Shown here: positions 1 through 64,000 of the stretch, piece by piece
Position numbering within the stretch: the first letter of the stretch is position 1
How the letters are laid out: each line of letters opens with the position of its first letter
NCBI RefSeq assembly: GCF_016595675.1
Contig: NZ_JAENJH010000002.1
Coordinates: 186,001 to 250,000, forward strand
Length of the DNA stretch: 64,000 nt
Source of the DNA: Prauserella cavernicola
GTDB taxonomy: Bacteria > Actinomycetota > Actinomycetes > Mycobacteriales > Pseudonocardiaceae
Direction of reading: 5' to 3'
The notes under the pieces: generated by a model
The model's database searches: none
Told to the model about the DNA's origin: nothing
What the model saw: only the letters and a program-made list of their open reading frames with translations
Translations under genes and position numbers: made by a program

Positions 1-185
1 AACGCCATGACCTGTCCGTTGATGTCGCCGTTGATGCGCGCGAACGTGACCAGCGTGAGGTTCACTGCGTTGAGCATCAGCTCGATGCACATGAACACGA
101 CGATCGCGTTGCGCCGCACCAGTACGCCGACGGCGCCGATCGTGAAGAGCAGCGCCGACAGCAGCAGGTAGTACGTCGGGGTCAC
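1..185 (-). CDS. nuoK: NADH-quinone oxidoreductase subunit K, 3' end cut by window edge
   Basis: Small membrane subunit of complex I, part of the antiporter-like proton-pumping arm. The visible 61 residues begin [20 protein letters not shown] and hold a first hydrophobic helix, then the conserved region with [14 protein letters not shown], whose Glu is the membrane-embedded proton-pathway residue of the family. The GTG start overlaps the nuoJ stop as GTGA, so translation is probably coupled. nuoL, nuoM and nuoN are expected beyond the left edge. Family assignment is firm; completeness cannot be judged. Confidence 0.93.
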
Positions 186-1045
186 GAGTTCTCCCTCTCC
201 TCCGACTGCTCCTCGGAGCCCGTGAGCGAGTGCGCGTCCGGCTGCGGCGTGTCGCCTGCCACCTGCTTGCGCTCGCCGCTCAGCTTGGCCGCGGAGGTCG
301 ACTCGATCAGCTCGGACAGCGACTCGGGAGCCACGGAGCCGTCGGGCAGCAGCGCGGGCGTCGCCACCGAGTTGGACGTGGCGAACACGCCCGGCCCCGG
401 CTTGGGCGACGGCCGCTCGTACTCACCGCGGAAGCGCGCCTCCACGAGCTCGCGCTGGGAACGCTTGCCCGTCTTGCCGTGCCGGTCGGTGAACGCGAGC
501 ACCATGGCGCCCATGGCCGCGGTGATCAGCAGCGCCGACGTCAGCTCGAACGGGAACAGGTAGTCGCTGAAGATGAGCCTGCCGAGCCCGCCGGCGGCAC
601 CGCCCTCCGGCGTCCACGGGTCGAGCGGCGGGGCCGGGGTGACGTCTGCCAGCGCCCTGGTCAGTGCGCCCGCCAGGACACCGGCGACGCCGATGCCCAG
701 GATGGCGGCGGCGAGCCGTTGCCCGCGCAGCACTTCCACGACCGAGTCCGACGATTCCCGCCCCACCATCATGAGCACGAACAGGAACAGCATCATGATC
801 GCGCCGGTGTAGACGATGATCTGTGTGAAGCCGAGGAACGGCGCCTGCTGGATCAGGTAGAGCATCCCCAGCGAGAGCATCGTGAGCACGAGCCACAGTG
901 CCGAGTGCACCGCGTTGCGCGCGAAGATCATGCCCAGCGCACCGGCGACCGCGATGGGTGCGAGCACCCAGAACGAGATCGCCTCGCCGGTGGAGACGGT
1001 CGCGTCGGCGCCAGCCTGGGCGAGGAACAGCGCGGTCGGGGTCAT
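182..1045 (-). CDS. nuoJ: NADH-quinone oxidoreductase subunit J
   Basis: Membrane subunit of complex I, 287 residues, with five predicted helices in the first two thirds ([17 protein letters not shown], then the [17 protein letters not shown] and [20 protein letters not shown] segments typical of NuoJ). The last 100 or so residues are a hydrophilic, Pro/Ser/Glu-rich tail, longer than in enterobacterial NuoJ and common in actinobacteria. The ATG at 1045 was chosen over longer in-frame extensions because it gives a 4-base ATGA overlap with the nuoI stop and starts directly before the first helix. Confidence 0.95.
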
Positions 1046-1608
1046 TGCACGGCCTTCTCTTCGGACGTCTCCACGGTCTCGCCCGAGGGGACGCCGCGGC
1101 CGCGGGCCAGCTCGGGGCCGTTCACGTAGTAGTCCTGCTCGTCGTCGCCGAGCCGCATCGGGTGCGGCGGCTGCTCCATGCCGGGCAGCAGCGGCGCGAG
1201 CAGGTCCTCCTTGGTGTAGATCAGCTTCTGCCGGTCGTCGTCGGCGAGCTCGTAGAAGTTGATCATCGTGAGGGACCGGGTCGGGCACGCCTCCACGCAC
1301 AGGCCGCAGCCGATGCAGCGCAGGTAGTTGATCTGGTAGTCCATGCCGTACCGCTCACCCGGCGAGAAGCGCTCGTCCTCGGTGTTGTCGCCACCCTCGA
1401 CGAAGATCGCGTCGGCGGGGCACGCCCAGGCGCACAGCTCGCAGCCGACGCACTTCTCGAGTCCGTCCGGGTGGCGGTTGAGCTGGTGCCTGCCGTGGTA
1501 GCGCGGGGCCGCGGGAGCACCGATCTCCGGGTACTCCTCGGTGATCACCTTCTTGAACATCATTCCGAAGGTGACGCCGAAGCCCTTGACCGGATCAAAG
1601 ATCCCCAT
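1042..1608 (-). CDS. nuoI: NADH-quinone oxidoreductase subunit I (2x 4Fe-4S ferredoxin)
   Basis: Peripheral-arm subunit of complex I carrying clusters N6a and N6b, which pass electrons towards NuoB. Two complete CxxCxxCxxxCP motifs are visible: Cys53, 56, 59, 63 and Cys98, 101, 104, 108. The protein is 188 residues with an acidic C-terminal extension after the ferredoxin fold. It overlaps nuoJ by ATGA, and its 5' end overlaps the 3' end of nuoH by 14 bases. No key residue is missing. Confidence 0.96.
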
Positions 1609-2926
1609 CGGAACCCTCCTTCGTCGAGGCGAGCGCTTCGGTCCGTTTACCGGACTTCGCCTTTGCCTTGAGCGCCTTGCGGCGCGGGGTCGTCTCCGGC
1701 ACCTTCAGGTCCAGCGGCGGCACCGGGTAGTCGCTGCCCGTGGTCGGCACCGAGTCGTCGTCCTCGATCTTCTTCTCCGGCAGCAGCAACGTCAGCAGCA
1801 CGATCACGACGATCGCGATACCGCCGATGACGAGGATCTGGCCCGTGGAGACGTTGCCGTCGTTGCGGATGGCCCGCACCAGCGCGATGAGCACCAGCCA
1901 CACGAGACCGGCCGGGACGAGGACCTTCCAGCCCAGCTTCATGAACTGGTCGTAGCGGAACCGCGGCAGCGTGCCGCGCAGCCAGATGAAGCCGAACAGC
2001 AGCACGAACATCTTGCCGAAGAACCACAGGACCGGGAACCAGCCCTGGTTCAGCGGGGAGTCGAGCCCGACGAACGGGAACATCCAGCCGCCGAGGAACA
2101 GTGTCGTCGCGAACGCCGAGACGATCACCATGTTCGTGTACTCGGCGAGGAAGAACATCGCGAACTTCATCGAGCTGTACTCGGTGTGGAAACCGCCGAC
2201 GAGCTCGGACTCGGCCTCGGGCAGGTCGAACGGCGCGCGGTTGGTCTCGCCGACCATCGAGATCAGGTAGATCACGAAGCTCGGCAGCAGCAGGTAGAAG
2301 TACCAGCCACTCGCCTGTGCCTCCACGATCTCGCCGGTGGCCATCGACTGCGCGTAGAGCACGACGCCGATGATCGCCAGGCCCATCGCGATCTCGTAGG
2401 AGATCACCTGCGCGGCCGAACGCATGCCGCCGAGCAGCGGGTACGGCGAGCCGGACGCCCAGCCGGCGAGCACGATGCCGTAGACGCCGATCGAGGCGCC
2501 CGCGAGCACCAGCAGCACTCCGACCGGGAGCTCGACGAGCTGCAGCACGGTGCGCTCGCCGAAGATCGTCACCTCGGGTCCGAACGGGATCGCGGCGAGC
2601 CCGATCAGTGCGGGCACCACGGCGATGATCGGCGCGAGGAAGTACACCTTGCGGTCGGCCGTGTCGGGGATGACCTGTTCCTTGAACGGCAGCTTGATCG
2701 CGTCCGCGATGGCCTGCAGCGACCCAAACGGGCCCACCCGGTTGGGGCCGGGGCGGTTCTGCATCCGGCCGACGATCTTGCGCTCGCCGACGATCATCAC
2801 GACGGTCAGGACCGGGCCCACGAGCATGAGCACGACGGCCTTGATCAGGATGAGCCACAGCGGGTCGTCCGCCAGCAGCTCGGCCCTGGTCATGGGCTCC
2901 TGCACCTGGGCGAGCAACGGGGTCAC
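1595..2926 (-). CDS. nuoH: NADH-quinone oxidoreductase subunit H
   Basis: Membrane subunit at the junction of the two arms, lining the quinone chamber. About 443 residues with eight or nine helices. The family signatures [20 protein letters not shown] and, later, the [18 protein letters not shown] segment are present (the latter forms the charged loop near the quinone site). The tail after the last helix is Lys/Glu-rich. The GTG at 2926 overlaps the nuoG stop as GTGA, matching the rest of the operon; an internal ATG at 2893 (MTRAELL) is the alternative and would shorten it by 11 residues. Confidence 0.94.
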
Positions 2927-5424
2927 CGGGCACCTCCGGCCGCGATCGAGACGACGGAGCCGTGTCCGGCGCCGAGCGTGGCGCGGACCTTGGAGCCCGG
3001 CGAGTTGCCCGGCAGCCACACCACGCCGTCAGGCAGGTCGGCGACCACGATCGGCAGTGAGATCGACCCGCGGTCGGTCGAAACGGTGACGTGCCCGCCC
3101 AGTCCCTCCGCGGTGGCGGCCGACATCCTGGCGACCACGGCGCGAGCCGTTCCCGCCAGGTGCGGCTCGTCGATCAGCAGCGAGCCGTCGTCGATCAGCT
3201 GCCGCCAGGTCGCCAGCACGGCCTGTCCCGCACCCGGCGTGGCCGCCTGCTGATGCGGCACGTCCGGCGCTGCGGTGAAGGGCACCTTTACTGCATCAGA
3301 TGCAGTAAAGGTGCCCTTCACCGCAAGTCGCGCGAAGTCGCCCGCCGCAGCGGCTGGCGTCTGGGTGAAGAGGTCGGCGTCCATTTCCACGCCGAGGGTG
3401 TCCAGCACGCGGCAGTCCGGCAGCGCGCCCGTGCCCTCGAGCGAGACGGGGAACTCGCGGTGGCGGCCCTCCCAGTTGAGGAAGCTGCCCGCCTTCTCGT
3501 CCACCGGCGCGATGGGCAGCACCACGTCGGCGTGGTCGGTGACGCCGCTGGGCCGCATCTCCAGGCTCACCACGAAACCGGCCGCGGCGAGCGCCTCGCG
3601 CGCCAGCGCCGGGTCGGGCAGGTCGTTGGGGTCGACGCCGCCGACCACCAGGCCGTCGAGTTCGCCTGCGACGAGCGCGGTGAGGATTCCCGTGGTGTCG
3701 CGGCCCGGTTCGGCGGGCAGCGCTCCCTCGGCGAGTCCCCACACCTGCTCCACCTCGGTGCGAGCGGCGGCGTCGGTGACCGCGCGACCACCGGGCAGCA
3801 GCGTCGGCAGCGCGCCGACCTCCACCGCGCCGCGCTCGCCCGCCCTGCGCGGGATCCACGCGAGCCGGGCGCCGGTGCGCTCGGCCAGCCGGTGCAGCGC
3901 GGTGAACAGACCCGGGACCTCGGCGGCCCGCTCGCCGACGAGCACCACGGCGCCCTCGGCCCGGAGGCTCTCGTCGAGGTCGGGCGCGTGCTGGGCGATG
4001 CCCTCGACCGCGCTCGCCTCGGCGCCCGGCACGCAGGCGAGCAGCTCGCCGAACGTCCTGTCGACGGCCGGCGTCGTCCACTGTCCGATGTGGACCACCT
4101 GGGTGCCGCGGTTCCGAGCGCCCTTGCGCAGCCGCAGGAAGACCGCGGGGGCCTCCTCCTCCGGCTCGAAGGCCACGCACAGCACCAGCGGAGCGTGCTC
4201 CAGCGCGTGGAAGGTGACCCCGTTCTCGGGGCCGGTGCCCACCACACGGGAGCCGAGGAAGTCCAGCTCCTCGGCCGAGTGCGCCCTGGCCCTGAAGTCG
4301 ATGTCGTTGGTGCGCAACGCGACGCGGGCGAACTTGGCGTAGGAGTAGGCGTCCTCAACCGTCGACCTGCCACCGGAGAGCACCGCCGCGCCCTTGCCGT
4401 CGCGAGCCTTGGCCAGTCCCTCGGCCGCCGCCCGCAGCGCCTGCGTCCACGACGCCTCTTCGAGCTCACCGGTCTCGGCGTTGCGCACGAGCGGCGTGCG
4501 GATGCGATCGGAGGCGGTCGCGTAGCGGAACGCGAACCGGCCCTTGTCGCAGACCCACTCCTCGTTGACCTCGGGGTCCTCGCCCGCGAGCTTGCGCATC
4601 ACCTTGCCGCGCCGGAAGTCCGTGCGCTCCGCGCAGCCCGACGAGCAGTGCTCGCACACGCTCGGCGACGACACGAGGTCGAACGGCCGCGACCGGAACC
4701 GGTACTGCGCGCTGGTGAGCGCGCCGACCGGGCAGATCTGGATGGTGTTGCCGGAGAAGTAGCTCTGGAACGGCTTGCCGCTCGAGGTCCGCGACGCCAT
4801 GTCCAGCACGTCCGCGGTCTCCGCGGTACCGATCTGCTGGTGCGCGCCGCGCTCGAGCAGCTCGATGAACGGGTCGCCCGCGATCTGCGCGGAGAACCGC
4901 GTGCAGCGCTGGCAGAGCACGCACCGCTCGCGGTCGAGCAGCACCTGCGTCGAGATCGGCAGCGGCTTCGGGAACGTGCGCTTCTTGTCGCGGAAGCGCG
5001 ACTCCGGCCTGCCGTGCGCCATCGCCTGGTTCTGCAGCGGGCACTCGCCGCCCTTGTCGCAGATCGGGCAGTCCAGCGGGTGGTTGATCAGCAGCAGCTC
5101 CATCACGCCCTGCTGCGCCTTGTCGGCGACGGGCGAGGTGCGCTGCGTCTTGACCACCATGCCGTCGGCGACCGTCATCGTGCACGAAGCCTGCGGCTTC
5201 GGCATCGGCCTGCCGCCCATCTCCACCTCGACCAGGCACTGGCGGCACGCGCCTGCCGGGTCGAGCAGTGGGTGGTCGCAGAACCGCGGGACGACAGTGC
5301 CGAGCCGTTCGGCGGTGCGGATCAGCAACTCGCCCTTGGGCGCGATGACCTCTTCACCGTCGACGGTCAGTTTGACGTGACCCTCGGGTACTTCGACCTT
5401 GGGCTCTTCTGGAGCCATCGTCAT
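2923..5424 (-). CDS. nuoG: NADH-quinone oxidoreductase subunit G, with an in-frame palindromic insert
   Basis: Iron-sulfur and molybdopterin-oxidoreductase-like subunit of complex I (833 residues). The N-terminal 2Fe-2S domain has Cys49, 60, 63 and 81. It is followed by the [13 protein letters not shown] and [11 protein letters not shown] cluster motifs and by a CEHCSSGC motif for the extra N7 cluster found in only some bacteria. The molybdopterin-like domain runs to about residue 690 and a MopB-type C-terminal domain starts near 735. Residues about 700-718 are encoded by a 55-bp perfect palindrome that also occurs between genes elsewhere in the window. The reading frame stays open, and the insert sits in the linker between the two domains, where it may be tolerated. 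ATGA overlap with nuoF sets the start. Confidence 0.95.
3271..3325. repeat. Palindromic repeat copy 1, inside nuoG
   Basis: Perfect 25-base inverted repeat (arms 3271-3295 and 3301-3325, spacer TCAGA). It shares its arms with copies at 16390, 18522, 37886 and 40176. Read in the nuoG frame it encodes [18 protein letters not shown], with no stop codon. It is the only copy in a coding region. Perfect arms suggest recent arrival or active maintenance. Confidence 0.95.
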
Positions 5425-6704
5425 GCTTGTGCTCCCACCAGCTCACGCTTGTTGCTCTCACACAGCGCCAGGAACTCGTCCCGGAAGTACTTGATGCCGC
5501 TGGTGATGGGGCTGACCGCACCGTCACCGAGTGCGCAGAACGACCGGCCGAAGATGTTGTCGCAGACGTCGAGGAGGGTGTCGATGTCCTCTTCGGTGCC
5601 GTGACCGTCGACCATGCGCTCGAGGATCTGGGCGAGCCAGTACGTGCCCTCGCGGCACGGAGTGCACTTGCCGCAGGACTCGTGCTCGTAGAACTGCGTC
5701 CACTTCATCACTGCCCACGGCACCGACACGGTCTCGTTGAAGATCTGCACCGCGGTGGTGCCGAGCATCGAGCCGGCCTCGGCCGCGCCCTCGAAGTCCA
5801 GCGGCACGTCCAGGTGCTCAGCCGTGAACAGCGGCGTCGACGACCCGCCCGGCGTCCAGAACTTCAGCGGGATGCCGTCCTTCATGCCCCCGCACAGCTC
5901 CAGCAGCTCCCGCAGCGTGGTGCCCAGCGGAGCCTCGTACTGGCCGGGCCGCTCGACGTGACCGGAGATCGAGAAGATCTTCGGCCCCGGCGACTTCTCG
6001 CGGCCCATCTGACGGAACCAGTCGGCGCCGCCGTTGACGATGTAGGGCACGCTCGCGATCGTCTCGACGTTGTTCACCGTCGTCGGCGCGGCGTAGAGAC
6101 CCGCGGCGGCGGGGAACGGCGGCTTGAGCCTCGGCTGGCCGCGGCGACCCTCGAGCGAGTCGAGCAGCGCCGTCTCCTCACCGCAGATGTAGGCGCCGGC
6201 TCCCGCGTGGACGGTGAGCTCCAGGTCGAAGCCGGAGCCGAGGATGTCGGCGCCGAGGTAGCCCGCCGCCTGCGCCTCCCGGACCGCCGCGTTGAGCCTG
6301 CGGATCGGGTGCAGCGCCTCGCCGCGCACGTAGATGAAGCAGTGGTGCGAGCGCATCGCGTACGCCGCGATGACACAACCCTCGATGAGCGAGTGCGGGT
6401 CGGCCATCATCAGCGGGATGTCCTTGCAGGTTCCCGGCTCGCCCTCGTCGGCGTTGATCACGAGGTAGTGCGGCTTGTCCTCGTTGGGCGGCATGAACGA
6501 CCACTTGACGCCCGCCGGGAAGCCCGCACCGCCCCGGCCGCGCAGGCCGGAGTCCTTGACCAGCTGCACGAGCTGTTCCGGGGAGCCCTTGAGCGCCTTG
6601 CGCAGCGCCGAGTAGCCCTCGAGGTCCTCGTAGGTGGACAGCCGCCACGACTGCGGCGAGAGCCACCTCTTGGTGAGTACCGGGGTAATCGGATCGGCCG
6701 TCAT
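5421..6704 (-). CDS. nuoF: NADH-quinone oxidoreductase subunit F (NADH/FMN-binding)
   Basis: Entry subunit of complex I: binds NADH and FMN and holds 4Fe-4S cluster N3. The glycine-rich [10 protein letters not shown] loop at residues 56-65 and EPGTCKD near 89-95 match the FMN/NADH site. Cys344, 347, 350 and 390 are the N3 ligands ([11 protein letters not shown] and SFCALGDG). Length 427 residues is normal. The ATG at 6704 overlaps the nuoE stop as ATGA; much longer in-frame upstream sequence is open only because of high GC and lies on top of nuoE. Confidence 0.96.
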
Positions 6705-7561
6705 TTCGCCTCCACCTCCGGCAGCGGCGCGTCGTCCGCCATCGCTGGTGCCGTCCAGCCGCGGTCCGCGGCCAGTTGCGCGCCCCGCAACGTCTCCACG
6801 GCCTGCGACGGCCCGTCGACGTCGATGCGGTACGCCTCCTCGTCCTCGGGGAAGAACCCGGCGAGCTGGCGCTCCACGGCCTTGAAGTCCGAGAGCGGCG
6901 CCCCGCGCGTAGGGGCGGGCTTCTCCCCGCGCCGCAACGCGTCCACGAGCTCCACCGCCGAGTCCGGCGTCTGGTTGTCGTAGTACTCGTAGTTGACCTG
7001 CAGCACGGGACCGAGGTCGCACGCGGCGAGGCACTCGGCGTGCTCGATGGTGATCGAGCCCTGCTCGCCGGGAGTGCCCGCGGTCTGCTCGTGCCCGAGC
7101 GGTTTCCCGTCCTCGCCGAGGTGTTCTCCGAGTCGCTTGTAGATCGCGTCGCCGCCGAGTGCCGCGCACAGCGTGTTGGTGCACACGCTCACGAGGTGCT
7201 CGCCGCACGGCTTGCGCTTGTACATCGTGTAGAACGTGGCGACCGCGCTGACCTCGGCCTCGGAGAGCCCGAGCTGCTCGCCGCAGAAGGCGATGCCCTC
7301 CTGGCTCACGTAGCCCTGCACCGACTGCACCAGGTGCAGCATCGGCAGCAGCGCAGAACGCGACTGCGGGTAGCGGGCCGCCAGCGCCTGCGCCTCGGCC
7401 ACCGTGGCCGCGTCGAACGGGGAGGCCAGCGGCTCGTCGGCCAGCATGCCCTCCTCGCGCACCGGCGAGATGCCGACGACGTCGACGTCGGCACCGGCGG
7501 CGGCGAACGTCTCCTTGGCGGGCTCCGCGCCCGGCCTCGGCGTCTCCGACGGCGTGGTCAT
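6701..7561 (-). CDS. nuoE: NADH-quinone oxidoreductase subunit E (2Fe-2S)
   Basis: Thioredoxin-like 2Fe-2S subunit of the NADH module, carrying cluster N1a. The ligands are Cys127 and Cys132 (CTNTLC) and Cys177 and Cys181 (CLAAC). At 286 residues it is longer than enterobacterial NuoE because of an N-terminal extension of about 45 residues and an acidic C-terminal tail, both usual in actinobacteria. Start and stop overlap nuoD and nuoF by four bases each. Confidence 0.95.
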
Positions 7562-8928
7562 CGGTCCACTCCCCCCATCACCGGGTCGATCGAGGCGACC
7601 GCGGCGATCACGTCGGCGACCAGTCCGCCCTCCGACATCGCGGGCATCGACTGCAGATTCACGAAGCTCGGTTCGCGCACGTGGACGCGCAGCGGCCGGG
7701 TGCCCCCGTCGGAGACGAGGTGGAAGCCGAGCTCGCCGCGCGGCGACTCCACCGGCGCGTACACCTGGCCCGGCGGCACGTGGAAGCCCTCGGTCACGAG
7801 CTTGAAGTGGTGGATCAGCGACTCCATCGACTGACCCATGATCTTGCGGACGTGCTCGAGCGAGTTGCCCATGCCGTCGCTGGAGACCGACAGCTGCGCC
7901 GGCCACGCGACCTTCTTGTCCTCCACCATCACCGGGCCCGGCTCGAGGCGCTTGAGCACCTGCCGGACGATCTTCAGCGACTGGTGCATCTCCTCGACCC
8001 GGATCAGGTACCGGGCCCAGCAGTCGGCGTCGGTCGAGGTGGGGATGTCGAACTCGAACTCCTCGTAGCTCGAGTACGGCTCCACCTTGCGCAGGTCCCA
8101 CGGCAGGCCCGCGGAACGCAGCACCGGGCCGGTGACGCCGAGCGCGAGGCACGCGTCGACGGGCAGGTAGCCGACGCCCTTGAGCCGGTTGCGCCAGATC
8201 GGCTGACCGGTGAAGAGCTTGTCGTAGAGCGGAAGGCGCTCGTCCATCACCTTGCAGAAGCTGGTGACGGCCTCGTGGAAGTCCTCGGGCATGTCCTGCG
8301 CGAGCCCGCCGGGACGGATGAACGCGTGGTTCATGCGCAGACCGGTGAGGTGCTCCAGCAGGTGCAGCACTTCCTCCCGCTCGCGGAAGCCGAGCGTCAT
8401 CGCCGTGGTGGCACCGAGTTCCATGCCGCCGGTGGCGATGTAGACGAGGTGCGAGCCGATGCGGTTGAGCTCGAGCAGCAGGATGCGCAGCAGCTGCGCC
8501 CGCTTGGGCACCTCGATGTCGAGCAGCTTCTCGACGGCGAGGCAGTAGCCCATCTCGTTCGACAGCGGCGCGAGGTAGTCCATGCGCGTCACGAACGTGA
8601 CGCCCTGGGTCCACGTCCGGTACTCGCAGTTCTTCTCGATCCCGGTGTGCAGGTAGCCGATGACCGAGCGGAGCTGGGTGACGGTCTCGCCCTCCATCTC
8701 CAGCACGAGCCGGAGCACGCCGTGCGTCGACGGGTGCTGCGGGCCCATGTTGATGACCATGCGCTCGTCGTGCGAGGCGTCGGAGAGGACGTCGTCCCAG
8801 TCCCCGCCGCTGACCGTGTAGACACGGCCCTCGGTGGTCTCGCGGTGTTCGGCGTACCGGGTGTCCGAGCCCTCGGCCGTGGTGTCGGTGCCGGTCGTCG
8901 CGTCGGCGAGCCGATCGCTCGATGTCAT
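7558..8928 (-). CDS. nuoD: NADH-quinone oxidoreductase subunit D (49-kDa)
   Basis: Hydrogenase-derived subunit forming the quinone pocket with NuoB and NuoH. The 456-residue protein shows [15 protein letters not shown] (quinone-site His) near residue 60, then [11 protein letters not shown], and the C-terminal motif MGGVDR at the very end. An extra N-terminal stretch of about 45 polar residues precedes the conserved core. Separate nuoC and nuoD genes are present, unlike the fused nuoCD of enterobacteria. ATGA overlap with nuoC supports the start. Confidence 0.96.
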
Positions 8929-9716
8929 GAGTACGACCTCCGAGTGTCCGGCGGCGGGATCTCCGCGCCCTTGTACTCCACCGGGATCCCGCCGAGCGGG
9001 TAGTCCTTGCGCTGGGGGAACCCGTCCCAGTCGTCCGGCATCAGGATGCGCGTGAGCGCGGGGTGGCCGTCGTAGACGATGCCGAACATGTCGTAGGCCT
9101 CGCGCTCCTGCCAGTCGGCGGTCGGATAGACCTCCACAATGGAGGGAACATGGGGCGGGTCGTCAGGGTTGTCGCAGTCGAGCGTCACCTCGAGGCGGAT
9201 CCGGCGCCGGTACGTCATCGACGTCAGGTGGTACACCGAGTGCAGCCGCTGGGGCACGTCGACGCCGTAGTCCACGCCGGACACCGAGCTGCACAACTCG
9301 AACCGCAGCCCCGCGTCGTCGCGCAGCGTGCGGCAGATGGCGACGAGGTGGTCGCGGTCGACGTAGAACGTGATCTCGCCGCGGTCGACGGTCACCTGCT
9401 GCACGGACTCGGCGGGGATGCCGTTGTCGGCCAGCGCCGCGTAGAACTCGTCGGCGAACTCGTCGAACCAGCCGCCGTAGGGCCGCTCGGCGGGCGGCAC
9501 GGAGTACGCGGGCAGGCGGAGCCCGCCGTAACCGGAGGTGTCCCCGGTTCCCGAGACACCGAACATTCCCTTGCGTTGCCTGCCCGCGACCACGGGCTCG
9601 GCGGGACGGGCAGGCTCGGCGCTCGTCGGTTCGAGACCGCCCTCTGCCCGCTCGGCGCTCGACTGTCCCGCGCCGGGTTCCGGGTTCTCGGCGTGCCTCT
9701 CGTCATTCTCGGACAT
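8925..9716 (-). CDS. nuoC: NADH-quinone oxidoreductase subunit C (30-kDa)
   Basis: Peripheral-arm subunit without cofactors that packs against NuoD. The core contains the family signature around [20 protein letters not shown] followed by [19 protein letters not shown], close to the C-terminus. The first 75 residues are a low-complexity Glu/Pro/Ala-rich extension seen in actinobacterial NuoC. The start at 9716 lies 7 bases after the nuoB stop. Confidence 0.95.
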
Positions 9717-9723
9717 GGCAGAC

Positions 9724-10272
9724 CTACTTCTTCGCGTACTTGATCGACGACGGCACGATCGCGGTGGTCTCGCCGCTGGCCGCGCGGGCCGCGGCGCGGC
9801 GCGGGCCCATCGGCTCGTCCTGGATCTTGGCGTGCAGCTTGAGGATCGCGTCGAGGAGCATCTCCGGCCTCGGCGGACAGCCGGGCAGGTACATGTCCAC
9901 GGGAACGATGTGGTCGACGCCCTGCACGACGGCGTAGTTGTTGAACATGCCGCCGGAGGAGGCGCACACGCCCATCGCGATCACCCAGCGCGGCTCGGGC
10001 ATCTGGTCGTAGATCTGACGCAGGACGGGAGCCATCTTCTGGGTCACCCGGCCCGCCACGATCATCAGATCCGCCTGACGCGGCGTGGCACTGAAGCGCT
10101 CCATGCCGAACCGCGCGATGTCGTAGCGGGACCCGCCGGTGGTCATCATCTCGATGGCGCAGCAGGCGAGCCCGAACGTCGCGGGCCACAGGGAGTTCTT
10201 GCGAGCCCAGTTGACCACGCCCTCGAGCTTGGCCAGCAGGATTCCGTTGGGGAGATTCTCTTCGAGACCCAT
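9724..10272 (-). CDS. nuoB: NADH-quinone oxidoreductase subunit B (cluster N2)
   Basis: Subunit holding the terminal 4Fe-4S cluster N2 next to quinone. The 182-residue protein has the tandem Cys37-Cys38 (LACCAIEMM), Cys103 (GVCASSGG) and Cys132 (PGCPPRPE), the four N2 ligands. The ATG at 10272 matches the usual N-terminus ([10 protein letters not shown]); upstream in-frame codons belong to nuoA. It lies five bases after the nuoA stop. Confidence 0.96.
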
Positions 10273-10277
10273 AGCCC

Positions 10278-10700
10278 TCAGTTCCAATCCAGCCCGCCGC
10301 GCCGCCATACGTAGGCGTCGGCGATGAAGAAGGTTGCGATGAAGAGCGTGGCCGCCGCGACGCCCCACAGGCCGAGCGCGTCGGCCGAGACCGCGTACGG
10401 GAACAGGAACACCATCTCGATGTCGAAGAGGATGAACAGCATCGCGGTCACGTAGTAGGCGACCGGCATCCGCCCCGCGCCGACGAGCGGCTGCGGGGAC
10501 GGTTCGATGCCGCACTCGTAGGCCGAGAACTTTGCCCTGTTGAAACGACTCGGTCCGAGTAACGGCCCCAGCAGCACGGACAACGTCGCGAAGGCGAGCG
10601 CGAGGACGAAGATCAGCACCAGCGGCAGGTAGACACCGAGGCCGGCATCCGGGCCGCCTTGTGCCAACACCACTCCTGCCGAGGCAACCGATGAGTTCAC
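10278..10700 (-). CDS. nuoA: NADH-quinone oxidoreductase subunit A
   Basis: First gene of the nuo operon; three-helix membrane subunit. Helices at about residues 23-45, 82-103 and 108-130; the conserved loop [11 protein letters not shown] and the [20 protein letters not shown] segment are present. The GTG start at 10700 is preceded by AAAGGATGG about eight bases upstream. The 400-bp region before it holds the presumed operon control sites. Confidence 0.95.
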
Positions 10701-10794
10701 TGCGGCACCATCCTTTCCGCGCCGCTGCGTTACGGACGTGTGTTCTGCGCGACTTCTGGGCGGGACCCTAAGGGATCTGGCTCACACCTCTGAG

Positions 10795-10810
10795 AGTTAG
10801 GCCACCCTTA
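10795..10810 (+). repeat. AGTTAGGccACCCTTA motif, copy 1
   Basis: 16-mer matching 14 of 16 bases with the minus-strand 16-mer at 10964-10979, so the two copies face opposite ways and flank the Rex sites. The GTTAGG...ACC half sites recall DtxR/IdeR-type iron boxes, but the fit is incomplete. It overlaps the candidate nuo -10. Confidence 0.45.
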
Positions 10811-10824
10811 CCCGGCGTGTTCAA
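10795..10824 (-). promoter_or_regulatory. Candidate nuo operon promoter
   Basis: Minus strand -35 TTGAAC (10824-10819) and -10-like CTAACT (10800-10795) with an 18-base spacer. It would give a leader of about 85 bases. The -10 fits only loosely, and the Rex sites lie 30-80 bases upstream of it rather than on it, so a second promoter inside the Rex sites is possible. Confidence 0.3.
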
Positions 10825-10857
10825 CCACCGCGGTCACCACCTTCGAACAGAACTCCG

Positions 10858-10877
10858 CTTGTGAAAAGGTTCACAAG
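10858..10877. promoter_or_regulatory. Rex operator (ROP) 1 upstream of nuo
   Basis: Perfect palindrome CTTGTGAA-AAGG-TTCACAAG. It contains TTGTGAA-N4-TTCACAA, which agrees with the Rex operator described for Streptomyces. Rex itself is encoded at 44113-44940. Centre-to-centre distance to the second site is 32 bp, about three helical turns. Confidence 0.8.
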
Positions 10878-10890
10878 CTTCTCGTCGAAG

Positions 10891-10908
10891 TTGTGAAGCC
10901 GTTCACAA
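10891..10908. promoter_or_regulatory. Rex operator (ROP) 2 upstream of nuo
   Basis: Perfect palindrome TTGTGAA-GCCG-TTCACAA, same arms and spacer length as the site at 10858. Two intact sites on the same helix face suggest cooperative or looped Rex binding on the nuo operon. Confidence 0.8.
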
Positions 10909-10963
10909 AGCATGCCCGCAGTGTAGGACGCGACTCACAGCGTTGTCGCTAGCAGGCGTGGTA

Positions 10964-10979
10964 TAAGGGTTACCTAACT
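10964..10979 (-). repeat. AGTTAGGtaACCCTTA motif, copy 2
   Basis: Minus-strand partner of the motif at 10795-10810, identical at 14 of 16 positions. It lies about 120 bases beyond the menJ stop, on the far side of the Rex sites from nuoA. Function unknown. Confidence 0.45.
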
Positions 10980-11048
10980 TGCAGCGCGACGAGGCGGGCA
11001 CGCACGGTCGCCCGAGTACGGCGACCAGCACAAAAGCGACGAAAGTCC

Positions 11049-11079
11049 GCGCTGTCAGCGCCCGGAGTACAGCCGTACT
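11049..11079 (-). terminator. Candidate menJ terminator hairpins
   Basis: Two adjacent 5-bp hairpins (GCGCT-GTC-AGCGC at 11049-11061 and AGTAC-AGCC-GTACT at 11066-11079), followed on the minus strand by a T-rich stretch ending CGCTTTT. They start 20 bases past the menJ stop. Stems are short, so termination is only plausible. Confidence 0.35.
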
Positions 11080-11100
11080 GTGAGGTTTCCCACGTGCCGA

Positions 11101-12369
11101 TCAGGCACTCGGAGCGACGCGTGCGAGCGCCGCGATGATCCGGTCGACCCCGTCGCCGCCCTTCGCGTCGTAGCAACCCGAGAGGCCCTTGTAGATCAGC
11201 GGGATGAGCGGATTGACGCGCAGGCCGTACTTCGTGGCCGCGCGCATCACCTTCGGCTTGCCGATCGCCTTGGCGAAGACGTTGCCGAGCCGGTAGTAGC
11301 CGCCCATGAGGTCCGACAGCGCGCGCGGGTAGCCGCTCAGCGCGCGCTCGCGCGAAGGGCCTTCCGGCCGCGCGAGTGCCTGCACGACGTGCTCGGCCGC
11401 CAGTTGCGCCGACTCCATCGCCGCCGAGATGCCCTCGCCGTTGAACGGGCTGACCATGCCGCCCGCGTCGCCGAGCAGCAGCAGGCCGTCGCGGTAGTGC
11501 GGAGTGCGGTTGAAGCCCATCGGCAGCCCGGCGCCGCCGATCTTGCCGACGGCGTTCTCCTCGCGGTAGCCCCATTCCTCGGGCGTCGAGTCGAGCCACG
11601 AGCGCATCAGCGCGCGGTAGTCGGTGTTGCGGAAGGACTTCGACGTCGACAACATGCCGAGCCCGACGTTCACCGTGCCGTCGCCGAGCGGGAAGGCCCA
11701 GCCGTAGCCGGGCAGCAGTTCGGGCCTGCGCGGATCGGAACGGTCCCACAGCTCGAGGTGGCCCTCGATGTAGGCGTCGTCGTGACGCGGGCTCTTGTAG
11801 TAGCGGCGCACCGCCACGCCCATCGGGCGCTTCTCGTTCTTGTCGATGCCCACCGACAGCGCGAGGCGCGCGGAGACGCCGTCGCACGCGAGCACCAGCG
11901 GAGCGCGGTAGGTGACCGGCGTCTTCTCGGGGCCCACCTTGGCCTCGACGCCGACCACCCGGCCCGCGGCGTTGGTGACCGCTCCCGTGACCGTGGTGCG
12001 CTCGTACAGCCTGGCCCCGGCCTTGACGGCCGTCTTGGCCAGCAGGTCGTCGAAGTCGTGCCGGGTGCGCGAGACACCGTAGGGCGGGTAGCTCGTCAGG
12101 TCCGGCCAGTCCAGCTCGAGCGTCAGGTCGCCGGTGAGGATGCGCAGCCCCCTGCTGTGCACCCAGCCCGCGTCCTGGCTCGTGTCGAGGCCGAGGTCGA
12201 TGAGCTGCTTCACCCCGCGCGGCGTGAGGCCGTCGCCGCACACCTTCTCGCGGGGGAAGGTGGTCTTCTCGAGCAGCAGCACGTCCACGCCCGAGCGGGC
12301 GAGGTACGTGGCCACCGTCGATCCGGCGGGTCCCGCACCGACGACGATGACCTCGGCGTCCTGAGTCAT
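11101..12369 (-). CDS. menJ: Geranylgeranyl-reductase family flavoprotein (menaquinone MenJ type)
   Basis: FAD-dependent oxidoreductase of 422 residues that likely saturates one isoprene unit of the menaquinone side chain, as the mycobacterial Rv0561c product does. Visible signatures: N-terminal dinucleotide fold VIVVGAGPAGSTVATYLA (8-25), the EKTTFPREKVCGDGL family segment, and the second FAD motif LLLLGDAGGMVSPFNGEGI near residue 300. It lies 39 bases downstream of menG on the same strand, which supports a menaquinone rather than chlorophyll or archaeal lipid role. The exact substrate is inferred. Confidence 0.85.
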   Translation of the reverse strand: MTQDAEVIVVGAGPAGSTVATYLARSGVDVLLLEKTTFPREKVCGDGLTPRGVKQLIDLGLDTSQDAGWVHSRGLRILTGDLTLELDWPDLTSYPPYGVSRTRHDFDDLLAKTAVKAGARLYERTTVTGAVTNAAGRVVGVEAKVGPEKTPVTYRAPLVLACDGVSARLALSVGIDKNEKRPMGVAVRRYYKSPRHDDAYIEGHLELWDRSDPRRPELLPGYGWAFPLGDGTVNVGLGMLSTSKSFRNTDYRALMRSWLDSTPEEWGYREENAVGKIGGAGLPMGFNRTPHYRDGLLLLGDAGGMVSPFNGEGISAAMESAQLAAEHVVQALARPEGPSRERALSGYPRALSDLMGGYYRLGNVFAKAIGKPKVMRAATKYGLRVNPLIPLIYKGLSGCYDAKGGDGVDRIIAALARVAPSA

Positions 12370-12408
12370 GCGGCCGAGTCTACGGAAGGCGCGCGGCGGC
12401 CCTTCCGC

Positions 12409-13107
12409 TCACTCGCCCGCTTCGGGCTTGCGGGCACGGTGGATGGCCACGACGCCGAAGGTGAGGTTCAGCCACTCCACCTTCGTCCAGCCCGCCGAGG
12501 CGATGATCTCGCCCAGAGAGCGCTGGTCGGGCCAGTCGAGCATCGACTCGGCGAGGTAGCCGTAGGCGTCCGGATTGGACGATGCGCGCCTGCCGAGCCA
12601 GGTCATGGCCCGCAGGAGCACCTTGCGGTAGAGGAACCGGATCGGCGGGAACGTGGGCGTCGACACCTCGCAGATCACGAGCCTGCCTCCCGGCTTGACG
12701 ACCCTGGCGATCTCGGTGAGCGCGGCCTTGGTGTCCACGAAGTTCCGGATGCCGAACGAGATCGTCGCCGCGTCGAAGCTGTCGTCGGCGAAGGGCAGCC
12801 GCAGCGCGTCGGCGGCCACCATGGGCACGCCACGGTCGAGCCCGTTGCGCAGCATCTCGAGCGAGAAGTCGGCGGCGACGCAGTACGCGCCGCTGCGGGC
12901 GTACTCCTTCGTCGACACCCCGGTGCCGGCAGCCAGGTCGAGCACGGTCTCCCCGCGCCTGGCGTCCAGAACCTTCGCCGTGGTGATGCGCCAGCGCCGG
13001 TCGAAACCGAACGTCATCACCGAGTTCGCTCGGTCGTAGCCTGCCGCGACTCCATCGAACATGGCGGCTACTTCGCGAGGATCCTTGTCCAGGCTCGCTC
13101 GTGACAT
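12409..13107 (-). CDS. menG: Demethylmenaquinone methyltransferase
   Basis: SAM-dependent C-methyltransferase making menaquinone from demethylmenaquinone, the last ring step. 232 residues with UbiE/MenG signatures: [19 protein letters not shown] at the N-terminus, SAM-binding [16 protein letters not shown] near residue 55, ISFGIRNF near 115, and a YGYLAESM segment near 180. It follows the glycosyltransferase gene by nine bases and precedes menJ, consistent with one operon. No ubiquinone genes occur nearby, so the men reading is preferred over ubiE. Confidence 0.93.
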
Positions 13108-13116
13108 GCCCGGAGT

Positions 13117-14220
13117 CTAGGCGAGCACCGACAGCATCCCGCGCACGGAGACCGGCCAGGCGAACTCCTCGGCCCGCGCCCTCGCCGCTGCCCTGCGATC
13201 GGGCTCCGGCGACTCGAGCAGACCGGTGACGGCGGTGGCGAACGCGGGCGCGTGGTCGGCGACCGCCGCGCCGCAGCCCGGCCGGACGATCTCGCGCAGC
13301 GCCGACGAGGCCGACACCACCACGGGCGTGCCGGAGGCGAGCGCCTCCAGCGCCGCGAGCCCGAACGTCTCGTGCGGACCCGGCGCGAGCGAGACGTCGG
13401 CACTGGCGAGCAGCCGCGCGACCTGGGCGCGGTCGGAGAGGAACCCGAGGAACGTCACCGGCAGCCCTCGCGCGCGGCGTTCGAGCGCCCTGCGCCTCGG
13501 CCCGTCACCGGCGACGACGAGCCGCACCCTGGCACCGGACTCGGTGAGCTCGGCCACCGTGTCGACGCTGCGCTCCACGTGCTTCTCGGGCGAGAGCCGT
13601 CCACAGTGCACGATCAGCGCGTCGGCGCCGCCGGAGAGCACGCGCCGCCACGTGTGGTCGCGCAGGCCGGGGGTGAACGCGCTCAGGTCGACGCCGAGCG
13701 GCACGCGCTGCACGTTCGGCGCGCCGATCCGGTCGAACTCGGCGCGGGCGAACGCCGTGGTGCACACCACCTTGTCGTAGCTCGCGGCCATGCGCCGGTT
13801 CGCGGCGTCGGCGACCCGGCGCGCCACCTGCTCCGGTAGCAGGAACTGTTCGAGCAGCCGGTCGAGGCGCTCGTGCGAGATCACCACGCTCGGCACCTCG
13901 CGGTCACGGGCCCAGCGGCCCATGCCGCGCAGGGTGAGCCGGTCGGAGACCTCGAGCCGGTCGGGCTCCAGCGTGTCCAGCAGCCCGCGGACGCGGTACG
14001 GGTCGACGGCCCGGTAGCCGCCGGTGCCGGGGATGCGCGGCGCGGGCAACGTCACCCGGCGCACGCCGTCCGGCAGGCTCTCGTCGGCGTGGTGCGGACC
14101 CGGCACGACGAGCGTCACGCGGTGCCCGCTCGTGACGTAGCCGGCGCCGAGGTGGTGCAGCGCCGTCCGCAGCCCGCCCGAACGCGGACCGTAGAAGTTC
14201 GCGAGCTGCACGATGTGCAT
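13117..14220 (-). CDS. GT4-family glycosyltransferase
   Basis: GT-B fold glycosyltransferase of 367 residues. N-terminal [20 protein letters not shown] matches the acceptor-side start of GT4 enzymes. The C-terminal half has VVHCGRLSPEKHVER-like phosphate loop residues and the EX7E signature ETFGLAALEALASGTPVVVS. The donor is probably a nucleotide sugar such as GDP-mannose, judged only from the neighbouring mgtA-like gene. Start and the mgtA stop overlap as TGATG. An acceptor in glycolipid or phosphoinositol mannoside synthesis is plausible but not shown. Confidence 0.8.
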   Translation of the reverse strand: MHIVQLANFYGPRSGGLRTALHHLGAGYVTSGHRVTLVVPGPHHADESLPDGVRRVTLPAPRIPGTGGYRAVDPYRVRGLLDTLEPDRLEVSDRLTLRGMGRWARDREVPSVVISHERLDRLLEQFLLPEQVARRVADAANRRMAASYDKVVCTTAFARAEFDRIGAPNVQRVPLGVDLSAFTPGLRDHTWRRVLSGGADALIVHCGRLSPEKHVERSVDTVAELTESGARVRLVVAGDGPRRRALERRARGLPVTFLGFLSDRAQVARLLASADVSLAPGPHETFGLAALEALASGTPVVVSASSALREIVRPGCGAAVADHAPAFATAVTGLLESPEPDRRAAARARAEEFAWPVSVRGMLSVLA

Positions 14221-15341
14221 CACGCCGCCCGGAGGACGTGGCCTCGCACCGCCTCGTAGTGGCCGACGAGCTCGGCGCACACCGCGGGCCAGGTGCGGCC
14301 CAGCACGCTGCGTCTCGCCTGTTCGCCCAGCCGTTCGCGCAGGTGCCCGTCGTCGCGGAGCTGCTCGACCCTGGCCACCAGCTCACTCGCGAACCGCGAC
14401 CGCTCGGGCGGCAGCAGGAACCCCGTCGCGCCGGAATCCACCAGGTCGCGAGGGCCGCCAGCCGCGGGCGCGAGCACCGGCAGTCCCGATGCCTGCGCCT
14501 CCTGCACGGCCTGGCAGAATGTCTCGTGCGGGCCGGTGTGCACGAACACGTCGAGGCTCGCGTAGGCGGTGGCCAGCTCGTCTCCGTAGCGGGCGCCGAG
14601 GAACGCGGCGTCGGGCAGCTGCTCGCGCAGGCCGTCGAGATCGGGCCCCTCGCCCACCACGACCACCCGGATGCCGTCGATCCCTGCGAGGCTCGCCAGG
14701 CGGTCGACCTCCTTCTCCGGCGCGAGCCTGCCGACGAAGCCCACCAGCACCTCGCCGTTCGGAGCCAGCTCCGCGCGCAGCGCCGCGTCCGCGCGAGCCG
14801 GGGAGAACCGCTCGATGTCGACGCCCCTGCCCCAGCGGTGCACCCGGGGCACCCCGTGCAGCCGCAGTTCCCGAGCAGAGTGCGTGGACGGCGCGAGCGT
14901 CCGGTCGGCCCTGCAGTGCAGGCGGCGCACCCAGCGCCACGCGGCCCTGGCGCCGAGGCCGAGACCGTACGCGGAGGCGAACCCGGCGATGTCGGTCTGG
15001 TAGACGGCCACCACCGGCACCCCGAGCCTGCGCGCTGCGGCGAGGCCACGGGCACCGACCACGAAGGGTGACGCCAGGTGGACCACGTCCGGCCCGAAGC
15101 TCGCCAGCGCGGTGAGCACGGTCCTGGTCGGCACACCGACAGGAAGGGAGTTGACGACCGGCAGGTCCACGGCTGGCACCCGCACGACGGGCGCGCCCCG
15201 ATACTCCTCCGGCCCGGCTCCCGGCGCGATCACGAGCACGTCGTGCCCGCGCTCGCCCAGGTGCTCCACGACCCTGAGCACGGAGTTGGTCACGCCGTTC
15301 ACCTGCGGCAGGAAGCTCTCGGTGACGATGGCGACTCGCAC
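14220..15341 (-). CDS. mgtA: GDP-mannose-dependent mannosyltransferase (MgtA type)
   Basis: 373-residue GT4 enzyme whose N-terminus [20 protein letters not shown] and segments such as [26 protein letters not shown] and [16 protein letters not shown] closely resemble mycobacterial MgtA (Rv0557), which mannosylates glucuronosyl or phosphoinositol lipids at the inner membrane. Donor-site signature [20 protein letters not shown] is present. The GTG at 15341 gives the family N-terminus; a longer in-frame start at 15422 adds a basic stretch without similarity. In mycobacteria too this gene precedes menG. Confidence 0.85.
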
Positions 15342-15517
15342 ATACCGGACTCTGGCAGCGGTCAGGGGCACCAGGGCCACGGACACGTAACGGCAGAGAC
15401 AACGGCGCCGGAACTTCTGCACCGCGATGTCACAACGTGTAGTCGTTCAGAAATCGCGAGCGACTTGTCATCTCCATGTCGTGTGCCGGACACTCGGCGC
15501 CGCCACATTAGAGACGC

Positions 15518-16360
15518 ATGACGCTCTTGTCCTCCCGCCGGGCACGTCCCGTCGAGCCCGGCCTGCTCTCCAGTGCCCTCGAGGTCGCGGGCCGCCTGGC
15601 CAACGACGCCACGGACGTGATCACCGCGACCGCGGGACGAGGCGCCCACCCCGGCACCAAGGACTCGCCGTTCGACTGGGTCACCGACACCGATCGCACC
15701 CTCGAACGGCACACGCGGCGCGTGCTGACCTCAGAGTTCCCCGGCATCCCCGTCGTCGGCGAGGAATACGGCTCCGACGTCGGCGCCGAGGCCGCCGAGT
15801 ACCGCTGGGTGGTGGACCCGGTCGACGGCACGGCGAACTACGTCGCGGGCGTGCCGTGGTGCGCCTACAGCCTCGCGCTGGTCGACGCGTCCGGGCCCGT
15901 GGTCGGCGTGGTCGCCGACCCGTACCGGGGCCAGATCTACGCGGCGGCCAGGGGCAGGGGCGCGCGGGCGAACGGCAGTCCCGTGCTGCTCACGGAGCGG
16001 GCGCGGACGGCGGGCGCGATCGTGTGCACCGAGCTGGCGCGCACCGGTCCGTGGCCTGGCATGGGTGAGTTCATCGAGCGCGCGGCCGCCGCGCACGCCG
16101 GGGTCAGGGTGCTCGGCTCGGCGGCGCTGTCGATCGCGCAGGTCGCGCTGGGCCACGCGACGGCGGCGGTGCTGCACAGCTACCACGAGTGGGACGTCGC
16201 GGGAGCGGTCGCGCTGGCCATCGAGGCGGGCGCCGTGGTGCTCGACCGGCACGGCGAGGGCAGCGCCCTGCCTGCCGACGGCCTGCTGGTGGCCGCGCCC
16301 GGCGTCGCCGACGAGGTGATGGGCTGGTGGTCGGGAGTGACCCCGCTCCCGACGAGCTGA
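15518..16360 (+). CDS. Inositol monophosphatase family protein
   Basis: 280-residue Mg-dependent phosphatase. The three metal and catalytic motifs are visible: GEE at 81-83, WVVDPVDGT at 97-105 and WDVAG at 225-229. Substrate could be inositol phosphate, histidinol phosphate or PAP; its place opposite mannosyltransferase genes makes inositol phosphate for phosphoinositide lipids attractive but unproven. It is divergent from mgtA with 176 bases between the starts, and is followed 29 bases later by a large palindrome that may terminate it. Confidence 0.85.
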   Translation: MTLLSSRRARPVEPGLLSSALEVAGRLANDATDVITATAGRGAHPGTKDSPFDWVTDTDRTLERHTRRVLTSEFPGIPVVGEEYGSDVGAEAAEYRWVVDPVDGTANYVAGVPWCAYSLALVDASGPVVGVVADPYRGQIYAAARGRGARANGSPVLLTERARTAGAIVCTELARTGPWPGMGEFIERAAAAHAGVRVLGSAALSIAQVALGHATAAVLHSYHEWDVAGAVALAIEAGAVVLDRHGEGSALPADGLLVAAPGVADEVMGWWSGVTPLPTS

Positions 16361-16389
16361 TGGCCGGGCACGTCCCGGCCACACCACCT

Positions 16390-16442
16390 GCGGTGAAGGG
16401 CACCTTTACTGCATCTAACGCAGTAAAGGTGCCCTTCACCGC
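16390..16442. repeat. Palindromic repeat copy 2, between convergent genes
   Basis: Perfect 23-base inverted repeat (arms 16390-16412 and 16420-16442, spacer ATCTAAC). It fills the gap between the plus-strand phosphatase and the minus-strand DUF3592 gene, where a bidirectional terminator would be expected. There is no U-tract on either side. Confidence 0.95.
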
Positions 16443-16444
16443 GG

Positions 16445-16924
16445 TTACGGCTTCGGCTGGGGCTGGGACTCGGGCTCTGCCGCGGCTGGCTGCTCGGCCG
16501 CCTTGCGGCGACGCGAACGGAGCCACCACAGCAGCGGTCCGGCGATCGCCCAGGTGATCAGCACCATCATGCCCGTGGGCAACAGCGTCAGCAGCCACGT
16601 GCGGCCAGCGACCTTCGCGAGGTCCGGGTTGGTCGTGTCGTACTCGATACGCACGAGCTGGCCCGCGGCGAGACCGTCCGGGTAGAGCACCCCGTTCGAC
16701 GGGCTGTGCGCCACGCCGTCCGGCGTCTCGAACCGGATGATCGTCCGGTCGAAGAACACCTGGTCGACCTGCGCCGTCGCGACGCCGTGGTTGGCCGCGA
16801 TCGCCCGGTCTCCGCGCAGGGACCCGAAGACCAGCGTCGCGCAGAGCAGGGTGATCACGCCGGCTACGCCGAGGACCACCCAGCCGCCGATGCGCAACGC
16901 TCGCTCGTTCGGGACTCCCAGCAC
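16445..16924 (-). CDS. DUF3592-type two-helix membrane protein
   Basis: 159 residues with an N-terminal helix (about 12-34) and a second helix (about 110-135) flanking an extracytoplasmic beta-rich region containing TIIRFETPDGVAHSP and GQLVRIEYDTTNPDLAKV, the layout of DUF3592 proteins. The C-terminus is Arg/Lys- then Pro/Glu-rich and cytoplasmic. A comparable membrane protein (Rv0556) sits between menD and mgtA in mycobacteria. Function unknown. Start is GTG at 16924. Confidence 0.75.
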   Translation of the reverse strand: MLGVPNERALRIGGWVVLGVAGVITLLCATLVFGSLRGDRAIAANHGVATAQVDQVFFDRTIIRFETPDGVAHSPSNGVLYPDGLAAGQLVRIEYDTTNPDLAKVAGRTWLLTLLPTGMMVLITWAIAGPLLWWLRSRRRKAAEQPAAAEPESQPQPKP

Positions 16925-16946
16925 GCGGCGAGCATAGCGGCCCGGC

Positions 16947-18452
16947 TCAGCCGCCCGCGGCGAGTCGCTCGTGCGTCAGCTTGATCTGCGGGTACGACTC
17001 CGGCTGCGCCACCGGTGCCAGGCGCGCGGCCTCGGGTCCGTTGGGGCTCTGCTCCGGCTTGCCCTCGGTGAACAACCACGTGTCGAACACCTGGTCAAGC
17101 TGCTGCCCGGAGATGCGCTCGGCCAGCTCCACGAACTCCGGGATCGTGCCGTGGCTCTCGTTCTTCTCCTCGAGCCACGTACGCAGGATCGTGAAGAACG
17201 CGTCGTCGCCGACGGCCTTGCGCAGTGCGTGCGCCGCGAGCGCGCCCCGGTCATAGACGGCGGCGTCGAACTGGTTCTCCGCGCCGGGATCGCCCGGCAG
17301 CACCTGCCAGAACTCGTCGTCGGCCGGGTAGAGCTGGTAGATGTACTGCGCCAGTTCGTCGGCCGTGCCCTCGCCGACGTGCTCCGACCACAGGTACTCG
17401 GCGTAGGTGGAGAAGCCCTCGTTGAGCCAGATGTCGCTCCACGCGCCGAGCGCCACCGCGTCGCCGAACCACTGGTGCGCGTTCTCGTGCGCCACCACCG
17501 ACATGTTGCTGCCGGAGCGGAAGAACGCCTCGTCGTACACCGAACGCGTCTGGTTCTCCAGCGCGAAGCCGAGTCCGGTGGTGGCGATGCCGCCCTGCGC
17601 CTCGAACGGGTACGGGCCGAAGAAGCCCTCCAGGAACTCGACGACCTCGGGCGAGCGCTCGATGCTCGCCTTCGCCGCGGGCAGGCTCGACCCGAGCAGC
17701 GGGTCGTACGCGGTGACGAACGGCTGGCCGTCCGGCGTCTCGGACTCCAGCACCTCGTAGTCGCCGACGGCGATGAACGCCAGGTAGGTGGCCATCGGCT
17801 CGGTGCTGCGCCAGTTCCAGCGCGTCCAGTCCTCGCGCAGCTTGGTCTTGCGCACGAGCGTGCCGTTGGACAGCGCCGAGACGTCGTCGGGAACCTCGAC
17901 GGAGATGTCGAAGGTGGCCTTGTCGGTGGGGTGGTCGTTGGAGGGGAACCACCACTCGGCGATGGTCGGCTGGTCGACGGCGAGCGCGCCGGTGGGCGTC
18001 TTCTTCCACGCCTGGTAGCCGTCGATCGTGAGCTTCGAGGGCACGTCGGCGTAGCTCACCACGACGGTCACGGGCTGGTTCTGTGCCAGCGGCTCGTGCG
18101 GGGTGACCACCAGTTCGCTGGCGTCGTCGGCGTCCTTGGCGAATCCGGCCGGCCGGTTGTTCACGCGAACCGAGTCGACCTTCAGCCCGAAGTCGAGGTT
18201 GAAGCTGGAGAGCTCCTGCGTGGTGGTGGCGAGGATCGTCGTGGTGCCCGCCAGCAGGTCGGTGTCGGGCTGGTAGGTGAGCCGGATGTCGTAGTGGCCG
18301 ACGTCGTACCCACCGTTGCCGGCCCCCGGGTAGTACGGGTCGCCGACGCCGGGAGCACCCGGCGCTGGAACGGCGCTGGCCGTGGTGGCCAACAGGACTG
18401 TCGCGAGACCCGTCGCGACGGCGCCGACACCGGCGCGAATTGGAAACCGCAT
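16947..18452 (-). CDS. Secreted M1-family zinc metallopeptidase
   Basis: 501-residue exported aminopeptidase-like protein. Signal peptide MRFPIRAGVGAVATGLATVL then a small-residue cleavage region near 25-30. The M1 catalytic site is complete: HENAH at 322-326 with zinc ligand Glu345 in WLNEGFSTYAEY. The exopeptidase GAMEN loop is replaced by GFALEN, as in short actinobacterial members. It lacks the C-terminal helical domain of long M1 enzymes. The ATG at 18452 was preferred because translation from further upstream would start inside the adjacent palindrome and bury the signal peptide. Peptide scavenging at the cell surface is the likely role. Confidence 0.88.
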   Translation of the reverse strand: MRFPIRAGVGAVATGLATVLLATTASAVPAPGAPGVGDPYYPGAGNGGYDVGHYDIRLTYQPDTDLLAGTTTILATTTQELSSFNLDFGLKVDSVRVNNRPAGFAKDADDASELVVTPHEPLAQNQPVTVVVSYADVPSKLTIDGYQAWKKTPTGALAVDQPTIAEWWFPSNDHPTDKATFDISVEVPDDVSALSNGTLVRKTKLREDWTRWNWRSTEPMATYLAFIAVGDYEVLESETPDGQPFVTAYDPLLGSSLPAAKASIERSPEVVEFLEGFFGPYPFEAQGGIATTGLGFALENQTRSVYDEAFFRSGSNMSVVAHENAHQWFGDAVALGAWSDIWLNEGFSTYAEYLWSEHVGEGTADELAQYIYQLYPADDEFWQVLPGDPGAENQFDAAVYDRGALAAHALRKAVGDDAFFTILRTWLEEKNESHGTIPEFVELAERISGQQLDQVFDTWLFTEGKPEQSPNGPEAARLAPVAQPESYPQIKLTHERLAAGG

Positions 18453-18521
18453 GGCGGGCAACTTAGCGCCGTTTTCACATCGCGGGCACAGCCGAAAGGT
18501 GCTTCTTGCCCCGCGCACGAC

Positions 18522-18576
18522 TGCGGTGAAGGGCACCTTTACTGCGTTCAACGCAGTAAAGGTGCCCTTCACCGCA
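18522..18576. repeat. Palindromic repeat copy 3, between menD and the M1 peptidase gene
   Basis: The longest perfect copy: 27-base arms (18522-18548 and 18550-18576) around a single central C. It lies 24 bases past the menD stop and 70 bases before the peptidase start, both on the minus strand, so it could terminate menD transcription. Confidence 0.95.
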
Positions 18577-18599
18577 CGAGGCGACCGGCGGCGGGGGTG

Positions 18600-20279
18600 T
18601 CAGGCGTGGGTGACCGCTTCGGCTACCTCGGCTCGCAGGCGCGCGTGCAGGTCGCGGTGCCGCGAACGGTCCACTCGCACCTCCACCACCCGCAGGCCGG
18701 GGCGAGGCGCCAGCGCCGCCCGGAACTCCGTGAGCGACTCGGCCAGCGTGTGCGGCACGCGGTAGCCGGCGCAGAGCGCCGAGATGTCGGCGCCGTGCGG
18801 GGTGCCGAAGACCCGCTCGAAGCTGTCGCTGTGCTCGGGCGCGCCCTGCTCCAGCAGCGAGAAGATGCCGCCGCCGTCGTCGTTGAGCACCACGATCGTC
18901 AGGTCGGGCCGCTGCTCCGAGGGCCCGGTGAGCAGGCCGTTGATGTCGTGCAGGAACGTCAGGTCGCCGAGCAGCGCGTACGAGGGGCCTCGGTGCACGG
19001 TGGCCGCGCCGATCGCCGTGGACACCGTGCCGTCGATGCCGGCGACACCCCGGTTGCGGTGCACCAGCACGTCAGGCCGCAGGCCACCGGCCAGTGCGAC
19101 GTCGCGCGCCGGGTTGGACGAGCCCACCACCAGCAGCGAGTCCTGCGGCAGCCCGCGCACCAGTTCCTCGGCCACGCGCAGTCCGGTCGGCCACGCCTCG
19201 GCGGCCAGCGTGCGATGCACGGCGTCCGTCGCCGCGGCGTCGGCCCGCTGCCAGCGCGCGAGCCACTCCGGATCCGAGGGCTTGGTCGGCTCGTCGAACC
19301 ACTGCCCCACCTGGCGGACGTTGTGCGCGGGAGCGGGCCAGTCGGAGTCGGGGCGCACGAGCAGCACCTCGACGGCGGGGTCGGACAGCAGCCGCTGCAC
19401 CTGCCGGAACACCGTGGGCCTGCCGATGCACAGCACCTGTTCGGGCTTGTGCTCGGCGATGAACTCCTCGACTCCGAGCAGCCACGCGCCACCGGACATC
19501 GCCGTCGCGCCGCCGAGCCCCAGCCCTCCCGTCTCGGCGACCACCGGCCAGCCGTGCAGCTCGCCCCACTCACTGGCCGCGCGCACACCCGCGTCGCACG
19601 CGATCACCAGGCCGTGGCGCGCCGAAGGCACCACGAACGAGGGCAGCGCGCCGAAGTCGGGCAGCTCCGTCCAGCGGGCGCCGCGCGGGCGGCCGTCGAG
19701 CGACTCGTACCAGTCGTCGGGGCCGTCCTTGCCGTCGGGAACGAGCGGCTCGCGGAACGGCACATTGAGGTGCACGGGCCCGCAGCGCCACTCGCCGTAG
19801 GCCGCGTTCCACGCCCGGCAGACCTGGCTGCGCCAGTACGCGTTCTGGCCCGCCCTACGCTCGGCGACGGCGAGCTCGTCGAAGTAGCGCACGGCGTTGC
19901 CGTAGAGGTCGTGCTGGTCGATGACCTGGTTGGCACCGGCGGCGCGCAGCTCGGGCGGGCGATCGGCGGTGAGCACGATCAGCGGCACGCCCGCGCGGTC
20001 GGCCTCCAGCACGGCAGGGTGGAAGTTGGCCGCGGCGGTGCCGGAGGTGCACACGACGGCGACGGGCCTCCCCGTGCGCGCCGCGATACCGAGCGCGAGG
20101 AAGCCCCCGCTGCGCTCGTCGACGCGCACGTGCAGCGTGAGCTTGCCCGCTGCCGCGGCGTCGTAGAGCGCGAGCGACAGCGGCGCGTTGCGCGACCCCG
20201 GGCAGAGCACCACGTGGGACACGGTGTTGCGAACGAGCTCGTCGACGATGACCCTCGCCTGCGCGGTGGAAGGGTTCAC
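18600..20279 (-). CDS. menD: SEPHCHC synthase MenD
   Basis: Thiamine-diphosphate enzyme joining 2-oxoglutarate to isochorismate, first committed step of menaquinone synthesis. 559 residues; N-terminal PYR-domain segment VCTSGTAAANFHPAVLEA with LIVLTADRPPELR, and C-terminal cofactor motif LGDLTFLHDINGL followed by VVLNDDGGGIFSLLEQG. Length is normal. GTG start at 20279, preceded by GAGGGGG as ribosome site. The gene is divergent from menB, leaving only 48 bases between starts. Confidence 0.95.
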   Translation of the reverse strand: MNPSTAQARVIVDELVRNTVSHVVLCPGSRNAPLSLALYDAAAAGKLTLHVRVDERSGGFLALGIAARTGRPVAVVCTSGTAAANFHPAVLEADRAGVPLIVLTADRPPELRAAGANQVIDQHDLYGNAVRYFDELAVAERRAGQNAYWRSQVCRAWNAAYGEWRCGPVHLNVPFREPLVPDGKDGPDDWYESLDGRPRGARWTELPDFGALPSFVVPSARHGLVIACDAGVRAASEWGELHGWPVVAETGGLGLGGATAMSGGAWLLGVEEFIAEHKPEQVLCIGRPTVFRQVQRLLSDPAVEVLLVRPDSDWPAPAHNVRQVGQWFDEPTKPSDPEWLARWQRADAAATDAVHRTLAAEAWPTGLRVAEELVRGLPQDSLLVVGSSNPARDVALAGGLRPDVLVHRNRGVAGIDGTVSTAIGAATVHRGPSYALLGDLTFLHDINGLLTGPSEQRPDLTIVVLNDDGGGIFSLLEQGAPEHSDSFERVFGTPHGADISALCAGYRVPHTLAESLTEFRAALAPRPGLRVVEVRVDRSRHRDLHARLRAEVAEAVTHA

Positions 20280-20314
20280 GAGCGAGCCCCCTCAAGCCTG
20301 ACGGATGAACGGCA

Positions 20315-20330
20315 TATTCTCCCAAGCGTG
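20315..20330 (+). promoter_or_regulatory. Candidate leaderless promoter of menB
   Basis: A -10 hexamer TATTCT (20315-20320) ends seven bases before the menB GTG at 20328, placing the expected transcription start at or next to the start codon. No Shine-Dalgarno sequence precedes this GTG. The -35 is not recognisable. Confidence 0.5.
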
Positions 20331-21251
20331 CATGACGCCCAGGTCTCGGAACTGTTCGACCCCGCCGCGTGGACACCGCTGGAGGGCTTCGACTTCACCG
20401 ACATCACCTATCACCGTTCCACGGAAAGCCGATCCGGCAAGCACGTCGCCCGGATCGCGTTCGACCGTCCCGAGGTCCGTAACGCTTTCCGGCCGCACAC
20501 CGTCGACGAGCTTTTTCGTGCGCTCGACCACGCCCGCATGAGCTCGGACGTCGGCTGCGTCCTGCTCACCGGCAACGGCCCTTCGCCCAAGGACGGCGGA
20601 TGGGCGTTCTGTTCCGGCGGTGACCAGCGTATTCGCGGCCGCTCCGGGTATCAGTACGCGGACGGCGAGACTTCGGACACGATCGACCCCGCGCGGGCGG
20701 GCAGGCTGCACATTCTCGAGGTACAGCGCCTGATCAGGTTCATGCCGAAGATCGTCATCGCGGTGGTGCCCGGCTGGGCGGCGGGCGGAGGCCACTCGCT
20801 GCACGTCGTGTGCGACCTCACGCTCGCCTCGGCCGAGCACGCGCGGTTCAAGCAGACCGACGCCGACGTGGGCTCCTTCGACGGCGGCTTCGGCTCGGCC
20901 TATCTCGCACGCCAGGTCGGCCAGAAGTTCGCCCGCGAGATCTTCTTCCTCGGCAGGTCCTACACCGCAGAGCAGGCGTTCCAGATGGGCGCGGTCAACG
21001 CCGCCGTCCCGCACGCCGAGCTGGAGCGCACGGCGCTGGAGTGGTCGATGGAGGCACTCGGCAAGTCGCCGACCGCACAGCGCATGCTCAAGTACTCGTT
21101 CAACCTGATCGACGACGGGCTCGTCGGTCAGCAGGTCTTCGCGGGTGAGGCGACGCGGCTCGCCTACATGCAGGACGAGGCCGTCGAGGGCCGCGACTCG
21201 TTCCTGCAGAAGCGCGAACCCGACTGGTCGGCCTACCCCTACTACTACTGA
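20328..21251 (+). CDS. menB: 1,4-dihydroxy-2-naphthoyl-CoA synthase
   Basis: Crotonase-fold enzyme that closes the second ring of menaquinone. 307 residues with AFCSGGDQRIRG (oxyanion/active-site loop), VVPGWAAGGGHSLHVVCDL and the QTDADVGSFDGGFGSAYLAR segment containing the active-site Asp/Ser region, ending WSAYPYYY as usual for actinobacterial MenB. The GTG start at 20328 gives the normal N-terminus and coincides with a likely leaderless transcript. It is followed after ten bases by menE. Confidence 0.95.
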   Translation: MHDAQVSELFDPAAWTPLEGFDFTDITYHRSTESRSGKHVARIAFDRPEVRNAFRPHTVDELFRALDHARMSSDVGCVLLTGNGPSPKDGGWAFCSGGDQRIRGRSGYQYADGETSDTIDPARAGRLHILEVQRLIRFMPKIVIAVVPGWAAGGGHSLHVVCDLTLASAEHARFKQTDADVGSFDGGFGSAYLARQVGQKFAREIFFLGRSYTAEQAFQMGAVNAAVPHAELERTALEWSMEALGKSPTAQRMLKYSFNLIDDGLVGQQVFAGEATRLAYMQDEAVEGRDSFLQKREPDWSAYPYYY

Positions 21252-21261
21252 TGCGCCCCTG

Positions 21262-22401
21262 ATGCGGATCGTCTGGACCGGCGGCGACCCGGACTCGGCG
21301 GCCGAGCTGCGGGGCGCACTGCTCGCGGCACTGGACGGCGGCGAGGCCGTGCTCCCGCTGGACCCGCGCAACCCGACCGCCGAGGGTCTGCGCGACGCGA
21401 TGGAGCCGGGCACGCCGGCAGAGCCCGGAACGGCGGTGCTGATCCCGACGTCGGGCTCGACGGGCGGGCCGAAGGGCGTGCTGCTCTCGGCGAGTGCCCT
21501 GCTGGCCTCGGCCGAAGCCACCCACGCACGGCTCGGCGGGCCGGGCCGATGGCTGCTGGCCACGCCCGCGAACTACGTCGGCGGGCTGCAGGTGCTCACC
21601 CGCGCGCACGTCGCGGGCACGCAGCCACTGGTGCTGGACACCTCGGGCGGGTTCGACCCGGCGGCGTTCGCCGAGGCGGCCGCCGCACTGTTCGCGCTGC
21701 CGGGCCCGCACTACACGGCGCTGGTGCCCACCCAGCTCGCGCGACTGCTCGACGCCGGTGGAGCGGGAGCGGACGGGTTCGACGCCATCGTGCTGGGCGG
21801 CGCGCGGCTCGACGAGAGTCTGCGCGAGCGGGCGCGAGCGGCCGGGGTGCGCGTGGTGTCGGCCTACGGCATGAGCGAGACGGCGTCGGGCTGCGTGTAC
21901 GAGGGCGTGCCGCTGGACGGGGTGCGCGTGCGCCTCGGCGAGGGCGACCGGGTGGAGCTCGCCGGCGACGTCCTCGCCCACGGCTACCGGCTGCGCCCCG
22001 ACCTCACGGCCGAGGCGTTCTCCGGCGGCTGGTTCCGGACGAGCGACCTCGGCACGCTGCACGAGGACGGACGGCTCGAGGTGCTCGGCCGCGCCGACGA
22101 CGTGATCAACACGGGCGGGGTGAAGGTGCCGGCGGGCAGCGTCGAGCGGGCACTGACCGGCCATCCCGGGGTGCGTGCGGCGTGTGTGGTGGGCCTGCCC
22201 GATCCGGAGTGGGGACAGGTCGTGGCCGCCGCAGTCGTGCCGGAAGGCGCCGAACCGGACCCGGACGAGCTGCGATCCCACGTCCGCGAGGCACTCGGCG
22301 CAGCGGGCGTGCCGAAGCGGCTGCGGTTCGTCGCCGAGCTGCCCCTGATCGGACCGGGCAAGGTCGACCGCGCCGCGGTGAGGGCCACCCTGCGGGGGTA
22401 A
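21262..22401 (+). CDS. menE: o-succinylbenzoate-CoA ligase MenE
   Basis: AMP-forming ligase activating o-succinylbenzoate for MenB. 379 residues, the short form typical of actinobacteria. P-loop-like PTSGSTGGPKG at 62-72, SAYGMSETASGCVYEG, and C-terminal hinge GRADDVINTGGVKV with the catalytic lysine in GPGKVDRAAV. The ATG at 21262 lies ten bases after menB and yields the usual MRIVWTGGDP start; an earlier in-frame start would overlap menB. Confidence 0.92.
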   Translation: MRIVWTGGDPDSAAELRGALLAALDGGEAVLPLDPRNPTAEGLRDAMEPGTPAEPGTAVLIPTSGSTGGPKGVLLSASALLASAEATHARLGGPGRWLLATPANYVGGLQVLTRAHVAGTQPLVLDTSGGFDPAAFAEAAAALFALPGPHYTALVPTQLARLLDAGGAGADGFDAIVLGGARLDESLRERARAAGVRVVSAYGMSETASGCVYEGVPLDGVRVRLGEGDRVELAGDVLAHGYRLRPDLTAEAFSGGWFRTSDLGTLHEDGRLEVLGRADDVINTGGVKVPAGSVERALTGHPGVRAACVVGLPDPEWGQVVAAAVVPEGAEPDPDELRSHVREALGAAGVPKRLRFVAELPLIGPGKVDRAAVRATLRG

Positions 22402-22476
22402 CTCGGCAGGCTGGCGTTCTACGACGCCACGTCGTGGTTCGTTGACAGCGGCCCCCTCGCCGCTTTGGCTGCGGAC

Positions 22477-23610
22477 ATGACTCACCGAAGATGCAGGTCA
22501 GCGGCGTTGGCGGCGGTCGTGGCACTGACACTGCCCCTCACGCAGGCGCAGTCGAAGGCGGCCGAACGGATCACCTGGACCCTCGATCCCGCTCGGTCCG
22601 ACCTTCCCCTGGTGACCACGGCTCCGCAGGAGCTCGGCGTCACCGACCAGCCCGTGCGACGCCTCGAGCTCGGCGTCAACACCGTCTCGGCGACCTCGCC
22701 CGGCGACGGCGCGGCCGTGGACGTGCGCGGGCAGCACGCCGACGGCACGTGGTCCGAGTGGATCGAGATCGACGGGCGGCGCCCGGCTGTGTTGCCGGAG
22801 CGCACCACGACCGTGCAGACGCGGCTCGTGGTCACCGGCGAGCACGAGCCCGAGGAGCCCGTGACGTTGACGGCGTGGCAGGACTCCTCCACCGAGACCA
22901 CCGAGACCACCGAGAGCACCGCGGCGGCCGCCGGCATGGCGTTCCGGGTCTTCGCCACCCGCGAGGGCCTGGTCGGCGGCACCACCGCCAACGGGCACGT
23001 GATCACCAACCGGGACCACTTCGTCGCCCTGCCCTCGCGGCGAGGGCTCGCGACGCGCGGCGGCGGCGACTACACCGTCAAGGTGTGCACCGCGCGGGAG
23101 GCGCGCTGCGAGTGGGCCCCGGTGTGGGACGTCGGCCCGTGGAACACCAAGGACGACCACTGGAACGCCCAGCGCGAGACCTGGCGCGACCTGCCCCACG
23201 GCAAGCCGCAGGCCCAGGCGGCCTACGAGAACGGCCACAACGGCGGACGCGACGGCTTCGGCCGCAGGGTCAAGAACCCGGCGGGCATCGACCTCGGCGA
23301 CGGGACGTTCTGGGACGGCCTGCGGCTGGCCGACAACGCGTGGGTGACCGTGACCTACCAGTGGACCGGCCACGGCCCGTGGGGCACCGTCGCGGCGCCG
23401 TGGACGCTGCACGTCCGCTCGGGCGCGTCCAGGTCGGCGCCGCAGGTGGGCATGGCAGCGCGGCACGCACAGGTGCGCATCGAGTGCGTCGCCCGCGGCC
23501 AGTGGCAGGACGGCTCGCAGGGAGCCACCGACGGCTGGTACCGCCTCGCGCGGGACAAGTACGTCTCGGCCGCCCACGTCCGCGCCGCGGCCCCTCCGCC
23601 GCGGTGCTGA
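22477..23610 (+). CDS. Secreted protein of unknown function with possible C-terminal SH3-like domain
   Basis: 377 residues. Basic start MTHRRCRSAALAAVVALTLP then LTQAQSKA gives a classical signal peptide. The mature part has a beta-rich region with repeated TETTETTEST linker near 140-150, a conserved block with WDVGPWNTKDDHWN and NGHNGGRDGFGRRVKNPAGI, and a C-terminal segment resembling a bacterial SH3 fold (VGMAARHAQVRIECVARGQW... DGWYRLARDKYVSAAHV). Possible cell-wall binding. No catalytic motif recognised. It lies between menE and menA on the same strand. An upstream TTG at 22465 is a weaker start. Confidence 0.7.
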   Translation: MTHRRCRSAALAAVVALTLPLTQAQSKAAERITWTLDPARSDLPLVTTAPQELGVTDQPVRRLELGVNTVSATSPGDGAAVDVRGQHADGTWSEWIEIDGRRPAVLPERTTTVQTRLVVTGEHEPEEPVTLTAWQDSSTETTETTESTAAAAGMAFRVFATREGLVGGTTANGHVITNRDHFVALPSRRGLATRGGGDYTVKVCTAREARCEWAPVWDVGPWNTKDDHWNAQRETWRDLPHGKPQAQAAYENGHNGGRDGFGRRVKNPAGIDLGDGTFWDGLRLADNAWVTVTYQWTGHGPWGTVAAPWTLHVRSGASRSAPQVGMAARHAQVRIECVARGQWQDGSQGATDGWYRLARDKYVSAAHVRAAAPPPRC

Positions 23611-23681
23611 ACTCGCTGACCTTGCCCGGCTTCGCCCGGCCTCGCGGCGGGCGCTGATCGGCGGGGCGAAAGAATGGGCGC

Positions 23682-24554
23682 ATGGCAACCGTTGCGGAGT
23701 GGATCGAGGGGGCGCGGCCGCGGACCTTGCCCAACGCCGTCGCCCCCGTGCTGGCAGGCGTGGGCGCGACGGTGCAGCTCGGCGCGTTCACGTGGTGGCA
23801 GTCACTGCTGGCGCTGCTCGTCGCGCTCGCGCTGATCGTCGGCGTCAACTTCGCCAACGACTACTCCGACGGAATCCGCGGCACCGACACCGAGCGCGTC
23901 GGCCCGCTGCGGCTCGTGGGCTCCGGCGTGGCGAAGCCCAAGGTGGTGCTCGCCGCCGCGCTCGCCTCGCTGGGCACGGCCGGGGTGCTCGGGGTCGTCC
24001 TCGTGGCCGCGACGGGCACGTGGTGGCTGCTGCTGCTCGGGGCCGCGTGCATCGCGGGCGCGTGGTTCTACACCGGCGGCAGGCGGCCCTACGGCTACGC
24101 GGGCCTCGGCGAGGTCGCCGTGTTCGTGTTCTTCGGCCTCGCCGCCGTGCTCGGCACCGTCTACGTGCAGGCGGGCACGGTCAGCTGGCAGGCACTGGGC
24201 TGCGCCGTCGCGATCGGCAGCCTCTCCACCGGCGTGCTCGTGGCCAACAACCTCCGCGACATCCCCACCGACCGCGAGTCGGGCAAGCACACCCTCGCCG
24301 TGAAGCTCGGCGACGGCGGCACGCGCCGCCTTTACCTGGCGCTCGTGGGCGTGCCGTTCGTGGTCACCGTGGCGCTGGCCTTCGCGAACCCGCTGGCCCT
24401 GCTGGGCCTGCTCGCCGCGCCACTGCTGCTGGTCCCGGTGCGCACGATCGCGGGCGGCGGCCAGGGCAGGGCGCTGATCCCGGTGCTCGGCGGCACCGGC
24501 ATGGCGATGCTCGCGTGGGCCGTGCTCACCGGCGCCGCGCTGGCGTTCAGCTAG
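23682..24554 (+). CDS. menA: 1,4-dihydroxy-2-naphthoate polyprenyltransferase MenA
   Basis: Membrane prenyltransferase attaching the isoprenoid tail to the naphthoate ring. 290 residues with eight or nine helices, the first Asp-rich site [14 protein letters not shown] near 55-68 and the second [20 protein letters not shown] near 190-209. Substrates are polyprenyl diphosphate and DHNA; product demethylmenaquinone feeds menG. It ends convergent with, and overlapping by eight bases, the next minus-strand gene. Confidence 0.94.
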
Positions 24555-25626
24555 GAAAGCGGCCGGTCTCGGCGAAGCGCTCCAGCGCGGCCAGGTGCGG
24601 GGCGAGGTCGTGGCCCTGCTCCGCGATCCAGTCGTCGTCGTAGTAGGTCTTGGCGTAGCGCTCGCCACCGTCGCAGAGCAACGTCACGACGCTGCCCTGC
24701 TCGCCATTCGCGAGCATCCGCGAGATCAGCGTGAACGCCCCGTGCAGGTTGGTGCCGGTCGAGCCGCCCGCCCAGTGCCCGGTGCGCTCACGCAGGAACC
24801 GGATCGCGGCGAGCGAGGCCGCGTCGGGCACCTGGAACATCTCGTCGATGATCTCCGGCACGAACGAGGGCTCCACGCGGGGCCTGCCGATGCCCTCGAT
24901 GCGCGAGGGCATTCCGGTGCCGTAGTCGTGCGCACCGGTCTCCCAGGCGCCGAAGAACGCCGAGTTCTCGGGGTCGACCACGGCGACGCGCGTGTGGTGC
25001 CTGCGATAGCGGACGTAGCGGCCGAACGTCGCGCTCGTGCCGCCAGTGCCCGCGCCCACCACGATCCATGACGGCACCGGGTGCCGCTCGGAGCGCATCT
25101 GCGCGAACACCGACTCGGCGATGTTGTTGTTTCCACGCCAGTCGGTCGCCCGCTCGGCGAAGGTGAACTGGTCGAGGTAGTGGCCTCCGCACTCGGCGGC
25201 GAGCCGTTCGGCCTCGGTGTACATCGCGGGCGGGGCGTCCACGAAGTGACACCGGCCGCCGTAGAACTGGATGAGGTCGATCTTCTCCTGGCTCGTCCTG
25301 CGCGGCACGACGGTGACGAACTCGAGGCCGAGCATCCTGGCGAAGTAGGCCTCGGAGACCGCCGTGGAGCCGCTCGAGGCCTCGACGAGCACCGTGTCCG
25401 GCCCGATCTGGCCGTTGACGAGCCCGTAGAGGAACAGCGAGCGGGCGAGCCGGTGCTTGAGAGAGCCGGTCGGGTGCACCGACTCGTCCTTGAGGTAAAG
25501 GTCGATCCCCCAGTCGGAAGGTAAAGGAAACACCAACAGATGGGTGTCGGCGCTGCGGTTGGCGTCGGCCTCGAGGACGCGCACGGCCTCCCGGACCCAG
25601 GCGGCCCGGTCCGCGGACTCGCTCAC
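24547..25626 (-). CDS. PLP-dependent cysteine synthase/desulfhydrase-like enzyme
   Basis: 359-residue fold-type II PLP enzyme. The PLP lysine is Lys57 in [10 protein letters not shown]; the phosphate cup [14 protein letters not shown] and the asparagine loop [13 protein letters not shown] are present. The overall sequence resembles the mycobacterial L-cysteine desulfhydrase Cds1 more than CysK or CysM, but the two activities cannot be separated by eye. Leu35 is encoded by TTA (25522-25524), very rare in this genome type. It shares an ATGA overlap with the small membrane-protein gene upstream. Confidence 0.75.
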
Positions 25627-25907
25627 TCGGACTCCGGCCGGTCGCCGCGCAGCTCGGCCCGCAGGGCGGCGCGCTGCTTCGCCCTGCCCTCGTTGCGGGC
25701 GGCAAGGCCCGCGGTGACACGGGCGTTGAGCTTGCGGAGCAGCAGCAGGCCGAGCGGCAGGCCGAGCACGAGGCCGACGGCCAGCGCCACCAGCAGCGGC
25801 ACCCCCACCAGCACGAGCAGTGCGGTCACCACCGCGACCAGCACGAAACGCGCCAGGACGTACAGAGTCAGGTCGCGGGCGAGATGCTCGCCGGGTCGTT
25901 CGCTCAC
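25623..25907 (-). CDS. DUF4229-type small membrane protein
   Basis: 94 residues: a short polar start [12 protein letters not shown], two adjacent helices (about 16-37 and 40-58, [19 protein letters not shown]) and a basic, charged tail [17 protein letters not shown]. This layout matches DUF4229 proteins of actinobacteria. GTG start at 25907; its stop overlaps the start of the PLP enzyme, so the two are translationally coupled. Function unknown. Confidence 0.7.
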
Positions 25908-25929
25908 GTTCTCCGAATCTACCCCTCGC

Positions 25930-26409
25930 TCAACCGCTCTTCGCGGCGCCTTCCGGCAGCTCCAGGCCGGTGTTGTTGGGCCTGCCCTCGAAGCGCGTCG
26001 ACAGCACCACGGTGGTGTGCGTGCGCGCGACGCCGTGGATGCGGCGCAGCCTGCCGAGGGTGCTCTCCAGCTCGTCGACGGTCTCCACCCTGACCTTGAC
26101 GACGAACGCCTCGTCACCGGCGACGGCGTAGCAGCTCTCCACCTCGGCGAGCTCGCCGAGCGACACCGCGACCTCGTCGTCGGAGGCGGTGTCGGTGGGC
26201 TGGATGCCGACCAGTGCGGTGACGCCGAGCCCGACCGTGCGAGGGTCGACGACCGCGTGGTAGCCGGTGATCACCCCGGCGGCCTCGAGTTTTCCGACGC
26301 GTTCGTGTACGGATGAGGCGGAGAGGCCGACGGTTCTGCCGAGCTCGGCATACGTCGCCCTGCCGTTGTTCCTGAGCTCGGCGATGATCTTGCGATCGAC
26401 TTGGTCCAC
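25930..26409 (-). CDS. Lrp/AsnC family transcriptional regulator
   Basis: 159 residues. N-terminal helix-turn-helix MDQVDRKIIAELRNNGRATY followed by SASSVHERVGKLEAAGVI, then the RAM ligand-binding domain (GVTALVGIQ... VESCYAVAGDEAFVVKVRVE). Members sense amino acids and form octamers. It precedes the DUF4229-PLP enzyme pair by 22 bases on the same strand, which makes that sulfur amino acid enzyme a likely target. GTG start. Confidence 0.88.
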   Translation of the reverse strand: MDQVDRKIIAELRNNGRATYAELGRTVGLSASSVHERVGKLEAAGVITGYHAVVDPRTVGLGVTALVGIQPTDTASDDEVAVSLGELAEVESCYAVAGDEAFVVKVRVETVDELESTLGRLRRIHGVARTHTTVVLSTRFEGRPNNTGLELPEGAAKSG

Positions 26410-26547
26410 GGCCCCAGGCTAGAGCCATCGAATCGGTGTCCGAACCGGCCCTTTTGTCCCTTACTACCTCTTTACCCTTTGACAACCGTTCGAGTACCCG
26501 AAGGGTGAAGTGCAACGATTGTGGGGTTCCAGACCAGGCACGCCGGA

Positions 26548-26577
26548 TTGTGAATCCCGACGCGCACTCGGTATAGC
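26548..26577 (+). promoter_or_regulatory. Candidate bldC promoter
   Basis: TTGTGA (26548-26553), 18-base spacer, TATAGC (26572-26577). The expected start is near 26585, giving a leader of about 18 bases that contains the AAGGAGG ribosome site at 26590-26596. Confidence 0.45.
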
Positions 26578-26602
26578 AATGAAGGTGTGAAGGAGGCGGA
26601 AA

Positions 26603-26812
26603 GTGACCGCGACCACGGGAGGACGGCTACTGACACCGGGCGAGGTCGCCTCGTTGTTCCGGGTGGACCCCAAGACGGTGACCCGTTGGGCGACGGCAGG
26701 GCGCATCGGCTCGATCCGCACCCCCGGCGGACACCGCCGGTTCCGCGAGTCAGAGGTGAACGAGCTCCTCGCCGAGCTGACCACCGACGCCAACGAGCCC
26801 AAGCACATCTGA
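26603..26812 (+). CDS. bldC: BldC-type MerR-like developmental regulator
   Basis: 69-residue protein made of one winged helix-turn-helix: LLTPGEVASLFRVDPKTVTR then WATAGRIGSIRTPGGHRRFR. It lacks the effector domain of MerR proteins, like Streptomyces BldC, which binds direct repeats cooperatively and controls the start of aerial growth. Strong AAGGAGG seven bases before the GTG start. It is divergent from the Lrp regulator and is followed by a strong hairpin, so it is probably monocistronic. Confidence 0.92.
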   Translation: MTATTGGRLLTPGEVASLFRVDPKTVTRWATAGRIGSIRTPGGHRRFRESEVNELLAELTTDANEPKHI

Positions 26813-26844
26813 GCTGGGCCCCGCAGCGGTGTTCACGTGGTGAC

Positions 26845-26880
26845 GGAGGGCAACCCTGCAGTGGCGCAGGGGCACCCTCC
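26845..26880 (+). terminator. Terminator hairpin after bldC
   Basis: Two-tier stem: GGAGGG (26845-26850) with CCCTCC (26875-26880), a 3x3 internal loop, then CCCTGC (26854-26859) with GCAGGG (26866-26871). It lies 33 bases after the bldC stop. There is no U-tract, as is common in actinobacteria. Confidence 0.5.
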
Positions 26881-26956
26881 GCCCCCGAACCCGGCAAAAG
26901 GGTAATCTCGGGGAAAGCACAGCCCACCTCGTGCAGCCCACCGGAAGGGAGCGAGC

Positions 26957-27139
26957 ATGCTCTACCTGCTCGCGGCTATTGGCGCGCTCACCATCGCTGT
27001 CGTGTTGTGGCGGGTGTTCGGCGCCGAACGTGTCGGAGTTCCGCAACGTCCGAGTTCTGTCGCACCCGACGACGACCCCGACTTCCTTCGCAAGCTCGGT
27101 GAGCAACAGAAGAAGCCTGAAGAGGACGACAAGAACTGA
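26957..27139 (+). CDS. Small single-helix membrane protein
   Basis: 60 residues: N-terminal helix MLYLLAAIGALTIAVVLWRV, then a charged soluble tail rich in Asp/Glu/Lys (DDDPDFLRKLGEQQKKPEED). A GGAAGGGAG ribosome site precedes the ATG by about five bases. The charged tail and good start signal support a real gene, though no family was recognised. Confidence 0.6.
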   Translation: MLYLLAAIGALTIAVVLWRVFGAERVGVPQRPSSVAPDDDPDFLRKLGEQQKKPEEDDKN

Positions 27140-27145
27140 GCACAG

Positions 27146-27183
27146 GGTGCGCTGAGCCGCCTGCGAGAGGCGCTCAGCGCACC
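27146..27183. terminator. Bidirectional terminator between convergent genes
   Basis: 12-bp perfect stem GGTGCGCTGAGC (27146-27157) with GCTCAGCGCACC (27172-27183), extended by GCCT/AGGC inside the loop. It lies after the small membrane protein and overlaps the last codons of the convergent ParA-like gene. Confidence 0.7.
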
Positions 27184-28472
27184 ATCCGGTCGGCGGCGAA
27201 CCCGTCGGCCACCGTTGCCGCGAGTTCGAGCAGGGCGAGTCGCGTGTCGTCCTGCAGGCGCTCGAGGTCGATCTCGGCGCCCTCTTCCAGATGCGGGTCG
27301 AACGGGATCCGCACGACCCCGCGAGTCCGCGCCGCGAAGTGCGCGGCCAGCTTGTCCAGATCCACGGAGCCCGCCTTCGGGCGCACCGAGTTGATCACTG
27401 TGACCGAGCGTTTCACCAGGTCGCCGTAGCCGTGGGCGTCGAGCCAGTCGAGCGTGGCCGACGCGCTGCGAGCCCCGTCCACCGAGCCGGACGACACGAT
27501 CACCAGCGAGTCCGCCGAGTCGAGCACGCCCTTCATCGCCGAGTGCATCAGTCCGGTGCCGCAGTCGGTCAGCACGATGTTGTAGAAGTGCTCGAGCAGC
27601 GAGACCGTGCGCCGGTAGTCGGCTTCCGAGAACGCCTCCGAGACGGCCGGGTCCTGCTCGCTGGCGAGGATCTCCAGCCTGCTCGCGCCCTGCGAGGTGT
27701 AGGCCCGCACATCGCTGTAGCGCGTGATGCGGTCGGCGTCGCGCAGCAGGTGCCGCACGGTGGCCGTGGTCTCGATCGGGATCTTCTGCGACAGCGTGCC
27801 CCGGTCGGGGTTGGCGTCCACCGCGACCACGCGGTCACCGCGCAGCGACGCGAACGTGGAGCCGAGCGTGGTCGTGGTGGTGGTCTTGCCGACGCCACCC
27901 TTGAGGCTGAGCATCGCGATCTTGTAGCAGCCCCGTAGCGGTTGGTTGACCTGCGAGATCAGCTCGCGGCGCCTGCGGTCGGCGGGGCTCTCGCCCGGGT
28001 TGATGAGCTTGCCCGAGCCCAGGTACAGCGCCTTGCGCCAGCCGGACTGCGGCGTGCGCTTGGAGCGCTTGACCAGCTGGGCGCCGGTGAGGTCGGATCC
28101 GCCGCCCATCGCGTGCCGCGAGCGCTGCGGCTGGGGCAGCGGCGGCAGCTGCCCACCCTGCGGCTGCGAGGCGTACGGGTGCTGCGCCTGCTGGTACTGC
28201 TGCTGTGGCGGCGGTGCCTGCTGTTGCGGCTGTTGCGGCTGCTGTGGCTGGGCCTGTTGCGCCTGCGGGTGCTGCTGCGCGTGCGGGCTCAGTGGGGGCA
28301 GGTTCGGGTCGTACTGGGCCTGCTGGGGCTGGTACGCCTGCTGTTGCACGGGCGGTTGCTGCGGTGCCGGGTGCTGCTGGGTGGGCGGCACGCCCGGGTG
28401 CCGGGTGGAGTCCGTGCTCGCCTCGGACGAGAGCGGCTGATCCTGCCCGTTGGGTTCAGTGGGTCCGGTCAC
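27174..28472 (-). CDS. ParA/MinD-like ATPase with Pro/Gln-rich N-terminus (EspI/Rv0530 type)
   Basis: 432 residues. The first 125 are low-complexity Pro/Gln/Ala/His repeats, followed by a basic linker, then a MinD/ParA ATPase domain with deviant Walker A KGGVGKTT at 191-198, VVAVDANPDRGTLSQKI (Walker A' region) and LTDCGTGLMHSAM (Walker B). The same architecture occurs in mycobacterial Rv0530 and in EspI of type VII secretion loci. Here it sits directly downstream of ccsB, as Rv0530 does next to ccsA. Role in localisation or assembly is possible but unknown. GTG start at 28472. Confidence 0.85.
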   Translation of the reverse strand: MTGPTEPNGQDQPLSSEASTDSTRHPGVPPTQQHPAPQQPPVQQQAYQPQQAQYDPNLPPLSPHAQQHPQAQQAQPQQPQQPQQQAPPPQQQYQQAQHPYASQPQGGQLPPLPQPQRSRHAMGGGSDLTGAQLVKRSKRTPQSGWRKALYLGSGKLINPGESPADRRRRELISQVNQPLRGCYKIAMLSLKGGVGKTTTTTTLGSTFASLRGDRVVAVDANPDRGTLSQKIPIETTATVRHLLRDADRITRYSDVRAYTSQGASRLEILASEQDPAVSEAFSEADYRRTVSLLEHFYNIVLTDCGTGLMHSAMKGVLDSADSLVIVSSGSVDGARSASATLDWLDAHGYGDLVKRSVTVINSVRPKAGSVDLDKLAAHFAARTRGVVRIPFDPHLEEGAEIDLERLQDDTRLALLELAATVADGFAADRMVR

Positions 28473-28558
28473 CGCGTCATTCCTCCGATGGTCGCGAGGT
28501 TCTCCCCTCTACCTTCACCTGCGACGGTAGTCGGTACCACCTCGAGGTGGCAGATCGC

Positions 28559-29530
28559 CTAGGCGTACGAGTGAAGACCCACCGTCACGAGGTTCACGAA
28601 GAACAGGTTGAACACCGTGGCCGCGAAGCCGATCACGTTGATCACCGCGGCCCGGTTGCCCCGCCAGCCCGCCGTCGCACGCGAGTGCAGATAGGCGGCG
28701 TAGATCACCCAGGCGATGAACGCGACGGTCTCCTTGGGGTCCCAGCCCCAGAACCGGCCCCACGCCGCCTCGGCCCACACCGCGCCGCACAGCACACCGA
28801 AGGTGAAGACCGGGAACGCGAAGACCGTGGTGCGGTAGGCGATCCGGTCCAGCACCTCGAGCCCCGGCAGCTTGGGACCGAAGCGCGCGAACTTGGCCGG
28901 GTTCGTCTCGTTGCGTGCCTTCACCAGGTAAAGGAGGCTCGCGACGCCGGGGATCAGGAAGATGCCGGAGCCGACCGCGGCGGCGGAGACGTGGATGACG
29001 AGCCAGTACGACTGGAGCGCCGGCTGCAGCGGCGCGGCGATCGCGTAGAGCCAGGTGCCGCCGATGAACATCAGCATCACGACCGGCAGCAGCACGAACG
29101 CCGACAGGTGCCGGACCGGCGACTTGCGCAGCACCACGAGCCAGGTCACGACCGTCACGAAGCAGATGATCGCGATGTACTCGTACATGTTGCCCCAGGG
29201 CACGCGATCGGTCGCGAGCCCGCGGAGTACGAGCGAGAGCAGGTGCAGCAGCGCTCCGAGCACGGTGAGGGCCACGCCCATGTTGCCCATGCGGTCGGCG
29301 CGCGTGCGCTCGGGACGAGCGGGCGGCGCACCCGCGGGCGGCGTGGTCTCGGTGGTCGCCGGGGCGCCCGCGCCGACCAGCTCACGCGAGCGCGTGCGCG
29401 CGGCGGCCTGCTTGCCCTTGCGACCGAAGGACTGCTCGACCAGGAAGAACACCATCGCGAGGACGTACACCGCCACCGCTGTGGTGTAGGACCAGTCGCT
29501 GTACTGCGACAACGTCTCGTTCACCGGCAT
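28559..29530 (-). CDS. ccsB: Cytochrome c maturation protein CcsB/CcsA (heme handling)
   Basis: 323-residue membrane protein of System II cytochrome c biogenesis; with ResB it exports heme and ligates it to apocytochrome c outside the membrane. About eight helices; the tryptophan-rich periplasmic motif WGRFWGWDPKETVAF is visible near 255-270, with flanking His residues that coordinate heme. Its start overlaps the resB stop as TGATG. Naming of ccsA and ccsB is interchanged between phyla. Confidence 0.92.
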   Translation of the reverse strand: MPVNETLSQYSDWSYTTAVAVYVLAMVFFLVEQSFGRKGKQAAARTRSRELVGAGAPATTETTPPAGAPPARPERTRADRMGNMGVALTVLGALLHLLSLVLRGLATDRVPWGNMYEYIAIICFVTVVTWLVVLRKSPVRHLSAFVLLPVVMLMFIGGTWLYAIAAPLQPALQSYWLVIHVSAAAVGSGIFLIPGVASLLYLVKARNETNPAKFARFGPKLPGLEVLDRIAYRTTVFAFPVFTFGVLCGAVWAEAAWGRFWGWDPKETVAFIAWVIYAAYLHSRATAGWRGNRAAVINVIGFAATVFNLFFVNLVTVGLHSYA

Positions 29531-31146
29531 CAGCGTGCCTTTCTGTCACCGGACAGGAGGTCGTCGGCGATCTTGGCGAACTCCTCGCCGTACCCGGCCT
29601 GATCTGTGCGGGCGAGACCGCCCACCTCTACTACAGTAAGTCGTTGGTCGTCGGCGCCCTGTGCGGGGGTCACGCGGACCCACACCCGGCGGCGTTTGAT
29701 GAACAGCGAGCCACCGAGCCCCGCGAACATCGCGACGGCGAAGCCCAGCACCCACACCTGGGTCGGGTCGTGCGAGACCTGCAGCGACACCCACTGGTTG
29801 ACGCCGTCGAAGCGCACGGTCGTGCCGTCGTCGAGCCTCAGCTGCTGGCCGACCTCGAGGTTCTCCCTGGCGACCCGCTCGAGCCTGCCACTGTCCACCA
29901 TCGACTGATCGATCTCGAAGATCGACTGGCCCCGGCCGGAGTCGACGCCGAGGTCGCCGCGCATCACGTCGACCGCGACGGCGGGATCGGTGAGCTGCGG
30001 GCCCGCCGACGTCAGGACCTTGCCCTGCAACATCGCCGTCGGCGCGAACAGCCCGGTGACGGCCAGCTGGTTCTCCCTGCGCTCCACCGGATCGGTGATG
30101 CCGGGCGTCTCGAACTTCGTGGCGCCCTCGGACAGCCCGGTGGTGTTGTCGACCGGCCGCCACTGGATCGAGTGCGTCCTGGTGGAGCCGTCGGGGAAGG
30201 TGACCGTGAACTCGGGGGCGAAGCCGTGGTCGAGCAGGTAGACCCGGTCGCCGTCGGTGCGCAGCGGCTCGTTGACCTCGAGGTGGTAGGGCCGCCACGT
30301 GTTGTCGGCGAGGTCGTCGCCGGACTGGTACTCGAGGTTCGACTCGTAGGCGATCGGCTGGCCGCTGTCGGCGTAGGTCGCCTTGAAGTCGTTGACGCGG
30401 AAGCAGAACGGCGTCAGCTGCGTGCCATCGACGCGCAGGCCCGGGTTGAACGAGTCGTAGGCGTAGATGCCGGAGTTGCAGAACTCGGAGGCGTCGGAGC
30501 CGTCGGCGAAGACGATCACCTGGCCCTCGTAGGAGTACATCGCGCCCAGCGCGAACGTGATGATCACGCCGAGCATGCCGAAGTGGAAGAACAGGTTGCC
30601 GGTCTCGCGCAGGTAGCCGCGCTCGGCGCTGATGCTGCGCGCGCCGTTCTTCTCCTCGCGCTCGACCTTGCGCCAGCCGCGCAGTCGCTTGGTGGCCGCC
30701 GCCAGCACCTCGTCGGGGTCGGCGTCGAGCTCGGCCCGCGTGTGGTGCGGCATCCGCGAGAGGTTGCGCGGCGTCAGCACGGGCTTGGCGCGCATGGAGC
30801 GGATGTAGTCGACGCTGCGCGGGGCGAGGCAGCCGACCAGCGAGACCATCAGCAGCAGGTAGATCGCCGAGAACCAGACGCTGGCGTAGACGTCGAAGAA
30901 CTGCAGCCGGTCGAGCAGCTGCCCCCACCAGCCGTGCTGGGTGATGTACTCGCGCACCTTCGGCTCGTTGAGGTCGCGCTGCGGCAGCAGTGCGCCGGGC
31001 AACGCGGCCAGCGCGAGCAGGAACAGCAGCACCAGCGCCGTGCGCATGGACGTCAGCCCGCGCCAGGTGTTGCGCAGGAAGGCCAGGACCTTGCGGATGC
31101 GGGTCGGGCGGTACTGCTCGCGTTCTGGCGTGAGGGTGTCGGTCAC
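29530..31146 (-). CDS. resB: Cytochrome c biogenesis protein ResB
   Basis: 538-residue partner of CcsB in System II. Three N-terminal helices (around 35-55 with LVLLFLLALAALPGALLPQR, 85-110, and 185-205), a large extracytoplasmic domain of about 280 residues, and a last helix near 480 (VWVLGFAVAMFAGLGGSLFI). The GTG at 31146 overlaps the ccdA stop as GTGA and gives the expected N-terminus. No truncation seen. Confidence 0.9.
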   Translation of the reverse strand: MTDTLTPEREQYRPTRIRKVLAFLRNTWRGLTSMRTALVLLFLLALAALPGALLPQRDLNEPKVREYITQHGWWGQLLDRLQFFDVYASVWFSAIYLLLMVSLVGCLAPRSVDYIRSMRAKPVLTPRNLSRMPHHTRAELDADPDEVLAAATKRLRGWRKVEREEKNGARSISAERGYLRETGNLFFHFGMLGVIITFALGAMYSYEGQVIVFADGSDASEFCNSGIYAYDSFNPGLRVDGTQLTPFCFRVNDFKATYADSGQPIAYESNLEYQSGDDLADNTWRPYHLEVNEPLRTDGDRVYLLDHGFAPEFTVTFPDGSTRTHSIQWRPVDNTTGLSEGATKFETPGITDPVERRENQLAVTGLFAPTAMLQGKVLTSAGPQLTDPAVAVDVMRGDLGVDSGRGQSIFEIDQSMVDSGRLERVARENLEVGQQLRLDDGTTVRFDGVNQWVSLQVSHDPTQVWVLGFAVAMFAGLGGSLFIKRRRVWVRVTPAQGADDQRLTVVEVGGLARTDQAGYGEEFAKIADDLLSGDRKAR

Positions 31147-31913
31147 AGCGGGAGCCTCGTGTCGGTGATGAACGCGTCGCGCATCCAGGCGACCAGCTCG
31201 GCCCACAGCCCCGTGACCAGCAGCACGCCGACCACGAGCAACAGCCCGCCGCCGACGAGCTGCACGATCCTGCCGTTGCGGCGCAGCCAGTCGGTGGCGC
31301 CGACAGCCCACCTGGCGCCAGCGGCGATCAGCAGGAACGGCAGGCCGAGGCCGAGGCAGTAGACGAGCACGAGCACGAAGCCGCGCGCTCCGGTGCCGCC
31401 GCTGGCCGCCGCGATGGACAGCACGCCGGACAGTGTCGGGCCGATGCACGGCGTCCAGCCGAGCCCGAACACGGCACCGAGCACGGGCGCACCCCACAGC
31501 CCGGCCTTGGGCACGTGGTGCGAACGGAGATCACGCTGCAGTCCGGGGACGAGGCCGAGGAAGACCAGCGCCATCGCGATGGTCACCACGCCGCCGACGC
31601 GTTGCAGCGTCTCCTGGTTGACCCACAGAGCGTCGGCCAGCCAGACCAGACTGCCGACTCCCGCGGTGAAGACGACGGTGAACCCGAGCACGAACAGCCC
31701 CGCGGCCCCGACGACGGCGCGGCGGCCCTTCTTGCGCTCCTCACCCGGCTTGACGGCGGGAGCGTCGGACCCGACGAGCGCGGCGAGGTAGGCGAGGTAA
31801 CCGGGAACGAGCGGCACGACGCACGGAGAGGCGAAGGAAATGGTCCCGGCGAGCAGCGCCACGCCCGCCGCGAGCAGCAGCGGACCGGACATCGCCAGCT
31901 GCGTCGGATCCAC
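31143..31913 (-). CDS. ccdA: Thiol-disulfide transporter CcdA
   Basis: 256-residue, six-helix protein that carries reducing equivalents across the membrane to keep apocytochrome c thiols reduced. The two redox cysteines lie in SFASPCVVPLVPGYL (Cys31) and GWTPCIGPTLSG. A -10 motif TACTCT ends exactly where a leaderless transcript would start at the GTG (31913), supporting this start over the internal ATG seven codons later. It is followed without gap by resB and ccsB. Confidence 0.92.
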   Translation of the reverse strand: MDPTQLAMSGPLLLAAGVALLAGTISFASPCVVPLVPGYLAYLAALVGSDAPAVKPGEERKKGRRAVVGAAGLFVLGFTVVFTAGVGSLVWLADALWVNQETLQRVGGVVTIAMALVFLGLVPGLQRDLRSHHVPKAGLWGAPVLGAVFGLGWTPCIGPTLSGVLSIAAASGGTGARGFVLVLVYCLGLGLPFLLIAAGARWAVGATDWLRRNGRIVQLVGGGLLLVVGVLLVTGLWAELVAWMRDAFITDTRLPL

Positions 31914-31919
31914 GAAGCA

Positions 31920-31925
31920 AGAGTA
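31920..31925 (-). promoter_or_regulatory. Candidate leaderless promoter of ccdA
   Basis: Minus strand -10 TACTCT with six bases to the GTG start of ccdA, so the first base of the codon would be +1. A possible -35 TCGACT lies 19 bases upstream. No ribosome site is present in front of this GTG. Confidence 0.45.
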
Positions 31926-32011
31926 AGGAATGGGTTTCGTGTGAAGTCGAAGGGCCTACCCGCGACCTCGCGCTCCCCTGCTGTTCACCATCGGTGGCTA
32001 CGTTGCCGATC

Positions 32012-33040
32012 ATGGAATCTCCGTCGGTCACCCGTCGCTCTCTACTGCTCGGCGCGCTCGGAGGCGCCGGACTCGCCACTGTCGGCGGCACCGCGTCGGC
32101 GTCGTCCTGGTTTCGCCCCCGGATCCTCGTGGCGACGAACGAGCCGTGGGGCACGTATCACATCGAGCCCTTGCTCACGGAAGCCGCGCGCCACGGGGTC
32201 CGGCTGACCCAGCTGGTGCCGGACCTCTCCGGAATCGAGCCCGGTGAGCCGGTGCCCGTGGCGACGCCGGAGACCGTGGGCCGCGCCGACCTGCTGGTGG
32301 TGACCGGAGCCGGCGACTGGCCCGTCGAGTGCGCGGAGCGCTTCCGGAGGCTGCCGCTCGCCGTGAGTTCGCTGGCCTACCTCGGGCCCGACGAGGCCGC
32401 GCTGGCACACCGGTTGCGCAGGCGGCTCGGCCTGTTCACGTGGCTCACCTCGTCGTCGCGTTCGGAGGGACGCGCGTTCGCGGGCTACCTCGGCACGCGG
32501 CGGCCGATCCACGTCGTCGGCTCGCCGCAGACCGACGACCTGCCCGAGCGGGCGCCGGAACCGGACGTGGTGCTGGTGGCGACGAGCGTCACGCGGCCCG
32601 ACGACACGGGTGGCGCCGCTCCGGGCACCGAGGTGCTGCTCACCGCGGCCGAGGAGCTCGACAGGGCGGGAAAGCACGTCGTCGTCGGACTCCACCCGCG
32701 CGAGGACCGTTCGCTGTGGGAGCGCTACGAGATCAGCGACGTGCCGACGGTGCGCGCCTCGGCTCGCGCGCAGGCGTGCATCGGCATCCCTGGCACGGTC
32801 TTTCCCCAGATCGCGGCCGTCGGTACCCCGCTCGTCGGCGTGACCGACCCCGCGCTGCGGGTGCCGGACTACCTGCTCGACGTGTGCTCGTCGACCATCG
32901 ACGACGCGTCGCTGGCGACCAAGGCCGTCAGCGAAGCACGCCTTCCCGACCGGCGGACCCTGACCGACGCCGTGGGGCCGGTCGGTGGCTCAGCGGCCCG
33001 GTTGCTCGGCGTCTGGCGCCTGGCCGCCCTCGGCCGCTAG
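32012..33040 (+). CDS. Tat-exported GT-B-like protein of unknown function
   Basis: 342 residues. N-terminus has a twin-arginine signal SVTRRSLLLGALGGAGL with an Ala-rich cleavage region near 30. The mature part reads as two Rossmann-like halves: RILVATNEPWGTYHIEPLL, then VVLVATSVTRPD, VVVGLHPREDRSLWERYE and CIGIPGTVFPQIAAVGTPLV, reminiscent of CDP-glycerol or polysaccharide transferases. A GT-B fold outside the cytoplasm would lack nucleotide sugars, so a non-transferase role is possible. It lies on the plus strand between tlpA-like and ccdA genes that are otherwise adjacent in relatives. Its 3' end overlaps the tlpA-like gene by 51 bases. Confidence 0.6.
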   Translation: MESPSVTRRSLLLGALGGAGLATVGGTASASSWFRPRILVATNEPWGTYHIEPLLTEAARHGVRLTQLVPDLSGIEPGEPVPVATPETVGRADLLVVTGAGDWPVECAERFRRLPLAVSSLAYLGPDEAALAHRLRRRLGLFTWLTSSSRSEGRAFAGYLGTRRPIHVVGSPQTDDLPERAPEPDVVLVATSVTRPDDTGGAAPGTEVLLTAAEELDRAGKHVVVGLHPREDRSLWERYEISDVPTVRASARAQACIGIPGTVFPQIAAVGTPLVGVTDPALRVPDYLLDVCSSTIDDASLATKAVSEARLPDRRTLTDAVGPVGGSAARLLGVWRLAALGR

Positions 33041-33598
33041 CCGGTTCACCACCGGCTTAAGGTCGGTGGCCAGCAGCTCGCGCAGGAACACCGCGGCCAC
33101 GCGCTGCTCCTTGTCCACCACGATCGTCGAGGGCACGACGTTGCGCGGGTAGCCGGAGAACTGCAGCAGCGTGCGGCCGGCCGGGTCGTAGATCGACGGG
33201 TACGTGAGCTGGCGGTTGCGCATGAAGTCCTGCGGCGCGCTGCGGTCGGGGTCCCGGACGTCGATGCCGATCACCTGCACCTTGTCGCCGAGGTCGTCCT
33301 GCACCTTCTGCAGCTCGGGAGCCTCGGTACGGCACGGTCCGCACCACTGGCCCCAGACGTTGAGCACGACGACCTTGCCGCGGTGGTCGCGCACCGAGAT
33401 GTCCTTGTTCTCGTCGAACAGGTCCTCACCGGACACCTCGGGCACCTCCTGGCGGTCGTTGCCCTCGTAGAAGATGTCGGTCTTGCCGCCGGGAGAGACG
33501 AACTGGAAGTTCGCGCCCCGCGACACCGCGTCGTCGCCGGTGGTGCAGCCGGCGAGCACGAACGCCGCGGCGAGCAGGAGTGCCAGTGCCTTCTTCAT
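32990..33598 (-). CDS. TlpA/ResA-like thioredoxin lipoprotein
   Basis: 202 residues. Lipoprotein signal [18 protein letters not shown] with lipidated Cys18, then a thioredoxin fold with active site WCGPC at 85-89 and the cis-Pro loop near NVVPSTIVVD. Predicted to reduce apocytochrome c disulfides outside the membrane, taking electrons from CcdA. Its start overlaps the phosphatase stop as ATGA. The tail overlaps the opposite-strand Tat gene. Confidence 0.9.
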   Translation of the reverse strand: MKKALALLLAAAFVLAGCTTGDDAVSRGANFQFVSPGGKTDIFYEGNDRQEVPEVSGEDLFDENKDISVRDHRGKVVVLNVWGQWCGPCRTEAPELQKVQDDLGDKVQVIGIDVRDPDRSAPQDFMRNRQLTYPSIYDPAGRTLLQFSGYPRNVVPSTIVVDKEQRVAAVFLRELLATDLKPVVNRLAAEGGQAPDAEQPGR

Positions 33599-34227
33599 GC
33601 GCCGGTCACCGTGGGGTCCGTCGCACCTGCCGGCTCGCTGTAGACGATGTCGACCAGCTCCTCGCCCTCGAACACGAGCGTGGTCAACGAGGCCAGCGAG
33701 CACTGCCTGCGGCGCGGGTCGTGCCACAGCCGCCTGCCCTCGAGGAAACGGCGCAGCGTCCAGATCGGCAGCTGGTGCGACACGCACAGCGCCTCGTGGC
33801 CCTCGGCCGCGGCGCGCGCCCTGTGCACGGCGCCGAGCATCCGGTGGGCGATGTCCACGTAGGGCTCGCCCCACGACGGCTCGAACGGGTTGCGGAGCTT
33901 GGGCCAGTGCCGGGGCTGACGCAGTGCGCCGTCGCCGACGGCCACGCGCAGGCCCTCGAACTGGTTGCCCGCCTCGATCAGCCGGTCGTCCTTGGCGATG
34001 TCGAGGCGGTGGGCGGCCGCGATCGGTCCCGCGGTCTCCTGCGCCCGTTCGAGCGGCGAGGCGACCACGTGCACGAGCCCGTGTCCCGCGAGCGCCTCGG
34101 CGACGGTGAGCGCCTGCTGCCTGCCCCGCTCGGAGAGCGCGAACCCGGACATGCGGCCGTAGAGCACGCCGCCGGGGTTGTGGACCTCGCCGTGGCGCAG
34201 CAGGTGGACCAGCGTCGTGTCGCTCAT
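33595..34227 (-). CDS. Histidine phosphatase family protein
   Basis: 210 residues of the phosphoglycerate-mutase-like superfamily. Catalytic [10 protein letters not shown] near 7-16 and the second histidine in [11 protein letters not shown]; the general acid/base Glu lies in [12 protein letters not shown]. It is too short and lacks the insert of a cofactor-dependent glycolytic mutase; a true gpm1 is at 63200. Substrate unknown. It shares ATGA overlaps with hemL and the tlpA-like gene, an order also found in mycobacteria (Rv0524-Rv0526). Confidence 0.85.
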
Positions 34228-35525
34228 GGCCGCTCCGCCGCGGCCGCCGCGCGCGCCGCGGGGGCGAGGGCGGCCTCGATCACCTCGAACGCGGCGTCGT
34301 CGAGGGCCGCGTTGACGAACCACGCCTCGAAGGCGCTCGGCGGCGCGTAGACACCGGCGTCGAGCAGCGCGTGGAAGAACGGCGCGAACCGCCAGGTCTC
34401 CGCGGCCGCGGCGCCCGCGTAGTCGTGCACCGGCGAGTCGGTGAAGAACACGCTCACCAGGTTGCCCGCGTAGGCCACGGTGTGCGGGACGCCCTCGGCG
34501 CTCAGCGCCTGGCCGAACAGCGTGCCGAGGCGGCGTGCGTTGGCGTCGAGAGCCCGGTAGACGTCCTCGTCGGCGGCCCGCAGCGTGGCGAGCCCCGCGG
34601 CGACGGCGACGGGATTGCCCGACAGCGTGCCCGCCTGGTAGACGGGACCGCTCGGCGCGAGCCTGGCCATCACGTCGGCGCGCCCGCCGAACGCGGCGGC
34701 GGGCAGCCCGCCGGACATGACCTTGCCGAAGGTGTAGAGGTCGCCCGCGACGCCGTCGAGGCCGTACCAGCCCGCGGCCGAGACGCGGAAGCCCGTCATC
34801 ACCTCGTCCATGATCAGCAGCGCACCGTTGGCGTGGGCGATCTCGCGCAGCTCGGCGTTGAAGCCCTCGTGCGGGGCGACCGCGCCCATGTTGCCCGCGG
34901 CTGCCTCGGTGATCACCGCGGCGACCGAGTCCGGGTTGTCGGCGAAGGCCTTCCGGACGGCGTCGAGGTCGTTGTAGGGCACCACGACGGTGTCGGCCGC
35001 CTGGGCGCCCGTGACGCCTGGCGAGGTCGGCAGGCCCAGCGTGGCGACGCCGGAGCCGGCCTGGGCCAGCAGCGCGTCGACGTGACCGTGGTAGCAGCCC
35101 GCGAACTTGATGATCTTGCTGCGGCCGGTGAATCCCCTGGCGAGGCGGATTGCGCTCATCGTCGCCTCGGTGCCGGAGTTGACCAGGCGCACCTGCTCGA
35201 CGGGCCCGACCCTGCGGATGATCTCCTCGGCGAGCTCGACCTCACCGATGGTGGGCGTGCCGAACGACAGCCCGGAGGAGGCCGCCTCGCGCGCGGCGCC
35301 GACGACGGCGGGGTGCGCGTGACCCAGGATCATCGGCCCCCACGACGACACCAGGTCGACATAGCGGTTGCCGTCGGCGTCCCACAGGTGCGGGCCCTCG
35401 CCGCGCACCATGAAGCGGGGGGTTCCACCGACCGAGGCGAAAGCGCGCACCGGCGAGTTGACGCCGCCGGGCGTGGCCGAGGCGGCGCGGGCGAACCATG
35501 ACTTGGACTGCTCGACTCCTGTCAC
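34224..35525 (-). CDS. hemL: Glutamate-1-semialdehyde 2,1-aminomutase
   Basis: PLP enzyme making 5-aminolevulinate from glutamate semialdehyde, the step after HemA. 433 residues; PLP lysine is Lys268 in [11 protein letters not shown], with [13 protein letters not shown] and [10 protein letters not shown] motifs. Start GTG at 35525. The gene lies about 7 kb from hemA on the same strand, with membrane-protein genes, hemB, lacI and an M20 gene in between. Confidence 0.95.
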
Positions 35526-35549
35526 GCCTGCCAGTCTGGCAAAGGCGCG

Positions 35550-35906
35550 TCAGGCTTCGGTGACCTGGTCAGTGTGGTCCGCGTCGCGTGACTTGCGATA
35601 CCTGCGCCTGCCCGTACGGAACCCCAGCAGCGTCTGCCGGATCGCGTCGACGACCAGGATCCCGGCGATGCCGCCGAGCGCGATGGCGAGCGCGACCCAG
35701 TTGCCGGAGTAGACGCGCGAGACGAGCTCGGTGCCGTCGTCGAGGCGGACGGTGACGAACGTGAGCGAGGCGTCCCAGACGAGGAACGCGATCCAGACCC
35801 CCGCGGCGGCCACGAGCAGCTCGACCGCCGCGACGACGAGCCGCCACGGCTGGTTGAGCCGTTCGTTCGAGTAACCGGGGACCGCGGGCCAGACGACGTC
35901 GCTCAC
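35550..35906 (-). CDS. Two-helix membrane protein, unknown function
   Basis: 118 residues with helices about 24-46 and 70-90 separated by a polar segment with TFVTVRLDDGTELVSRVYSG, and a basic tail FRTGRRRYRKSRD. GTG start overlaps the upstream gene's stop as GTGA. No family recognised; it belongs to a small membrane-protein cluster between hemB and hemL. Confidence 0.65.
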   Translation of the reverse strand: MSDVVWPAVPGYSNERLNQPWRLVVAAVELLVAAAGVWIAFLVWDASLTFVTVRLDDGTELVSRVYSGNWVALAIALGGIAGILVVDAIRQTLLGFRTGRRRYRKSRDADHTDQVTEA

Positions 35907-36343
35907 GGCGTGCAGTCTTTCATGGCCCCCGACAGTGCGCCGCGAAACTCCTCCTCGTCACCCGCCCAGGCCAGCACCGTGGTGCCGTCCGTGAGCCGGA
36001 GCGGTATCTCCGCGTACTTGCGCGGCACGCTGAGCCCGCCGCCGAGCACGCGCGTGCCCGGCTTCGCGTCCTCGTCGGACAGCGCGGCGATGTCGGCGAT
36101 CGCCAGCTCCTCCCTGCCCTGGACGAGACGCGTCGGCGTGACCCTGACGACGAGGAACCGGCGCCGCGCGTACACCCACAGCGCCGTCAGCCCGAACAGG
36201 CCGACGCCGGTGCCGATCCACATCAGGGTGTGCGGCGGGTCGCCGATGAGCACCTCGGAGAGGTACCCGAGCAGCGCGAACAGCGGGCCCCACACCAGGG
36301 GCAGGCCGTTCGCGCCGCGCTCGGAGTAGAGCTCCGCGCTCAC
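35903..36343 (-). CDS. DUF3093-like two-helix membrane protein
   Basis: 146 residues: start VSAELYSERGANGLPLVWG, two helices (about 14-33 and 40-60), then a PH-like beta domain with VTPTRLVQGREELAIADIAA and IPLRLTDGTTVLAWAGDEEE. The YSER start and domain order resemble DUF3093 proteins. GTG overlaps the upstream stop. Function unknown. Confidence 0.6.
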   Translation of the reverse strand: MSAELYSERGANGLPLVWGPLFALLGYLSEVLIGDPPHTLMWIGTGVGLFGLTALWVYARRRFLVVRVTPTRLVQGREELAIADIAALSDEDAKPGTRVLGGGLSVPRKYAEIPLRLTDGTTVLAWAGDEEEFRGALSGAMKDCTP

Positions 36344-36858
36344 AGCGACTTGGGCACCTTGGGGAAGTAGTCCTGGACGCTGGGCACGTACATCAGCGAC
36401 AGCGCGATGATCGAGAGCAGCGCCGAGACCAGCGTGATGATGTTGGAGAACAACACCACCTGGAAGATCAGCGACACCGCCGCGAGCACGGTGAGGATGG
36501 TGCGCGCCGAGCGCGTGCCCTCCCTGGCCTTGTAGGCGAACAGCGCGAACAGCACGGCGAACGCGACCGCGCCGATGAACAGCGTCCACAGCAGCGAGGT
36601 GGCCCCCGAGCTGAGCTGCTCGTCGGTGATCCGAGGATCGTTGTTCATCTCGATCAGCTGGTCGACGATGTCCTGCTTGGCGGTGAGCGTGAGCCCGAAA
36701 CCGGCGATCAGCACGAGGCCGGACAGCACCCACAGCGCGAAGGACACCTTGACCGGCTTCGGCGGGTCGACGCGTTCGCGCTCCATACCCGAGAGCCGCG
36801 GCGCGGGCGGCAGGCCCTTCTTGCGCCGCTGGTCGTCCGTTTCGTCTGAGTCAGTCAC
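36340..36858 (-). CDS. Four-helix membrane protein downstream of hemB
   Basis: 172 residues: cytoplasmic N-terminus of 40 residues rich in Asp, Arg and Pro, then helices near 41-60, 88-108, 117-136 and 137-157. No catalytic residues recognised. It starts nine bases after hemB, so it is probably cotranscribed. Mycobacteria also have a membrane-protein gene (Rv0513) directly after hemB. Confidence 0.65.
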   Translation of the reverse strand: MTDSDETDDQRRKKGLPPAPRLSGMERERVDPPKPVKVSFALWVLSGLVLIAGFGLTLTAKQDIVDQLIEMNNDPRITDEQLSSGATSLLWTLFIGAVAFAVLFALFAYKAREGTRSARTILTVLAAVSLIFQVVLFSNIITLVSALLSIIALSLMYVPSVQDYFPKVPKSL

Positions 36859-36867
36859 CGCTGCACC

Positions 36868-37863
36868 CTATGCCTTTTCCCGGTCGAGCCAGGTCGCGGC
36901 CTCAGCGGCCCAGTAGGTGAGGATCATGTCGGCCCCCGCGCGGCGGATCGACGTGAGCACCTCGAGCACCGTCCGCTCCCGTTCGAGCCAGCCGTTGGCG
37001 ACGGCGGCCTCGACCATCGCGTACTCGCCGGAGATGTTGTAAGCCGCGACCGGCACCGGCGACAGCTCGGCGGCGGCCTTGATGACATCCAAATAGGACA
37101 GTGCGGGCTTGACCATGATCGCGTCGGCGCCCTCGGCGAGGTCGAGTTCGATCTCGCGCAGCGCCTCGCGGGCGTTGCCCGGGTCCTGCTGGTAGGTCTT
37201 GCGGTCGCCCTTGAGCTGGGAGTCCACCGCCTCGCGGAACGGGCCGTAGAACGCGCTGGCGTACTTGGCCGAGTAGGCGAGGATTCCGGTGTCGGCGTAG
37301 CCGGCGTCGTCGAGCGCGCGGCGGATCACGCCGACCTGGCCGTCCATCATTCCGCTCGGGCCGAGCACGTGGGCGCCGGCTCGGGCCTGCGCGATCGCCA
37401 TCTCGGCGTAGCGCTCCAGCGTCGCGTCGTTGTCCACGGTGTCCTCACCGGCCTCGCCGCGCCGTAGTACACCGCAGTGGCCGTGGTCGGTGAACTCGTC
37501 GAGGCACGTGTCGGCCATCAGCACGGTGTCGTCGCCGAGCTCGGCCCGCAGGTCGCGCAGGGCGACGTTGAGCACGCCATTCTCGTCGGTGGCACCGGAA
37601 CCCACCGCGTCGTGGACCTTCGGTACGCCGAACAGCATCAGCCCGCCGACGCCCGCGCGCACCGCCTCGACGGCGGCCTTGCGCAGCGAGTCGCGGCTGT
37701 GCTGGACGACGCCCGGCATGCTGCTGATGGGTCGCGGCGCGTCGGCGCCCTCCGCGACGAACATGGGCAGGATCAGCTGACGTGGCCGCAGCGTGGTCTC
37801 GCTGACCAGGCGCCGCATGGCCGCCGTACCCCGCAACCTGCGGGGCCGATGCTCGGGAAACAC
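36868..37863 (-). CDS. hemB: Delta-aminolevulinic acid dehydratase (porphobilinogen synthase)
   Basis: Condenses two 5-aminolevulinates. About 331 residues with active-site lysines Lys200 ([14 protein letters not shown]) and Lys252 ([10 protein letters not shown]), and the cysteine-containing metal segment [16 protein letters not shown]. The GTG at 37863 gives the usual [11 protein letters not shown] start; GTGs at 37872 and 37884 are alternatives, the last being closer to the palindrome. A GAGGAG lies 13 bases upstream of the chosen start. Confidence 0.92.
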
Positions 37864-37885
37864 GCTGCACACGCTACTCCTCACG

Positions 37886-37946
37886 GAATGCAGTGAAGGG
37901 CACCCTGCCTGCGTTGAATGCAGTAAAGGTGCCCTTCACCGCATTC
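37886..37946. repeat. Palindromic repeat copy 4, degenerate, upstream of hemB
   Basis: Outer arms GAATGCAGTGAAGGGCACC (37886-37904) and its partner 37928-37946 pair with one mismatch. The inner arm CTGCCTGC has drifted from the TTTACTGC of other copies. It lies between divergent hemB and lacI, 23 bases upstream of the chosen hemB start, so it cannot serve only as a terminator. Confidence 0.88.
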
Positions 37947-38051
37947 GGGGCGCGGCCGGGACCGCCGGATTCTTCGTCCACACCGGACATACCCGTGATC
38001 GCGTAGCATTCGGGCACCTTCGCGTGAGCGCGTTGACGAAGACGGAGAGAC

Positions 38052-39047
38052 ATGGCCACGATCCACGACGTCGCGCGGCTCGCCGGAGTGTCGACGTCGA
38101 CGGTGTCCCGCGTGCTGTCCCGTTCGCGGGCGGTCCATCCCGAGTCCGAAGCGAAGGTCCTCGCCGCGGCCGAGGAGCTGGGCTACCGGCACAACGCCGT
38201 CGCCAGGGCACTGCGCACCAGCCGTTCGCACACCATCGGCATGCTCGTGCCGCAGATCTCCAACCCGTTCTTCCCCGCGCTCGTGGAGGCCGTCGAACGC
38301 CGCCTCGACCGTGAGGGCCTCGTGCTGTTCCTGTGCGACTCGCAGCGGGACGCCGAGGTGGAGGCACGCAGGCTGCTCGCGCTGGTCGACCGCCAGGTGG
38401 ACGGCGTGATCATCACCCCGTTCGACGCCACCGCGAGCGTGGCGGCGGTGCGCGGAGTCCTCGGCCGGCTCCCTGTCATCCAGGCGATCCGGTGCGTCGA
38501 GGGCTCGCTCACCGACTGGGTCGGCGTCGACGACGAGACGGGCTTCCGCCTGCTCGTCGACCACCTGGTGGCGGCGGGCAGGCGCAGGCTGGTGTTCGTG
38601 AGCGCGGCGCCGGAGACGAACTCCTCGGCGCAGCGCAGGCTGGACGCCGTCGACGCGGCACTGCGCGCCCACGGTCTGACGGCGGCGCAGGAGCCGCTGC
38701 TCGGGCGGTTCGAGGTCGACTGGGGCCTCGATGCCGCCGAACGCGTCGACCTGAGCGCCGTCGACGGGATCGTGTGCGGCAACGACGCGATCGCGCTGGG
38801 GATGCTGCGCGGACTGCGCAGGGCGGGCGTGAGCGTGCCGGGGCAGGTGGCGGTCACGGGTTTCGACGACATCAGCTACGCCGAGATCTCCGACCCGCCG
38901 CTGACCACGGTGCGTCAGGAGTGGGACGCACTGGCCGACGCGTGTGTACGACTGCTGCTGCATCCCAGCGACGACGGGCCCCGCTGCGCCGCGATCGCAC
39001 CTACGCTGCAGGTACGCGAGTCCACTCCGAGTCTGGAGGCGACATGA
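38052..39047 (+). CDS. LacI family transcriptional regulator
   Basis: 331 residues. N-terminal LacI DNA-binding helix-turn-helix and hinge MATIHDVARLAGVSTSTVSR and ALRTSRSHTIG, then a periplasmic-binding-like ligand domain (GMLVPQISNPFFPALVEAVE... VDGVIITPFDA... GFDDISYAEISDPPLTTV). Its stop overlaps the M20 gene start as ATGA, so it likely controls its own operon with that hydrolase. Effector unknown. It is divergent from hemB. Confidence 0.9.
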   Translation: MATIHDVARLAGVSTSTVSRVLSRSRAVHPESEAKVLAAAEELGYRHNAVARALRTSRSHTIGMLVPQISNPFFPALVEAVERRLDREGLVLFLCDSQRDAEVEARRLLALVDRQVDGVIITPFDATASVAAVRGVLGRLPVIQAIRCVEGSLTDWVGVDDETGFRLLVDHLVAAGRRRLVFVSAAPETNSSAQRRLDAVDAALRAHGLTAAQEPLLGRFEVDWGLDAAERVDLSAVDGIVCGNDAIALGMLRGLRRAGVSVPGQVAVTGFDDISYAEISDPPLTTVRQEWDALADACVRLLLHPSDDGPRCAAIAPTLQVRESTPSLEAT

Positions 39048-40162
39048 GTGTCGACGTGCACAACCTGACCAGAGAACTCGTGGCGCTCGACACGATCGGG
39101 CACGCCGAGAGCGACGCGCTCGCTGTGGTGGCGCCACTGCTGGAGAAGGCGGGCTTCTCCGTGGAGATCGCCGAGCACGAGCCCGGCAGGGGCACGCTGA
39201 TAGCCGAGTGGCACGCCGGGCTGGACGAGCCGCCGCTGTGCCTGTCCGGCCACGTCGACACGGTGCCGCTGGGTGCGGCACCGTGGCAGCACGACCCGTT
39301 TCACGCCGAACCCGACGGCGACCGCCTGCACGGCAGGGGCACCAGCGACATGAAGGGCGGCGTGGCGGCGATCGTCGCGGCGGCCACGCGGATCGCCACG
39401 TTGAGCCCGCGCAGGGCGGGCCTGCGGCTGGTGCTCACCGCCGCGGAGGAGACCGGTTCGGCAGGCGCCCGGCTGGCCGCCGAACGACTCACCGGCAGGC
39501 CCAGCGGGCCGCTGGTGATCACCGAACCCACCGGAAACGCCGTGTTCAACGGCCACAAGGGCGCGCTGTGGCTCTCGGCGAGGGCCGGCGGTGTCACCGC
39601 GCACGGCTCGATGCCGCACCTCGGCGACAACGCCGTCTACAAGCTGGCGCGCGCGGTCGGCAGGCTGGAGTCCTACGCCTTCGACGCGCGGCCGCACGCC
39701 GTGATGGGAGCGCCGACGCTCAACGTGGGCACGTTCCAGGGCGGGCTCAACACCAACTCGGTGCCCGACAGCGCGGAGGCCACCGTCGACGTGCGCACCG
39801 TCGCGGGGCAGGACCACCGCGAGGTGCTGGCGAGCCTCGCCAGGCGGGCGGGCGACGAGGTGCGGCTGGCGCCGCTGATCGACCTGCCGCCGGTGTGGAC
39901 CGAGCCCGGCGACGAGTGGACCGAGTCGGTGGCGGAGATCGCCCGCGAGATCAGCGGGCACGGCGAGGGACCGCCGAGGGCTGCGAGCTACTTCACCGAC
40001 GCCTCAGTGCTGACGCCCGCGTTCGGCCTGGTGCCCACGGTGATCTGCGGGCCGGGTGAGGCCGAGCAGGCGCACGTGACCGACGAGTGGGTCTCGCTCA
40101 CCAAACTCGCCGATTCGGTGGCGATCCTGGAACGCATCGCCGTCGACTGGTGCGGCACCTGA
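39044..40162 (+). CDS. M20 family metallopeptidase/deacylase
   Basis: 372-residue dinuclear zinc amidohydrolase of the ArgE/DapE/CPG2 group. Metal and catalytic motifs: GHVDTVPLG, GRGTSDMKGGVAAI, AAEETGSAGA (catalytic Glu) and VITEPTGNAVFNGHKG. The dimerisation domain is present (VGTFQGGLNTNSVPD). Substrate could be an acylated amino acid or a peptide. The coupling to a LacI regulator suggests a catabolic role induced by its substrate. Confidence 0.85.
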   Translation: MSVDVHNLTRELVALDTIGHAESDALAVVAPLLEKAGFSVEIAEHEPGRGTLIAEWHAGLDEPPLCLSGHVDTVPLGAAPWQHDPFHAEPDGDRLHGRGTSDMKGGVAAIVAAATRIATLSPRRAGLRLVLTAAEETGSAGARLAAERLTGRPSGPLVITEPTGNAVFNGHKGALWLSARAGGVTAHGSMPHLGDNAVYKLARAVGRLESYAFDARPHAVMGAPTLNVGTFQGGLNTNSVPDSAEATVDVRTVAGQDHREVLASLARRAGDEVRLAPLIDLPPVWTEPGDEWTESVAEIAREISGHGEGPPRAASYFTDASVLTPAFGLVPTVICGPGEAEQAHVTDEWVSLTKLADSVAILERIAVDWCGT

Positions 40163-40175
40163 GCCACCCCCGAAC

Positions 40176-40228
40176 GCGGTGAAGGGCACCTTTACTGCGT
40201 TGAACGCGGTAAAGGTGCCCTTCACTGC
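40176..40228. repeat. Palindromic repeat copy 5, between convergent genes
   Basis: 26-base arms (40176-40201 and 40203-40228) around one G. Two positions differ between arms, and both would be G-U pairs in RNA from the plus strand (A-C in the minus). It lies 13 bases after the M20 stop and 12 bases before the hemD-fusion stop, as a terminator would. Confidence 0.93.
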
Positions 40229-40240
40229 AGCTACCCGTCG

Positions 40241-41773
40241 TCAGGAGCGGCGGGCGCGCTTGGCCTTGCGGGGCGGCGGCAGTGCGCCTTCGGCGCGCAG
40301 CTTGGCCGCGTGGTCGGCGAGCGCGTCGACCAGGTCGATCACGTTCGGCTTCTCCGGCTGCACGTCCACGCGCAGGCCGAACTCCGTCGCCGTCTCGGCC
40401 GTCTTCGGGCCGATGCACGCCACGAGCGTGCGCGCGTGCGGCTTGCCCGCGATGCCCACGAGGTTGCGGACCGTGGAGGACGAGGTGAAGCACACCGCGT
40501 CGAAACCACCGGTCTTGATCATCTCGCGGGTCTCCGCCGGTGGCGGCGCGGCCCGCACGGTGCGGTACGCGGTCACGTCGTCGATCTCCCAGCCGCGGTC
40601 GCGCAGCCCGGCCGACAACGTCTCGGTGGCGATGTCGGCACGCGGCAGCAGCACGCGGTCAACGGGGTCGAGCACGTCGTCGTAGGGCGGGAACTCCGCG
40701 AGCAGGCCCTCGCTCGACTGCTCGCCGGAGGGCACGAGCTCGGGGATGATCCCGAACGAACGCACCTTCTCGGCGGTCGACTCACCGACGCAGGCGATCT
40801 TGACGCCGGAAAACGCGCGGGCGTCGAGACCGAACTCCGCGAACTTCTCCCACACCGCACGCACCGCGTTGGTGGAGGTGAACACGATCCACTGGTAGCG
40901 GCCGTCGACGAGGCCCTTCACCGCGCGCTCCATCTGCGCGGGGCTGCGCGGCGGCTCCACGGAGATGGTCGGCACCTCGTGCGAGGTGGCACCGTGGCTG
41001 CGGAGCCGGTCGGCCATGTCGCCCGCCTGCTCCTTGGTGCGCGGCACCAGGACCTTCCAGCCGTACAGCGCGCGCGACTCCCACCACGAGAGCTTCGAGC
41101 GGTTGCCGACGACGGAGCCGATGCTCACCACGAGCGGGCCCACCAGCTCGCCCGCGTCGGCGGCGAGGGTGGCCAGCGTCGAGTCGACGGTGCGCTGGGT
41201 GTTGATGGTGCCGTTGGAGGTGACGGCCACCGGGGTCTGCGGGGAGAGCCCGTTCTCGACCAGCGCCGAGGCGGCCTCGGCCAGGTGGCTCGACGTCGCG
41301 TGCAGCACGATCGTGCCCGGCGTGCGCGCCAGGCCCGCCCAGTCGACGTCGCTACGGACGTCGACCTCGGTGTGCGCGCCGCCGAGTGCCACGCCCGCAT
41401 AGGCGGGCACGGCGGCACCGGGCGAGACGCCGGGCACCACGTCGAACACGGCGCTCGTGCGCGAGACGGCGTTCACCTCGGCCACGACGGCGGACTGGGT
41501 CAACGGGTCGCCTGCGACGAGCCGGAGCACCAGGCGGCCTGCCTTGGCCTCGTTGGTCAGGTCCTTGGCGACGTCACCGGGTTCGCCGACTGCCGGGCGC
41601 ACCTCCGCGTCGGGCCCGGCGAAAGCCAGCGCACCGGCTGGCACGTCCGGGTCGGTCACCACGAGCTCGGCCTTGGCGAGCAGTTCCTGGGCACGGACCG
41701 TCAGCAGTCCGGCATCGCCGGGGCCCGAGCCCACGAAGGCGACGCGCCCCGTGGTCTTGCGTGCGCGGGTCAT
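40241..41773 (-). CDS. hemD: Fused uroporphyrinogen-III C-methyltransferase / uroporphyrinogen-III synthase
   Basis: 510 residues. The N-terminal half (1-235) looks like a SAM-dependent uroporphyrinogen methyltransferase: VAFVGSGPGDAGLLTVRAQE, RLVAGDPLTQS and VVPGVSPGAAVPAYAGV. The second half (about 240-495) is HemD: GWKVLVPRTKEQAGDMADRL, VFTSTNAVRAVWEKF and FTSSSTVRNLVG. This fusion is usual in actinobacteria (Rv0511 in mycobacteria). In the first domain some catalytic motifs look relaxed (GDPLTQS instead of GDPFVFGRG), so methyltransferase activity is not assured. AGAGGAGAG precedes the ATG. Confidence 0.9.
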   Translation of the reverse strand: MTRARKTTGRVAFVGSGPGDAGLLTVRAQELLAKAELVVTDPDVPAGALAFAGPDAEVRPAVGEPGDVAKDLTNEAKAGRLVLRLVAGDPLTQSAVVAEVNAVSRTSAVFDVVPGVSPGAAVPAYAGVALGGAHTEVDVRSDVDWAGLARTPGTIVLHATSSHLAEAASALVENGLSPQTPVAVTSNGTINTQRTVDSTLATLAADAGELVGPLVVSIGSVVGNRSKLSWWESRALYGWKVLVPRTKEQAGDMADRLRSHGATSHEVPTISVEPPRSPAQMERAVKGLVDGRYQWIVFTSTNAVRAVWEKFAEFGLDARAFSGVKIACVGESTAEKVRSFGIIPELVPSGEQSSEGLLAEFPPYDDVLDPVDRVLLPRADIATETLSAGLRDRGWEIDDVTAYRTVRAAPPPAETREMIKTGGFDAVCFTSSSTVRNLVGIAGKPHARTLVACIGPKTAETATEFGLRVDVQPEKPNVIDLVDALADHAAKLRAEGALPPPRKAKRARRS

Positions 41774-41850
41774 CTACTTCGTCTCTCCTCTTGTCCGGCC
41801 GTCCACCACGAAAGCGGCCGAAAATCGTTCTTCGTGCGTGCTGTTGGAAT

Positions 41851-42801
41851 TCAGCGGGACAGGGCGCCTGCACCGAGGTCGAGCAACTCGGCGGCGAGTG
41901 AGCGGCCGAGCTTGTCCGCTTCGTGCTTCTCGGCGATGGCCGAAGCACGGAGGATCTGGATGGAGTCGCCTTCGACTCCGGTGGCGGCGACGCCGCGCAG
42001 CGAGAGGCGCTCGACGACAGCGCCCTCCGCGTCCAGGTCCTCCACGACATCGGCCAGTGCGCCGACGGGCGCGCTGCAACCGGCTTCGAGCGCGGCCAGC
42101 ATGGCCCGCTCAGCGGCCACCGCGGCCCGGGTCGCTTCATCGTCCACAATGGAGTGAAGCAGGTGTTCGGTGTCCACGTCGTCGACGCGGGTTTCGACAG
42201 CCAGCGCACCCTGTGCGGGTGCGGGCAGCATCTGGAGCGGGTCGATCGTCTCGGTGATCTCACCGACCCTGCCGACCCTGGCGAGGCCGGCGCGCGCGAG
42301 CACGACGGCGTCGAGCTCGCCGGAGGTGACCTTGCCGATCCGGGTGTCGATGTTGCCGCGGATCGGCACCACCTCGAATCCGAGGCCGAGCGCGCGCAAC
42401 TGCGCCATCCGGCGCGGCGACCCGGTTCCGATGACCGAGCCGGAAGGCAATTCCCCCAGGGTGAGCCGGTCGCGGGCGATCAGCGCGTCCCGCGGGTCCT
42501 CGCGCAGCGGCACGGCGGCCAGCGCGATGCCCGGCTCGGGCGCGGTCGGCAGGTCCTTGTACGAGTGCACCGCCACGTCGACCTGCTTGTCGAGCAGTGC
42601 CTCGCGCAGTGCGGAGGTGAAGACACCGACGCCGATCTCGGCGATCGGGGCGCTCGAACGGTCGCCAGGCGTGGAGACCGTGATGATCTCCACGCGCTGA
42701 CCGGCCTCTTCGAGCTTCTTCGCGATGGTCCCGGTCTGCGCCACGGCGAGCTTGCTGCCGCGGGTGCCGATCCGGATAACTCTGTCAGCCACGCTTGTCA
42801 C
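41851..42801 (-). CDS. hemC: Porphobilinogen deaminase
   Basis: Builds hydroxymethylbilane from four porphobilinogens. 316 residues; dipyrromethane cofactor Cys242 in [11 protein letters not shown], substrate-binding [11 protein letters not shown] near 43-53, HSYKDLPT near 79 and GTGSPRR near 125. GTG start overlaps hemA by 17 bases; a second GTG (VADRVIRIG) three codons later is equally possible. Confidence 0.94.
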
Positions 42802-44116
42802 CGTCGATCTGATCGTGCTTGGCGCCTGCCGAGGGGCTGGACACGACGCTGGGCGCCTGCGGGTCGAGCTCGAACAGCTCGCGCAGCGCGTTGGCGTAGT
42901 CGGTGTCCTGTGTCTCGGCGGCGAGTTGCTTCACGCGCACGGTCGGCGCGTGCAGGAGCTTGTCCACGACCCTGCGGACCGTGCGGCCCAGCTCGTCGCG
43001 GACCGAGTCGTCGAGTTCGGGCAGCCGCTTGTCGAGCCGCAGCAGCTCGGAGTCCACGACCTCGGCGGCACGCTTGCGCAGCGCGGTCACCGTCGGCGTG
43101 ACGGCCGCACTGCGCTGACCGGCCAGGTAGGTGCGCACCTCGTCGAGCACGATGCCCGCGGCCTTCGCGGTCTGCCGATCGGTGGTGCCGCTGCCTGCCT
43201 CGTGCATGCGGCGGCGGACCGTTTCCAGGTCCACCACGGTGACCCCGGCGACCTCGGCCACCTCGGGGTCGACGTCGCGGGGCAGGCCGAGGTCGCAGAT
43301 GACCACGGGTGCGTCCGTGCGCGGCGCGACGTGCTCGGTGCCGAGCACCGCGTCCTTCGCGCCCGTGCACACCATCACCAGCTCGGCCTGCGCGACGGCG
43401 TCGGCCAGCGACGACATCGGCACGGCGCGGGCCGGAACACCCTGCTCGGCCACGGACGCGGCGAGCCGCTCGGCGTTGACGAGGGTGCGGTTGGCCACGG
43501 TGATCTCACCGATGCCCGCCTTGCGCAGCTGCGACGCGGCGAGCGCACCCATCGAGCCCGCGCCGACGATCAGCGCGCGCTGCCCGGCTGGCTCACCAGC
43601 GGCCGCGAGCGCCTCGGACACCACGGAGGCGCCCAGTGCGTCCAGTCCGGTCTCGGTGTGCACCCGCTTGCCGACGCGCAGTGTCGTCTGCACGAGCTCG
43701 TGCAGGACCCGGCCGACGGTCCCCGCCTCGCGGGCCGTGGCGTAGGCGGCCCTGACCTGACCCAGGATCTGCGTCTCGCCGACCACCATCGAGTCGAGGC
43801 CGGATGCGACGGAGAACACGTGCTCCACCGCGGCGCCCGCGTAGTGCACGTAGAAGTTGTCGTAGAGCTCCTGCGCCTCCATGCCGGCCTGGCGGGCCAG
43901 CACGTCGGCGATGTCACCGAGGCCGCCGTGGAACGTCTCGACGACCGCGTAGACCTCGATGCGGTTGCACGTCGAGAGCAGCATGACCTCGGACACGTGC
44001 TCGGTCTGCTGCAGCTCGTGCAGAACCTTGCCCAGCTCGGCGGCGGGCACGGCGGCCCGCTCGAGCGTGGTGAGGTCGGCGGTGCGGTGGGAGAGCCCGA
44101 TCGCGAGGATGCTCAC
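42785..44116 (-). CDS. hemA: Glutamyl-tRNA reductase
   Basis: First committed heme enzyme in the C5 pathway. 443 residues with nucleophile Cys50 in [11 protein letters not shown], substrate-site [23 protein letters not shown] fold [17 protein letters not shown] near 180, and a C-terminal dimerisation helix region. GTG start overlaps the rex stop as GTGA, so HemA output is tied to Rex expression. Confidence 0.95.
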
Positions 44117-44940
44117 GACGGCACCACCGCCCCGTTACCGGCGACGGCGGGGTCGACGACCTTGCCGTTCAGCTCGTTGTCCGCCCTCCGCGCAACGTGG
44201 AAGGACAGGATCTGCAGTTCCACAGCCAGGTCGACCTTTCGCACCTCGACATGTTCCGGCACTTGCAGCACCACCGGAGCGAAATTCAGGATGCACTGCA
44301 CCCCGCCGGCGACGAGCCGGTCACACACCGTCTGGGCCGCGGCGGGCGGCGTCGCGAGGACTCCGATGGAGATCTGGCGCTCGGCGCACACCTGCGGAAT
44401 GTCGTCGAGGTGTGACACCGGAATGCCGCCCACCGGCACCCCGACCAGATCCGGGTCGATGTCGAAGAGTGCTTCGACCGGAAACCCGCGACCGGGGAAG
44501 CCGCCGTAGTTCGCCAACGCATGTCCGAGGTTACCGATTCCCGCGACGGCGACCTTGTGCTGCCGCGTGAGGCCCAGTGTGCGCTCGATCTGGCCGACGA
44601 GCACGGCCACTTCGTAACCGACGCCACGTGTGCCGTACGAGCCGATGTAGGAGAGGTCCTTGCGCAGCTTGGCGGAGTTCACGCCCGCCGCGGCGGAGAG
44701 TTCCTCGCTGGAGACGGTGGTGGCGCCCTGCTCGGCCATCGCGGAGAGGATCCGCAGGTAGACGGCCAGGCGGGCGACCGCGGCCTCGGGAATCGACTTG
44801 GCTCGCGCCTCCGGGTAGGCGGCGGTCGCGGACACCGCGGGCAACTCGGCGGTCGGCGCGTTGTCGGCGTCCGGCGTGCCGGGCGGCCGGGTGCGCTTGT
44901 GCGCGGCGGCTCCGTTTCGCCGGCCCCGCTGTGCCACCAC
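44113..44940 (-). CDS. rex: Redox-sensing transcriptional repressor Rex
   Basis: 275 residues. Winged helix near 50-110 ([48 protein letters not shown]) then a Rossmann NADH-binding domain with [20 protein letters not shown] around 130-149. Rex releases DNA at high NADH/NAD+. The GTG at 44940 was chosen because AGGAGAG lies seven bases upstream; starting at 45030 would add 30 residues translated from the leader. It heads a rex-hemA-hemC-hemD run, the arrangement known as a Rex-autoregulated operon in Streptomyces. Confidence 0.95.
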
Positions 44941-45031
44941 GCTGGCTCTCCTGTCGCCGAGTTCGAGAAGTTGACCCTTGACCTGGCGCGCGCGACGGTG
45001 TTCGATGCCCGGCGCAGCGCTCGGTGGCATT

Positions 45032-45061
45032 ACGGTAGTTCATTTGTGAACGCAGGCACAA
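45032..45061 (-). promoter_or_regulatory. Candidate rex operon promoter
   Basis: Minus strand -35 TTGTGC (45061-45056), 18-base spacer, -10 TACCGT (45037-45032), which fits the TAnnnT pattern. The predicted start near 45025 leaves a leader of about 85 bases. The Rex-type site covers the -35 and much of the spacer. Confidence 0.6.
45044..45061. promoter_or_regulatory. Rex operator at the rex promoter (autoregulation)
   Basis: TTGTGAA-CGCA-GGCACAA: one arm perfect, the other matching TTCACAA at five of seven bases. Its position over the -35 and spacer is where a repressor would block polymerase. It is weaker than the two nuo sites. Confidence 0.7.
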
Positions 45062-45141
45062 AGTGGCTGGTGAGCCCCCTGAAATCGCTGCGGGAACCCC
45101 GTTTCTGACGCTCTGTCAGCATTTTCGCCCTGGATACGGCA

Positions 45142-45182
45142 AAGGCCACCTTGATCGCGTCGAGCGCAACCAAGGTGGCCTT
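45142..45182. repeat. Palindromic repeat copy 6, divergent variant
   Basis: 12-base perfect arms AAGGCCACCTTG (45142-45153) and CAAGGTGGCCTT (45171-45182). It aligns with the other copies along its length, including the outer CACTGC, but G-C and T-A pairs are swapped to C-G and G-C, preserving the stem. It lies 28 bases beyond the fasciclin gene stop and 80 bases upstream of the rex promoter. Confidence 0.8.
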
Positions 45183-45209
45183 CACTGCTGGTGGTGCAGG
45201 TGGGACACG

Positions 45210-45887
45210 TCACATGTTGGCGCCAGGCGTGAGCACCGTGTCGATCACGAAGACCGTGGCGTTCTTGGTCGGGATGTTGCCGCACAGCACCTTGGCGCCG
45301 TTGACGGTCATGTTCTCGCCCTCGCCCTCGATCTTCACGGGGCCGCCCTCGGTGTTGAGGGTCTCGACGTCGCCGGCCTGGCTGAGGCCTTCGGCGTCGT
45401 AGCGCTCACCGAGCACGTGGTACTGCAGGATCGGGGCCAGCTCGTCCGGCTTGCCGGCGAGCTCGTTGAACTTCTCCTCACCGAGCGCGTTGAAGGCGTC
45501 GTCGGCGGGCGCGAAGACGGTGATGGCCTCCTGGCTGTTGAGCGTGTCGACCAGGTCGGTCGCCTCCACCGCGGCGACCAGCTTGGTCAGCAGCGGGTTG
45601 GTGCTCGCGGCCGACGCGACCGGCTCGGGGCCCATCGAGTCGAGGCTGCCGGGCTCGTCACCCTGGGGCAGCTGGTCACACGCCGGACCGAAAACGTCAT
45701 CGTTCGTGGTCACGCCGTCGCCGCCCGCCATGGCCTCGCTGCTGCTCGGCATCTGGCTCGACTGCTGCTGGTCGCCCGAGTCGGCCTGGCCGTTGTCGCC
45801 GCCGTCCTCGCCACCACCGCAGGCAGCCAGCCCGAGGGTCGCGGCAAGTACGAATCCGGCTCCGGCAACGCGTCGCGAGTTCCTCAC
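45210..45887 (-). CDS. Fasciclin-domain lipoprotein
   Basis: 225 residues. Lipoprotein signal VRNSRRVAGAGFVLAATLGL followed by lipobox LAAC, a Gly/Asp/Ser/Gln linker, then one FAS1 domain with NSQEAITVFAPADDAFNAL and YHVLGERYDAEGL and a C-terminal VLTPGANM. It resembles MPT83/MPB70-type surface proteins. GTG at 45887 has GGAG eight bases upstream; a GTG three codons earlier lacks spacing. It lies just downstream of the molybdopterin oxidoreductase gene. Confidence 0.88.
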   Translation of the reverse strand: MRNSRRVAGAGFVLAATLGLAACGGGEDGGDNGQADSGDQQQSSQMPSSSEAMAGGDGVTTNDDVFGPACDQLPQGDEPGSLDSMGPEPVASAASTNPLLTKLVAAVEATDLVDTLNSQEAITVFAPADDAFNALGEEKFNELAGKPDELAPILQYHVLGERYDAEGLSQAGDVETLNTEGGPVKIEGEGENMTVNGAKVLCGNIPTKNATVFVIDTVLTPGANM

Positions 45888-45958
45888 GAAGATCACTCCA
45901 TTCTCGACTGTCTCTGTCGTTGTGGGTGATTCGGAGCCGGTCGGAGGGCGGATTGGTC

Positions 45959-47539
45959 CTATCGGGTGGTGATTGAGATCGTGTGCCATCCGGTCGCGCC
46001 GTCGGGCAGGACCGGTGCGCGATCCTCGGTCTGGGTGTAGCCCGACTCGTCGGTGGCCCTGCACGTGAGCTGGTGGGTTCCGGGCTGCTCGATGTCGAGA
46101 GCGACCTGCCACATCCGCCACGCGTCTTTGGAGACCACTGTGGACAGTTCGGCCTCGCGCCACGGTCCGCGATCCAGGCGCACCTCCACCTTCTTGATAC
46201 CCGTGTGCTGGGCCCACGCCGTGCCAGCCACGACCACCCGCCCAGGAGGCAGCGTCGAGAAACTCGTCGGCGAGTCGATGCGCGACTCCGTCTTCACCGG
46301 TCCGAGCCGGCCCCAGCCGCGCTGGAGCCAGTAGGCCTGCCTGGCCGACCACGTGGTCAGCTCGAGATCGGTGACCCACTTCGTGGCGGACACGTAGCCG
46401 TAGAGCCCCGGGACCACGAGGCGCGCCGGGAATCCGTGCTCGACGGGCAGCGGCTCGCCGTTCATCCCGATGGCGAGCAACGCGCCCCTGCTCGGATCCA
46501 GCACGACGTCCAGTGGCGTGCCGCACGTCCACCCGTCGGCGCTGGTGGAGAAGAGTTGCTGCGCACCGGACTGCGCACCGGCCTCCCTGAGCAGCCCTGC
46601 CAGCTCGACGCCGATGAAGTTCGCGTTCGAGATGAGCGGCCCACCGACCTCATTGGACACACAGCACAGCGTGATCGTGCGCTCGACGAGTCCCCGGTTC
46701 CGGATGTCGTCGTAGGTCAGGGTCAGTTCGCGATCCACCATCCCGTGGATGCGCAGGCTCCAGTCGTCGGCCTTGACCTGAGGCAGCACCAGCGCGGTGT
46801 CGATGCGGTAGAAGTCCGCGTTCGGGGTGAGAAACGTCGGCGTGCCGAGCTTGGCGAAATCGGCGCCCGCCGGCGGCGGGGGCACCGGGCGCGTGACGGT
46901 GAGCCTGCCGACCGCGGCACGCGAGCCTGCCGCGTCGCGGGTGTTTCCGAGCAGCGCTCCGCCGAGGCCGACGACACCGGCGCCGACGGCGACCGCACCG
47001 GCCCCGACCAGGAACCGTCTCCGGTCGGCACCGCCCTCCGTGCTCGTCGGCACGGGTTCCGCGGCCCGCAACGCCCTGGCGTGCAGCAGGCGAAACGCGA
47101 CCAGCCCGGCCGTCAGGCTCGCGAGCGGCGCGAGGATGGCGAGCTGCCCGAGGTCGGGCCTGGTGAGCACCGCGACGCCACCGAGCACCCCGAACACCGT
47201 GATCACGAGCGAGCCCGCGAGCGAACTCCGCCGCGACAACAACCCCGCGCCCACGGCGACCAGCATGAGCACCACGGCCATGCCGCCGAGCAGCACCTGC
47301 TTGTCGGCGGTGCCGAACGTGCTCACCGCCCAGTCCTTGAGCCACGTGGGCGTCAGGTCGATCGCGGAGTTGCCGACGGCCACGTACGGCGAGGAGCCGG
47401 GACCGACGAACGCCCCGACCAGATGACCGGCGGCCAGCGCGGCGACCAGACCGAGCAGTGCCGTGAGCACGGCGACGGAGGCCGAGAGCCTCGGACCTGT
47501 ACGCACGGCGGGATCGCCCATGTCTCCATATTCGGCCAC
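45959..47539 (-). CDS. Membrane-anchored molybdopterin oxidoreductase (sulfite oxidase family)
   Basis: 526 residues. Four or five N-terminal helices (residues 20-155), an internal RRRFLVGAGAVAVGAGVVG stretch at 173-191 resembling a Tat signal, then the sulfite-oxidase fold: Moco cysteine in TITLCCVSNEVGG (Cys292 or Cys293), HGFPARLVVPGLYGY, and a C-terminal Mo-oxidoreductase dimerisation domain (GIKKVEVRLDRGPW). Catalytic domain likely outside the membrane. Substrate unknown; methionine sulfoxide or sulfite are options. GTG at 47539 is tentative; an ATG six codons later is possible. Confidence 0.85.
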   Translation of the reverse strand: MAEYGDMGDPAVRTGPRLSASVAVLTALLGLVAALAAGHLVGAFVGPGSSPYVAVGNSAIDLTPTWLKDWAVSTFGTADKQVLLGGMAVVLMLVAVGAGLLSRRSSLAGSLVITVFGVLGGVAVLTRPDLGQLAILAPLASLTAGLVAFRLLHARALRAAEPVPTSTEGGADRRRFLVGAGAVAVGAGVVGLGGALLGNTRDAAGSRAAVGRLTVTRPVPPPPAGADFAKLGTPTFLTPNADFYRIDTALVLPQVKADDWSLRIHGMVDRELTLTYDDIRNRGLVERTITLCCVSNEVGGPLISNANFIGVELAGLLREAGAQSGAQQLFSTSADGWTCGTPLDVVLDPSRGALLAIGMNGEPLPVEHGFPARLVVPGLYGYVSATKWVTDLELTTWSARQAYWLQRGWGRLGPVKTESRIDSPTSFSTLPPGRVVVAGTAWAQHTGIKKVEVRLDRGPWREAELSTVVSKDAWRMWQVALDIEQPGTHQLTCRATDESGYTQTEDRAPVLPDGATGWHTISITTR

Positions 47540-47578
47540 GCCGCGGCTCTGGATTGCTTTTCCGCGCTTACGAGTGGC

Positions 47579-47815
47579 TTACGACCTCAGCGCGGCGCGC
47601 AGCCGATCCTCCTCGACCTTCCAGTACCCGTGCTCCACATCGTCGACGAGGATCACCGGCACGCGGTCGCCGTACTCGGCGCGCCACTCGGGGTCGGAGT
47701 CGACGTCGGCCGCCGTCCACTCCACGCCCACCTCGGCACAGATCCGGGCGACGGCCTCCTCCGCGTGCTCGCACGCGTGGCAGCCCGCCCTGGTCATCAC
47801 GGTCACCCGATGCAT
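47579..47815 (-). CDS. Glutaredoxin-like protein
   Basis: 78 residues with the redox motif CHAC (RAGCHACEHAEEAV) and the cis-Pro loop DRVPVILVDDVEHG. Related short glutaredoxins precede hemA in mycobacteria (Rv0508). The partner is likely mycothiol or mycoredoxin chemistry in this lineage, but CxxC here is CHAC rather than CGYC of mycoredoxin. ATG at 47815. Confidence 0.82.
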   Translation of the reverse strand: MHRVTVMTRAGCHACEHAEEAVARICAEVGVEWTAADVDSDPEWRAEYGDRVPVILVDDVEHGYWKVEEDRLRAALRS

Positions 47816-47822
47816 GTCCCCA

Positions 47823-49337
47823 TCATTCCCGCAGTCGGACGCGGCGCAGCTTTCCGGTCGAGGAGTGCGGCAGCTGCTCGGCGAACTCGACCGTGCGCGG
47901 CACCTTGTACCCGGCGAGCCTGGCGGCGCAGGCGTCCACCACCTGCTGTTCCGACAGCGACGCACCGGGCTTCGGCACCACCACGGCCTTCACGGCCTCG
48001 CCGGTGCGCTCGTCGAGCACTCCGGCCACGGCCACCTCGGCGACCTCGGGCAGCGCGCCGATGACCTCCTCGACCTCGTGCGGGAACACGTTGAAGCCGT
48101 TGACGATGACCAGGTCGTTGGCGCGGTCGACCAGGTGCAGGTCGCCGTCGGTGTCGATGAAGCCGACGTCGCCGGTGCGGAACCACCCCTCGGCGTCGGG
48201 CCCGTACGCGCCGTCGGGCCAGTACCCGCTGAACAGGTTGTCCCCGCGCACGGCGACGAGCCCGGTGCCGCCGCTGTCGTCGGCGAACGCGTCGGCCGGG
48301 TCGGCGGGGTCGAGCGGGACAGGGCCGGGGCTGCCGTCGCTGTCCACGAGCCGCAGCTCGACGCCGGGCAGCGGGCGGCCGACCGAACCGGGTTTGGCGT
48401 AGCCGGTGACCAACGTCGAGGTGACCACCGGGGCGGCCTCGGTGAGGCCGTAACCCTCGTAGACACCCAGCCCGGTGGCTCCCCGGATGGCGGCGAGCAC
48501 CTTGGGGTGCAGCGGCGCGGCGCCCGACACCAGCAGCCGCACCGTCGACAGCGACTCACCGACGTCGTCGGCAGGGAGCGAGGCCAGCTCGGTGTACATG
48601 GCGGGCACACCGATGATCACGGTGACGCGGTGGGCCGCGCAGGCGGCGAGCGCCTTGTCCGCGTCGAAGCGCTGGGCGAGCACCGCCGTGGCTCCCGCCG
48701 AGACCGCGTTCAGCAGACCGGGCCCGAGCCCGTAGATGTGGTGCAGCGGGATCGCGACGAACACGCGGTCGCCCTGGTCGGCAACGGGCGGGTTCAGCTC
48801 GCGAAGCTGGTCGACGTTGGCGAGCAGGGCGCGGTGCGACAGCATCACGCCACGCGCGGGGCCGGTGGTGCCCGAGGTGTAGAAGAGCGCCGCGACGTCC
48901 TCGTCCCCGCCCGCCGCGGGCACGGGCTCGGCGCCATCGGGCTCGACGACGGGCTCCAGCACCCGCACGTCCTCGGACAGTTCTCCGGGGTCGGCGCCGA
49001 CGAGCAGCCGCGCGCCGCTGTCGGCGAGCACGGGCCGCCACTCGCCCTCGGGCGCCTGCGGCGACAACGGAACGGCGACGGCGCCCGCCCTGACCACCGC
49101 GAAGAAGGTGACGGCGAACGCGGCCGAGGTGGGCAGTCGCAGCGCCACCGGGTCGCCCGCGCTCACGCCCGCATCGAGCAGCAGGCGGGCCTGCGCGTTC
49201 ACGGCGGTGTCGAGCTCCGCCCAGGTCAGTGTGGTGTCAGCCACGGTGTCGACCAGCGCGGTCGCTCCGGGACGTTCCTTCGCCCTCGCGGAGAGGAGAT
49301 CCGCGACATTGCCGACCAGGCGCACCCCAGCAGCCAC
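47823..49337 (-). CDS. Acyl-CoA synthetase / AMP-dependent ligase
   Basis: 504-residue ANL-superfamily enzyme. P-loop YTSGTTGP at 153-160, core GYGLTEAAPVV, ATP-binding motif TGDVGFIDTDGDLHLVDRAN, hinge and C-terminal lysine in HSSTGKLRRVRLRE. Carboxylate substrate not predictable, probably a fatty acid. AAAGGGG six bases before GTG 49337. It ends eight bases before the glutaredoxin start, suggesting cotranscription. Confidence 0.85.
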   Translation of the reverse strand: MAAGVRLVGNVADLLSARAKERPGATALVDTVADTTLTWAELDTAVNAQARLLLDAGVSAGDPVALRLPTSAAFAVTFFAVVRAGAVAVPLSPQAPEGEWRPVLADSGARLLVGADPGELSEDVRVLEPVVEPDGAEPVPAAGGDEDVAALFYTSGTTGPARGVMLSHRALLANVDQLRELNPPVADQGDRVFVAIPLHHIYGLGPGLLNAVSAGATAVLAQRFDADKALAACAAHRVTVIIGVPAMYTELASLPADDVGESLSTVRLLVSGAAPLHPKVLAAIRGATGLGVYEGYGLTEAAPVVTSTLVTGYAKPGSVGRPLPGVELRLVDSDGSPGPVPLDPADPADAFADDSGGTGLVAVRGDNLFSGYWPDGAYGPDAEGWFRTGDVGFIDTDGDLHLVDRANDLVIVNGFNVFPHEVEEVIGALPEVAEVAVAGVLDERTGEAVKAVVVPKPGASLSEQQVVDACAARLAGYKVPRTVEFAEQLPHSSTGKLRRVRLRE

Positions 49338-49529
49338 AACCAGCCCCTTTCGGTCTCGCCCAGTGTGCCAGCCGAATCCGACGTCTCGGGGTCGATTCGG
49401 CGTCGTCTCTCTTTCGCAATCAAGACACCACTACCTACTTTGCGGTAACAACGCGTATGCTCCCTCAGGCGACGTAGTGGCGATGATCACGCGGAGTCTG
49501 CGGAACGGGCCCGGAGGAGGTGCAACGGG

Positions 49530-50186
49530 ATGAGCGTGCCGATCGCTGTTGTCGCAGGTCCGCTGCCCTCGAGACTCCGCGCTGTGGAGCCCGCCGCCGA
49601 GCTCGCCGACCCGGGCGTCGGCGAGAACTGGGAACTCGTGCGGGCGGCCCAGCGAGGCGACACCGCGGCCTTCGGCAAGCTCTACGACCGCTACGTCGAC
49701 TGGGTCTACCGCTACGTGCTGCTGCGGGTCGGCGACCGCCACCTCGCCGAGGACGTCACCAGCGAGACCTTCCTTCGCGCGCTGCGCCGGATCACGTCGA
49801 TCTCCTACCAGGGCCGCGACGTCGGCGCGTGGTTCACGACCATCGCCCGCAACCTCGTACTCGATCACGTCAAGTCCAGCCGCTACCGGCTCGAGGTCGT
49901 CACCGACGAGGTCACCGAGTCGGGCAGCAGGCCCTTCGGCTCCCCCACCCAGCACTCGCTGGGCCCCGAGCAGCAAGTGATCAGCCAGACCACCAACGAC
50001 GAGCTGCTGCGCTGCATCGCCGGACTCGGCGACGACCAGCGCGAATGCATCATCCTGCGGTTCATCCAGGGGTTCTCGGTCACCGAGACCGCGCGGATCA
50101 TGCAGCGCAACGAGGGTGCCGTCAAAGCACTGCAGCACCGCGCCGTGCGCAGGCTCGCGAAACTACTGCCCACCGGCCTGCACTGA
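49530..50186 (+). CDS. bldN: ECF sigma factor of the BldN type
   Basis: 218 residues. Region 2 spans about 40-110 (KLYDRYVDWVYRYVLLRVGD, HLAEDVTSETFLRALRRITS, DVGAWFTTIARNLVLDHVKS) and region 4 about 150-212 (QRECIILRFIQGFSVTETAR, NEGAVKALQHRAVRRLAKLL). The YDRY...VYRYV and GRD.GAW segments match Streptomyces BldN, which drives aerial-hypha genes. GGAGGAGG lies ten bases before the ATG. It is followed by a membrane protein of the RsbN type, the known anti-sigma partner of BldN. Confidence 0.88.
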   Translation: MSVPIAVVAGPLPSRLRAVEPAAELADPGVGENWELVRAAQRGDTAAFGKLYDRYVDWVYRYVLLRVGDRHLAEDVTSETFLRALRRITSISYQGRDVGAWFTTIARNLVLDHVKSSRYRLEVVTDEVTESGSRPFGSPTQHSLGPEQQVISQTTNDELLRCIAGLGDDQRECIILRFIQGFSVTETARIMQRNEGAVKALQHRAVRRLAKLLPTGLH

Positions 50187-50262
50187 TTCGGGCGTAACCG
50201 GACACCCCGTCGATCGTTGCGTCAGCGAAGGATTCGGCGGAGCAGGCCGGGAGGCACGCGAC

Positions 50263-51327
50263 ATGTGGAGGCCTCCGTGGCCGCGACAGGGGTACGGGGA
50301 ACAGGAACGATTCGCCCGCGCGGTCGACGGGGAACACGATCCCGAGTTCCAGGACGAGCTCGCGGTGGTCGCCGCGCTGCGCAGACTCGGTGCCGACACC
50401 CCGCCCGACGAGGGAGCGCGCGCCCGCATCGCGGAGCGGATCGCCCAGCCACCCGCGCGAGCGCGTCGACGGCCACGGCTCGTTCCCGTGCTCGCCGCAG
50501 CGCTGGTGACGCTGTTCGCGCTGTCGGGGCTCGGTCTGCTGCTCTCCCACGACGCACTGCCCGGCGAGACGCTCTACCACCTCAAGCGGGCCCGCGAGGG
50601 CGCCGTGCTGGAGCTGACCTTCGACGGCGAGCAGCGGGCGCTGGCCCGGCTCGAGTACGCCTCGCTGCGCCTGGACGAGCTGACCGAACTGGTGGACAGG
50701 GACGTGCCCGACAGGGCGGCCTACGCGCTTGGCCTCGCCGACTTCACCGGGGACGTGCGGGCCGCGATCGGTGGACTCACCTCGGCGGCGACCAGCTCCG
50801 ACGGGCGGCAGCTCGACCGGCTCGGTACCTGGGTGGCGCTGCAGTCGGGCAGGCTCACCGCGCTGCGCGACGCGCTCCCGGCGAGCACCGGCGAACCGGT
50901 GGAGCTGCTGACCCGGGTTCGCGACCGCGTCACGTCACTCGACGACCGGATGCACTGTCTCCAGATCACCTCGGGCCGGTTCGACGAGCTGGGCGCGCTG
51001 CCCGCGACGGGCGCCTGCCTGCCGCCGCGAGGACCGGACGCCGGTCCGGACCCCACGCCGCAACCGCTGCCACCTGCCCACGAGCCGCAGGCTCCGGCTT
51101 CGGTGCTGCCGGTGACGAACGCGAAGCCCAGCCCGCCGGACGGCGTCGGCGTGCCGGCACCGGCCCCCGCGCCACCGTCGCCGCACCCCGTGCCCGCACC
51201 TCAAGTGGTGCCGGCTCCGGTCCCCGCGCCGACGAGCCCTCGGCTGCCCGACTCGAACTCACCGCCGAAACCGGTGGTGTCCATCCCCCCGTTGCTGCCA
51301 GGGTTGCCTGGGGTGAGCGTCGGATAG
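50263..51327 (+). CDS. RsbN-like anti-sigma factor, DUF5667 membrane protein
   Basis: 354 residues. N-terminal cytoplasmic part (1-70) with FQDELAVVAALRRLGADTPP, a single helix near 72-93 (PVLAAALVTLFALSGLGLLL), then an extracytoplasmic DUF5667 helical domain (GETLYHLKRAREGAVLELTF onward) and a Pro-rich C-terminal 90 residues. Streptomyces RsbN has the same order and sits after bldN. ATG at 50263 follows GGGAGG by eight bases; 76 bases separate it from bldN. Confidence 0.82.
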   Translation: MWRPPWPRQGYGEQERFARAVDGEHDPEFQDELAVVAALRRLGADTPPDEGARARIAERIAQPPARARRRPRLVPVLAAALVTLFALSGLGLLLSHDALPGETLYHLKRAREGAVLELTFDGEQRALARLEYASLRLDELTELVDRDVPDRAAYALGLADFTGDVRAAIGGLTSAATSSDGRQLDRLGTWVALQSGRLTALRDALPASTGEPVELLTRVRDRVTSLDDRMHCLQITSGRFDELGALPATGACLPPRGPDAGPDPTPQPLPPAHEPQAPASVLPVTNAKPSPPDGVGVPAPAPAPPSPHPVPAPQVVPAPVPAPTSPRLPDSNSPPKPVVSIPPLLPGLPGVSVG

Positions 51328-51402
51328 CTCTCCGCCCTCAGTTGTATCTTGGCTACTCTGTGCACAGCACCGGAGTGCGACTCGAATGTGGAGGCGGTGT
51401 GC

Positions 51403-52350
51403 GTGGCATTGTGGCGGGCCCGCGGTAAGGGGCAGGAACGCGAGCGGCTCGCCGCACTGGCGGGCGAGGCCTCGGCAGACGCTGCCGTGGCCATGGAAGC
51501 CGCGCAGGTGGCCACGCTCGACGTGGCCGCGCCCAAGACCCCCGACGACGGGGAGCCCGCTCCTCCGCCCGCGCCGCCGGACCTCACCGCCGCGGCGTTC
51601 TTCGACGTGGACAACACGATGATGATGGGCGCGTCGATCTTCCACTTCGCGCGCGGCCTGGCCGCCCGCAAGTACTTCACGTCCTCCGACCTGGCCGGCT
51701 TCGCGTGGCAGCAGGTGAAGTTCCGCATCGGAGGCCGCGAGGACAAGCAGGGTATGCAGTCCAGCCGCGAGCAGGCACTGTCCTTTGTGGCAGGTCGAAC
51801 CGTCGAGGAGATGGTGGCCGTCGGCGAGGAGATCTACGACGAGCTGATGGCCGACCGGATCTGGTCCGGCACGCGCGCGCTCGCCCAGATGCACCTCGAC
51901 GCGGGCCAGCGGGTGTGGCTGGTCACGGCCACCCCGGTGGAGCTCGCCGCGATCATCGCGCGCAGGCTCGGGCTCACCGGCGCGCTCGGCACGGTGGCCG
52001 AGAGCGTCGACGGCGTGTACACCGGCAGGCTCGTCGGCGATCTGCTGCACGGCAGGGCCAAGGCCCACGCCGTGCGGGCTCTGGCCGCGCGCGAGGGCCT
52101 CAACCTGCGCCGCTGCACGGCGTACTCGGACTCGCAGAACGACGTGCCGATGCTCTCGGTCGTCGGCACCGCGGTGGCCATCAACCCGGACTCGGGGTTG
52201 CGCGACGTCGCCCGCGGGCGCGGCTGGGAGATCCGCGACTTCCGCACGGGACGCAAGGCGGCCAAGATCGGGGTGCCATCGGTGCTCGGGGCAGGGGCCG
52301 TCGCCGGTGCCGTCGCGGCCGGGATCGCCTACCGGCGCCGCGCCATCTGA
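51403..52350 (+). CDS. HAD-IB family phosphatase with C-terminal membrane segment (SerB1 type)
   Basis: 315 residues. After a Pro/Ala-rich N-terminus, HAD motif [14 protein letters not shown] (nucleophile Asp), motif II in [10 protein letters not shown] and motif III/IV in [12 protein letters not shown]. The last 25 residues [20 protein letters not shown] form a likely membrane helix with basic end. Similar to mycobacterial SerB1 (Rv0505c), whose substrate is not settled. GTG at 51403 has GGAGG eight bases upstream. Opposite strand to the following acyltransferase, convergent with 16 bases between. Confidence 0.82.
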
Positions 52351-52366
52351 CGCAGCGCCGCTCGAA

Positions 52367-53344
52367 TCAGTCGCGAAAGACGCTGCGGCGCTGCGAGAGC
52401 CTGCGGTAGAGCATCTGCTGGATCGCCTCGCGCACCTGGTCGGTCAGGTTGAAGATCAGCATCGGGTCGTCCTCGGCCTCGGGCGCGAAGCCATCGGTGG
52501 AGATCGGCTCGCCGAACTCGATGTGCCACTTCGTCGGCAGCGGCACCGCGCCGAGCGGGCCGAGCAGCGGGAAGAACGGCGTGATCGGGAAGTACGGCAG
52601 GCCCAGCAGGCGCGCGAGCGGCTTGAGGTCGCCGATCTTCGGATAGATCTCCTCAGCACCGACGATCGACACCGGCACGATGGGCACGCCGGTGCGCAGC
52701 GCGGCGGACACGAAGCCGCCCCTGCCGAAGCGCTGGAGCTTGTAGCGGTCCGAGAACGACTTGCCAACGCCCTTGAAGCCCTCGGGCCACACACCCACCA
52801 GCTGGCCGTCGCTCAGCAGGCGCTCCGCGTCGGGCCCGCACGCGAGCGTCTGCCCCGAGCGGCGGGCCAGCGTGCCGAGCAACGGGGTCTTGAACACCAG
52901 GTCGGCGCCGAGCATCCGCAGGTGCCTGCCGAGCCGGTCGTGCACGGCGAACGCCGTCATCACCGAGTCGATCGGCAGCACACCCGAGTGGTTGGCCACG
53001 AGCAGCGCGCCACCGTCGACGGGCAGGTTCTGCACGCCGTGGGTACTGACGCGGAACCACTTCTCGTAGAGCAGCCGCAGCGGCGGCAGCACGAGCGTCT
53101 CGGTGAGCTCTGGATCGAAGCCGAACTCGTCCACCGAGTAGTCGCCGGTGAGCCGGTGGCGCACGAACGTCGCGAACCGCGCGAGCGGGTCGTCGGCTCC
53201 CTGTTCCTCCTGCTCGGGCTGCGTGCCGGGAAACGCCACCACCGGCGCGTCCTGGTCGCTGGGCGCCGCGGTGGCGCTCGGTTCGTCCCTGTCGTTCTTG
53301 GTGCGGTGCAACGGGATCACACGTGCAGAGGAACCGGATGTCAC
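52367..53344 (-). CDS. 1-acyl-glycerol-3-phosphate acyltransferase-like protein (PlsC family)
   Basis: 325 residues. The acyltransferase block is altered: NHSGVLPID replaces the canonical NHxSxxD, followed by WPEGFKGVGKSFSDRYKLQR and VPIVPVSIVGAEEIYPKIGD. Such NHSG...D variants form an actinobacterial subgroup. The N-terminal 60 residues are charged and disordered. The GTG at 53344 overlaps the epimerase stop as GTGA, and was preferred over the GTG at 53359. Role in phospholipid or glycolipid acylation inferred. Confidence 0.83.
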   Translation of the reverse strand: MTSGSSARVIPLHRTKNDRDEPSATAAPSDQDAPVVAFPGTQPEQEEQGADDPLARFATFVRHRLTGDYSVDEFGFDPELTETLVLPPLRLLYEKWFRVSTHGVQNLPVDGGALLVANHSGVLPIDSVMTAFAVHDRLGRHLRMLGADLVFKTPLLGTLARRSGQTLACGPDAERLLSDGQLVGVWPEGFKGVGKSFSDRYKLQRFGRGGFVSAALRTGVPIVPVSIVGAEEIYPKIGDLKPLARLLGLPYFPITPFFPLLGPLGAVPLPTKWHIEFGEPISTDGFAPEAEDDPMLIFNLTDQVREAIQQMLYRRLSQRRSVFRD

Positions 53345-54375
53345 TGCTTCACCCTCCAACCATCCACCGCGGTGGCGAGCTCGGCGAGGCGGTCACCATC
53401 CACGACAGGGCGCAGTCCCCTGCCGAGGATGTAGTCGTCGTAGGCCTCGCGGGTGTTCCACCGGGGCGTGTATCCGAAGTCCCCCTTGAGCCGGGTGTTG
53501 TCCACGACCCGGCCGAAGTTCAAGAGCCGCACCTGGTCGGAGGAGAAGTCGACCACGCGGGCGCCACGCAGCAGCTTGCCCACCGACGGCATCACCTGGC
53601 GCGGCATCGGCAGTTCGACCCTGCCCGCGCGGCGGATCGCCTGCGAGAGCGTCAGCACGCCGTCCGCGGCGACGTTGAAGACGCCGGGCTTGTCGTGCAG
53701 GGTCGCGTGTTCGAGCACCGCGAGCGCGTCGGTGGCGTGCAACAGCTGCAACCTGGCGTCGTAACCGAGCACGGTCGGCACGACGGGAAGCGCGAAGTAG
53801 CGCGAGAGCACCGTGTCGACCTCGGGTCCGATGATGTTGACGAACCGGCCCATGGTCACGGTGATGTCCGGCCTGCGCCGGGACAGACCGCGGACGTAGC
53901 CCTCCATCTCGACGGCGTCCTTGGCGTAGCCGTTGGACGAGGCCGGGATGAGTTCCGAGCCCTCCGTGAACACGGCGGGCGAGCGCGAGCTCGCGCCGTA
54001 CACGGCCGCGGTCGACTTGACGACGAGCTTGCGGACGAGCGGCGAACGCTGGCACGCGGCGAGCAGCCGCATGGTGCCGATCACGTTCACTTCCTTGATC
54101 GCCATCCGCCGACCCGGCCCCGCGGGATGACAGGTAGTCGAGGCGTGCACGACGGTGTCGACCCTCGCGGAGCTGATGATCTTGGCGATCAAGGGATTGC
54201 GGATGTCGGCGCGGACGAACTCCGCGTGGCCGATCCGGCGAAGAATGTCCGGGTGCGGCGCCGACGTGTCGACGCCGATCACCCGTTCCAGATCTGGGTT
54301 GTTCCCCAGCCTGGTCAGGAGCCTGCCACCCAGCTCGCCGGCGACCCCGGTCACGAGGACGATATTGGGCGGCAT
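53341..54375 (-). CDS. SDR-family NAD-dependent epimerase/dehydratase (GalE2 type)
   Basis: 344 residues of the extended SDR fold. NAD loop LVTGVAGELGGRLL near 6-19, VVHASTTCH near 75 and KSTAAVYGAS near 120. The expected YxxxK catalytic pair is not evident: the segment reads NGYAKDAVEM, with Lys two rather than four residues after Tyr, so classical epimerase chemistry is doubtful. It is coupled to the acyltransferase by GTGA, suggesting a joint lipid or envelope function. A mycobacterial homologue is annotated galE2 (Rv0501). Confidence 0.83.
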   Translation of the reverse strand: MPPNIVLVTGVAGELGGRLLTRLGNNPDLERVIGVDTSAPHPDILRRIGHAEFVRADIRNPLIAKIISSARVDTVVHASTTCHPAGPGRRMAIKEVNVIGTMRLLAACQRSPLVRKLVVKSTAAVYGASSRSPAVFTEGSELIPASSNGYAKDAVEMEGYVRGLSRRRPDITVTMGRFVNIIGPEVDTVLSRYFALPVVPTVLGYDARLQLLHATDALAVLEHATLHDKPGVFNVAADGVLTLSQAIRRAGRVELPMPRQVMPSVGKLLRGARVVDFSSDQVRLLNFGRVVDNTRLKGDFGYTPRWNTREAYDDYILGRGLRPVVDGDRLAELATAVDGWRVKQ

Positions 54376-54416
54376 CAGACCCCCTGGCGGGCAGGCGTGG
54401 TTTCACAGAGGCGAGG

Positions 54417-54456
54417 CGCTTCCGGATGTTACTCCCGAATGGGAGCGACGGAAGCG
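54417..54456 (-). terminator. Two-tier stem-loop between bS22 and the epimerase gene
   Basis: CGCTTCCG (54417-54424) pairs with CGGAAGCG (54449-54456), and inside it CTCCC (54432-54436) with GGGAG (54441-54445). It lies 85 bases after the bS22 stop and 42 bases before the epimerase start. It may end bS22 transcription or act in the epimerase leader. Confidence 0.4.
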
Positions 54457-54540
54457 TCTCTTACATGCTATTAACCGGGGTTACGCCTACCGGCCACCAG
54501 GGCTCACCTGAGCGCGTTGAGCGACTCTGTCCGAGACGCG

Positions 54541-54642
54541 TTACTTGCCCTGCTTGCGACGCTGCACGCGCGTGCGGCGAAGCAGCTTGCGGTGCTTCTT
54601 CTTGGACATACGCTTGCGGCGCTTCTTGATCACCGAGCCCAC
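54541..54642 (-). CDS. Ribosomal protein bS22 (33-residue actinobacterial peptide)
   Basis: Very short gene encoding [20 protein letters not shown] and 13 further basic residues, identical in layout to the mycobacterial 30S protein bS22 (Rv0500B): 33 residues, nearly half Lys or Arg. GTG start at 54642 with AAGGAG five bases upstream and a TAA stop. It follows the small DNA-binding protein gene by 103 bases on the same strand, as in mycobacteria. In the ribosome it sits near the decoding centre. Confidence 0.93.
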
Positions 54643-54745
54643 AGGTGCTCCTTAAGACGTTCGGTCGTGAAAATCGCGTGGGGCAAGCACACGAACGGCC
54701 TATCAGGTTACCTGGGGCTTCATCCACACCCGTGTCCGGCTACCG

Positions 54746-54961
54746 CTAACCCACGTCGAAGTACGCGTTGTCGAGGTAGTCGTGGACGGCTTTCTCGGGC
54801 ACCCGGAACGACTTGCCGACCCTTACGGCCGGCAGCTCGCCCGAGTGAACGAGACGGTAGACGGTCATCTTGGAGACCCGCATGAGCGAAGCCACCTCGG
54901 CGACCGTCAAGAACTGGACCTGCCGGGGGCCCGGCACGTCGTCTTTCCTGTTCGGCGGCAT
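54746..54961 (-). CDS. Excisionase-family helix-turn-helix DNA-binding protein
   Basis: 71 residues, one winged helix: FLTVAEVASLMRVSKMTVYR then LVHSGELPAVRVGKSFRVPE and a short acidic end YLDNAYFDVG. Fold is like phage excisionases and BldC, but no phage genes are near. Mycobacteria carry the same gene (Rv0500A) between proC and bS22. Regulatory target unknown. Confidence 0.87.
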   Translation of the reverse strand: MPPNRKDDVPGPRQVQFLTVAEVASLMRVSKMTVYRLVHSGELPAVRVGKSFRVPEKAVHDYLDNAYFDVG

Positions 54962-55141
54962 AGGTCATTCACCGTGTCCCTCACACGTGTCGCGCCGTCC
55001 GGCTTCCCCACCGAACGGTATCGACACGCACGTGCTACCACCGAGGGTAGCGGGACACGTGGGACCAATGCGACGGCTGTCGAGGGCAATACCTACGGCG
55101 TACCGGACACGCGGGGTGACGAACGGCATGTCCGGAGCGCA

Positions 55142-55954
55142 TCAGCCCTGCTGGTGCGGCCTACCGAGTTCCACCGAACGGTCGCGGGCGGCCTCGATCG
55201 CGTCCAACAAAGCGGCGCGAACTCCGTGCTTCTCGAGCTCCCTGATCCCGTTGATGGTCGTTCCCGCGGGCGAGGTGACCGCCTCGCGCAGCAGCACCGG
55301 GTGCTCCGCACTCTCGTTGAGCATCTTCGCGGCGCCGACCGCCGACTGGACGATCAGCTGCTCGGCGACCGCACGCGGCAGGCCGAGCAGGATCCCGGCA
55401 TCGATCATGGCCTCGACGAGGTAGAAGAAGTACGCGGGACCGGAGCCGGACAGCGCCGTGACGGCGTCCTGCTGCGACTCGGGCAGCACCAGCACCTTGC
55501 CGACGCTGGAGAGCAGCTCCTCCACCGTGCGGACGTGCTCGGCGGTGGCGTGCCTGCCCGGTGAGATCGCGCTCATCGCCTCGTTCACGAGCATCGGGGT
55601 GTTCGGCATGACGCGCACGACCGGAGTGCCCTCGGCCAGCCTGCTCTCGTACAGCGCCGTCGGCAGCCCCGCGCACAGCGACACCACGAGCGAGCCGGGG
55701 CCCACGAGCGGAGCGAGCTGGTCCAGCACGGGCTCGATGTCCTGGGGCTTCACGGCGACGACGAGGACGTCGGCGCGCTTGGCGGCCTCGGGGACCTCGG
55801 TGCTCGCGATGCCGTAGCGCTCGGTCAGGTCGGCCGCGCGCTCCGGGTGCCGCTCGGTGAACAGCAGTGACTCGGGCGCGCGGCCCGCGTGCAGCAGCCC
55901 CGACAGCAGCGCCTCACCGATCTTGCCCGCACCCAGTACAGCGATTGTTGACAT
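55142..55954 (-). CDS. proC: Pyrroline-5-carboxylate reductase
   Basis: Last step of proline synthesis, NAD(P)H-dependent. 270 residues with Rossmann start MSTIAVLGAGKIGEALLSGL, VRVMPNTPMLVNEAMSAISP near 115-134 and the C-terminal active-site stretch LREAVTSPAGTTINGIRELE. Length normal. A proline dehydrogenase gene lies two genes upstream on the same strand. Confidence 0.95.
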   Translation of the reverse strand: MSTIAVLGAGKIGEALLSGLLHAGRAPESLLFTERHPERAADLTERYGIASTEVPEAAKRADVLVVAVKPQDIEPVLDQLAPLVGPGSLVVSLCAGLPTALYESRLAEGTPVVRVMPNTPMLVNEAMSAISPGRHATAEHVRTVEELLSSVGKVLVLPESQQDAVTALSGSGPAYFFYLVEAMIDAGILLGLPRAVAEQLIVQSAVGAAKMLNESAEHPVLLREAVTSPAGTTINGIRELEKHGVRAALLDAIEAARDRSVELGRPHQQG

Positions 55955-55963
55955 GGCCCGACT

Positions 55964-56788
55964 CTAAGGTGCGGGGGCGAGCGCGAGTTGGCGCGCCTGG
56001 CACACCACGCGGCCCTGTGCGTCCACCACGAGCGCGTCGGAGTCGAACCAGCCCTCCTGCACCGACCGGCACTCCACGAGCACGCGCAGCCAGCCTGGGG
56101 CGGGCCGCGTGCGCACGAGCGCGGTCAGCTGCGCGGTGGGCGCCCAGCCGAAGCGCCCGAGGTTGAACACCACGGGCGGATTGATGTCGCCCGCGAGCAA
56201 CGCGAAGTACGGGTCGGGCTCGCCGTCGCGCGGACGGACCCACAGCCGCAGCCGGGGCGGGTCGCCGGTGCGGCCGACGAGGTAGCCCGCGGTGGAGGGG
56301 TCGACCCGGACGTCGCAGCCCTTGGCGAGGTTGAACACGCCCTCCGAGGTCTCACCGGAGAGCGTGTGGGCGTTGGCGGGGGGCTCGGCGGGCAACGGCG
56401 GCACGTCGCTCCACACGGGCCTGCGCAGCGGCAGTCTGCCCGCTGTCACACGCGCCTCGACGCAGCTGCGCCCGCGCTGTTCGAGACCGACGGCGACCAC
56501 GGTCGCGCGGCGGCCGATCTTGCGGATGTCGGTGCGCAGCAGCACGGGCCCGACCGCGGGCGGCCGCAGGAACTCCGCGCTGACCACCGTGGGGTCCGTC
56601 GGCGGCTCGCCGCGCTCGGCGAGCGCATGGACGGCGGCCTTGGCCAGCAGCGCCACGAGGAAGCCGCCGTGCGGATGGCCGCCGATGGACCACTCGTGCC
56701 GCAGGTCCGCTGTGAAGGTCCCGTCGCCGAGCGACCTGGTCGTGCAGGCGGCCCCGAACGACGTGGGGTCGTAGTCGACGCTGCTCAC
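55964..56788 (-). CDS. Acyl-CoA thioesterase family (double hot-dog) protein
   Basis: 274 residues. Two hot-dog-like halves: the first with DLRHEWSIGGHPHGGFLVAL and VVSAEFLRPPAVGPVLLRTD, the second with RFGWAPTAQLTALVRTRPAP and DSDALVVDAQGRVVCQARQL. This matches thioesterase-like proteins annotated as TesB-related. Substrate not known. GTG at 56788 overlaps the proline dehydrogenase stop as GTGA; the open frame continues upstream only because of GC content. Confidence 0.75.
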   Translation of the reverse strand: MSSVDYDPTSFGAACTTRSLGDGTFTADLRHEWSIGGHPHGGFLVALLAKAAVHALAERGEPPTDPTVVSAEFLRPPAVGPVLLRTDIRKIGRRATVVAVGLEQRGRSCVEARVTAGRLPLRRPVWSDVPPLPAEPPANAHTLSGETSEGVFNLAKGCDVRVDPSTAGYLVGRTGDPPRLRLWVRPRDGEPDPYFALLAGDINPPVVFNLGRFGWAPTAQLTALVRTRPAPGWLRVLVECRSVQEGWFDSDALVVDAQGRVVCQARQLALAPAP

Positions 56789-57723
56789 GAACGGCTGACC
56801 AGGGCTCGTAGGAAGAACGCGGTGTTCGCGGGCCGTTCGGCCAGCCTCCGCATCAGGTATCCGTACCACTGCTCGCCGAACGGTACGTACACACGCACGG
56901 TCTCCCCTTCCGCCGCCAGCCTGACCTGCTCGTCCGGCCGAACCCCGTACAGCATCTGGTACTCGTGGGTGCCGCTCCGGCGCCCGTACCAGCGAGCCCG
57001 TTCGCCCAGTACCGCGATCAGCCGGGGGTCGTGCGTGGCGAACATCGGGTAGCCGCCCCCGGCGAGTAATACATTCGCGCAGCGTATGTAACTCAGATCG
57101 ACTTCGCTCGCCTTCGCGAAAGCAACGTCGGGCGGCGCGGCGTAGGCGCCCTTGCACAACCGCACCCGCGAACCCTCGCCCGCGAGCGCCTCGGCGTCGG
57201 CCTCGGTGCGGCGCAGCGCGGACTGGAGCACCGCACCCACCGACGGCCACGTCGCGCGCAGCTCGCGGAGCACGCGCAGAGTGCGGTCGACGGAGTCGTG
57301 CTCCTCCATGTCGATGGTCACGGTGGTGCCGCACTCGTGGGCGGCCGCGCAGATGCGGGCGGCGGCATCGAGCGCGAGCGCCTCGTCGGCGCGCGCGCCG
57401 AGGGCGGAGAGCTTGATGCTGACCTCCGCGCGTCCCGTGAGGCCCCCGGCCCTCAGCGCGTCGAGCAGCTCCACGTACGCGCGCGTGGCGGCGTCGACGG
57501 AGCCGGACTCGCCCGCGTTCTCGCCGAGGTGATCGAGCGTCACGTACCGACCGGTGGCGGCGAGCTCCGAGACGGCGCTGCGCGCGTCCTCCACTCCCTG
57601 CCCGGCCACGAACCGGGCGACGACGTTCCTGGCTCCCGGCGTCGTGGACACCAGACGCCGGATCCTCTCGCTGCCCGAGGCAGCGAGAATCAACGATCGC
57701 AACGGCTCCACGGTCAGAACCAT
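56785..57723 (-). CDS. Proline dehydrogenase (monofunctional)
   Basis: 312-residue FAD-dependent TIM-barrel enzyme oxidising proline to pyrroline-5-carboxylate and feeding electrons to the quinone pool. Motifs: VSIKLSALG near 101, TIDMEEHDSVDRTL near 136, VRLCKGAYAAPPDV near 187, HEYQMLYGVRPDEQ and the C-terminal substrate signature YGYLMRRLAERPANT. It contains a run of rare codons near residues 211-219 (AGT, ATA, GTA) including TTA for Leu219 (57067-57069). It is next to proC by one intervening gene. Confidence 0.9.
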   Translation of the reverse strand: MVLTVEPLRSLILAASGSERIRRLVSTTPGARNVVARFVAGQGVEDARSAVSELAATGRYVTLDHLGENAGESGSVDAATRAYVELLDALRAGGLTGRAEVSIKLSALGARADEALALDAAARICAAAHECGTTVTIDMEEHDSVDRTLRVLRELRATWPSVGAVLQSALRRTEADAEALAGEGSRVRLCKGAYAAPPDVAFAKASEVDLSYIRCANVLLAGGGYPMFATHDPRLIAVLGERARWYGRRSGTHEYQMLYGVRPDEQVRLAAEGETVRVYVPFGEQWYGYLMRRLAERPANTAFFLRALVSRS

Positions 57724-57776
57724 ACGTGCCAGTAGGCGGAAATCGATGTCCGCATGCCCTTGAGTTGATCTTGACT

Positions 57777-58571
57777 TCAGCCCAGGTGGAGCCGCGCGTA
57801 CAGCAACGCCTCGCCCAGCTGCTTGGCACGCTGCGCCAGATCGCGAGCACCGCGCGTGTTCACCTCGAGCACGATCTGTCCGGCGAACGACGTCCGCGTG
57901 AGCCGTTCCAGCAGCTCAGCACAGGGCTGGGTGCCACGGCCCGGCATCAGGTGCTCGTCCTTCGGGGCGCCGGAACCGTCCGCGAGGTGGACGTGAGCGA
58001 GTCCGTCACCCATGCGGTCGGCGAGTGCGAGAGCGTCCATGTCCGCGGCCGCGGTGTGGGACAAATCGAGGGTGTAATGCGCGTAACCCTCGTCCGTCGG
58101 ATCGATCGAGGGGCGAAACGCGGAGACCCGGCTGGTGCGGCTCCCACCGGGAGGCCGGACCTTGAACATGTTCTCCACGGCGATGTCGACGCCGCTGCTC
58201 TGCTCGAGCTCGGCCACCAGATCGGCGAACGCGTCGCCGTAGCGGCGCTGCCAGCGAAACGGAGGATGCACCACGACGGTGCGGGCCTCGAGCTCCATCG
58301 CGGCCTCCACCGAACGGCGCAGGCGCACCACGGGATCGGGCGACCACACGCGCTGCGTGATCAGCAGCGACGGCGAGTGCACGGCCAGCACCGGCACCCC
58401 GGTCTCCCTGCTGCGCTTGCGCAGTGCGGGCACGCTCTGGCTCTCCGGGTCGGCCCACACCATCACCTCGACCCCGTCGTAGCCGAGTGCGGCGGCGAGC
58501 TCGAACCCCGTCCGTGCTCGCAATGGCCACACCGACGCCGTCGACATCCCGACGGGGATCGCTGCGCTCAC
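57777..58571 (-). CDS. Sugar phosphate isomerase/epimerase-like TIM barrel protein
   Basis: 264 residues of the xylose-isomerase-like AP-endonuclease superfamily. Visible metal-site features: EVMVWADPESQSV, VVHPPFRWQRRYGDAF, IAVENMF, LDLSHTAAADMDAL, HVHLADGSGAPKDEHLMPG and VLEVNTRG, i.e. His, Glu and Asp ligands at the usual strand ends. Substrate unknown. Corresponds in position to mycobacterial Rv0498. GTG start. Confidence 0.82.
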   Translation of the reverse strand: MSAAIPVGMSTASVWPLRARTGFELAAALGYDGVEVMVWADPESQSVPALRKRSRETGVPVLAVHSPSLLITQRVWSPDPVVRLRRSVEAAMELEARTVVVHPPFRWQRRYGDAFADLVAELEQSSGVDIAVENMFKVRPPGGSRTSRVSAFRPSIDPTDEGYAHYTLDLSHTAAADMDALALADRMGDGLAHVHLADGSGAPKDEHLMPGRGTQPCAELLERLTRTSFAGQIVLEVNTRGARDLAQRAKQLGEALLYARLHLG

Positions 58572-58574
58572 GCG

Positions 58575-59978
58575 TTATCTGGAGACGAGCAGCAACGCCG
58601 CGGGTGACACGGTGACCACGAGCCCGACCAGCAGTGCCATCACGGTGGTCTGCAGGTCGTCCGCGCGGCGGACCTTACGCACGATCCACACCAGACCGAC
58701 CGTGACCACGAGCGCGGCGATCAACGCGGCAGCGGGGAGCTGACCCCACAGCCAGTTGAAGCCGAGCCACACGGCGGCGCCGCCGGCGACGCCGAGCGCG
58801 AGCTGCCCGGCAAGCACCAGCCACTGCTTGGCAGGCGACGCGGCTTCCTCGTCGTCCTCGTCGAGCTCGTCGGCATCGTCGTCGAGCGCGCGGCGGTCGT
58901 CGGCGCCGTCGTCCTCGTCGTCGTAGTTGCCGTCGTAGGTGCTGTCGTAGGCGTAGTCGTCCTCGTAGTCGGAGTCGTACTCCGAGTCGTAGTCGTCGTG
59001 AGCAGGCCCGTTCAGCGGGTCGTCCTCGAGCAGGCCGCTGCGGTAGCGGTCGCCGTTCGCGTCGTCCTCGTCGTCGAAGTCCGGCGTGAAGAACCCGGTC
59101 TCCGGGCCCGCGTCGGGGTCCTCGTCCTCCTCCACGGGCGGAGCAGGAGGCACGGCGGGCATCACGCCCACCTCGGTGTCCTCGTTCTGCGTGCTCTGCC
59201 GCTGGCGACGCCAGTTGGCAAGGCCTGCTGGCGGCTCGTCCGGGAGCGGCGCGTCCTCGACGGACTGGCCTGCCACGGCGGGGAACTGCTCGGTGCTCGG
59301 CTCCGGCGGCGGGGGCGGAGCCCCGCGCGGCGGCCTGCGTCTGCGCGGCGGCATCGGGAACCGGCCCGTGCCGGGTCGCGCGGGAGCGGGCGGCTCAGGG
59401 CTGGCCGGCGCCTCCGCGGGTGCGCCGTCGAGACCGTCGAGCCGCGCGGCGAGCGTGCCCTCCGACGCGGACTCGGGCGGCGGCACGCGCCTGCCGGGTC
59501 CGGGTGGCGGACTCGCGGGCTGCAGGCCGTTGCGGGTCACGCCGTTGACACCGCCCATCGGCGGGCGCTGCGGTGGCTGGGGCGGCCTGCCACCGTCCTC
59601 GGGAGCCACGGGAGGGGGCGGGGGCACCGGGTAGCCGCCGGTGCCCTGCGGGGGCGGCGGCACGGCCCTCGGCGGCCTGCCACCCCGCATCGGTGCTGGT
59701 GGCGGCGCCTCGTCGGTCTGCTCCGCCGGAGGTGGCGGTGGTGGCGGTGGTGGCGGCACGGCACCGTTCGGCCTGCCCACACCGGGAGGCGGCGGGCCCT
59801 CGGCCCGCACTCGCTCGATGATCGCCTGCGGCGCCGTGTCGCTGATGCTCGGCGCGTCGTCTTCGTCGGCAGCGCGACGTCGCCGACGGCGCGATGCGCC
59901 ACCGACCTGTCCGCCATGCTGGGCGAGCAACTCGGCCACAGTCTTCTGCGGCCGCTCGCCCTCGCTGTCTCGAGTCAT
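58575..59978 (-). CDS. Large Pro-rich, acidic protein with two C-terminal membrane helices
   Basis: 467 residues. The start MTRDSEGERPQKTVAELLAQ followed by GASRRRRRRAADEDD matches mycobacterial Rv0497. Residues 60-290 are Pro/Gly-rich with polyproline runs, 290-380 are highly acidic with repeated Asp-Tyr pairs, and two helices (about 390-415 and 420-460) close the protein. A scaffold or envelope role is possible; no enzymatic motif. The ATG at 59978 is preferred by homology; a GTG three codons upstream has a better-spaced AGGCGA. Confidence 0.72.
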   Translation of the reverse strand: MTRDSEGERPQKTVAELLAQHGGQVGGASRRRRRRAADEDDAPSISDTAPQAIIERVRAEGPPPPGVGRPNGAVPPPPPPPPPPAEQTDEAPPPAPMRGGRPPRAVPPPPQGTGGYPVPPPPPVAPEDGGRPPQPPQRPPMGGVNGVTRNGLQPASPPPGPGRRVPPPESASEGTLAARLDGLDGAPAEAPASPEPPAPARPGTGRFPMPPRRRRPPRGAPPPPPEPSTEQFPAVAGQSVEDAPLPDEPPAGLANWRRQRQSTQNEDTEVGVMPAVPPAPPVEEDEDPDAGPETGFFTPDFDDEDDANGDRYRSGLLEDDPLNGPAHDDYDSEYDSDYEDDYAYDSTYDGNYDDEDDGADDRRALDDDADELDEDDEEAASPAKQWLVLAGQLALGVAGGAAVWLGFNWLWGQLPAAALIAALVVTVGLVWIVRKVRRADDLQTTVMALLVGLVVTVSPAALLLVSR

Positions 59979-60030
59979 CCTTTCCACCGTGCCCGTCGCC
60001 TGTTGTCTGCGTCTAGTGTGAACCCGGCCG

Positions 60031-61002
60031 TCATCCGCGCCGACCCTGGCCGGTCATGAGGCCCATCTGGTCCCCGCCGTTCGAGTGGTCCAACCGTCGC
60101 AAGATGACTCCCTCACGCAGTGCCCACGGGCATATTTCCAGGGTTTCCAGTGACAGGGCTCGCATCGTGGCCTGTGCCACGAGGGCACCCGCGACCAGCT
60201 GATGTGCCCTGCCCGCGCTCACGCCCTCCAGCTCCGCGAGATCGGAGGAGGACATGCGCGAGACGAACGAGATGAGCTGCCGAAGTGCCGTGTCGGTGAG
60301 CACCCGTCGCGCACGCGGACCCGCCGCGGACGGAGCCGCGCCTGTCAACCGGGAGAGTGAACGGAACGTCTTCGACGTCGCCACCACCCGGTCGGGCTCG
60401 CCGAGCTTGGCCACGCGCTTCGCGAGGCCGCCGAGCTGGTCCTCCAGCCACGCTGACGTGGCCACCAGCTCCGACCGCGTCGGCGGGTCCTTGCTAAACC
60501 GGGTCCTGGTGAGGCGGCCGGCACCCAGCGGCAGCGACTCGGCCAGCTCGGGCTCCTCGTCGATACCCATCGCGACCTCGAGCGAGCCACCGCCGATGTC
60601 GAGCACCAGCAGCTTGCCGGCCGACCAGCCGAACCAGCGGCGGACTGCGAGGAACGTCAGCCGCGCCTCCTGCTCGCCGGTGAGCACACGCAGCTCCACG
60701 CCGGTCTCGTCGGCGACCTTGCTCAGGACCTTGCTCGCGTTGCTCGCCTCCCGCACGGCCGAGGTGACGAAGGCCATGACCTCCTCGCAGCCCAGCCGCC
60801 CGGCGGCGTCCTTCGCGGACTGCACGGCGCGGACGAGGTCGTCGATGCCCTGCCTGCTCAGCTCACCGCTCTTGTTGAGCTGCTCGGCGAGCCGCAGCAC
60901 CGTCTTCTCGGAATGCATCGGCGTGGGGTGGGCACCACGATGGGCGTCCACCACGAGCAGGTGGACGGTGTTCGACCCGACATCGAGTACCCCTAGGCGC
61001 AC
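60031..61002 (-). CDS. ppx: Exopolyphosphatase / guanosine pentaphosphatase family protein
   Basis: 323 residues of the Ppx/GppA actin-like fold. Phosphate-1 loop VRLGVLDVGSNTVHLL at the N-terminus, VTSAVREASNASKVL, EQEARLTFLAV and phosphate-2 loop VLDIGGGSLEVAMG near 150. Could hydrolyse polyphosphate or pppGpp. It lies 46 bases after regX3, which fits phosphate control, and in mycobacteria Rv0496 is nearby too. No ribosome site precedes the GTG; a -10 motif does. Confidence 0.9.
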   Translation of the reverse strand: MRLGVLDVGSNTVHLLVVDAHRGAHPTPMHSEKTVLRLAEQLNKSGELSRQGIDDLVRAVQSAKDAAGRLGCEEVMAFVTSAVREASNASKVLSKVADETGVELRVLTGEQEARLTFLAVRRWFGWSAGKLLVLDIGGGSLEVAMGIDEEPELAESLPLGAGRLTRTRFSKDPPTRSELVATSAWLEDQLGGLAKRVAKLGEPDRVVATSKTFRSLSRLTGAAPSAAGPRARRVLTDTALRQLISFVSRMSSSDLAELEGVSAGRAHQLVAGALVAQATMRALSLETLEICPWALREGVILRRLDHSNGGDQMGLMTGQGRRG

Positions 61003-61010
61003 GGGGTTTA

Positions 61011-61016
61011 ACGGTA
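61011..61016 (-). promoter_or_regulatory. Candidate leaderless promoter of ppx
   Basis: Minus strand TACCGT, eight bases before the ppx GTG, the same hexamer as in the rex promoter. The expected start falls within two bases of the start codon. No clear -35. Confidence 0.35.
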
Positions 61017-61048
61017 CCCGGCTTCCTGGAACTCTTGTGCCGCGCTCG

Positions 61049-61744
61049 TCACGTCTCGAACTTGTAGCCCAGTCCACGCACCGTGACCAGGTGCCGAGGC
61101 GAGCCAGGATCCGGTTCGATCTTGGACCGCAAACGCTTGACGTGGACGTCGAGCGTCTTGGTGTCACCCACGTAGTCGGCACCCCACACGCGGTCGATGA
61201 GCTGGCCGCGGGTGAGCACGCGACCCACGTTGCGCAGCAGGTACTCGAGCAGGTCGAACTCCTTGAGCGGCAGCGACACCTCGTCGCCGTCGACGGTCAC
61301 GACGTGCCGCTCGACGTCCATGCGCACCGGGCCCGCCGCCAGCACCAGCGGCGCCAGCTCGCCCTCGCCGCCGCCACCGGGCTCGCCGCCCCGCCGCAGC
61401 ACCGCGCGCACCCTGGCGATCAGCTCACGCGCCGAGTACGGCTTGGTGACGTAGTCGTCGGCGCCCAGCTCGAGGCCGACCACCTTGTCGATCTCGCTGT
61501 CCCGTGCGGTCACCATGATCACCGGCACGGCCGAGCGCTGCCTCAGCTGCTTGCACACGTCGGTGCCGCTCATGCCGGGCAGCATCAGGTCCAGCAACAC
61601 GATGTCCGCGCCGTTGCGGTCGAACTCGTCGAGCGCCTGCTGGCCAGTGGTGGCCACAGCGGCGGTGAAACCCTCCTTGCGCAGCAAGAAGGCGAGCGGG
61701 TCGGCGAACGACTCCTCGTCCTCGACGATCAGCACCCTCGTCAC
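61049..61744 (-). CDS. regX3: Response regulator RegX3 (OmpR family)
   Basis: 231 residues. Receiver domain with acidic pocket VEDEE, phosphorylated Asp52 (VLLDLMLPG) and VTKPYSARELIARV, then an OmpR winged helix (LPLKEFDLLEYLLRNVGRVL, TLDVHVKRLRSKIE, TVRGLGYKFE). Orthologue of mycobacterial RegX3 and Streptomyces PhoP, which control the phosphate-starvation response. GTG overlaps the senX3 stop as GTGA. Confidence 0.94.
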   Translation of the reverse strand: MTRVLIVEDEESFADPLAFLLRKEGFTAAVATTGQQALDEFDRNGADIVLLDLMLPGMSGTDVCKQLRQRSAVPVIMVTARDSEIDKVVGLELGADDYVTKPYSARELIARVRAVLRRGGEPGGGGEGELAPLVLAAGPVRMDVERHVVTVDGDEVSLPLKEFDLLEYLLRNVGRVLTRGQLIDRVWGADYVGDTKTLDVHVKRLRSKIEPDPGSPRHLVTVRGLGYKFET

Positions 61745-62952
61745 GGCGTGGTTCCTCCCTGTTCGGTGCTTTCCGGTCCGGTCGCCACGAGTTCCCCGGC
61801 GTCCTGCTCCTGCCTCGGAGCGGGAGCCGACCCGTTCTCGGAGCCGGCGTGCGCGGGAATGCGCAGCGTGAACGTGGAGCCGACACCCTGACTGCTCCAC
61901 AAACTCACGTCGCCGCCGTGGTTGGCGGCGACGTGCTTGACGATCGCGAGGCCCAGCCCGGTGCCTCCGGTGGCTCGCGAACGGGCCTTGTCGGCGCGGT
62001 AGAAGCGCTCGAAGACCCGCTGCTGTTCCTCCTCGGCGATCCCGATGCCCCGGTCGGTCACCGCGATCTCGATGAACGAGTCGACGAGGCGCCTGCTGAT
62101 CGAGACCGGGCTGCCGGTCGGCGAGTACGCGACGGCGTTCTCCAGCAGGTTGGACAGCGCGGTGACCAGCAGCGTCCGGTCGCCCTCGACCAGCAGCCCG
62201 CTCGGGCCGTCGGTGGTCACGGTGATCTCGGCCGACTCCGCGGCGAGGCGCGTGCGGCCGAGCGCCTCGCGCACCACGGCGTCCACCTCGACGACGTTGA
62301 GCTCGGGCAGCCGCTCGGCGCCCTGGAGCCGCGAGAGCGCGATCAGCTCGGTGACGAGCTTGCCGAGCCGGGTGGACTCGCGCAGGATCTTCTCCCCGAA
62401 CCGGCGCACCTCGTCGGTGTCGTCCACCGCGTCGAGCACGGCCTCCGACAGCAGCGCGATGGCCCCGACCGGGGTCTTGAGCTCGTGGCTGACGTTGGCG
62501 ACGAAGTCCCGCCTCGTGGCCTCCAGCCGCACGGCCTCGGAGTGATCCACGGCCTCGACCACGGTGAACCCGTCGTCGAGCGGCCGGACCTCGGCGAGCA
62601 CGGCCTCGGGCTGACGCCCGCGCACCTCGAGCGGCGAGATGTCGATCTCCAGCGGGTCGCCGGTCTGGATCACGAACTCGGCCGCCTTGCGGGCGCGCAC
62701 GTCGGCCTGGTTCAGCCGGATCAGCCCCAGCGTCTCGGCGCGCTTGTTGTGCAGCACGAGGTCGCCGAAGCGGTTGAGGATGAGCACGCCGTTGTTCGAC
62801 GACCGCACGAATCGTTCGAGCAAATCAGCGGCGGTAGGACCGACCGGTCTGCGCTCCAGACCCCCCGAACGGGTCCGGCCGAGCAGATAACCGGCGGCAA
62901 GGCCGACCACCAGTGCGGCGGTGGCCAGCGCAAACCAAGCAGGCGCCGTCAC
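61741..62952 (-). CDS. senX3: Sensor histidine kinase SenX3
   Basis: 403 residues. One N-terminal helix (5-25), a PAS-like domain (about 45-140), HisKA with His156 in NVSHELKTPVGAIALLSEAV, and an ATPase domain with N, G1 and G2 boxes (TALSNLLENAVAYSP, DRGIGIAEEEQQRVFERFYR, GTGLGLAIVKHVAANHGG). The short Pro/Glu-rich tail follows. Partner of RegX3. The GTG at 62952 coincides with the predicted transcription start. Confidence 0.94.
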   Translation of the reverse strand: MTAPAWFALATAALVVGLAAGYLLGRTRSGGLERRPVGPTAADLLERFVRSSNNGVLILNRFGDLVLHNKRAETLGLIRLNQADVRARKAAEFVIQTGDPLEIDISPLEVRGRQPEAVLAEVRPLDDGFTVVEAVDHSEAVRLEATRRDFVANVSHELKTPVGAIALLSEAVLDAVDDTDEVRRFGEKILRESTRLGKLVTELIALSRLQGAERLPELNVVEVDAVVREALGRTRLAAESAEITVTTDGPSGLLVEGDRTLLVTALSNLLENAVAYSPTGSPVSISRRLVDSFIEIAVTDRGIGIAEEEQQRVFERFYRADKARSRATGGTGLGLAIVKHVAANHGGDVSLWSSQGVGSTFTLRIPAHAGSENGSAPAPRQEQDAGELVATGPESTEQGGTTP

Positions 62953-62958
62953 GGGGGC

Positions 62959-62964
62959 ATCGTA
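62959..62964 (-). promoter_or_regulatory. Candidate leaderless promoter of senX3-regX3
   Basis: Minus strand -10 TACGAT (TAnnnT) with six bases to the senX3 GTG, so +1 would be the G of the start codon. No Shine-Dalgarno and no obvious -35. Confidence 0.45.
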
Positions 62965-63081
62965 AGCACCCGAGTGGGTCTACGGCCTAGTGTTGGCAGC
63001 CTTCTCGTGACGGCCGTGACACCTCTGGGGCACTTGTTTTCCAGCAGGTCGGCGCTGGTTCACCTGTTCGTCGCAATCCGT

Positions 63082-63100
63082 CGATCTTGGCGCAAGATCG
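63082..63100. promoter_or_regulatory. Palindrome upstream of senX3
   Basis: Perfect inverted repeat CGATCTTG-GCG-CAAGATCG, 130 bases upstream of the senX3 start. It is flanked at 63058-63064 by GTTCACC, the core heptamer of PHO boxes, but without a clear second repeat. An operator is more likely than a terminator, since it is 100 bases past gpm1. Confidence 0.4.
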
Positions 63101-63159
63101 GCTCATTCGATCGAGTCGACCTCGCCTGGTTCGTGTTCGGAGAGTCGTAACCTTCGCGG

Positions 63160-63191
63160 CGCGCGCCCCACGCCGGGACGCGGGGCGCGCG
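63160..63191 (-). terminator. Terminator hairpin after gpm1
   Basis: 10-bp perfect stem CGCGCGCCCC (63160-63169) with GGGGCGCGCG (63182-63191), 12-base loop. It starts nine bases after the gpm1 stop. All-GC stem without U-tract. Confidence 0.6.
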
Positions 63192-63199
63192 ACGAGGGG

Positions 63200-63949
63200 T
63201 CAGCGGCCCTGGTTGGCGACCGCCGCGGCGGCCTCCTTGGCGGCCTCGGGGTCGAGGTAGGTGCCGCCGGGGTTGCGCGGCTTCAGCTCGGCGTCGAGGT
63301 CGTAGCGCAGCGGGATGCCGGTGGGGATGTTGAGGCCCGCGATGTCGGCGTCGGAGATGCCGTCGAGGTGCTTCACCAGCGCGCGCAGCGAGTTGCCGTG
63401 GGCCGCGACCAGCACGTTCTTGCCTGCCCGCAGGTCCGGCACGATCGCCGACTCCCAGTACGGCAGCATGCGCGCCACCACGTCCTTGAGACACTCGGTC
63501 AGCGGCATCGCCGCGCCGAGGTCCGCGTACCGGGCGTCGGCGTCCTGGCTGAACTCGCTGCCGGTCTCGATGGGCGGCGGCGGGGTGTCGTAGGAGCGGC
63601 GCCAGAGCATGAACTGCTCCTCGCCGAACTCCGCGAGCGTCTGCTTCTTGTCCTTGCCCTGCAGCGCGCCGTAGTGGCGCTCGTTGAGCCGCCAGTCGCG
63701 CTTCACGTCGATCCAGTGCCGGTCGGCGACGTCGAGCGCGATGTTCGCGGTGGAGATGGCCCGCCTCAGCAGCGAGGTGTGGACGACGTCAGGCAGCAGC
63801 CCGGTCTCCGCGAGCAGCTCGCCGCCGCGGCGCGCCTCGCCCTCACCCTGCTCGGAAAGCGGCACGTCGACCCAGCCAGTGAACAGATTTTCCGCGTTCC
63901 ACGTGCTCTGCCCGTGTCGGAGCAACACCAAAGTCCCAAGTTCGGCCAT
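63200..63949 (-). CDS. gpm1: 2,3-bisphosphoglycerate-dependent phosphoglycerate mutase
   Basis: Glycolytic mutase of 249 residues. N-terminal catalytic motif [20 protein letters not shown] with the phosphohistidine, then [31 protein letters not shown] and the second histidine in [17 protein letters not shown]. Length and all motifs are normal for the dPGM family. The ATG at 63949 is preferred over one 11 codons upstream. It precedes senX3-regX3, as in mycobacteria. Confidence 0.95.
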
Positions 63950-64000
63950 GCTGCCAAGCCTGCCAGAGCACGGTGCGAACAAGCCTGCCCGGCCAGTGCT

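Follow-up and report, generated by a model that had tools for sequence, protein, structure and literature searches.

A family of gene-end palindromes in Pseudonocardiaceae, with core dialects that differ between Prauserella species

Introduction

DNA uptake sequences (DUS) often stand singly. At terminators, DUS dialects likewise occur as inverted pairs in the parts of PMC3630211 and PMC1852404 used here, and the former describes intragenic positions as common. Published REPs lie mainly between codirectional and convergent genes, as far as the relevant portion of PMC3733652 goes. PMC5217627 deals with pairs of spaced palindromic motifs close to 3' ends within single genomes; for A. ebreus, the 107 intergenic pairs comprise 44 convergent, 4 divergent and 59 co-oriented cases.

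Here we describe a family of palindromes found in a window of 64,000 nucleotides of the Prauserella cavernicola genome (contig NZ_JAENJH010000002.1, positions 186,001 to 250,000). It is similar to both REPINs and DUS and belongs to neither. Its architecture recurs in 33 of 297 Pseudonocardiaceae genomes, and full-text literature searches listed no recognisable description of it in Pseudonocardiaceae or Prauserella. P. cavernicola (G000) was compared with P. endophytica (G001), P. flavalba (G002) and a fourth genome of the genus (G003). Genes were called with an unpublished custom codon-usage caller, whose start sites may be wrong.

Results

The window palindromes and their genomic family

An earlier note on this DNA had reported six palindromes in the window, one of them a variant, with arms nearly identical between copies. 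All six were recovered (Table 1), and alignment of the copies confirmed the core quoted there, GTGAAGGGCACCTTTACTGC. Near-identity holds for five of them, with arms of 23–30 bp that are 83–100% complementary; the 45142 copy is a different, old-core sequence with 18-bp arms (89% complementary).

Table 1. Palindromes of the window, one site lacking a palindrome, and the corresponding sites in relatives.
Feature	Position	Gene context	Structure	Same site in P. endophytica and P. flavalba
Copy 1	3271..3325	inside nuoG (2923-5424, minus), in frame, encoding part of a C-terminal linker	perfect 27-bp arms, 1-nt centre	different (type b) palindrome
Copy 2	16390..16442	between convergent 15518-16360 (+) and 16445-16924 (-)	23-bp arms, 7-nt centre	one half-unit only
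Copy 3	18522..18576	23 nt beyond the 3' end of 18600-20279 (-); upstream of 16947-18452 (-), whose start is uncertain	perfect 27-bp arms	long form, about 115-120 bp, in both
Copy 4	37886..37946	between hemB (36868-37818, -) and a LacI-type gene (38052, +)	imperfect arms (83%)	palindrome adjoining (1 nt) the 3' end of a different minus-strand gene
Copy 5	40176..40228	between convergent 39044-40162 (+) and hemD-type 40241-41773 (-)	26-bp arms (92%)	other palindromes
Copy 6	45142..45182	between codirectional 44113-44940 (-) and 45210-45896 (-)	relic, old core AAGGCCACC...GGTGGCCTT	
Empty site	52351..52367	convergent-gene gap	no palindrome	type b palindrome

The genome of P. cavernicola holds about 120 copies of the family. 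Allowing up to 3 mismatches, the core matched 123 times on the forward and 121 times on the reverse strand of its 7.2 Mb, whereas the reversed control matched on neither strand. Palindromes in which both arms have an exact core number 121 (control 0), so that the genome-wide count, which the earlier note had proposed as a check, is far above chance. In G003 no copy of the family was found. Most arms are paired, 244 arms standing against 121 palindromes. The old core occurs in three places only, the 45142 copy being one of them.

Placement relative to genes

Placement was examined for 77 P. cavernicola copies, namely the loci around 71 exact-arm copies plus window copies, from a total of about 121–127; the 45142 copy is outside this sample. 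Fifty-four lie between convergent genes (one of which is probably codirectional, since the caller missed at least one gene, between two copies at locus L068), 18 lie between codirectional genes just past the 3' end of the upstream one, 3 are divergent and 2 intragenic. Thus 72 of the 77 are at 3' gene ends. For the codirectional copies, the median distance is 21.5 nt back to where the upstream gene ends (3') and 91.5 nt on to the next gene. The spread over every kind of position noticed in the window is therefore a small-sample effect.

The same bias was observed in unselected DNA of the relatives. Among gaps of at least 40 bp, the element is present in 12/32 convergent versus 0/58 divergent gaps of P. 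endophytica (Fisher 8e-7), and in 13/29 versus 1/55 of P. flavalba (Fisher 1e-6); the gene calls put 3/22 and 3/23 elements, respectively, inside genes. Four genomes from two other genera gave 16 convergent, 6 codirectional and 0 divergent cases for 22 copies. From these counts, the palindrome is mainly a gene-end hairpin. The two intragenic P. cavernicola copies, in nuoG and in an NRPS gene, are both in frame and both carry the genome's own dialect.

Predicted hairpin and termination

The copies have a mean predicted fold of -48 kcal/mol, and the predicted transcript hairpin is about 26 bp long with no U tract. A T run (at least 5 T in 8) was found on only one of 154 copy sides, which does not correspond to a U-rich intrinsic terminator. 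None of the copies was picked up by a promoter/terminator consensus scan of window positions 1-20000, as expected of hairpins that lack a T run, and a search of the window against Rfam with gathering cutoffs gave no match. Strong folding is also a property of element-free convergent gaps, 71% of 24 folding below -25 kcal/mol compared with 20% of 97 divergent gaps. A strong hairpin at 3' ends, enriched between convergent genes, is what is expected of a U-less bidirectional terminator. Placement and predicted fold together suggest a role as U-less terminators working in both directions or as barriers at 3' ends, probably the former. Such placement agrees with the proposal in the earlier note that some genes have adopted the element as a terminator. 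A hairpin conserved in all four genus genomes (G003 82179, joined stretch) gave only a sub-threshold nearby match in Rfam.

The earlier note had reasoned that a family confined to 3' gene ends would be just a terminator family. By that measure the palindromes are mostly such a family, but a plain terminator suits neither the genome-wide core difference described below nor the copies read in frame within two genes. Ordinary terminators that resemble each other through shared function would explain the 3'-end placement and the strong fold; however, a hairpin does not need identity of 9+9 core bases over 121 copies, unrelated hairpins occupy several of the same sites in G003 and other relatives, and the nuoG and NRPS copies bear the same dialect in frame. 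This explanation is strongly disfavoured and we regard it as very improbable.

Mobility

The proposal that the palindromes are a spreading element moved in trans was only partly borne out: the family is repeated and a few sites differ in occupancy, but neither a REP transposase nor a consistent target duplication was found. The Y1/RAYT profile PF01797 had no match in the four genus genomes, P. cavernicola included, where the earlier note had suggested looking for a REP-associated transposase (control positive in 5/14). It matched 2 of 16 other element-bearing genomes, both from another genus, the remaining 14 being without it. Flanking matches (k=2–8, half-lengths 23–33) showed no consistent excess indicative of target-site duplication, with scattered small excesses such as 4 versus 1.2 at k=3. 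In a column table of the 77 copies the unit ends are sharp, TGCGG...CCGCA, and neither GTAG nor CGTC is present there.

Occupancy was compared across species. Presence/absence differences between P. endophytica and P. flavalba are uncommon (2/20 and 2/16 located sites, counts that leave out 2 P. endophytica and 7 P. flavalba elements with no usable matching site). Comparable P. cavernicola sites are mostly occupied in both relatives too, so the empty-site comparison suggested in the earlier note yields a few occupancy differences and a majority of shared, not newly inserted, sites. Since some sites are filled in one species and empty in another, insertion or loss also happens. No clean insertion junction was seen in the few sites aligned. 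A stretch of about 1.8 kb, extra at the second L048 site of P. flavalba, was considered as an autonomous element and dropped, no transposase being seen in it; its open frames, judged by eye, include a SnoaL-like, a glyoxalase-like and a LuxR-like protein.

A REPIN-like non-autonomous element, with two inverted units moved by an undetected transposase, landing in or beside old copies and being retained at gene ends, would account for the two-arm architecture, for half-units and tandem or long forms that mirror REP singlets, REPINs and BIMEs, for the hundreds of copies in P. endophytica and P. flavalba, and for presence/absence at some sites; the codirectional and convergent placement of REPs in the portion of PMC3733652 cited above is similar. 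Yet PF01797, the sole transposase family searched, has the distribution given above, target duplication is not consistent, and the comparable sites are mostly common to the species, with no clean junction in the few aligned. We find such an element rather unlikely. A classical MITE of a DDE-type insertion sequence could explain the inverted ends and the longer internal part of some copies. At no boundary tested was target-site duplication consistent, which argues weakly against it, and we attach hardly any probability to this origin.

Species dialects at shared sites

The main difference between species is the sequence of the palindrome that stands at a shared site. Exact-core palindromes with new and old cores number 121:3 in P. 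cavernicola, 0:275 in P. endophytica and 2:279 in P. flavalba. When one core base may depart or the two cores may be mixed, just 3, 5 and 7 further copies are gained, so that departures of this kind amount to 3/127, 5/280 and 7/288. Outside the core, identity is 0.80 at 13 P. endophytica–P. flavalba site pairs, which were picked with exact cores. Among the 77 P. cavernicola copies paralog identity is 0.95, biased upward because the sample was built around exact-arm copies; the core identity of 1.0 from the same analysis is true by construction, the elements having been chosen by exact cores, and is not evidence.

The nuoG copy has the same 55-bp boundaries as the relatives' palindromes and a changed sequence, with flanks 88–91% identical. 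In G003, nuoG has no palindrome and is 10 residues shorter at that position. The copy at 37886 is a mosaic of the new core and a left inner arm matching P. endophytica.

Between P. endophytica and P. flavalba, whose flanks are mostly 91–97% identical, the arm type (a or b) differs at 4 of 18 shared filled sites. Arm assortment was analysed for the first 50 of 275 P. endophytica and the first 22 of 279 P. flavalba palindromes listed. The inner-arm alleles of the two sides of type a assort as if random in P. endophytica (6 identical pairs, 7.0 expected, n=30), and identical pairs are in excess in P. flavalba (6 versus 2.5 expected, n=11, P 0.02). Types a and b were never mixed between the arms of one palindrome (0/72). 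The absence of mixing and the P. flavalba excess are what would be seen if palindromes were copied whole or if pairing were under selection.

That cores differ throughout the genome, and that two copies carry the dialect in frame within genes, points to copying between copies or to a factor that reads the core. The second alternative supposes a factor that binds DNA or RNA, for example an uptake receptor or a nucleoid or termination factor, whose change of specificity would have shifted all copies, by analogy with the Neisseria DUS dialects. The near-invariant core and freer arms would also fit a core-reading protein, and inverted pairs at terminators are shared with DUS dialects. However, DUS differ in being often single. 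They are also commonly intragenic in the passages of PMC3630211 concerned, and here arms are mostly paired and few of the copies examined are intragenic. Nor would point mutation under selection readily produce two coexisting arm types, each with discrete alleles, within one genome. We judge a change in such a factor unlikely.

Discussion

We favour, at a little better than an even chance, a 3'-end palindrome family that serves as U-less bidirectional terminator or barrier and whose copies are mutually overwritten by short-tract non-reciprocal copying. Transcription arriving from either side would meet the hairpin right after the stop codons, chiefly between convergent genes. Copies would overwrite one another by ectopic gene conversion or hairpin template switching, and this may be how nearly all of them came to share one dialect at largely fixed sites. 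They would be kept at gene ends, and now and then in frame within genes, as places where a hairpin helps or does no damage. The changed nuoG copy between conserved flanks, the mosaic at 37886, the arm-type differences between P. endophytica and P. flavalba and the random assortment in P. endophytica speak for such copying. Tracts of about 20–55 bp are short for RecA-dependent conversion, which counts against this explanation. So do the unmixed arm types, the excess of identical pairs in P. flavalba, the sites filled in one species only and the elements called intragenic in the two relatives. That the whole genome switched dialect with no dedicated transposase, nearly every copy, including those in nuoG and the NRPS gene, being rewritten in place to a new complementary core, is a more tentative proposition, to which we give somewhat less than an even chance.

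If this is true, many Pseudonocardiaceae gene ends are a self-homogenising sequence population, driven by molecular drive through short-tract conversion or by an unknown core-reading enzyme. The system suits the old question of how hundreds of dispersed short repeats can be identical within a genome and different between species, and it is tractable because close relatives allow old and new dialects to be compared site by site. In part of one actinomycete family, a repeat that turns over stands at many gene ends. This would bear on the prediction of terminators and on efforts to engineer the genomes of antibiotic producers.

Several known systems resemble the family in part. With the REP/REPIN/BIME sequences and their RAYT (TnpA-REP), it shares short inverted units present as singles, pairs and tandems, which number hundreds per genome, are species-specific and lie mainly downstream of genes, occasionally within them; two inverted short palindromic units in many, mainly extragenic copies are the architecture of a REPIN. 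It differs in that no GTAG/CGTC tag marks its sharp boundary, no Y1 transposase is found in the four genus genomes, the arms are 7 nt apart in a single 55-bp palindrome, and the core varies between species at shared sites. Rickettsia palindromic elements (RPE) and intragenic REPs are likewise in-frame palindromes within genes, as in nuoG and the NRPS gene, whereas just 2 of 77 examined copies are intragenic here. U-less (I-shaped) terminators of high-GC bacteria share the strong hairpin without a T run at gene ends, but are defined by their fold and not by a sequence shared genome-wide. The motif pairs of PMC5217627 are similar in that a short pair is shared by tens to about a hundred copies, often between convergent genes. 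They are other sequences from other phyla, and the passages cited compare no dialects at orthologous sites. Finally, the inverted-pair terminators formed by DUS/USS in Neisseria and Pasteurellaceae also have a fixed core inverted between convergent genes, and species dialects. DNA uptake sequences reach about 1000 or more copies, many of them unpaired or intragenic; the present family has far fewer copies, rarely unpaired or intragenic, with longer arms and, in the relatives, two arm types.

Anatomy and copy number of the palindromes

The six palindromes that the earlier note had located in the window are real and lie where it had placed them. In the P. cavernicola genome (7.2 Mb), where the window belongs to contig C22, 123 and 121 arms were found at no more than 3 mismatches, and 121 palindromes carry the exact 9-bp core in both arms (AAGGGCACC-23-GGTGCCCTT); the controls gave 0. 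The palindromes are predicted to fold into hairpins. Alignment of 77 copies revealed sharp element ends, 27 bases on each side of the centre, whose 7 bases read ATTGAAC (31 copies), GTTGAAC (19), GTTGAAT (8), GTTGGAT (7) or other alleles found once or twice each. Outside these ends, the 77 copies display only a weak CCGA/TCGG preference; no consistent target duplication was found, and a T run adjoins 1 of the 154 sides. Copies are 0.95 identical to one another in this biased sample. In the tandem at L022, a fetched locus, the inner arm of the second palindrome differs from that of the first. The frame enclosed by the pair at locus L068, whose product resembles a DUF559/AbiEi-type protein, was rejected by eye as a transposase.

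Positions of the palindromes and of related repeats and hairpins (L-numbers are fetched loci)
Sequence	Position	Feature
Window	3271	copy in nuoG, past the molybdopterin domain
Window	16390	G002: single half-unit
Window	18522	
Window	37886	sole divergent copy of the window
Window	40176	
Window	45142	old-core relic
L022	1500-1680 (C4:69309-69477)	two P. cavernicola-type palindromes in tandem, 122 bp apart
L068	4070-5148	pair of P. cavernicola-type palindromes, 1.1 kb apart, around a ~328-codon minus-strand frame
L113	from 4531	long form
G001	e.g. 33642, 114852, 124229	long forms in joined stretches (also in those of G002)
G001	276624	tandem of three arms, 84-bp spacing, plus a fourth arm
L120	4556-4630	three-arm version after hemD, Saccharomonospora relative
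L121, L123, L124	past 4530	three-arm versions after hemD, Saccharomonospora relatives
L116/L117	first 190 bases past hemD	different short tandem repeats after the stop
L106	~17791-17822	hairpin GGGGGTCGCCGAGCGGCCACTCGGCGACCCCC; matching places in G001, G002, L047

The core differs almost completely between P. cavernicola and two other genomes of the genus, G001 and G002, stretches of which are matched at 100% over 7,530 bp by loci of P. endophytica and P. flavalba, respectively. New and old cores stand at 121:3 in P. cavernicola, 0:275 in G001 and 2:279 in G002. Allowing one departing core base added only 3, 5 and 7 copies, respectively; intermediates are therefore nearly absent. In G003, another genome of the genus, there was no arm match at 3 mismatches and no paired-core match at 1 mismatch.

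Placement at gene ends

With our own gene caller, 54 of 77 P. cavernicola copies fell in convergent gaps, 18 in codirectional gaps, 3 in divergent gaps and 2 inside genes; since a gene in L068 escaped the caller, the 54 probably include one codirectional copy. Codirectional copies lie 6-61 nt past the upstream gene (median 21.5), with the next start a median of 91.5 nt away. The same loci, which were picked around copies, have copy-free gaps of at least 50 bp between codirectional genes in 121 cases, between divergent genes in 86 and between convergent genes in 6. Unselected DNA was then considered (336 kb of G001, 340 kb of G002). The 22 G001 elements are distributed as 13 convergent, 6 codirectional and 3 inside genes, and the 23 G002 elements as 15 convergent, 4 codirectional, 1 divergent and 3 inside genes. 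Among gaps of at least 40 bp, an element occupies 12/32 (G001) and 13/29 (G002) convergent, 6/93 and 4/97 codirectional, and 0/58 and 1/55 divergent ones. Two genomes from each of two other genera (g15 and g19) gave 16 convergent and 6 codirectional copies (n = 22). The palindromes probably act as bidirectional terminators or protect 3′ ends. In P. endophytica and P. flavalba the copy at the 37886 site has another neighbour, whose 3′ end is 1 nt away and whose place is taken by a further gene in P. cavernicola.

Different palindromes at shared sites

Ten P. cavernicola sites, the six of the window and four adjoining, were compared with the relatives. G002 is occupied at all ten, its forms including a single unit at locus L048 and two long forms, one of which adjoins an extra stretch of ~1.8 kb. 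G001 is occupied at 8 of the nine sites within its fetched stretch, the empty one being beside L047. The P. cavernicola core was found at none of the compared sites of G001 or G002; at six sites, orthologous 55-mers are 0.56-0.87 identical to those of P. cavernicola, with flanks at 85-94%.

P. endophytica and P. flavalba possess two arm types, a (GCAGTG-core) and b (CCCCC-core), which are never mixed between the two arms of a palindrome. In P. endophytica the two arms of type a pair as if random; the smaller G002 sample lacks such random-like pairing. A matching G002 site exists for 20 of 22 G001 elements (18 filled, 2 empty), and 16 of 23 G002 elements were located in G001 (14 filled, 2 empty). 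The 18 filled G001-G002 sites comprise 13 with the same type and unit number, 4 differing in type and 1 with four units versus one. Non-core identity between the two genomes is 0.80 at 13 paired sites.

In the long forms (~115-120 bp), the same arms enclose a common internal stretch (GGAGACGG / CCGTCTCC core) that has a hairpin of its own. In one of them the internal part is inverted between G001 and G002. The P. cavernicola loci read showed no copy of the internal motif.

Hairpins of other sequence at the same places

Among the 18 nearest named relatives viewed, of 80 fetched, 17 show by eye a hairpin directly after the hemD stop, in many different sequences, and G003 carries unrelated hairpins or none at the compared sites. 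The place therefore calls for a hairpin, and the palindrome family is a local stock that often fills such places. The Saccharomonospora three-arm versions have a 30-bp period and still other cores. Tandem repeats of the AATGCCACATT type in Amycolatopsis palatopharyngis and of the CGTGTCGCGCG type in A. antarctica follow the hemD stop and possibly represent other gene-end repeat families. In contrast to the palindrome family, the sequence of hairpin GGGGGTCGCCGAGCGGCCACTCGGCGACCCCC is kept in all four genomes, with one difference in P. cavernicola; it gave no Rfam match above threshold.

Copies inside genes and the origin of the dialects

The C-terminal 200 residues of NuoG are read through the palindrome position in P. 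cavernicola, G001, G002 and G003, the last being 10 residues shorter there. The palindrome-coded peptide of P. cavernicola is almost completely different from that of G001 and G002, and the flanks match. The second intragenic copy lies in frame in an NRPS gene without a stop across 3902 codons; the site holds type b in G001 and a single type a unit in G002, the sites differing by gaps of 15 and 30 bp. Termination can hardly select these two copies, yet both bear the dialect, i.e. the genome-wide core, of their genome. These two copies are the strongest individual evidence that sequence is copied from one palindrome to another, or that some factor reads the core, as against terminator selection alone. 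Any such copying would most likely proceed by short-tract conversion; gene conversion was reportedly raised long ago for REP evolution, to go by a 1988 title of Higgins. Less likely alternatives are a dedicated REPIN-like enzyme and a DUS-like factor reading the core. No Y1 transposase was found in the four genus genomes.

Spread and comparison with known systems

Of 297 family genomes, 33, belonging to 12 of 46 genera, carry the bare architecture AAGG-3-CCTT-3-TGC-7-GCA-3-AAGG-3-CCTT (control 0), its middle triplets varying among the listed genomes. In an order-wide sample, 6 of 15 family genomes contain this architecture and 1 of 106 others. Of 150 family genomes, 40 had related arms; in many of these there were just 1-2 chance-like matches, the control also giving 1 match in some genomes.

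REPs are known to occupy convergent and codirectional gaps and, at times, genes (PMC3733652), REPINs are linked to a RAYT (PMC3116915), and DUS dialects and DUS-pair terminators are already known (PMC3630211, PMC1852404). Motif pairs are known to be common between convergent genes in other genomes (PMC5217627), and transcript ends with a hairpin and without a U tract are reported in Streptomyces clavuligerus (PMC8269248). By a defining test in each case, the palindrome family is neither a REPIN nor a DUS; it has traits in common with REPs, REPINs, DUS, motif pairs and U-less transcript ends alike.
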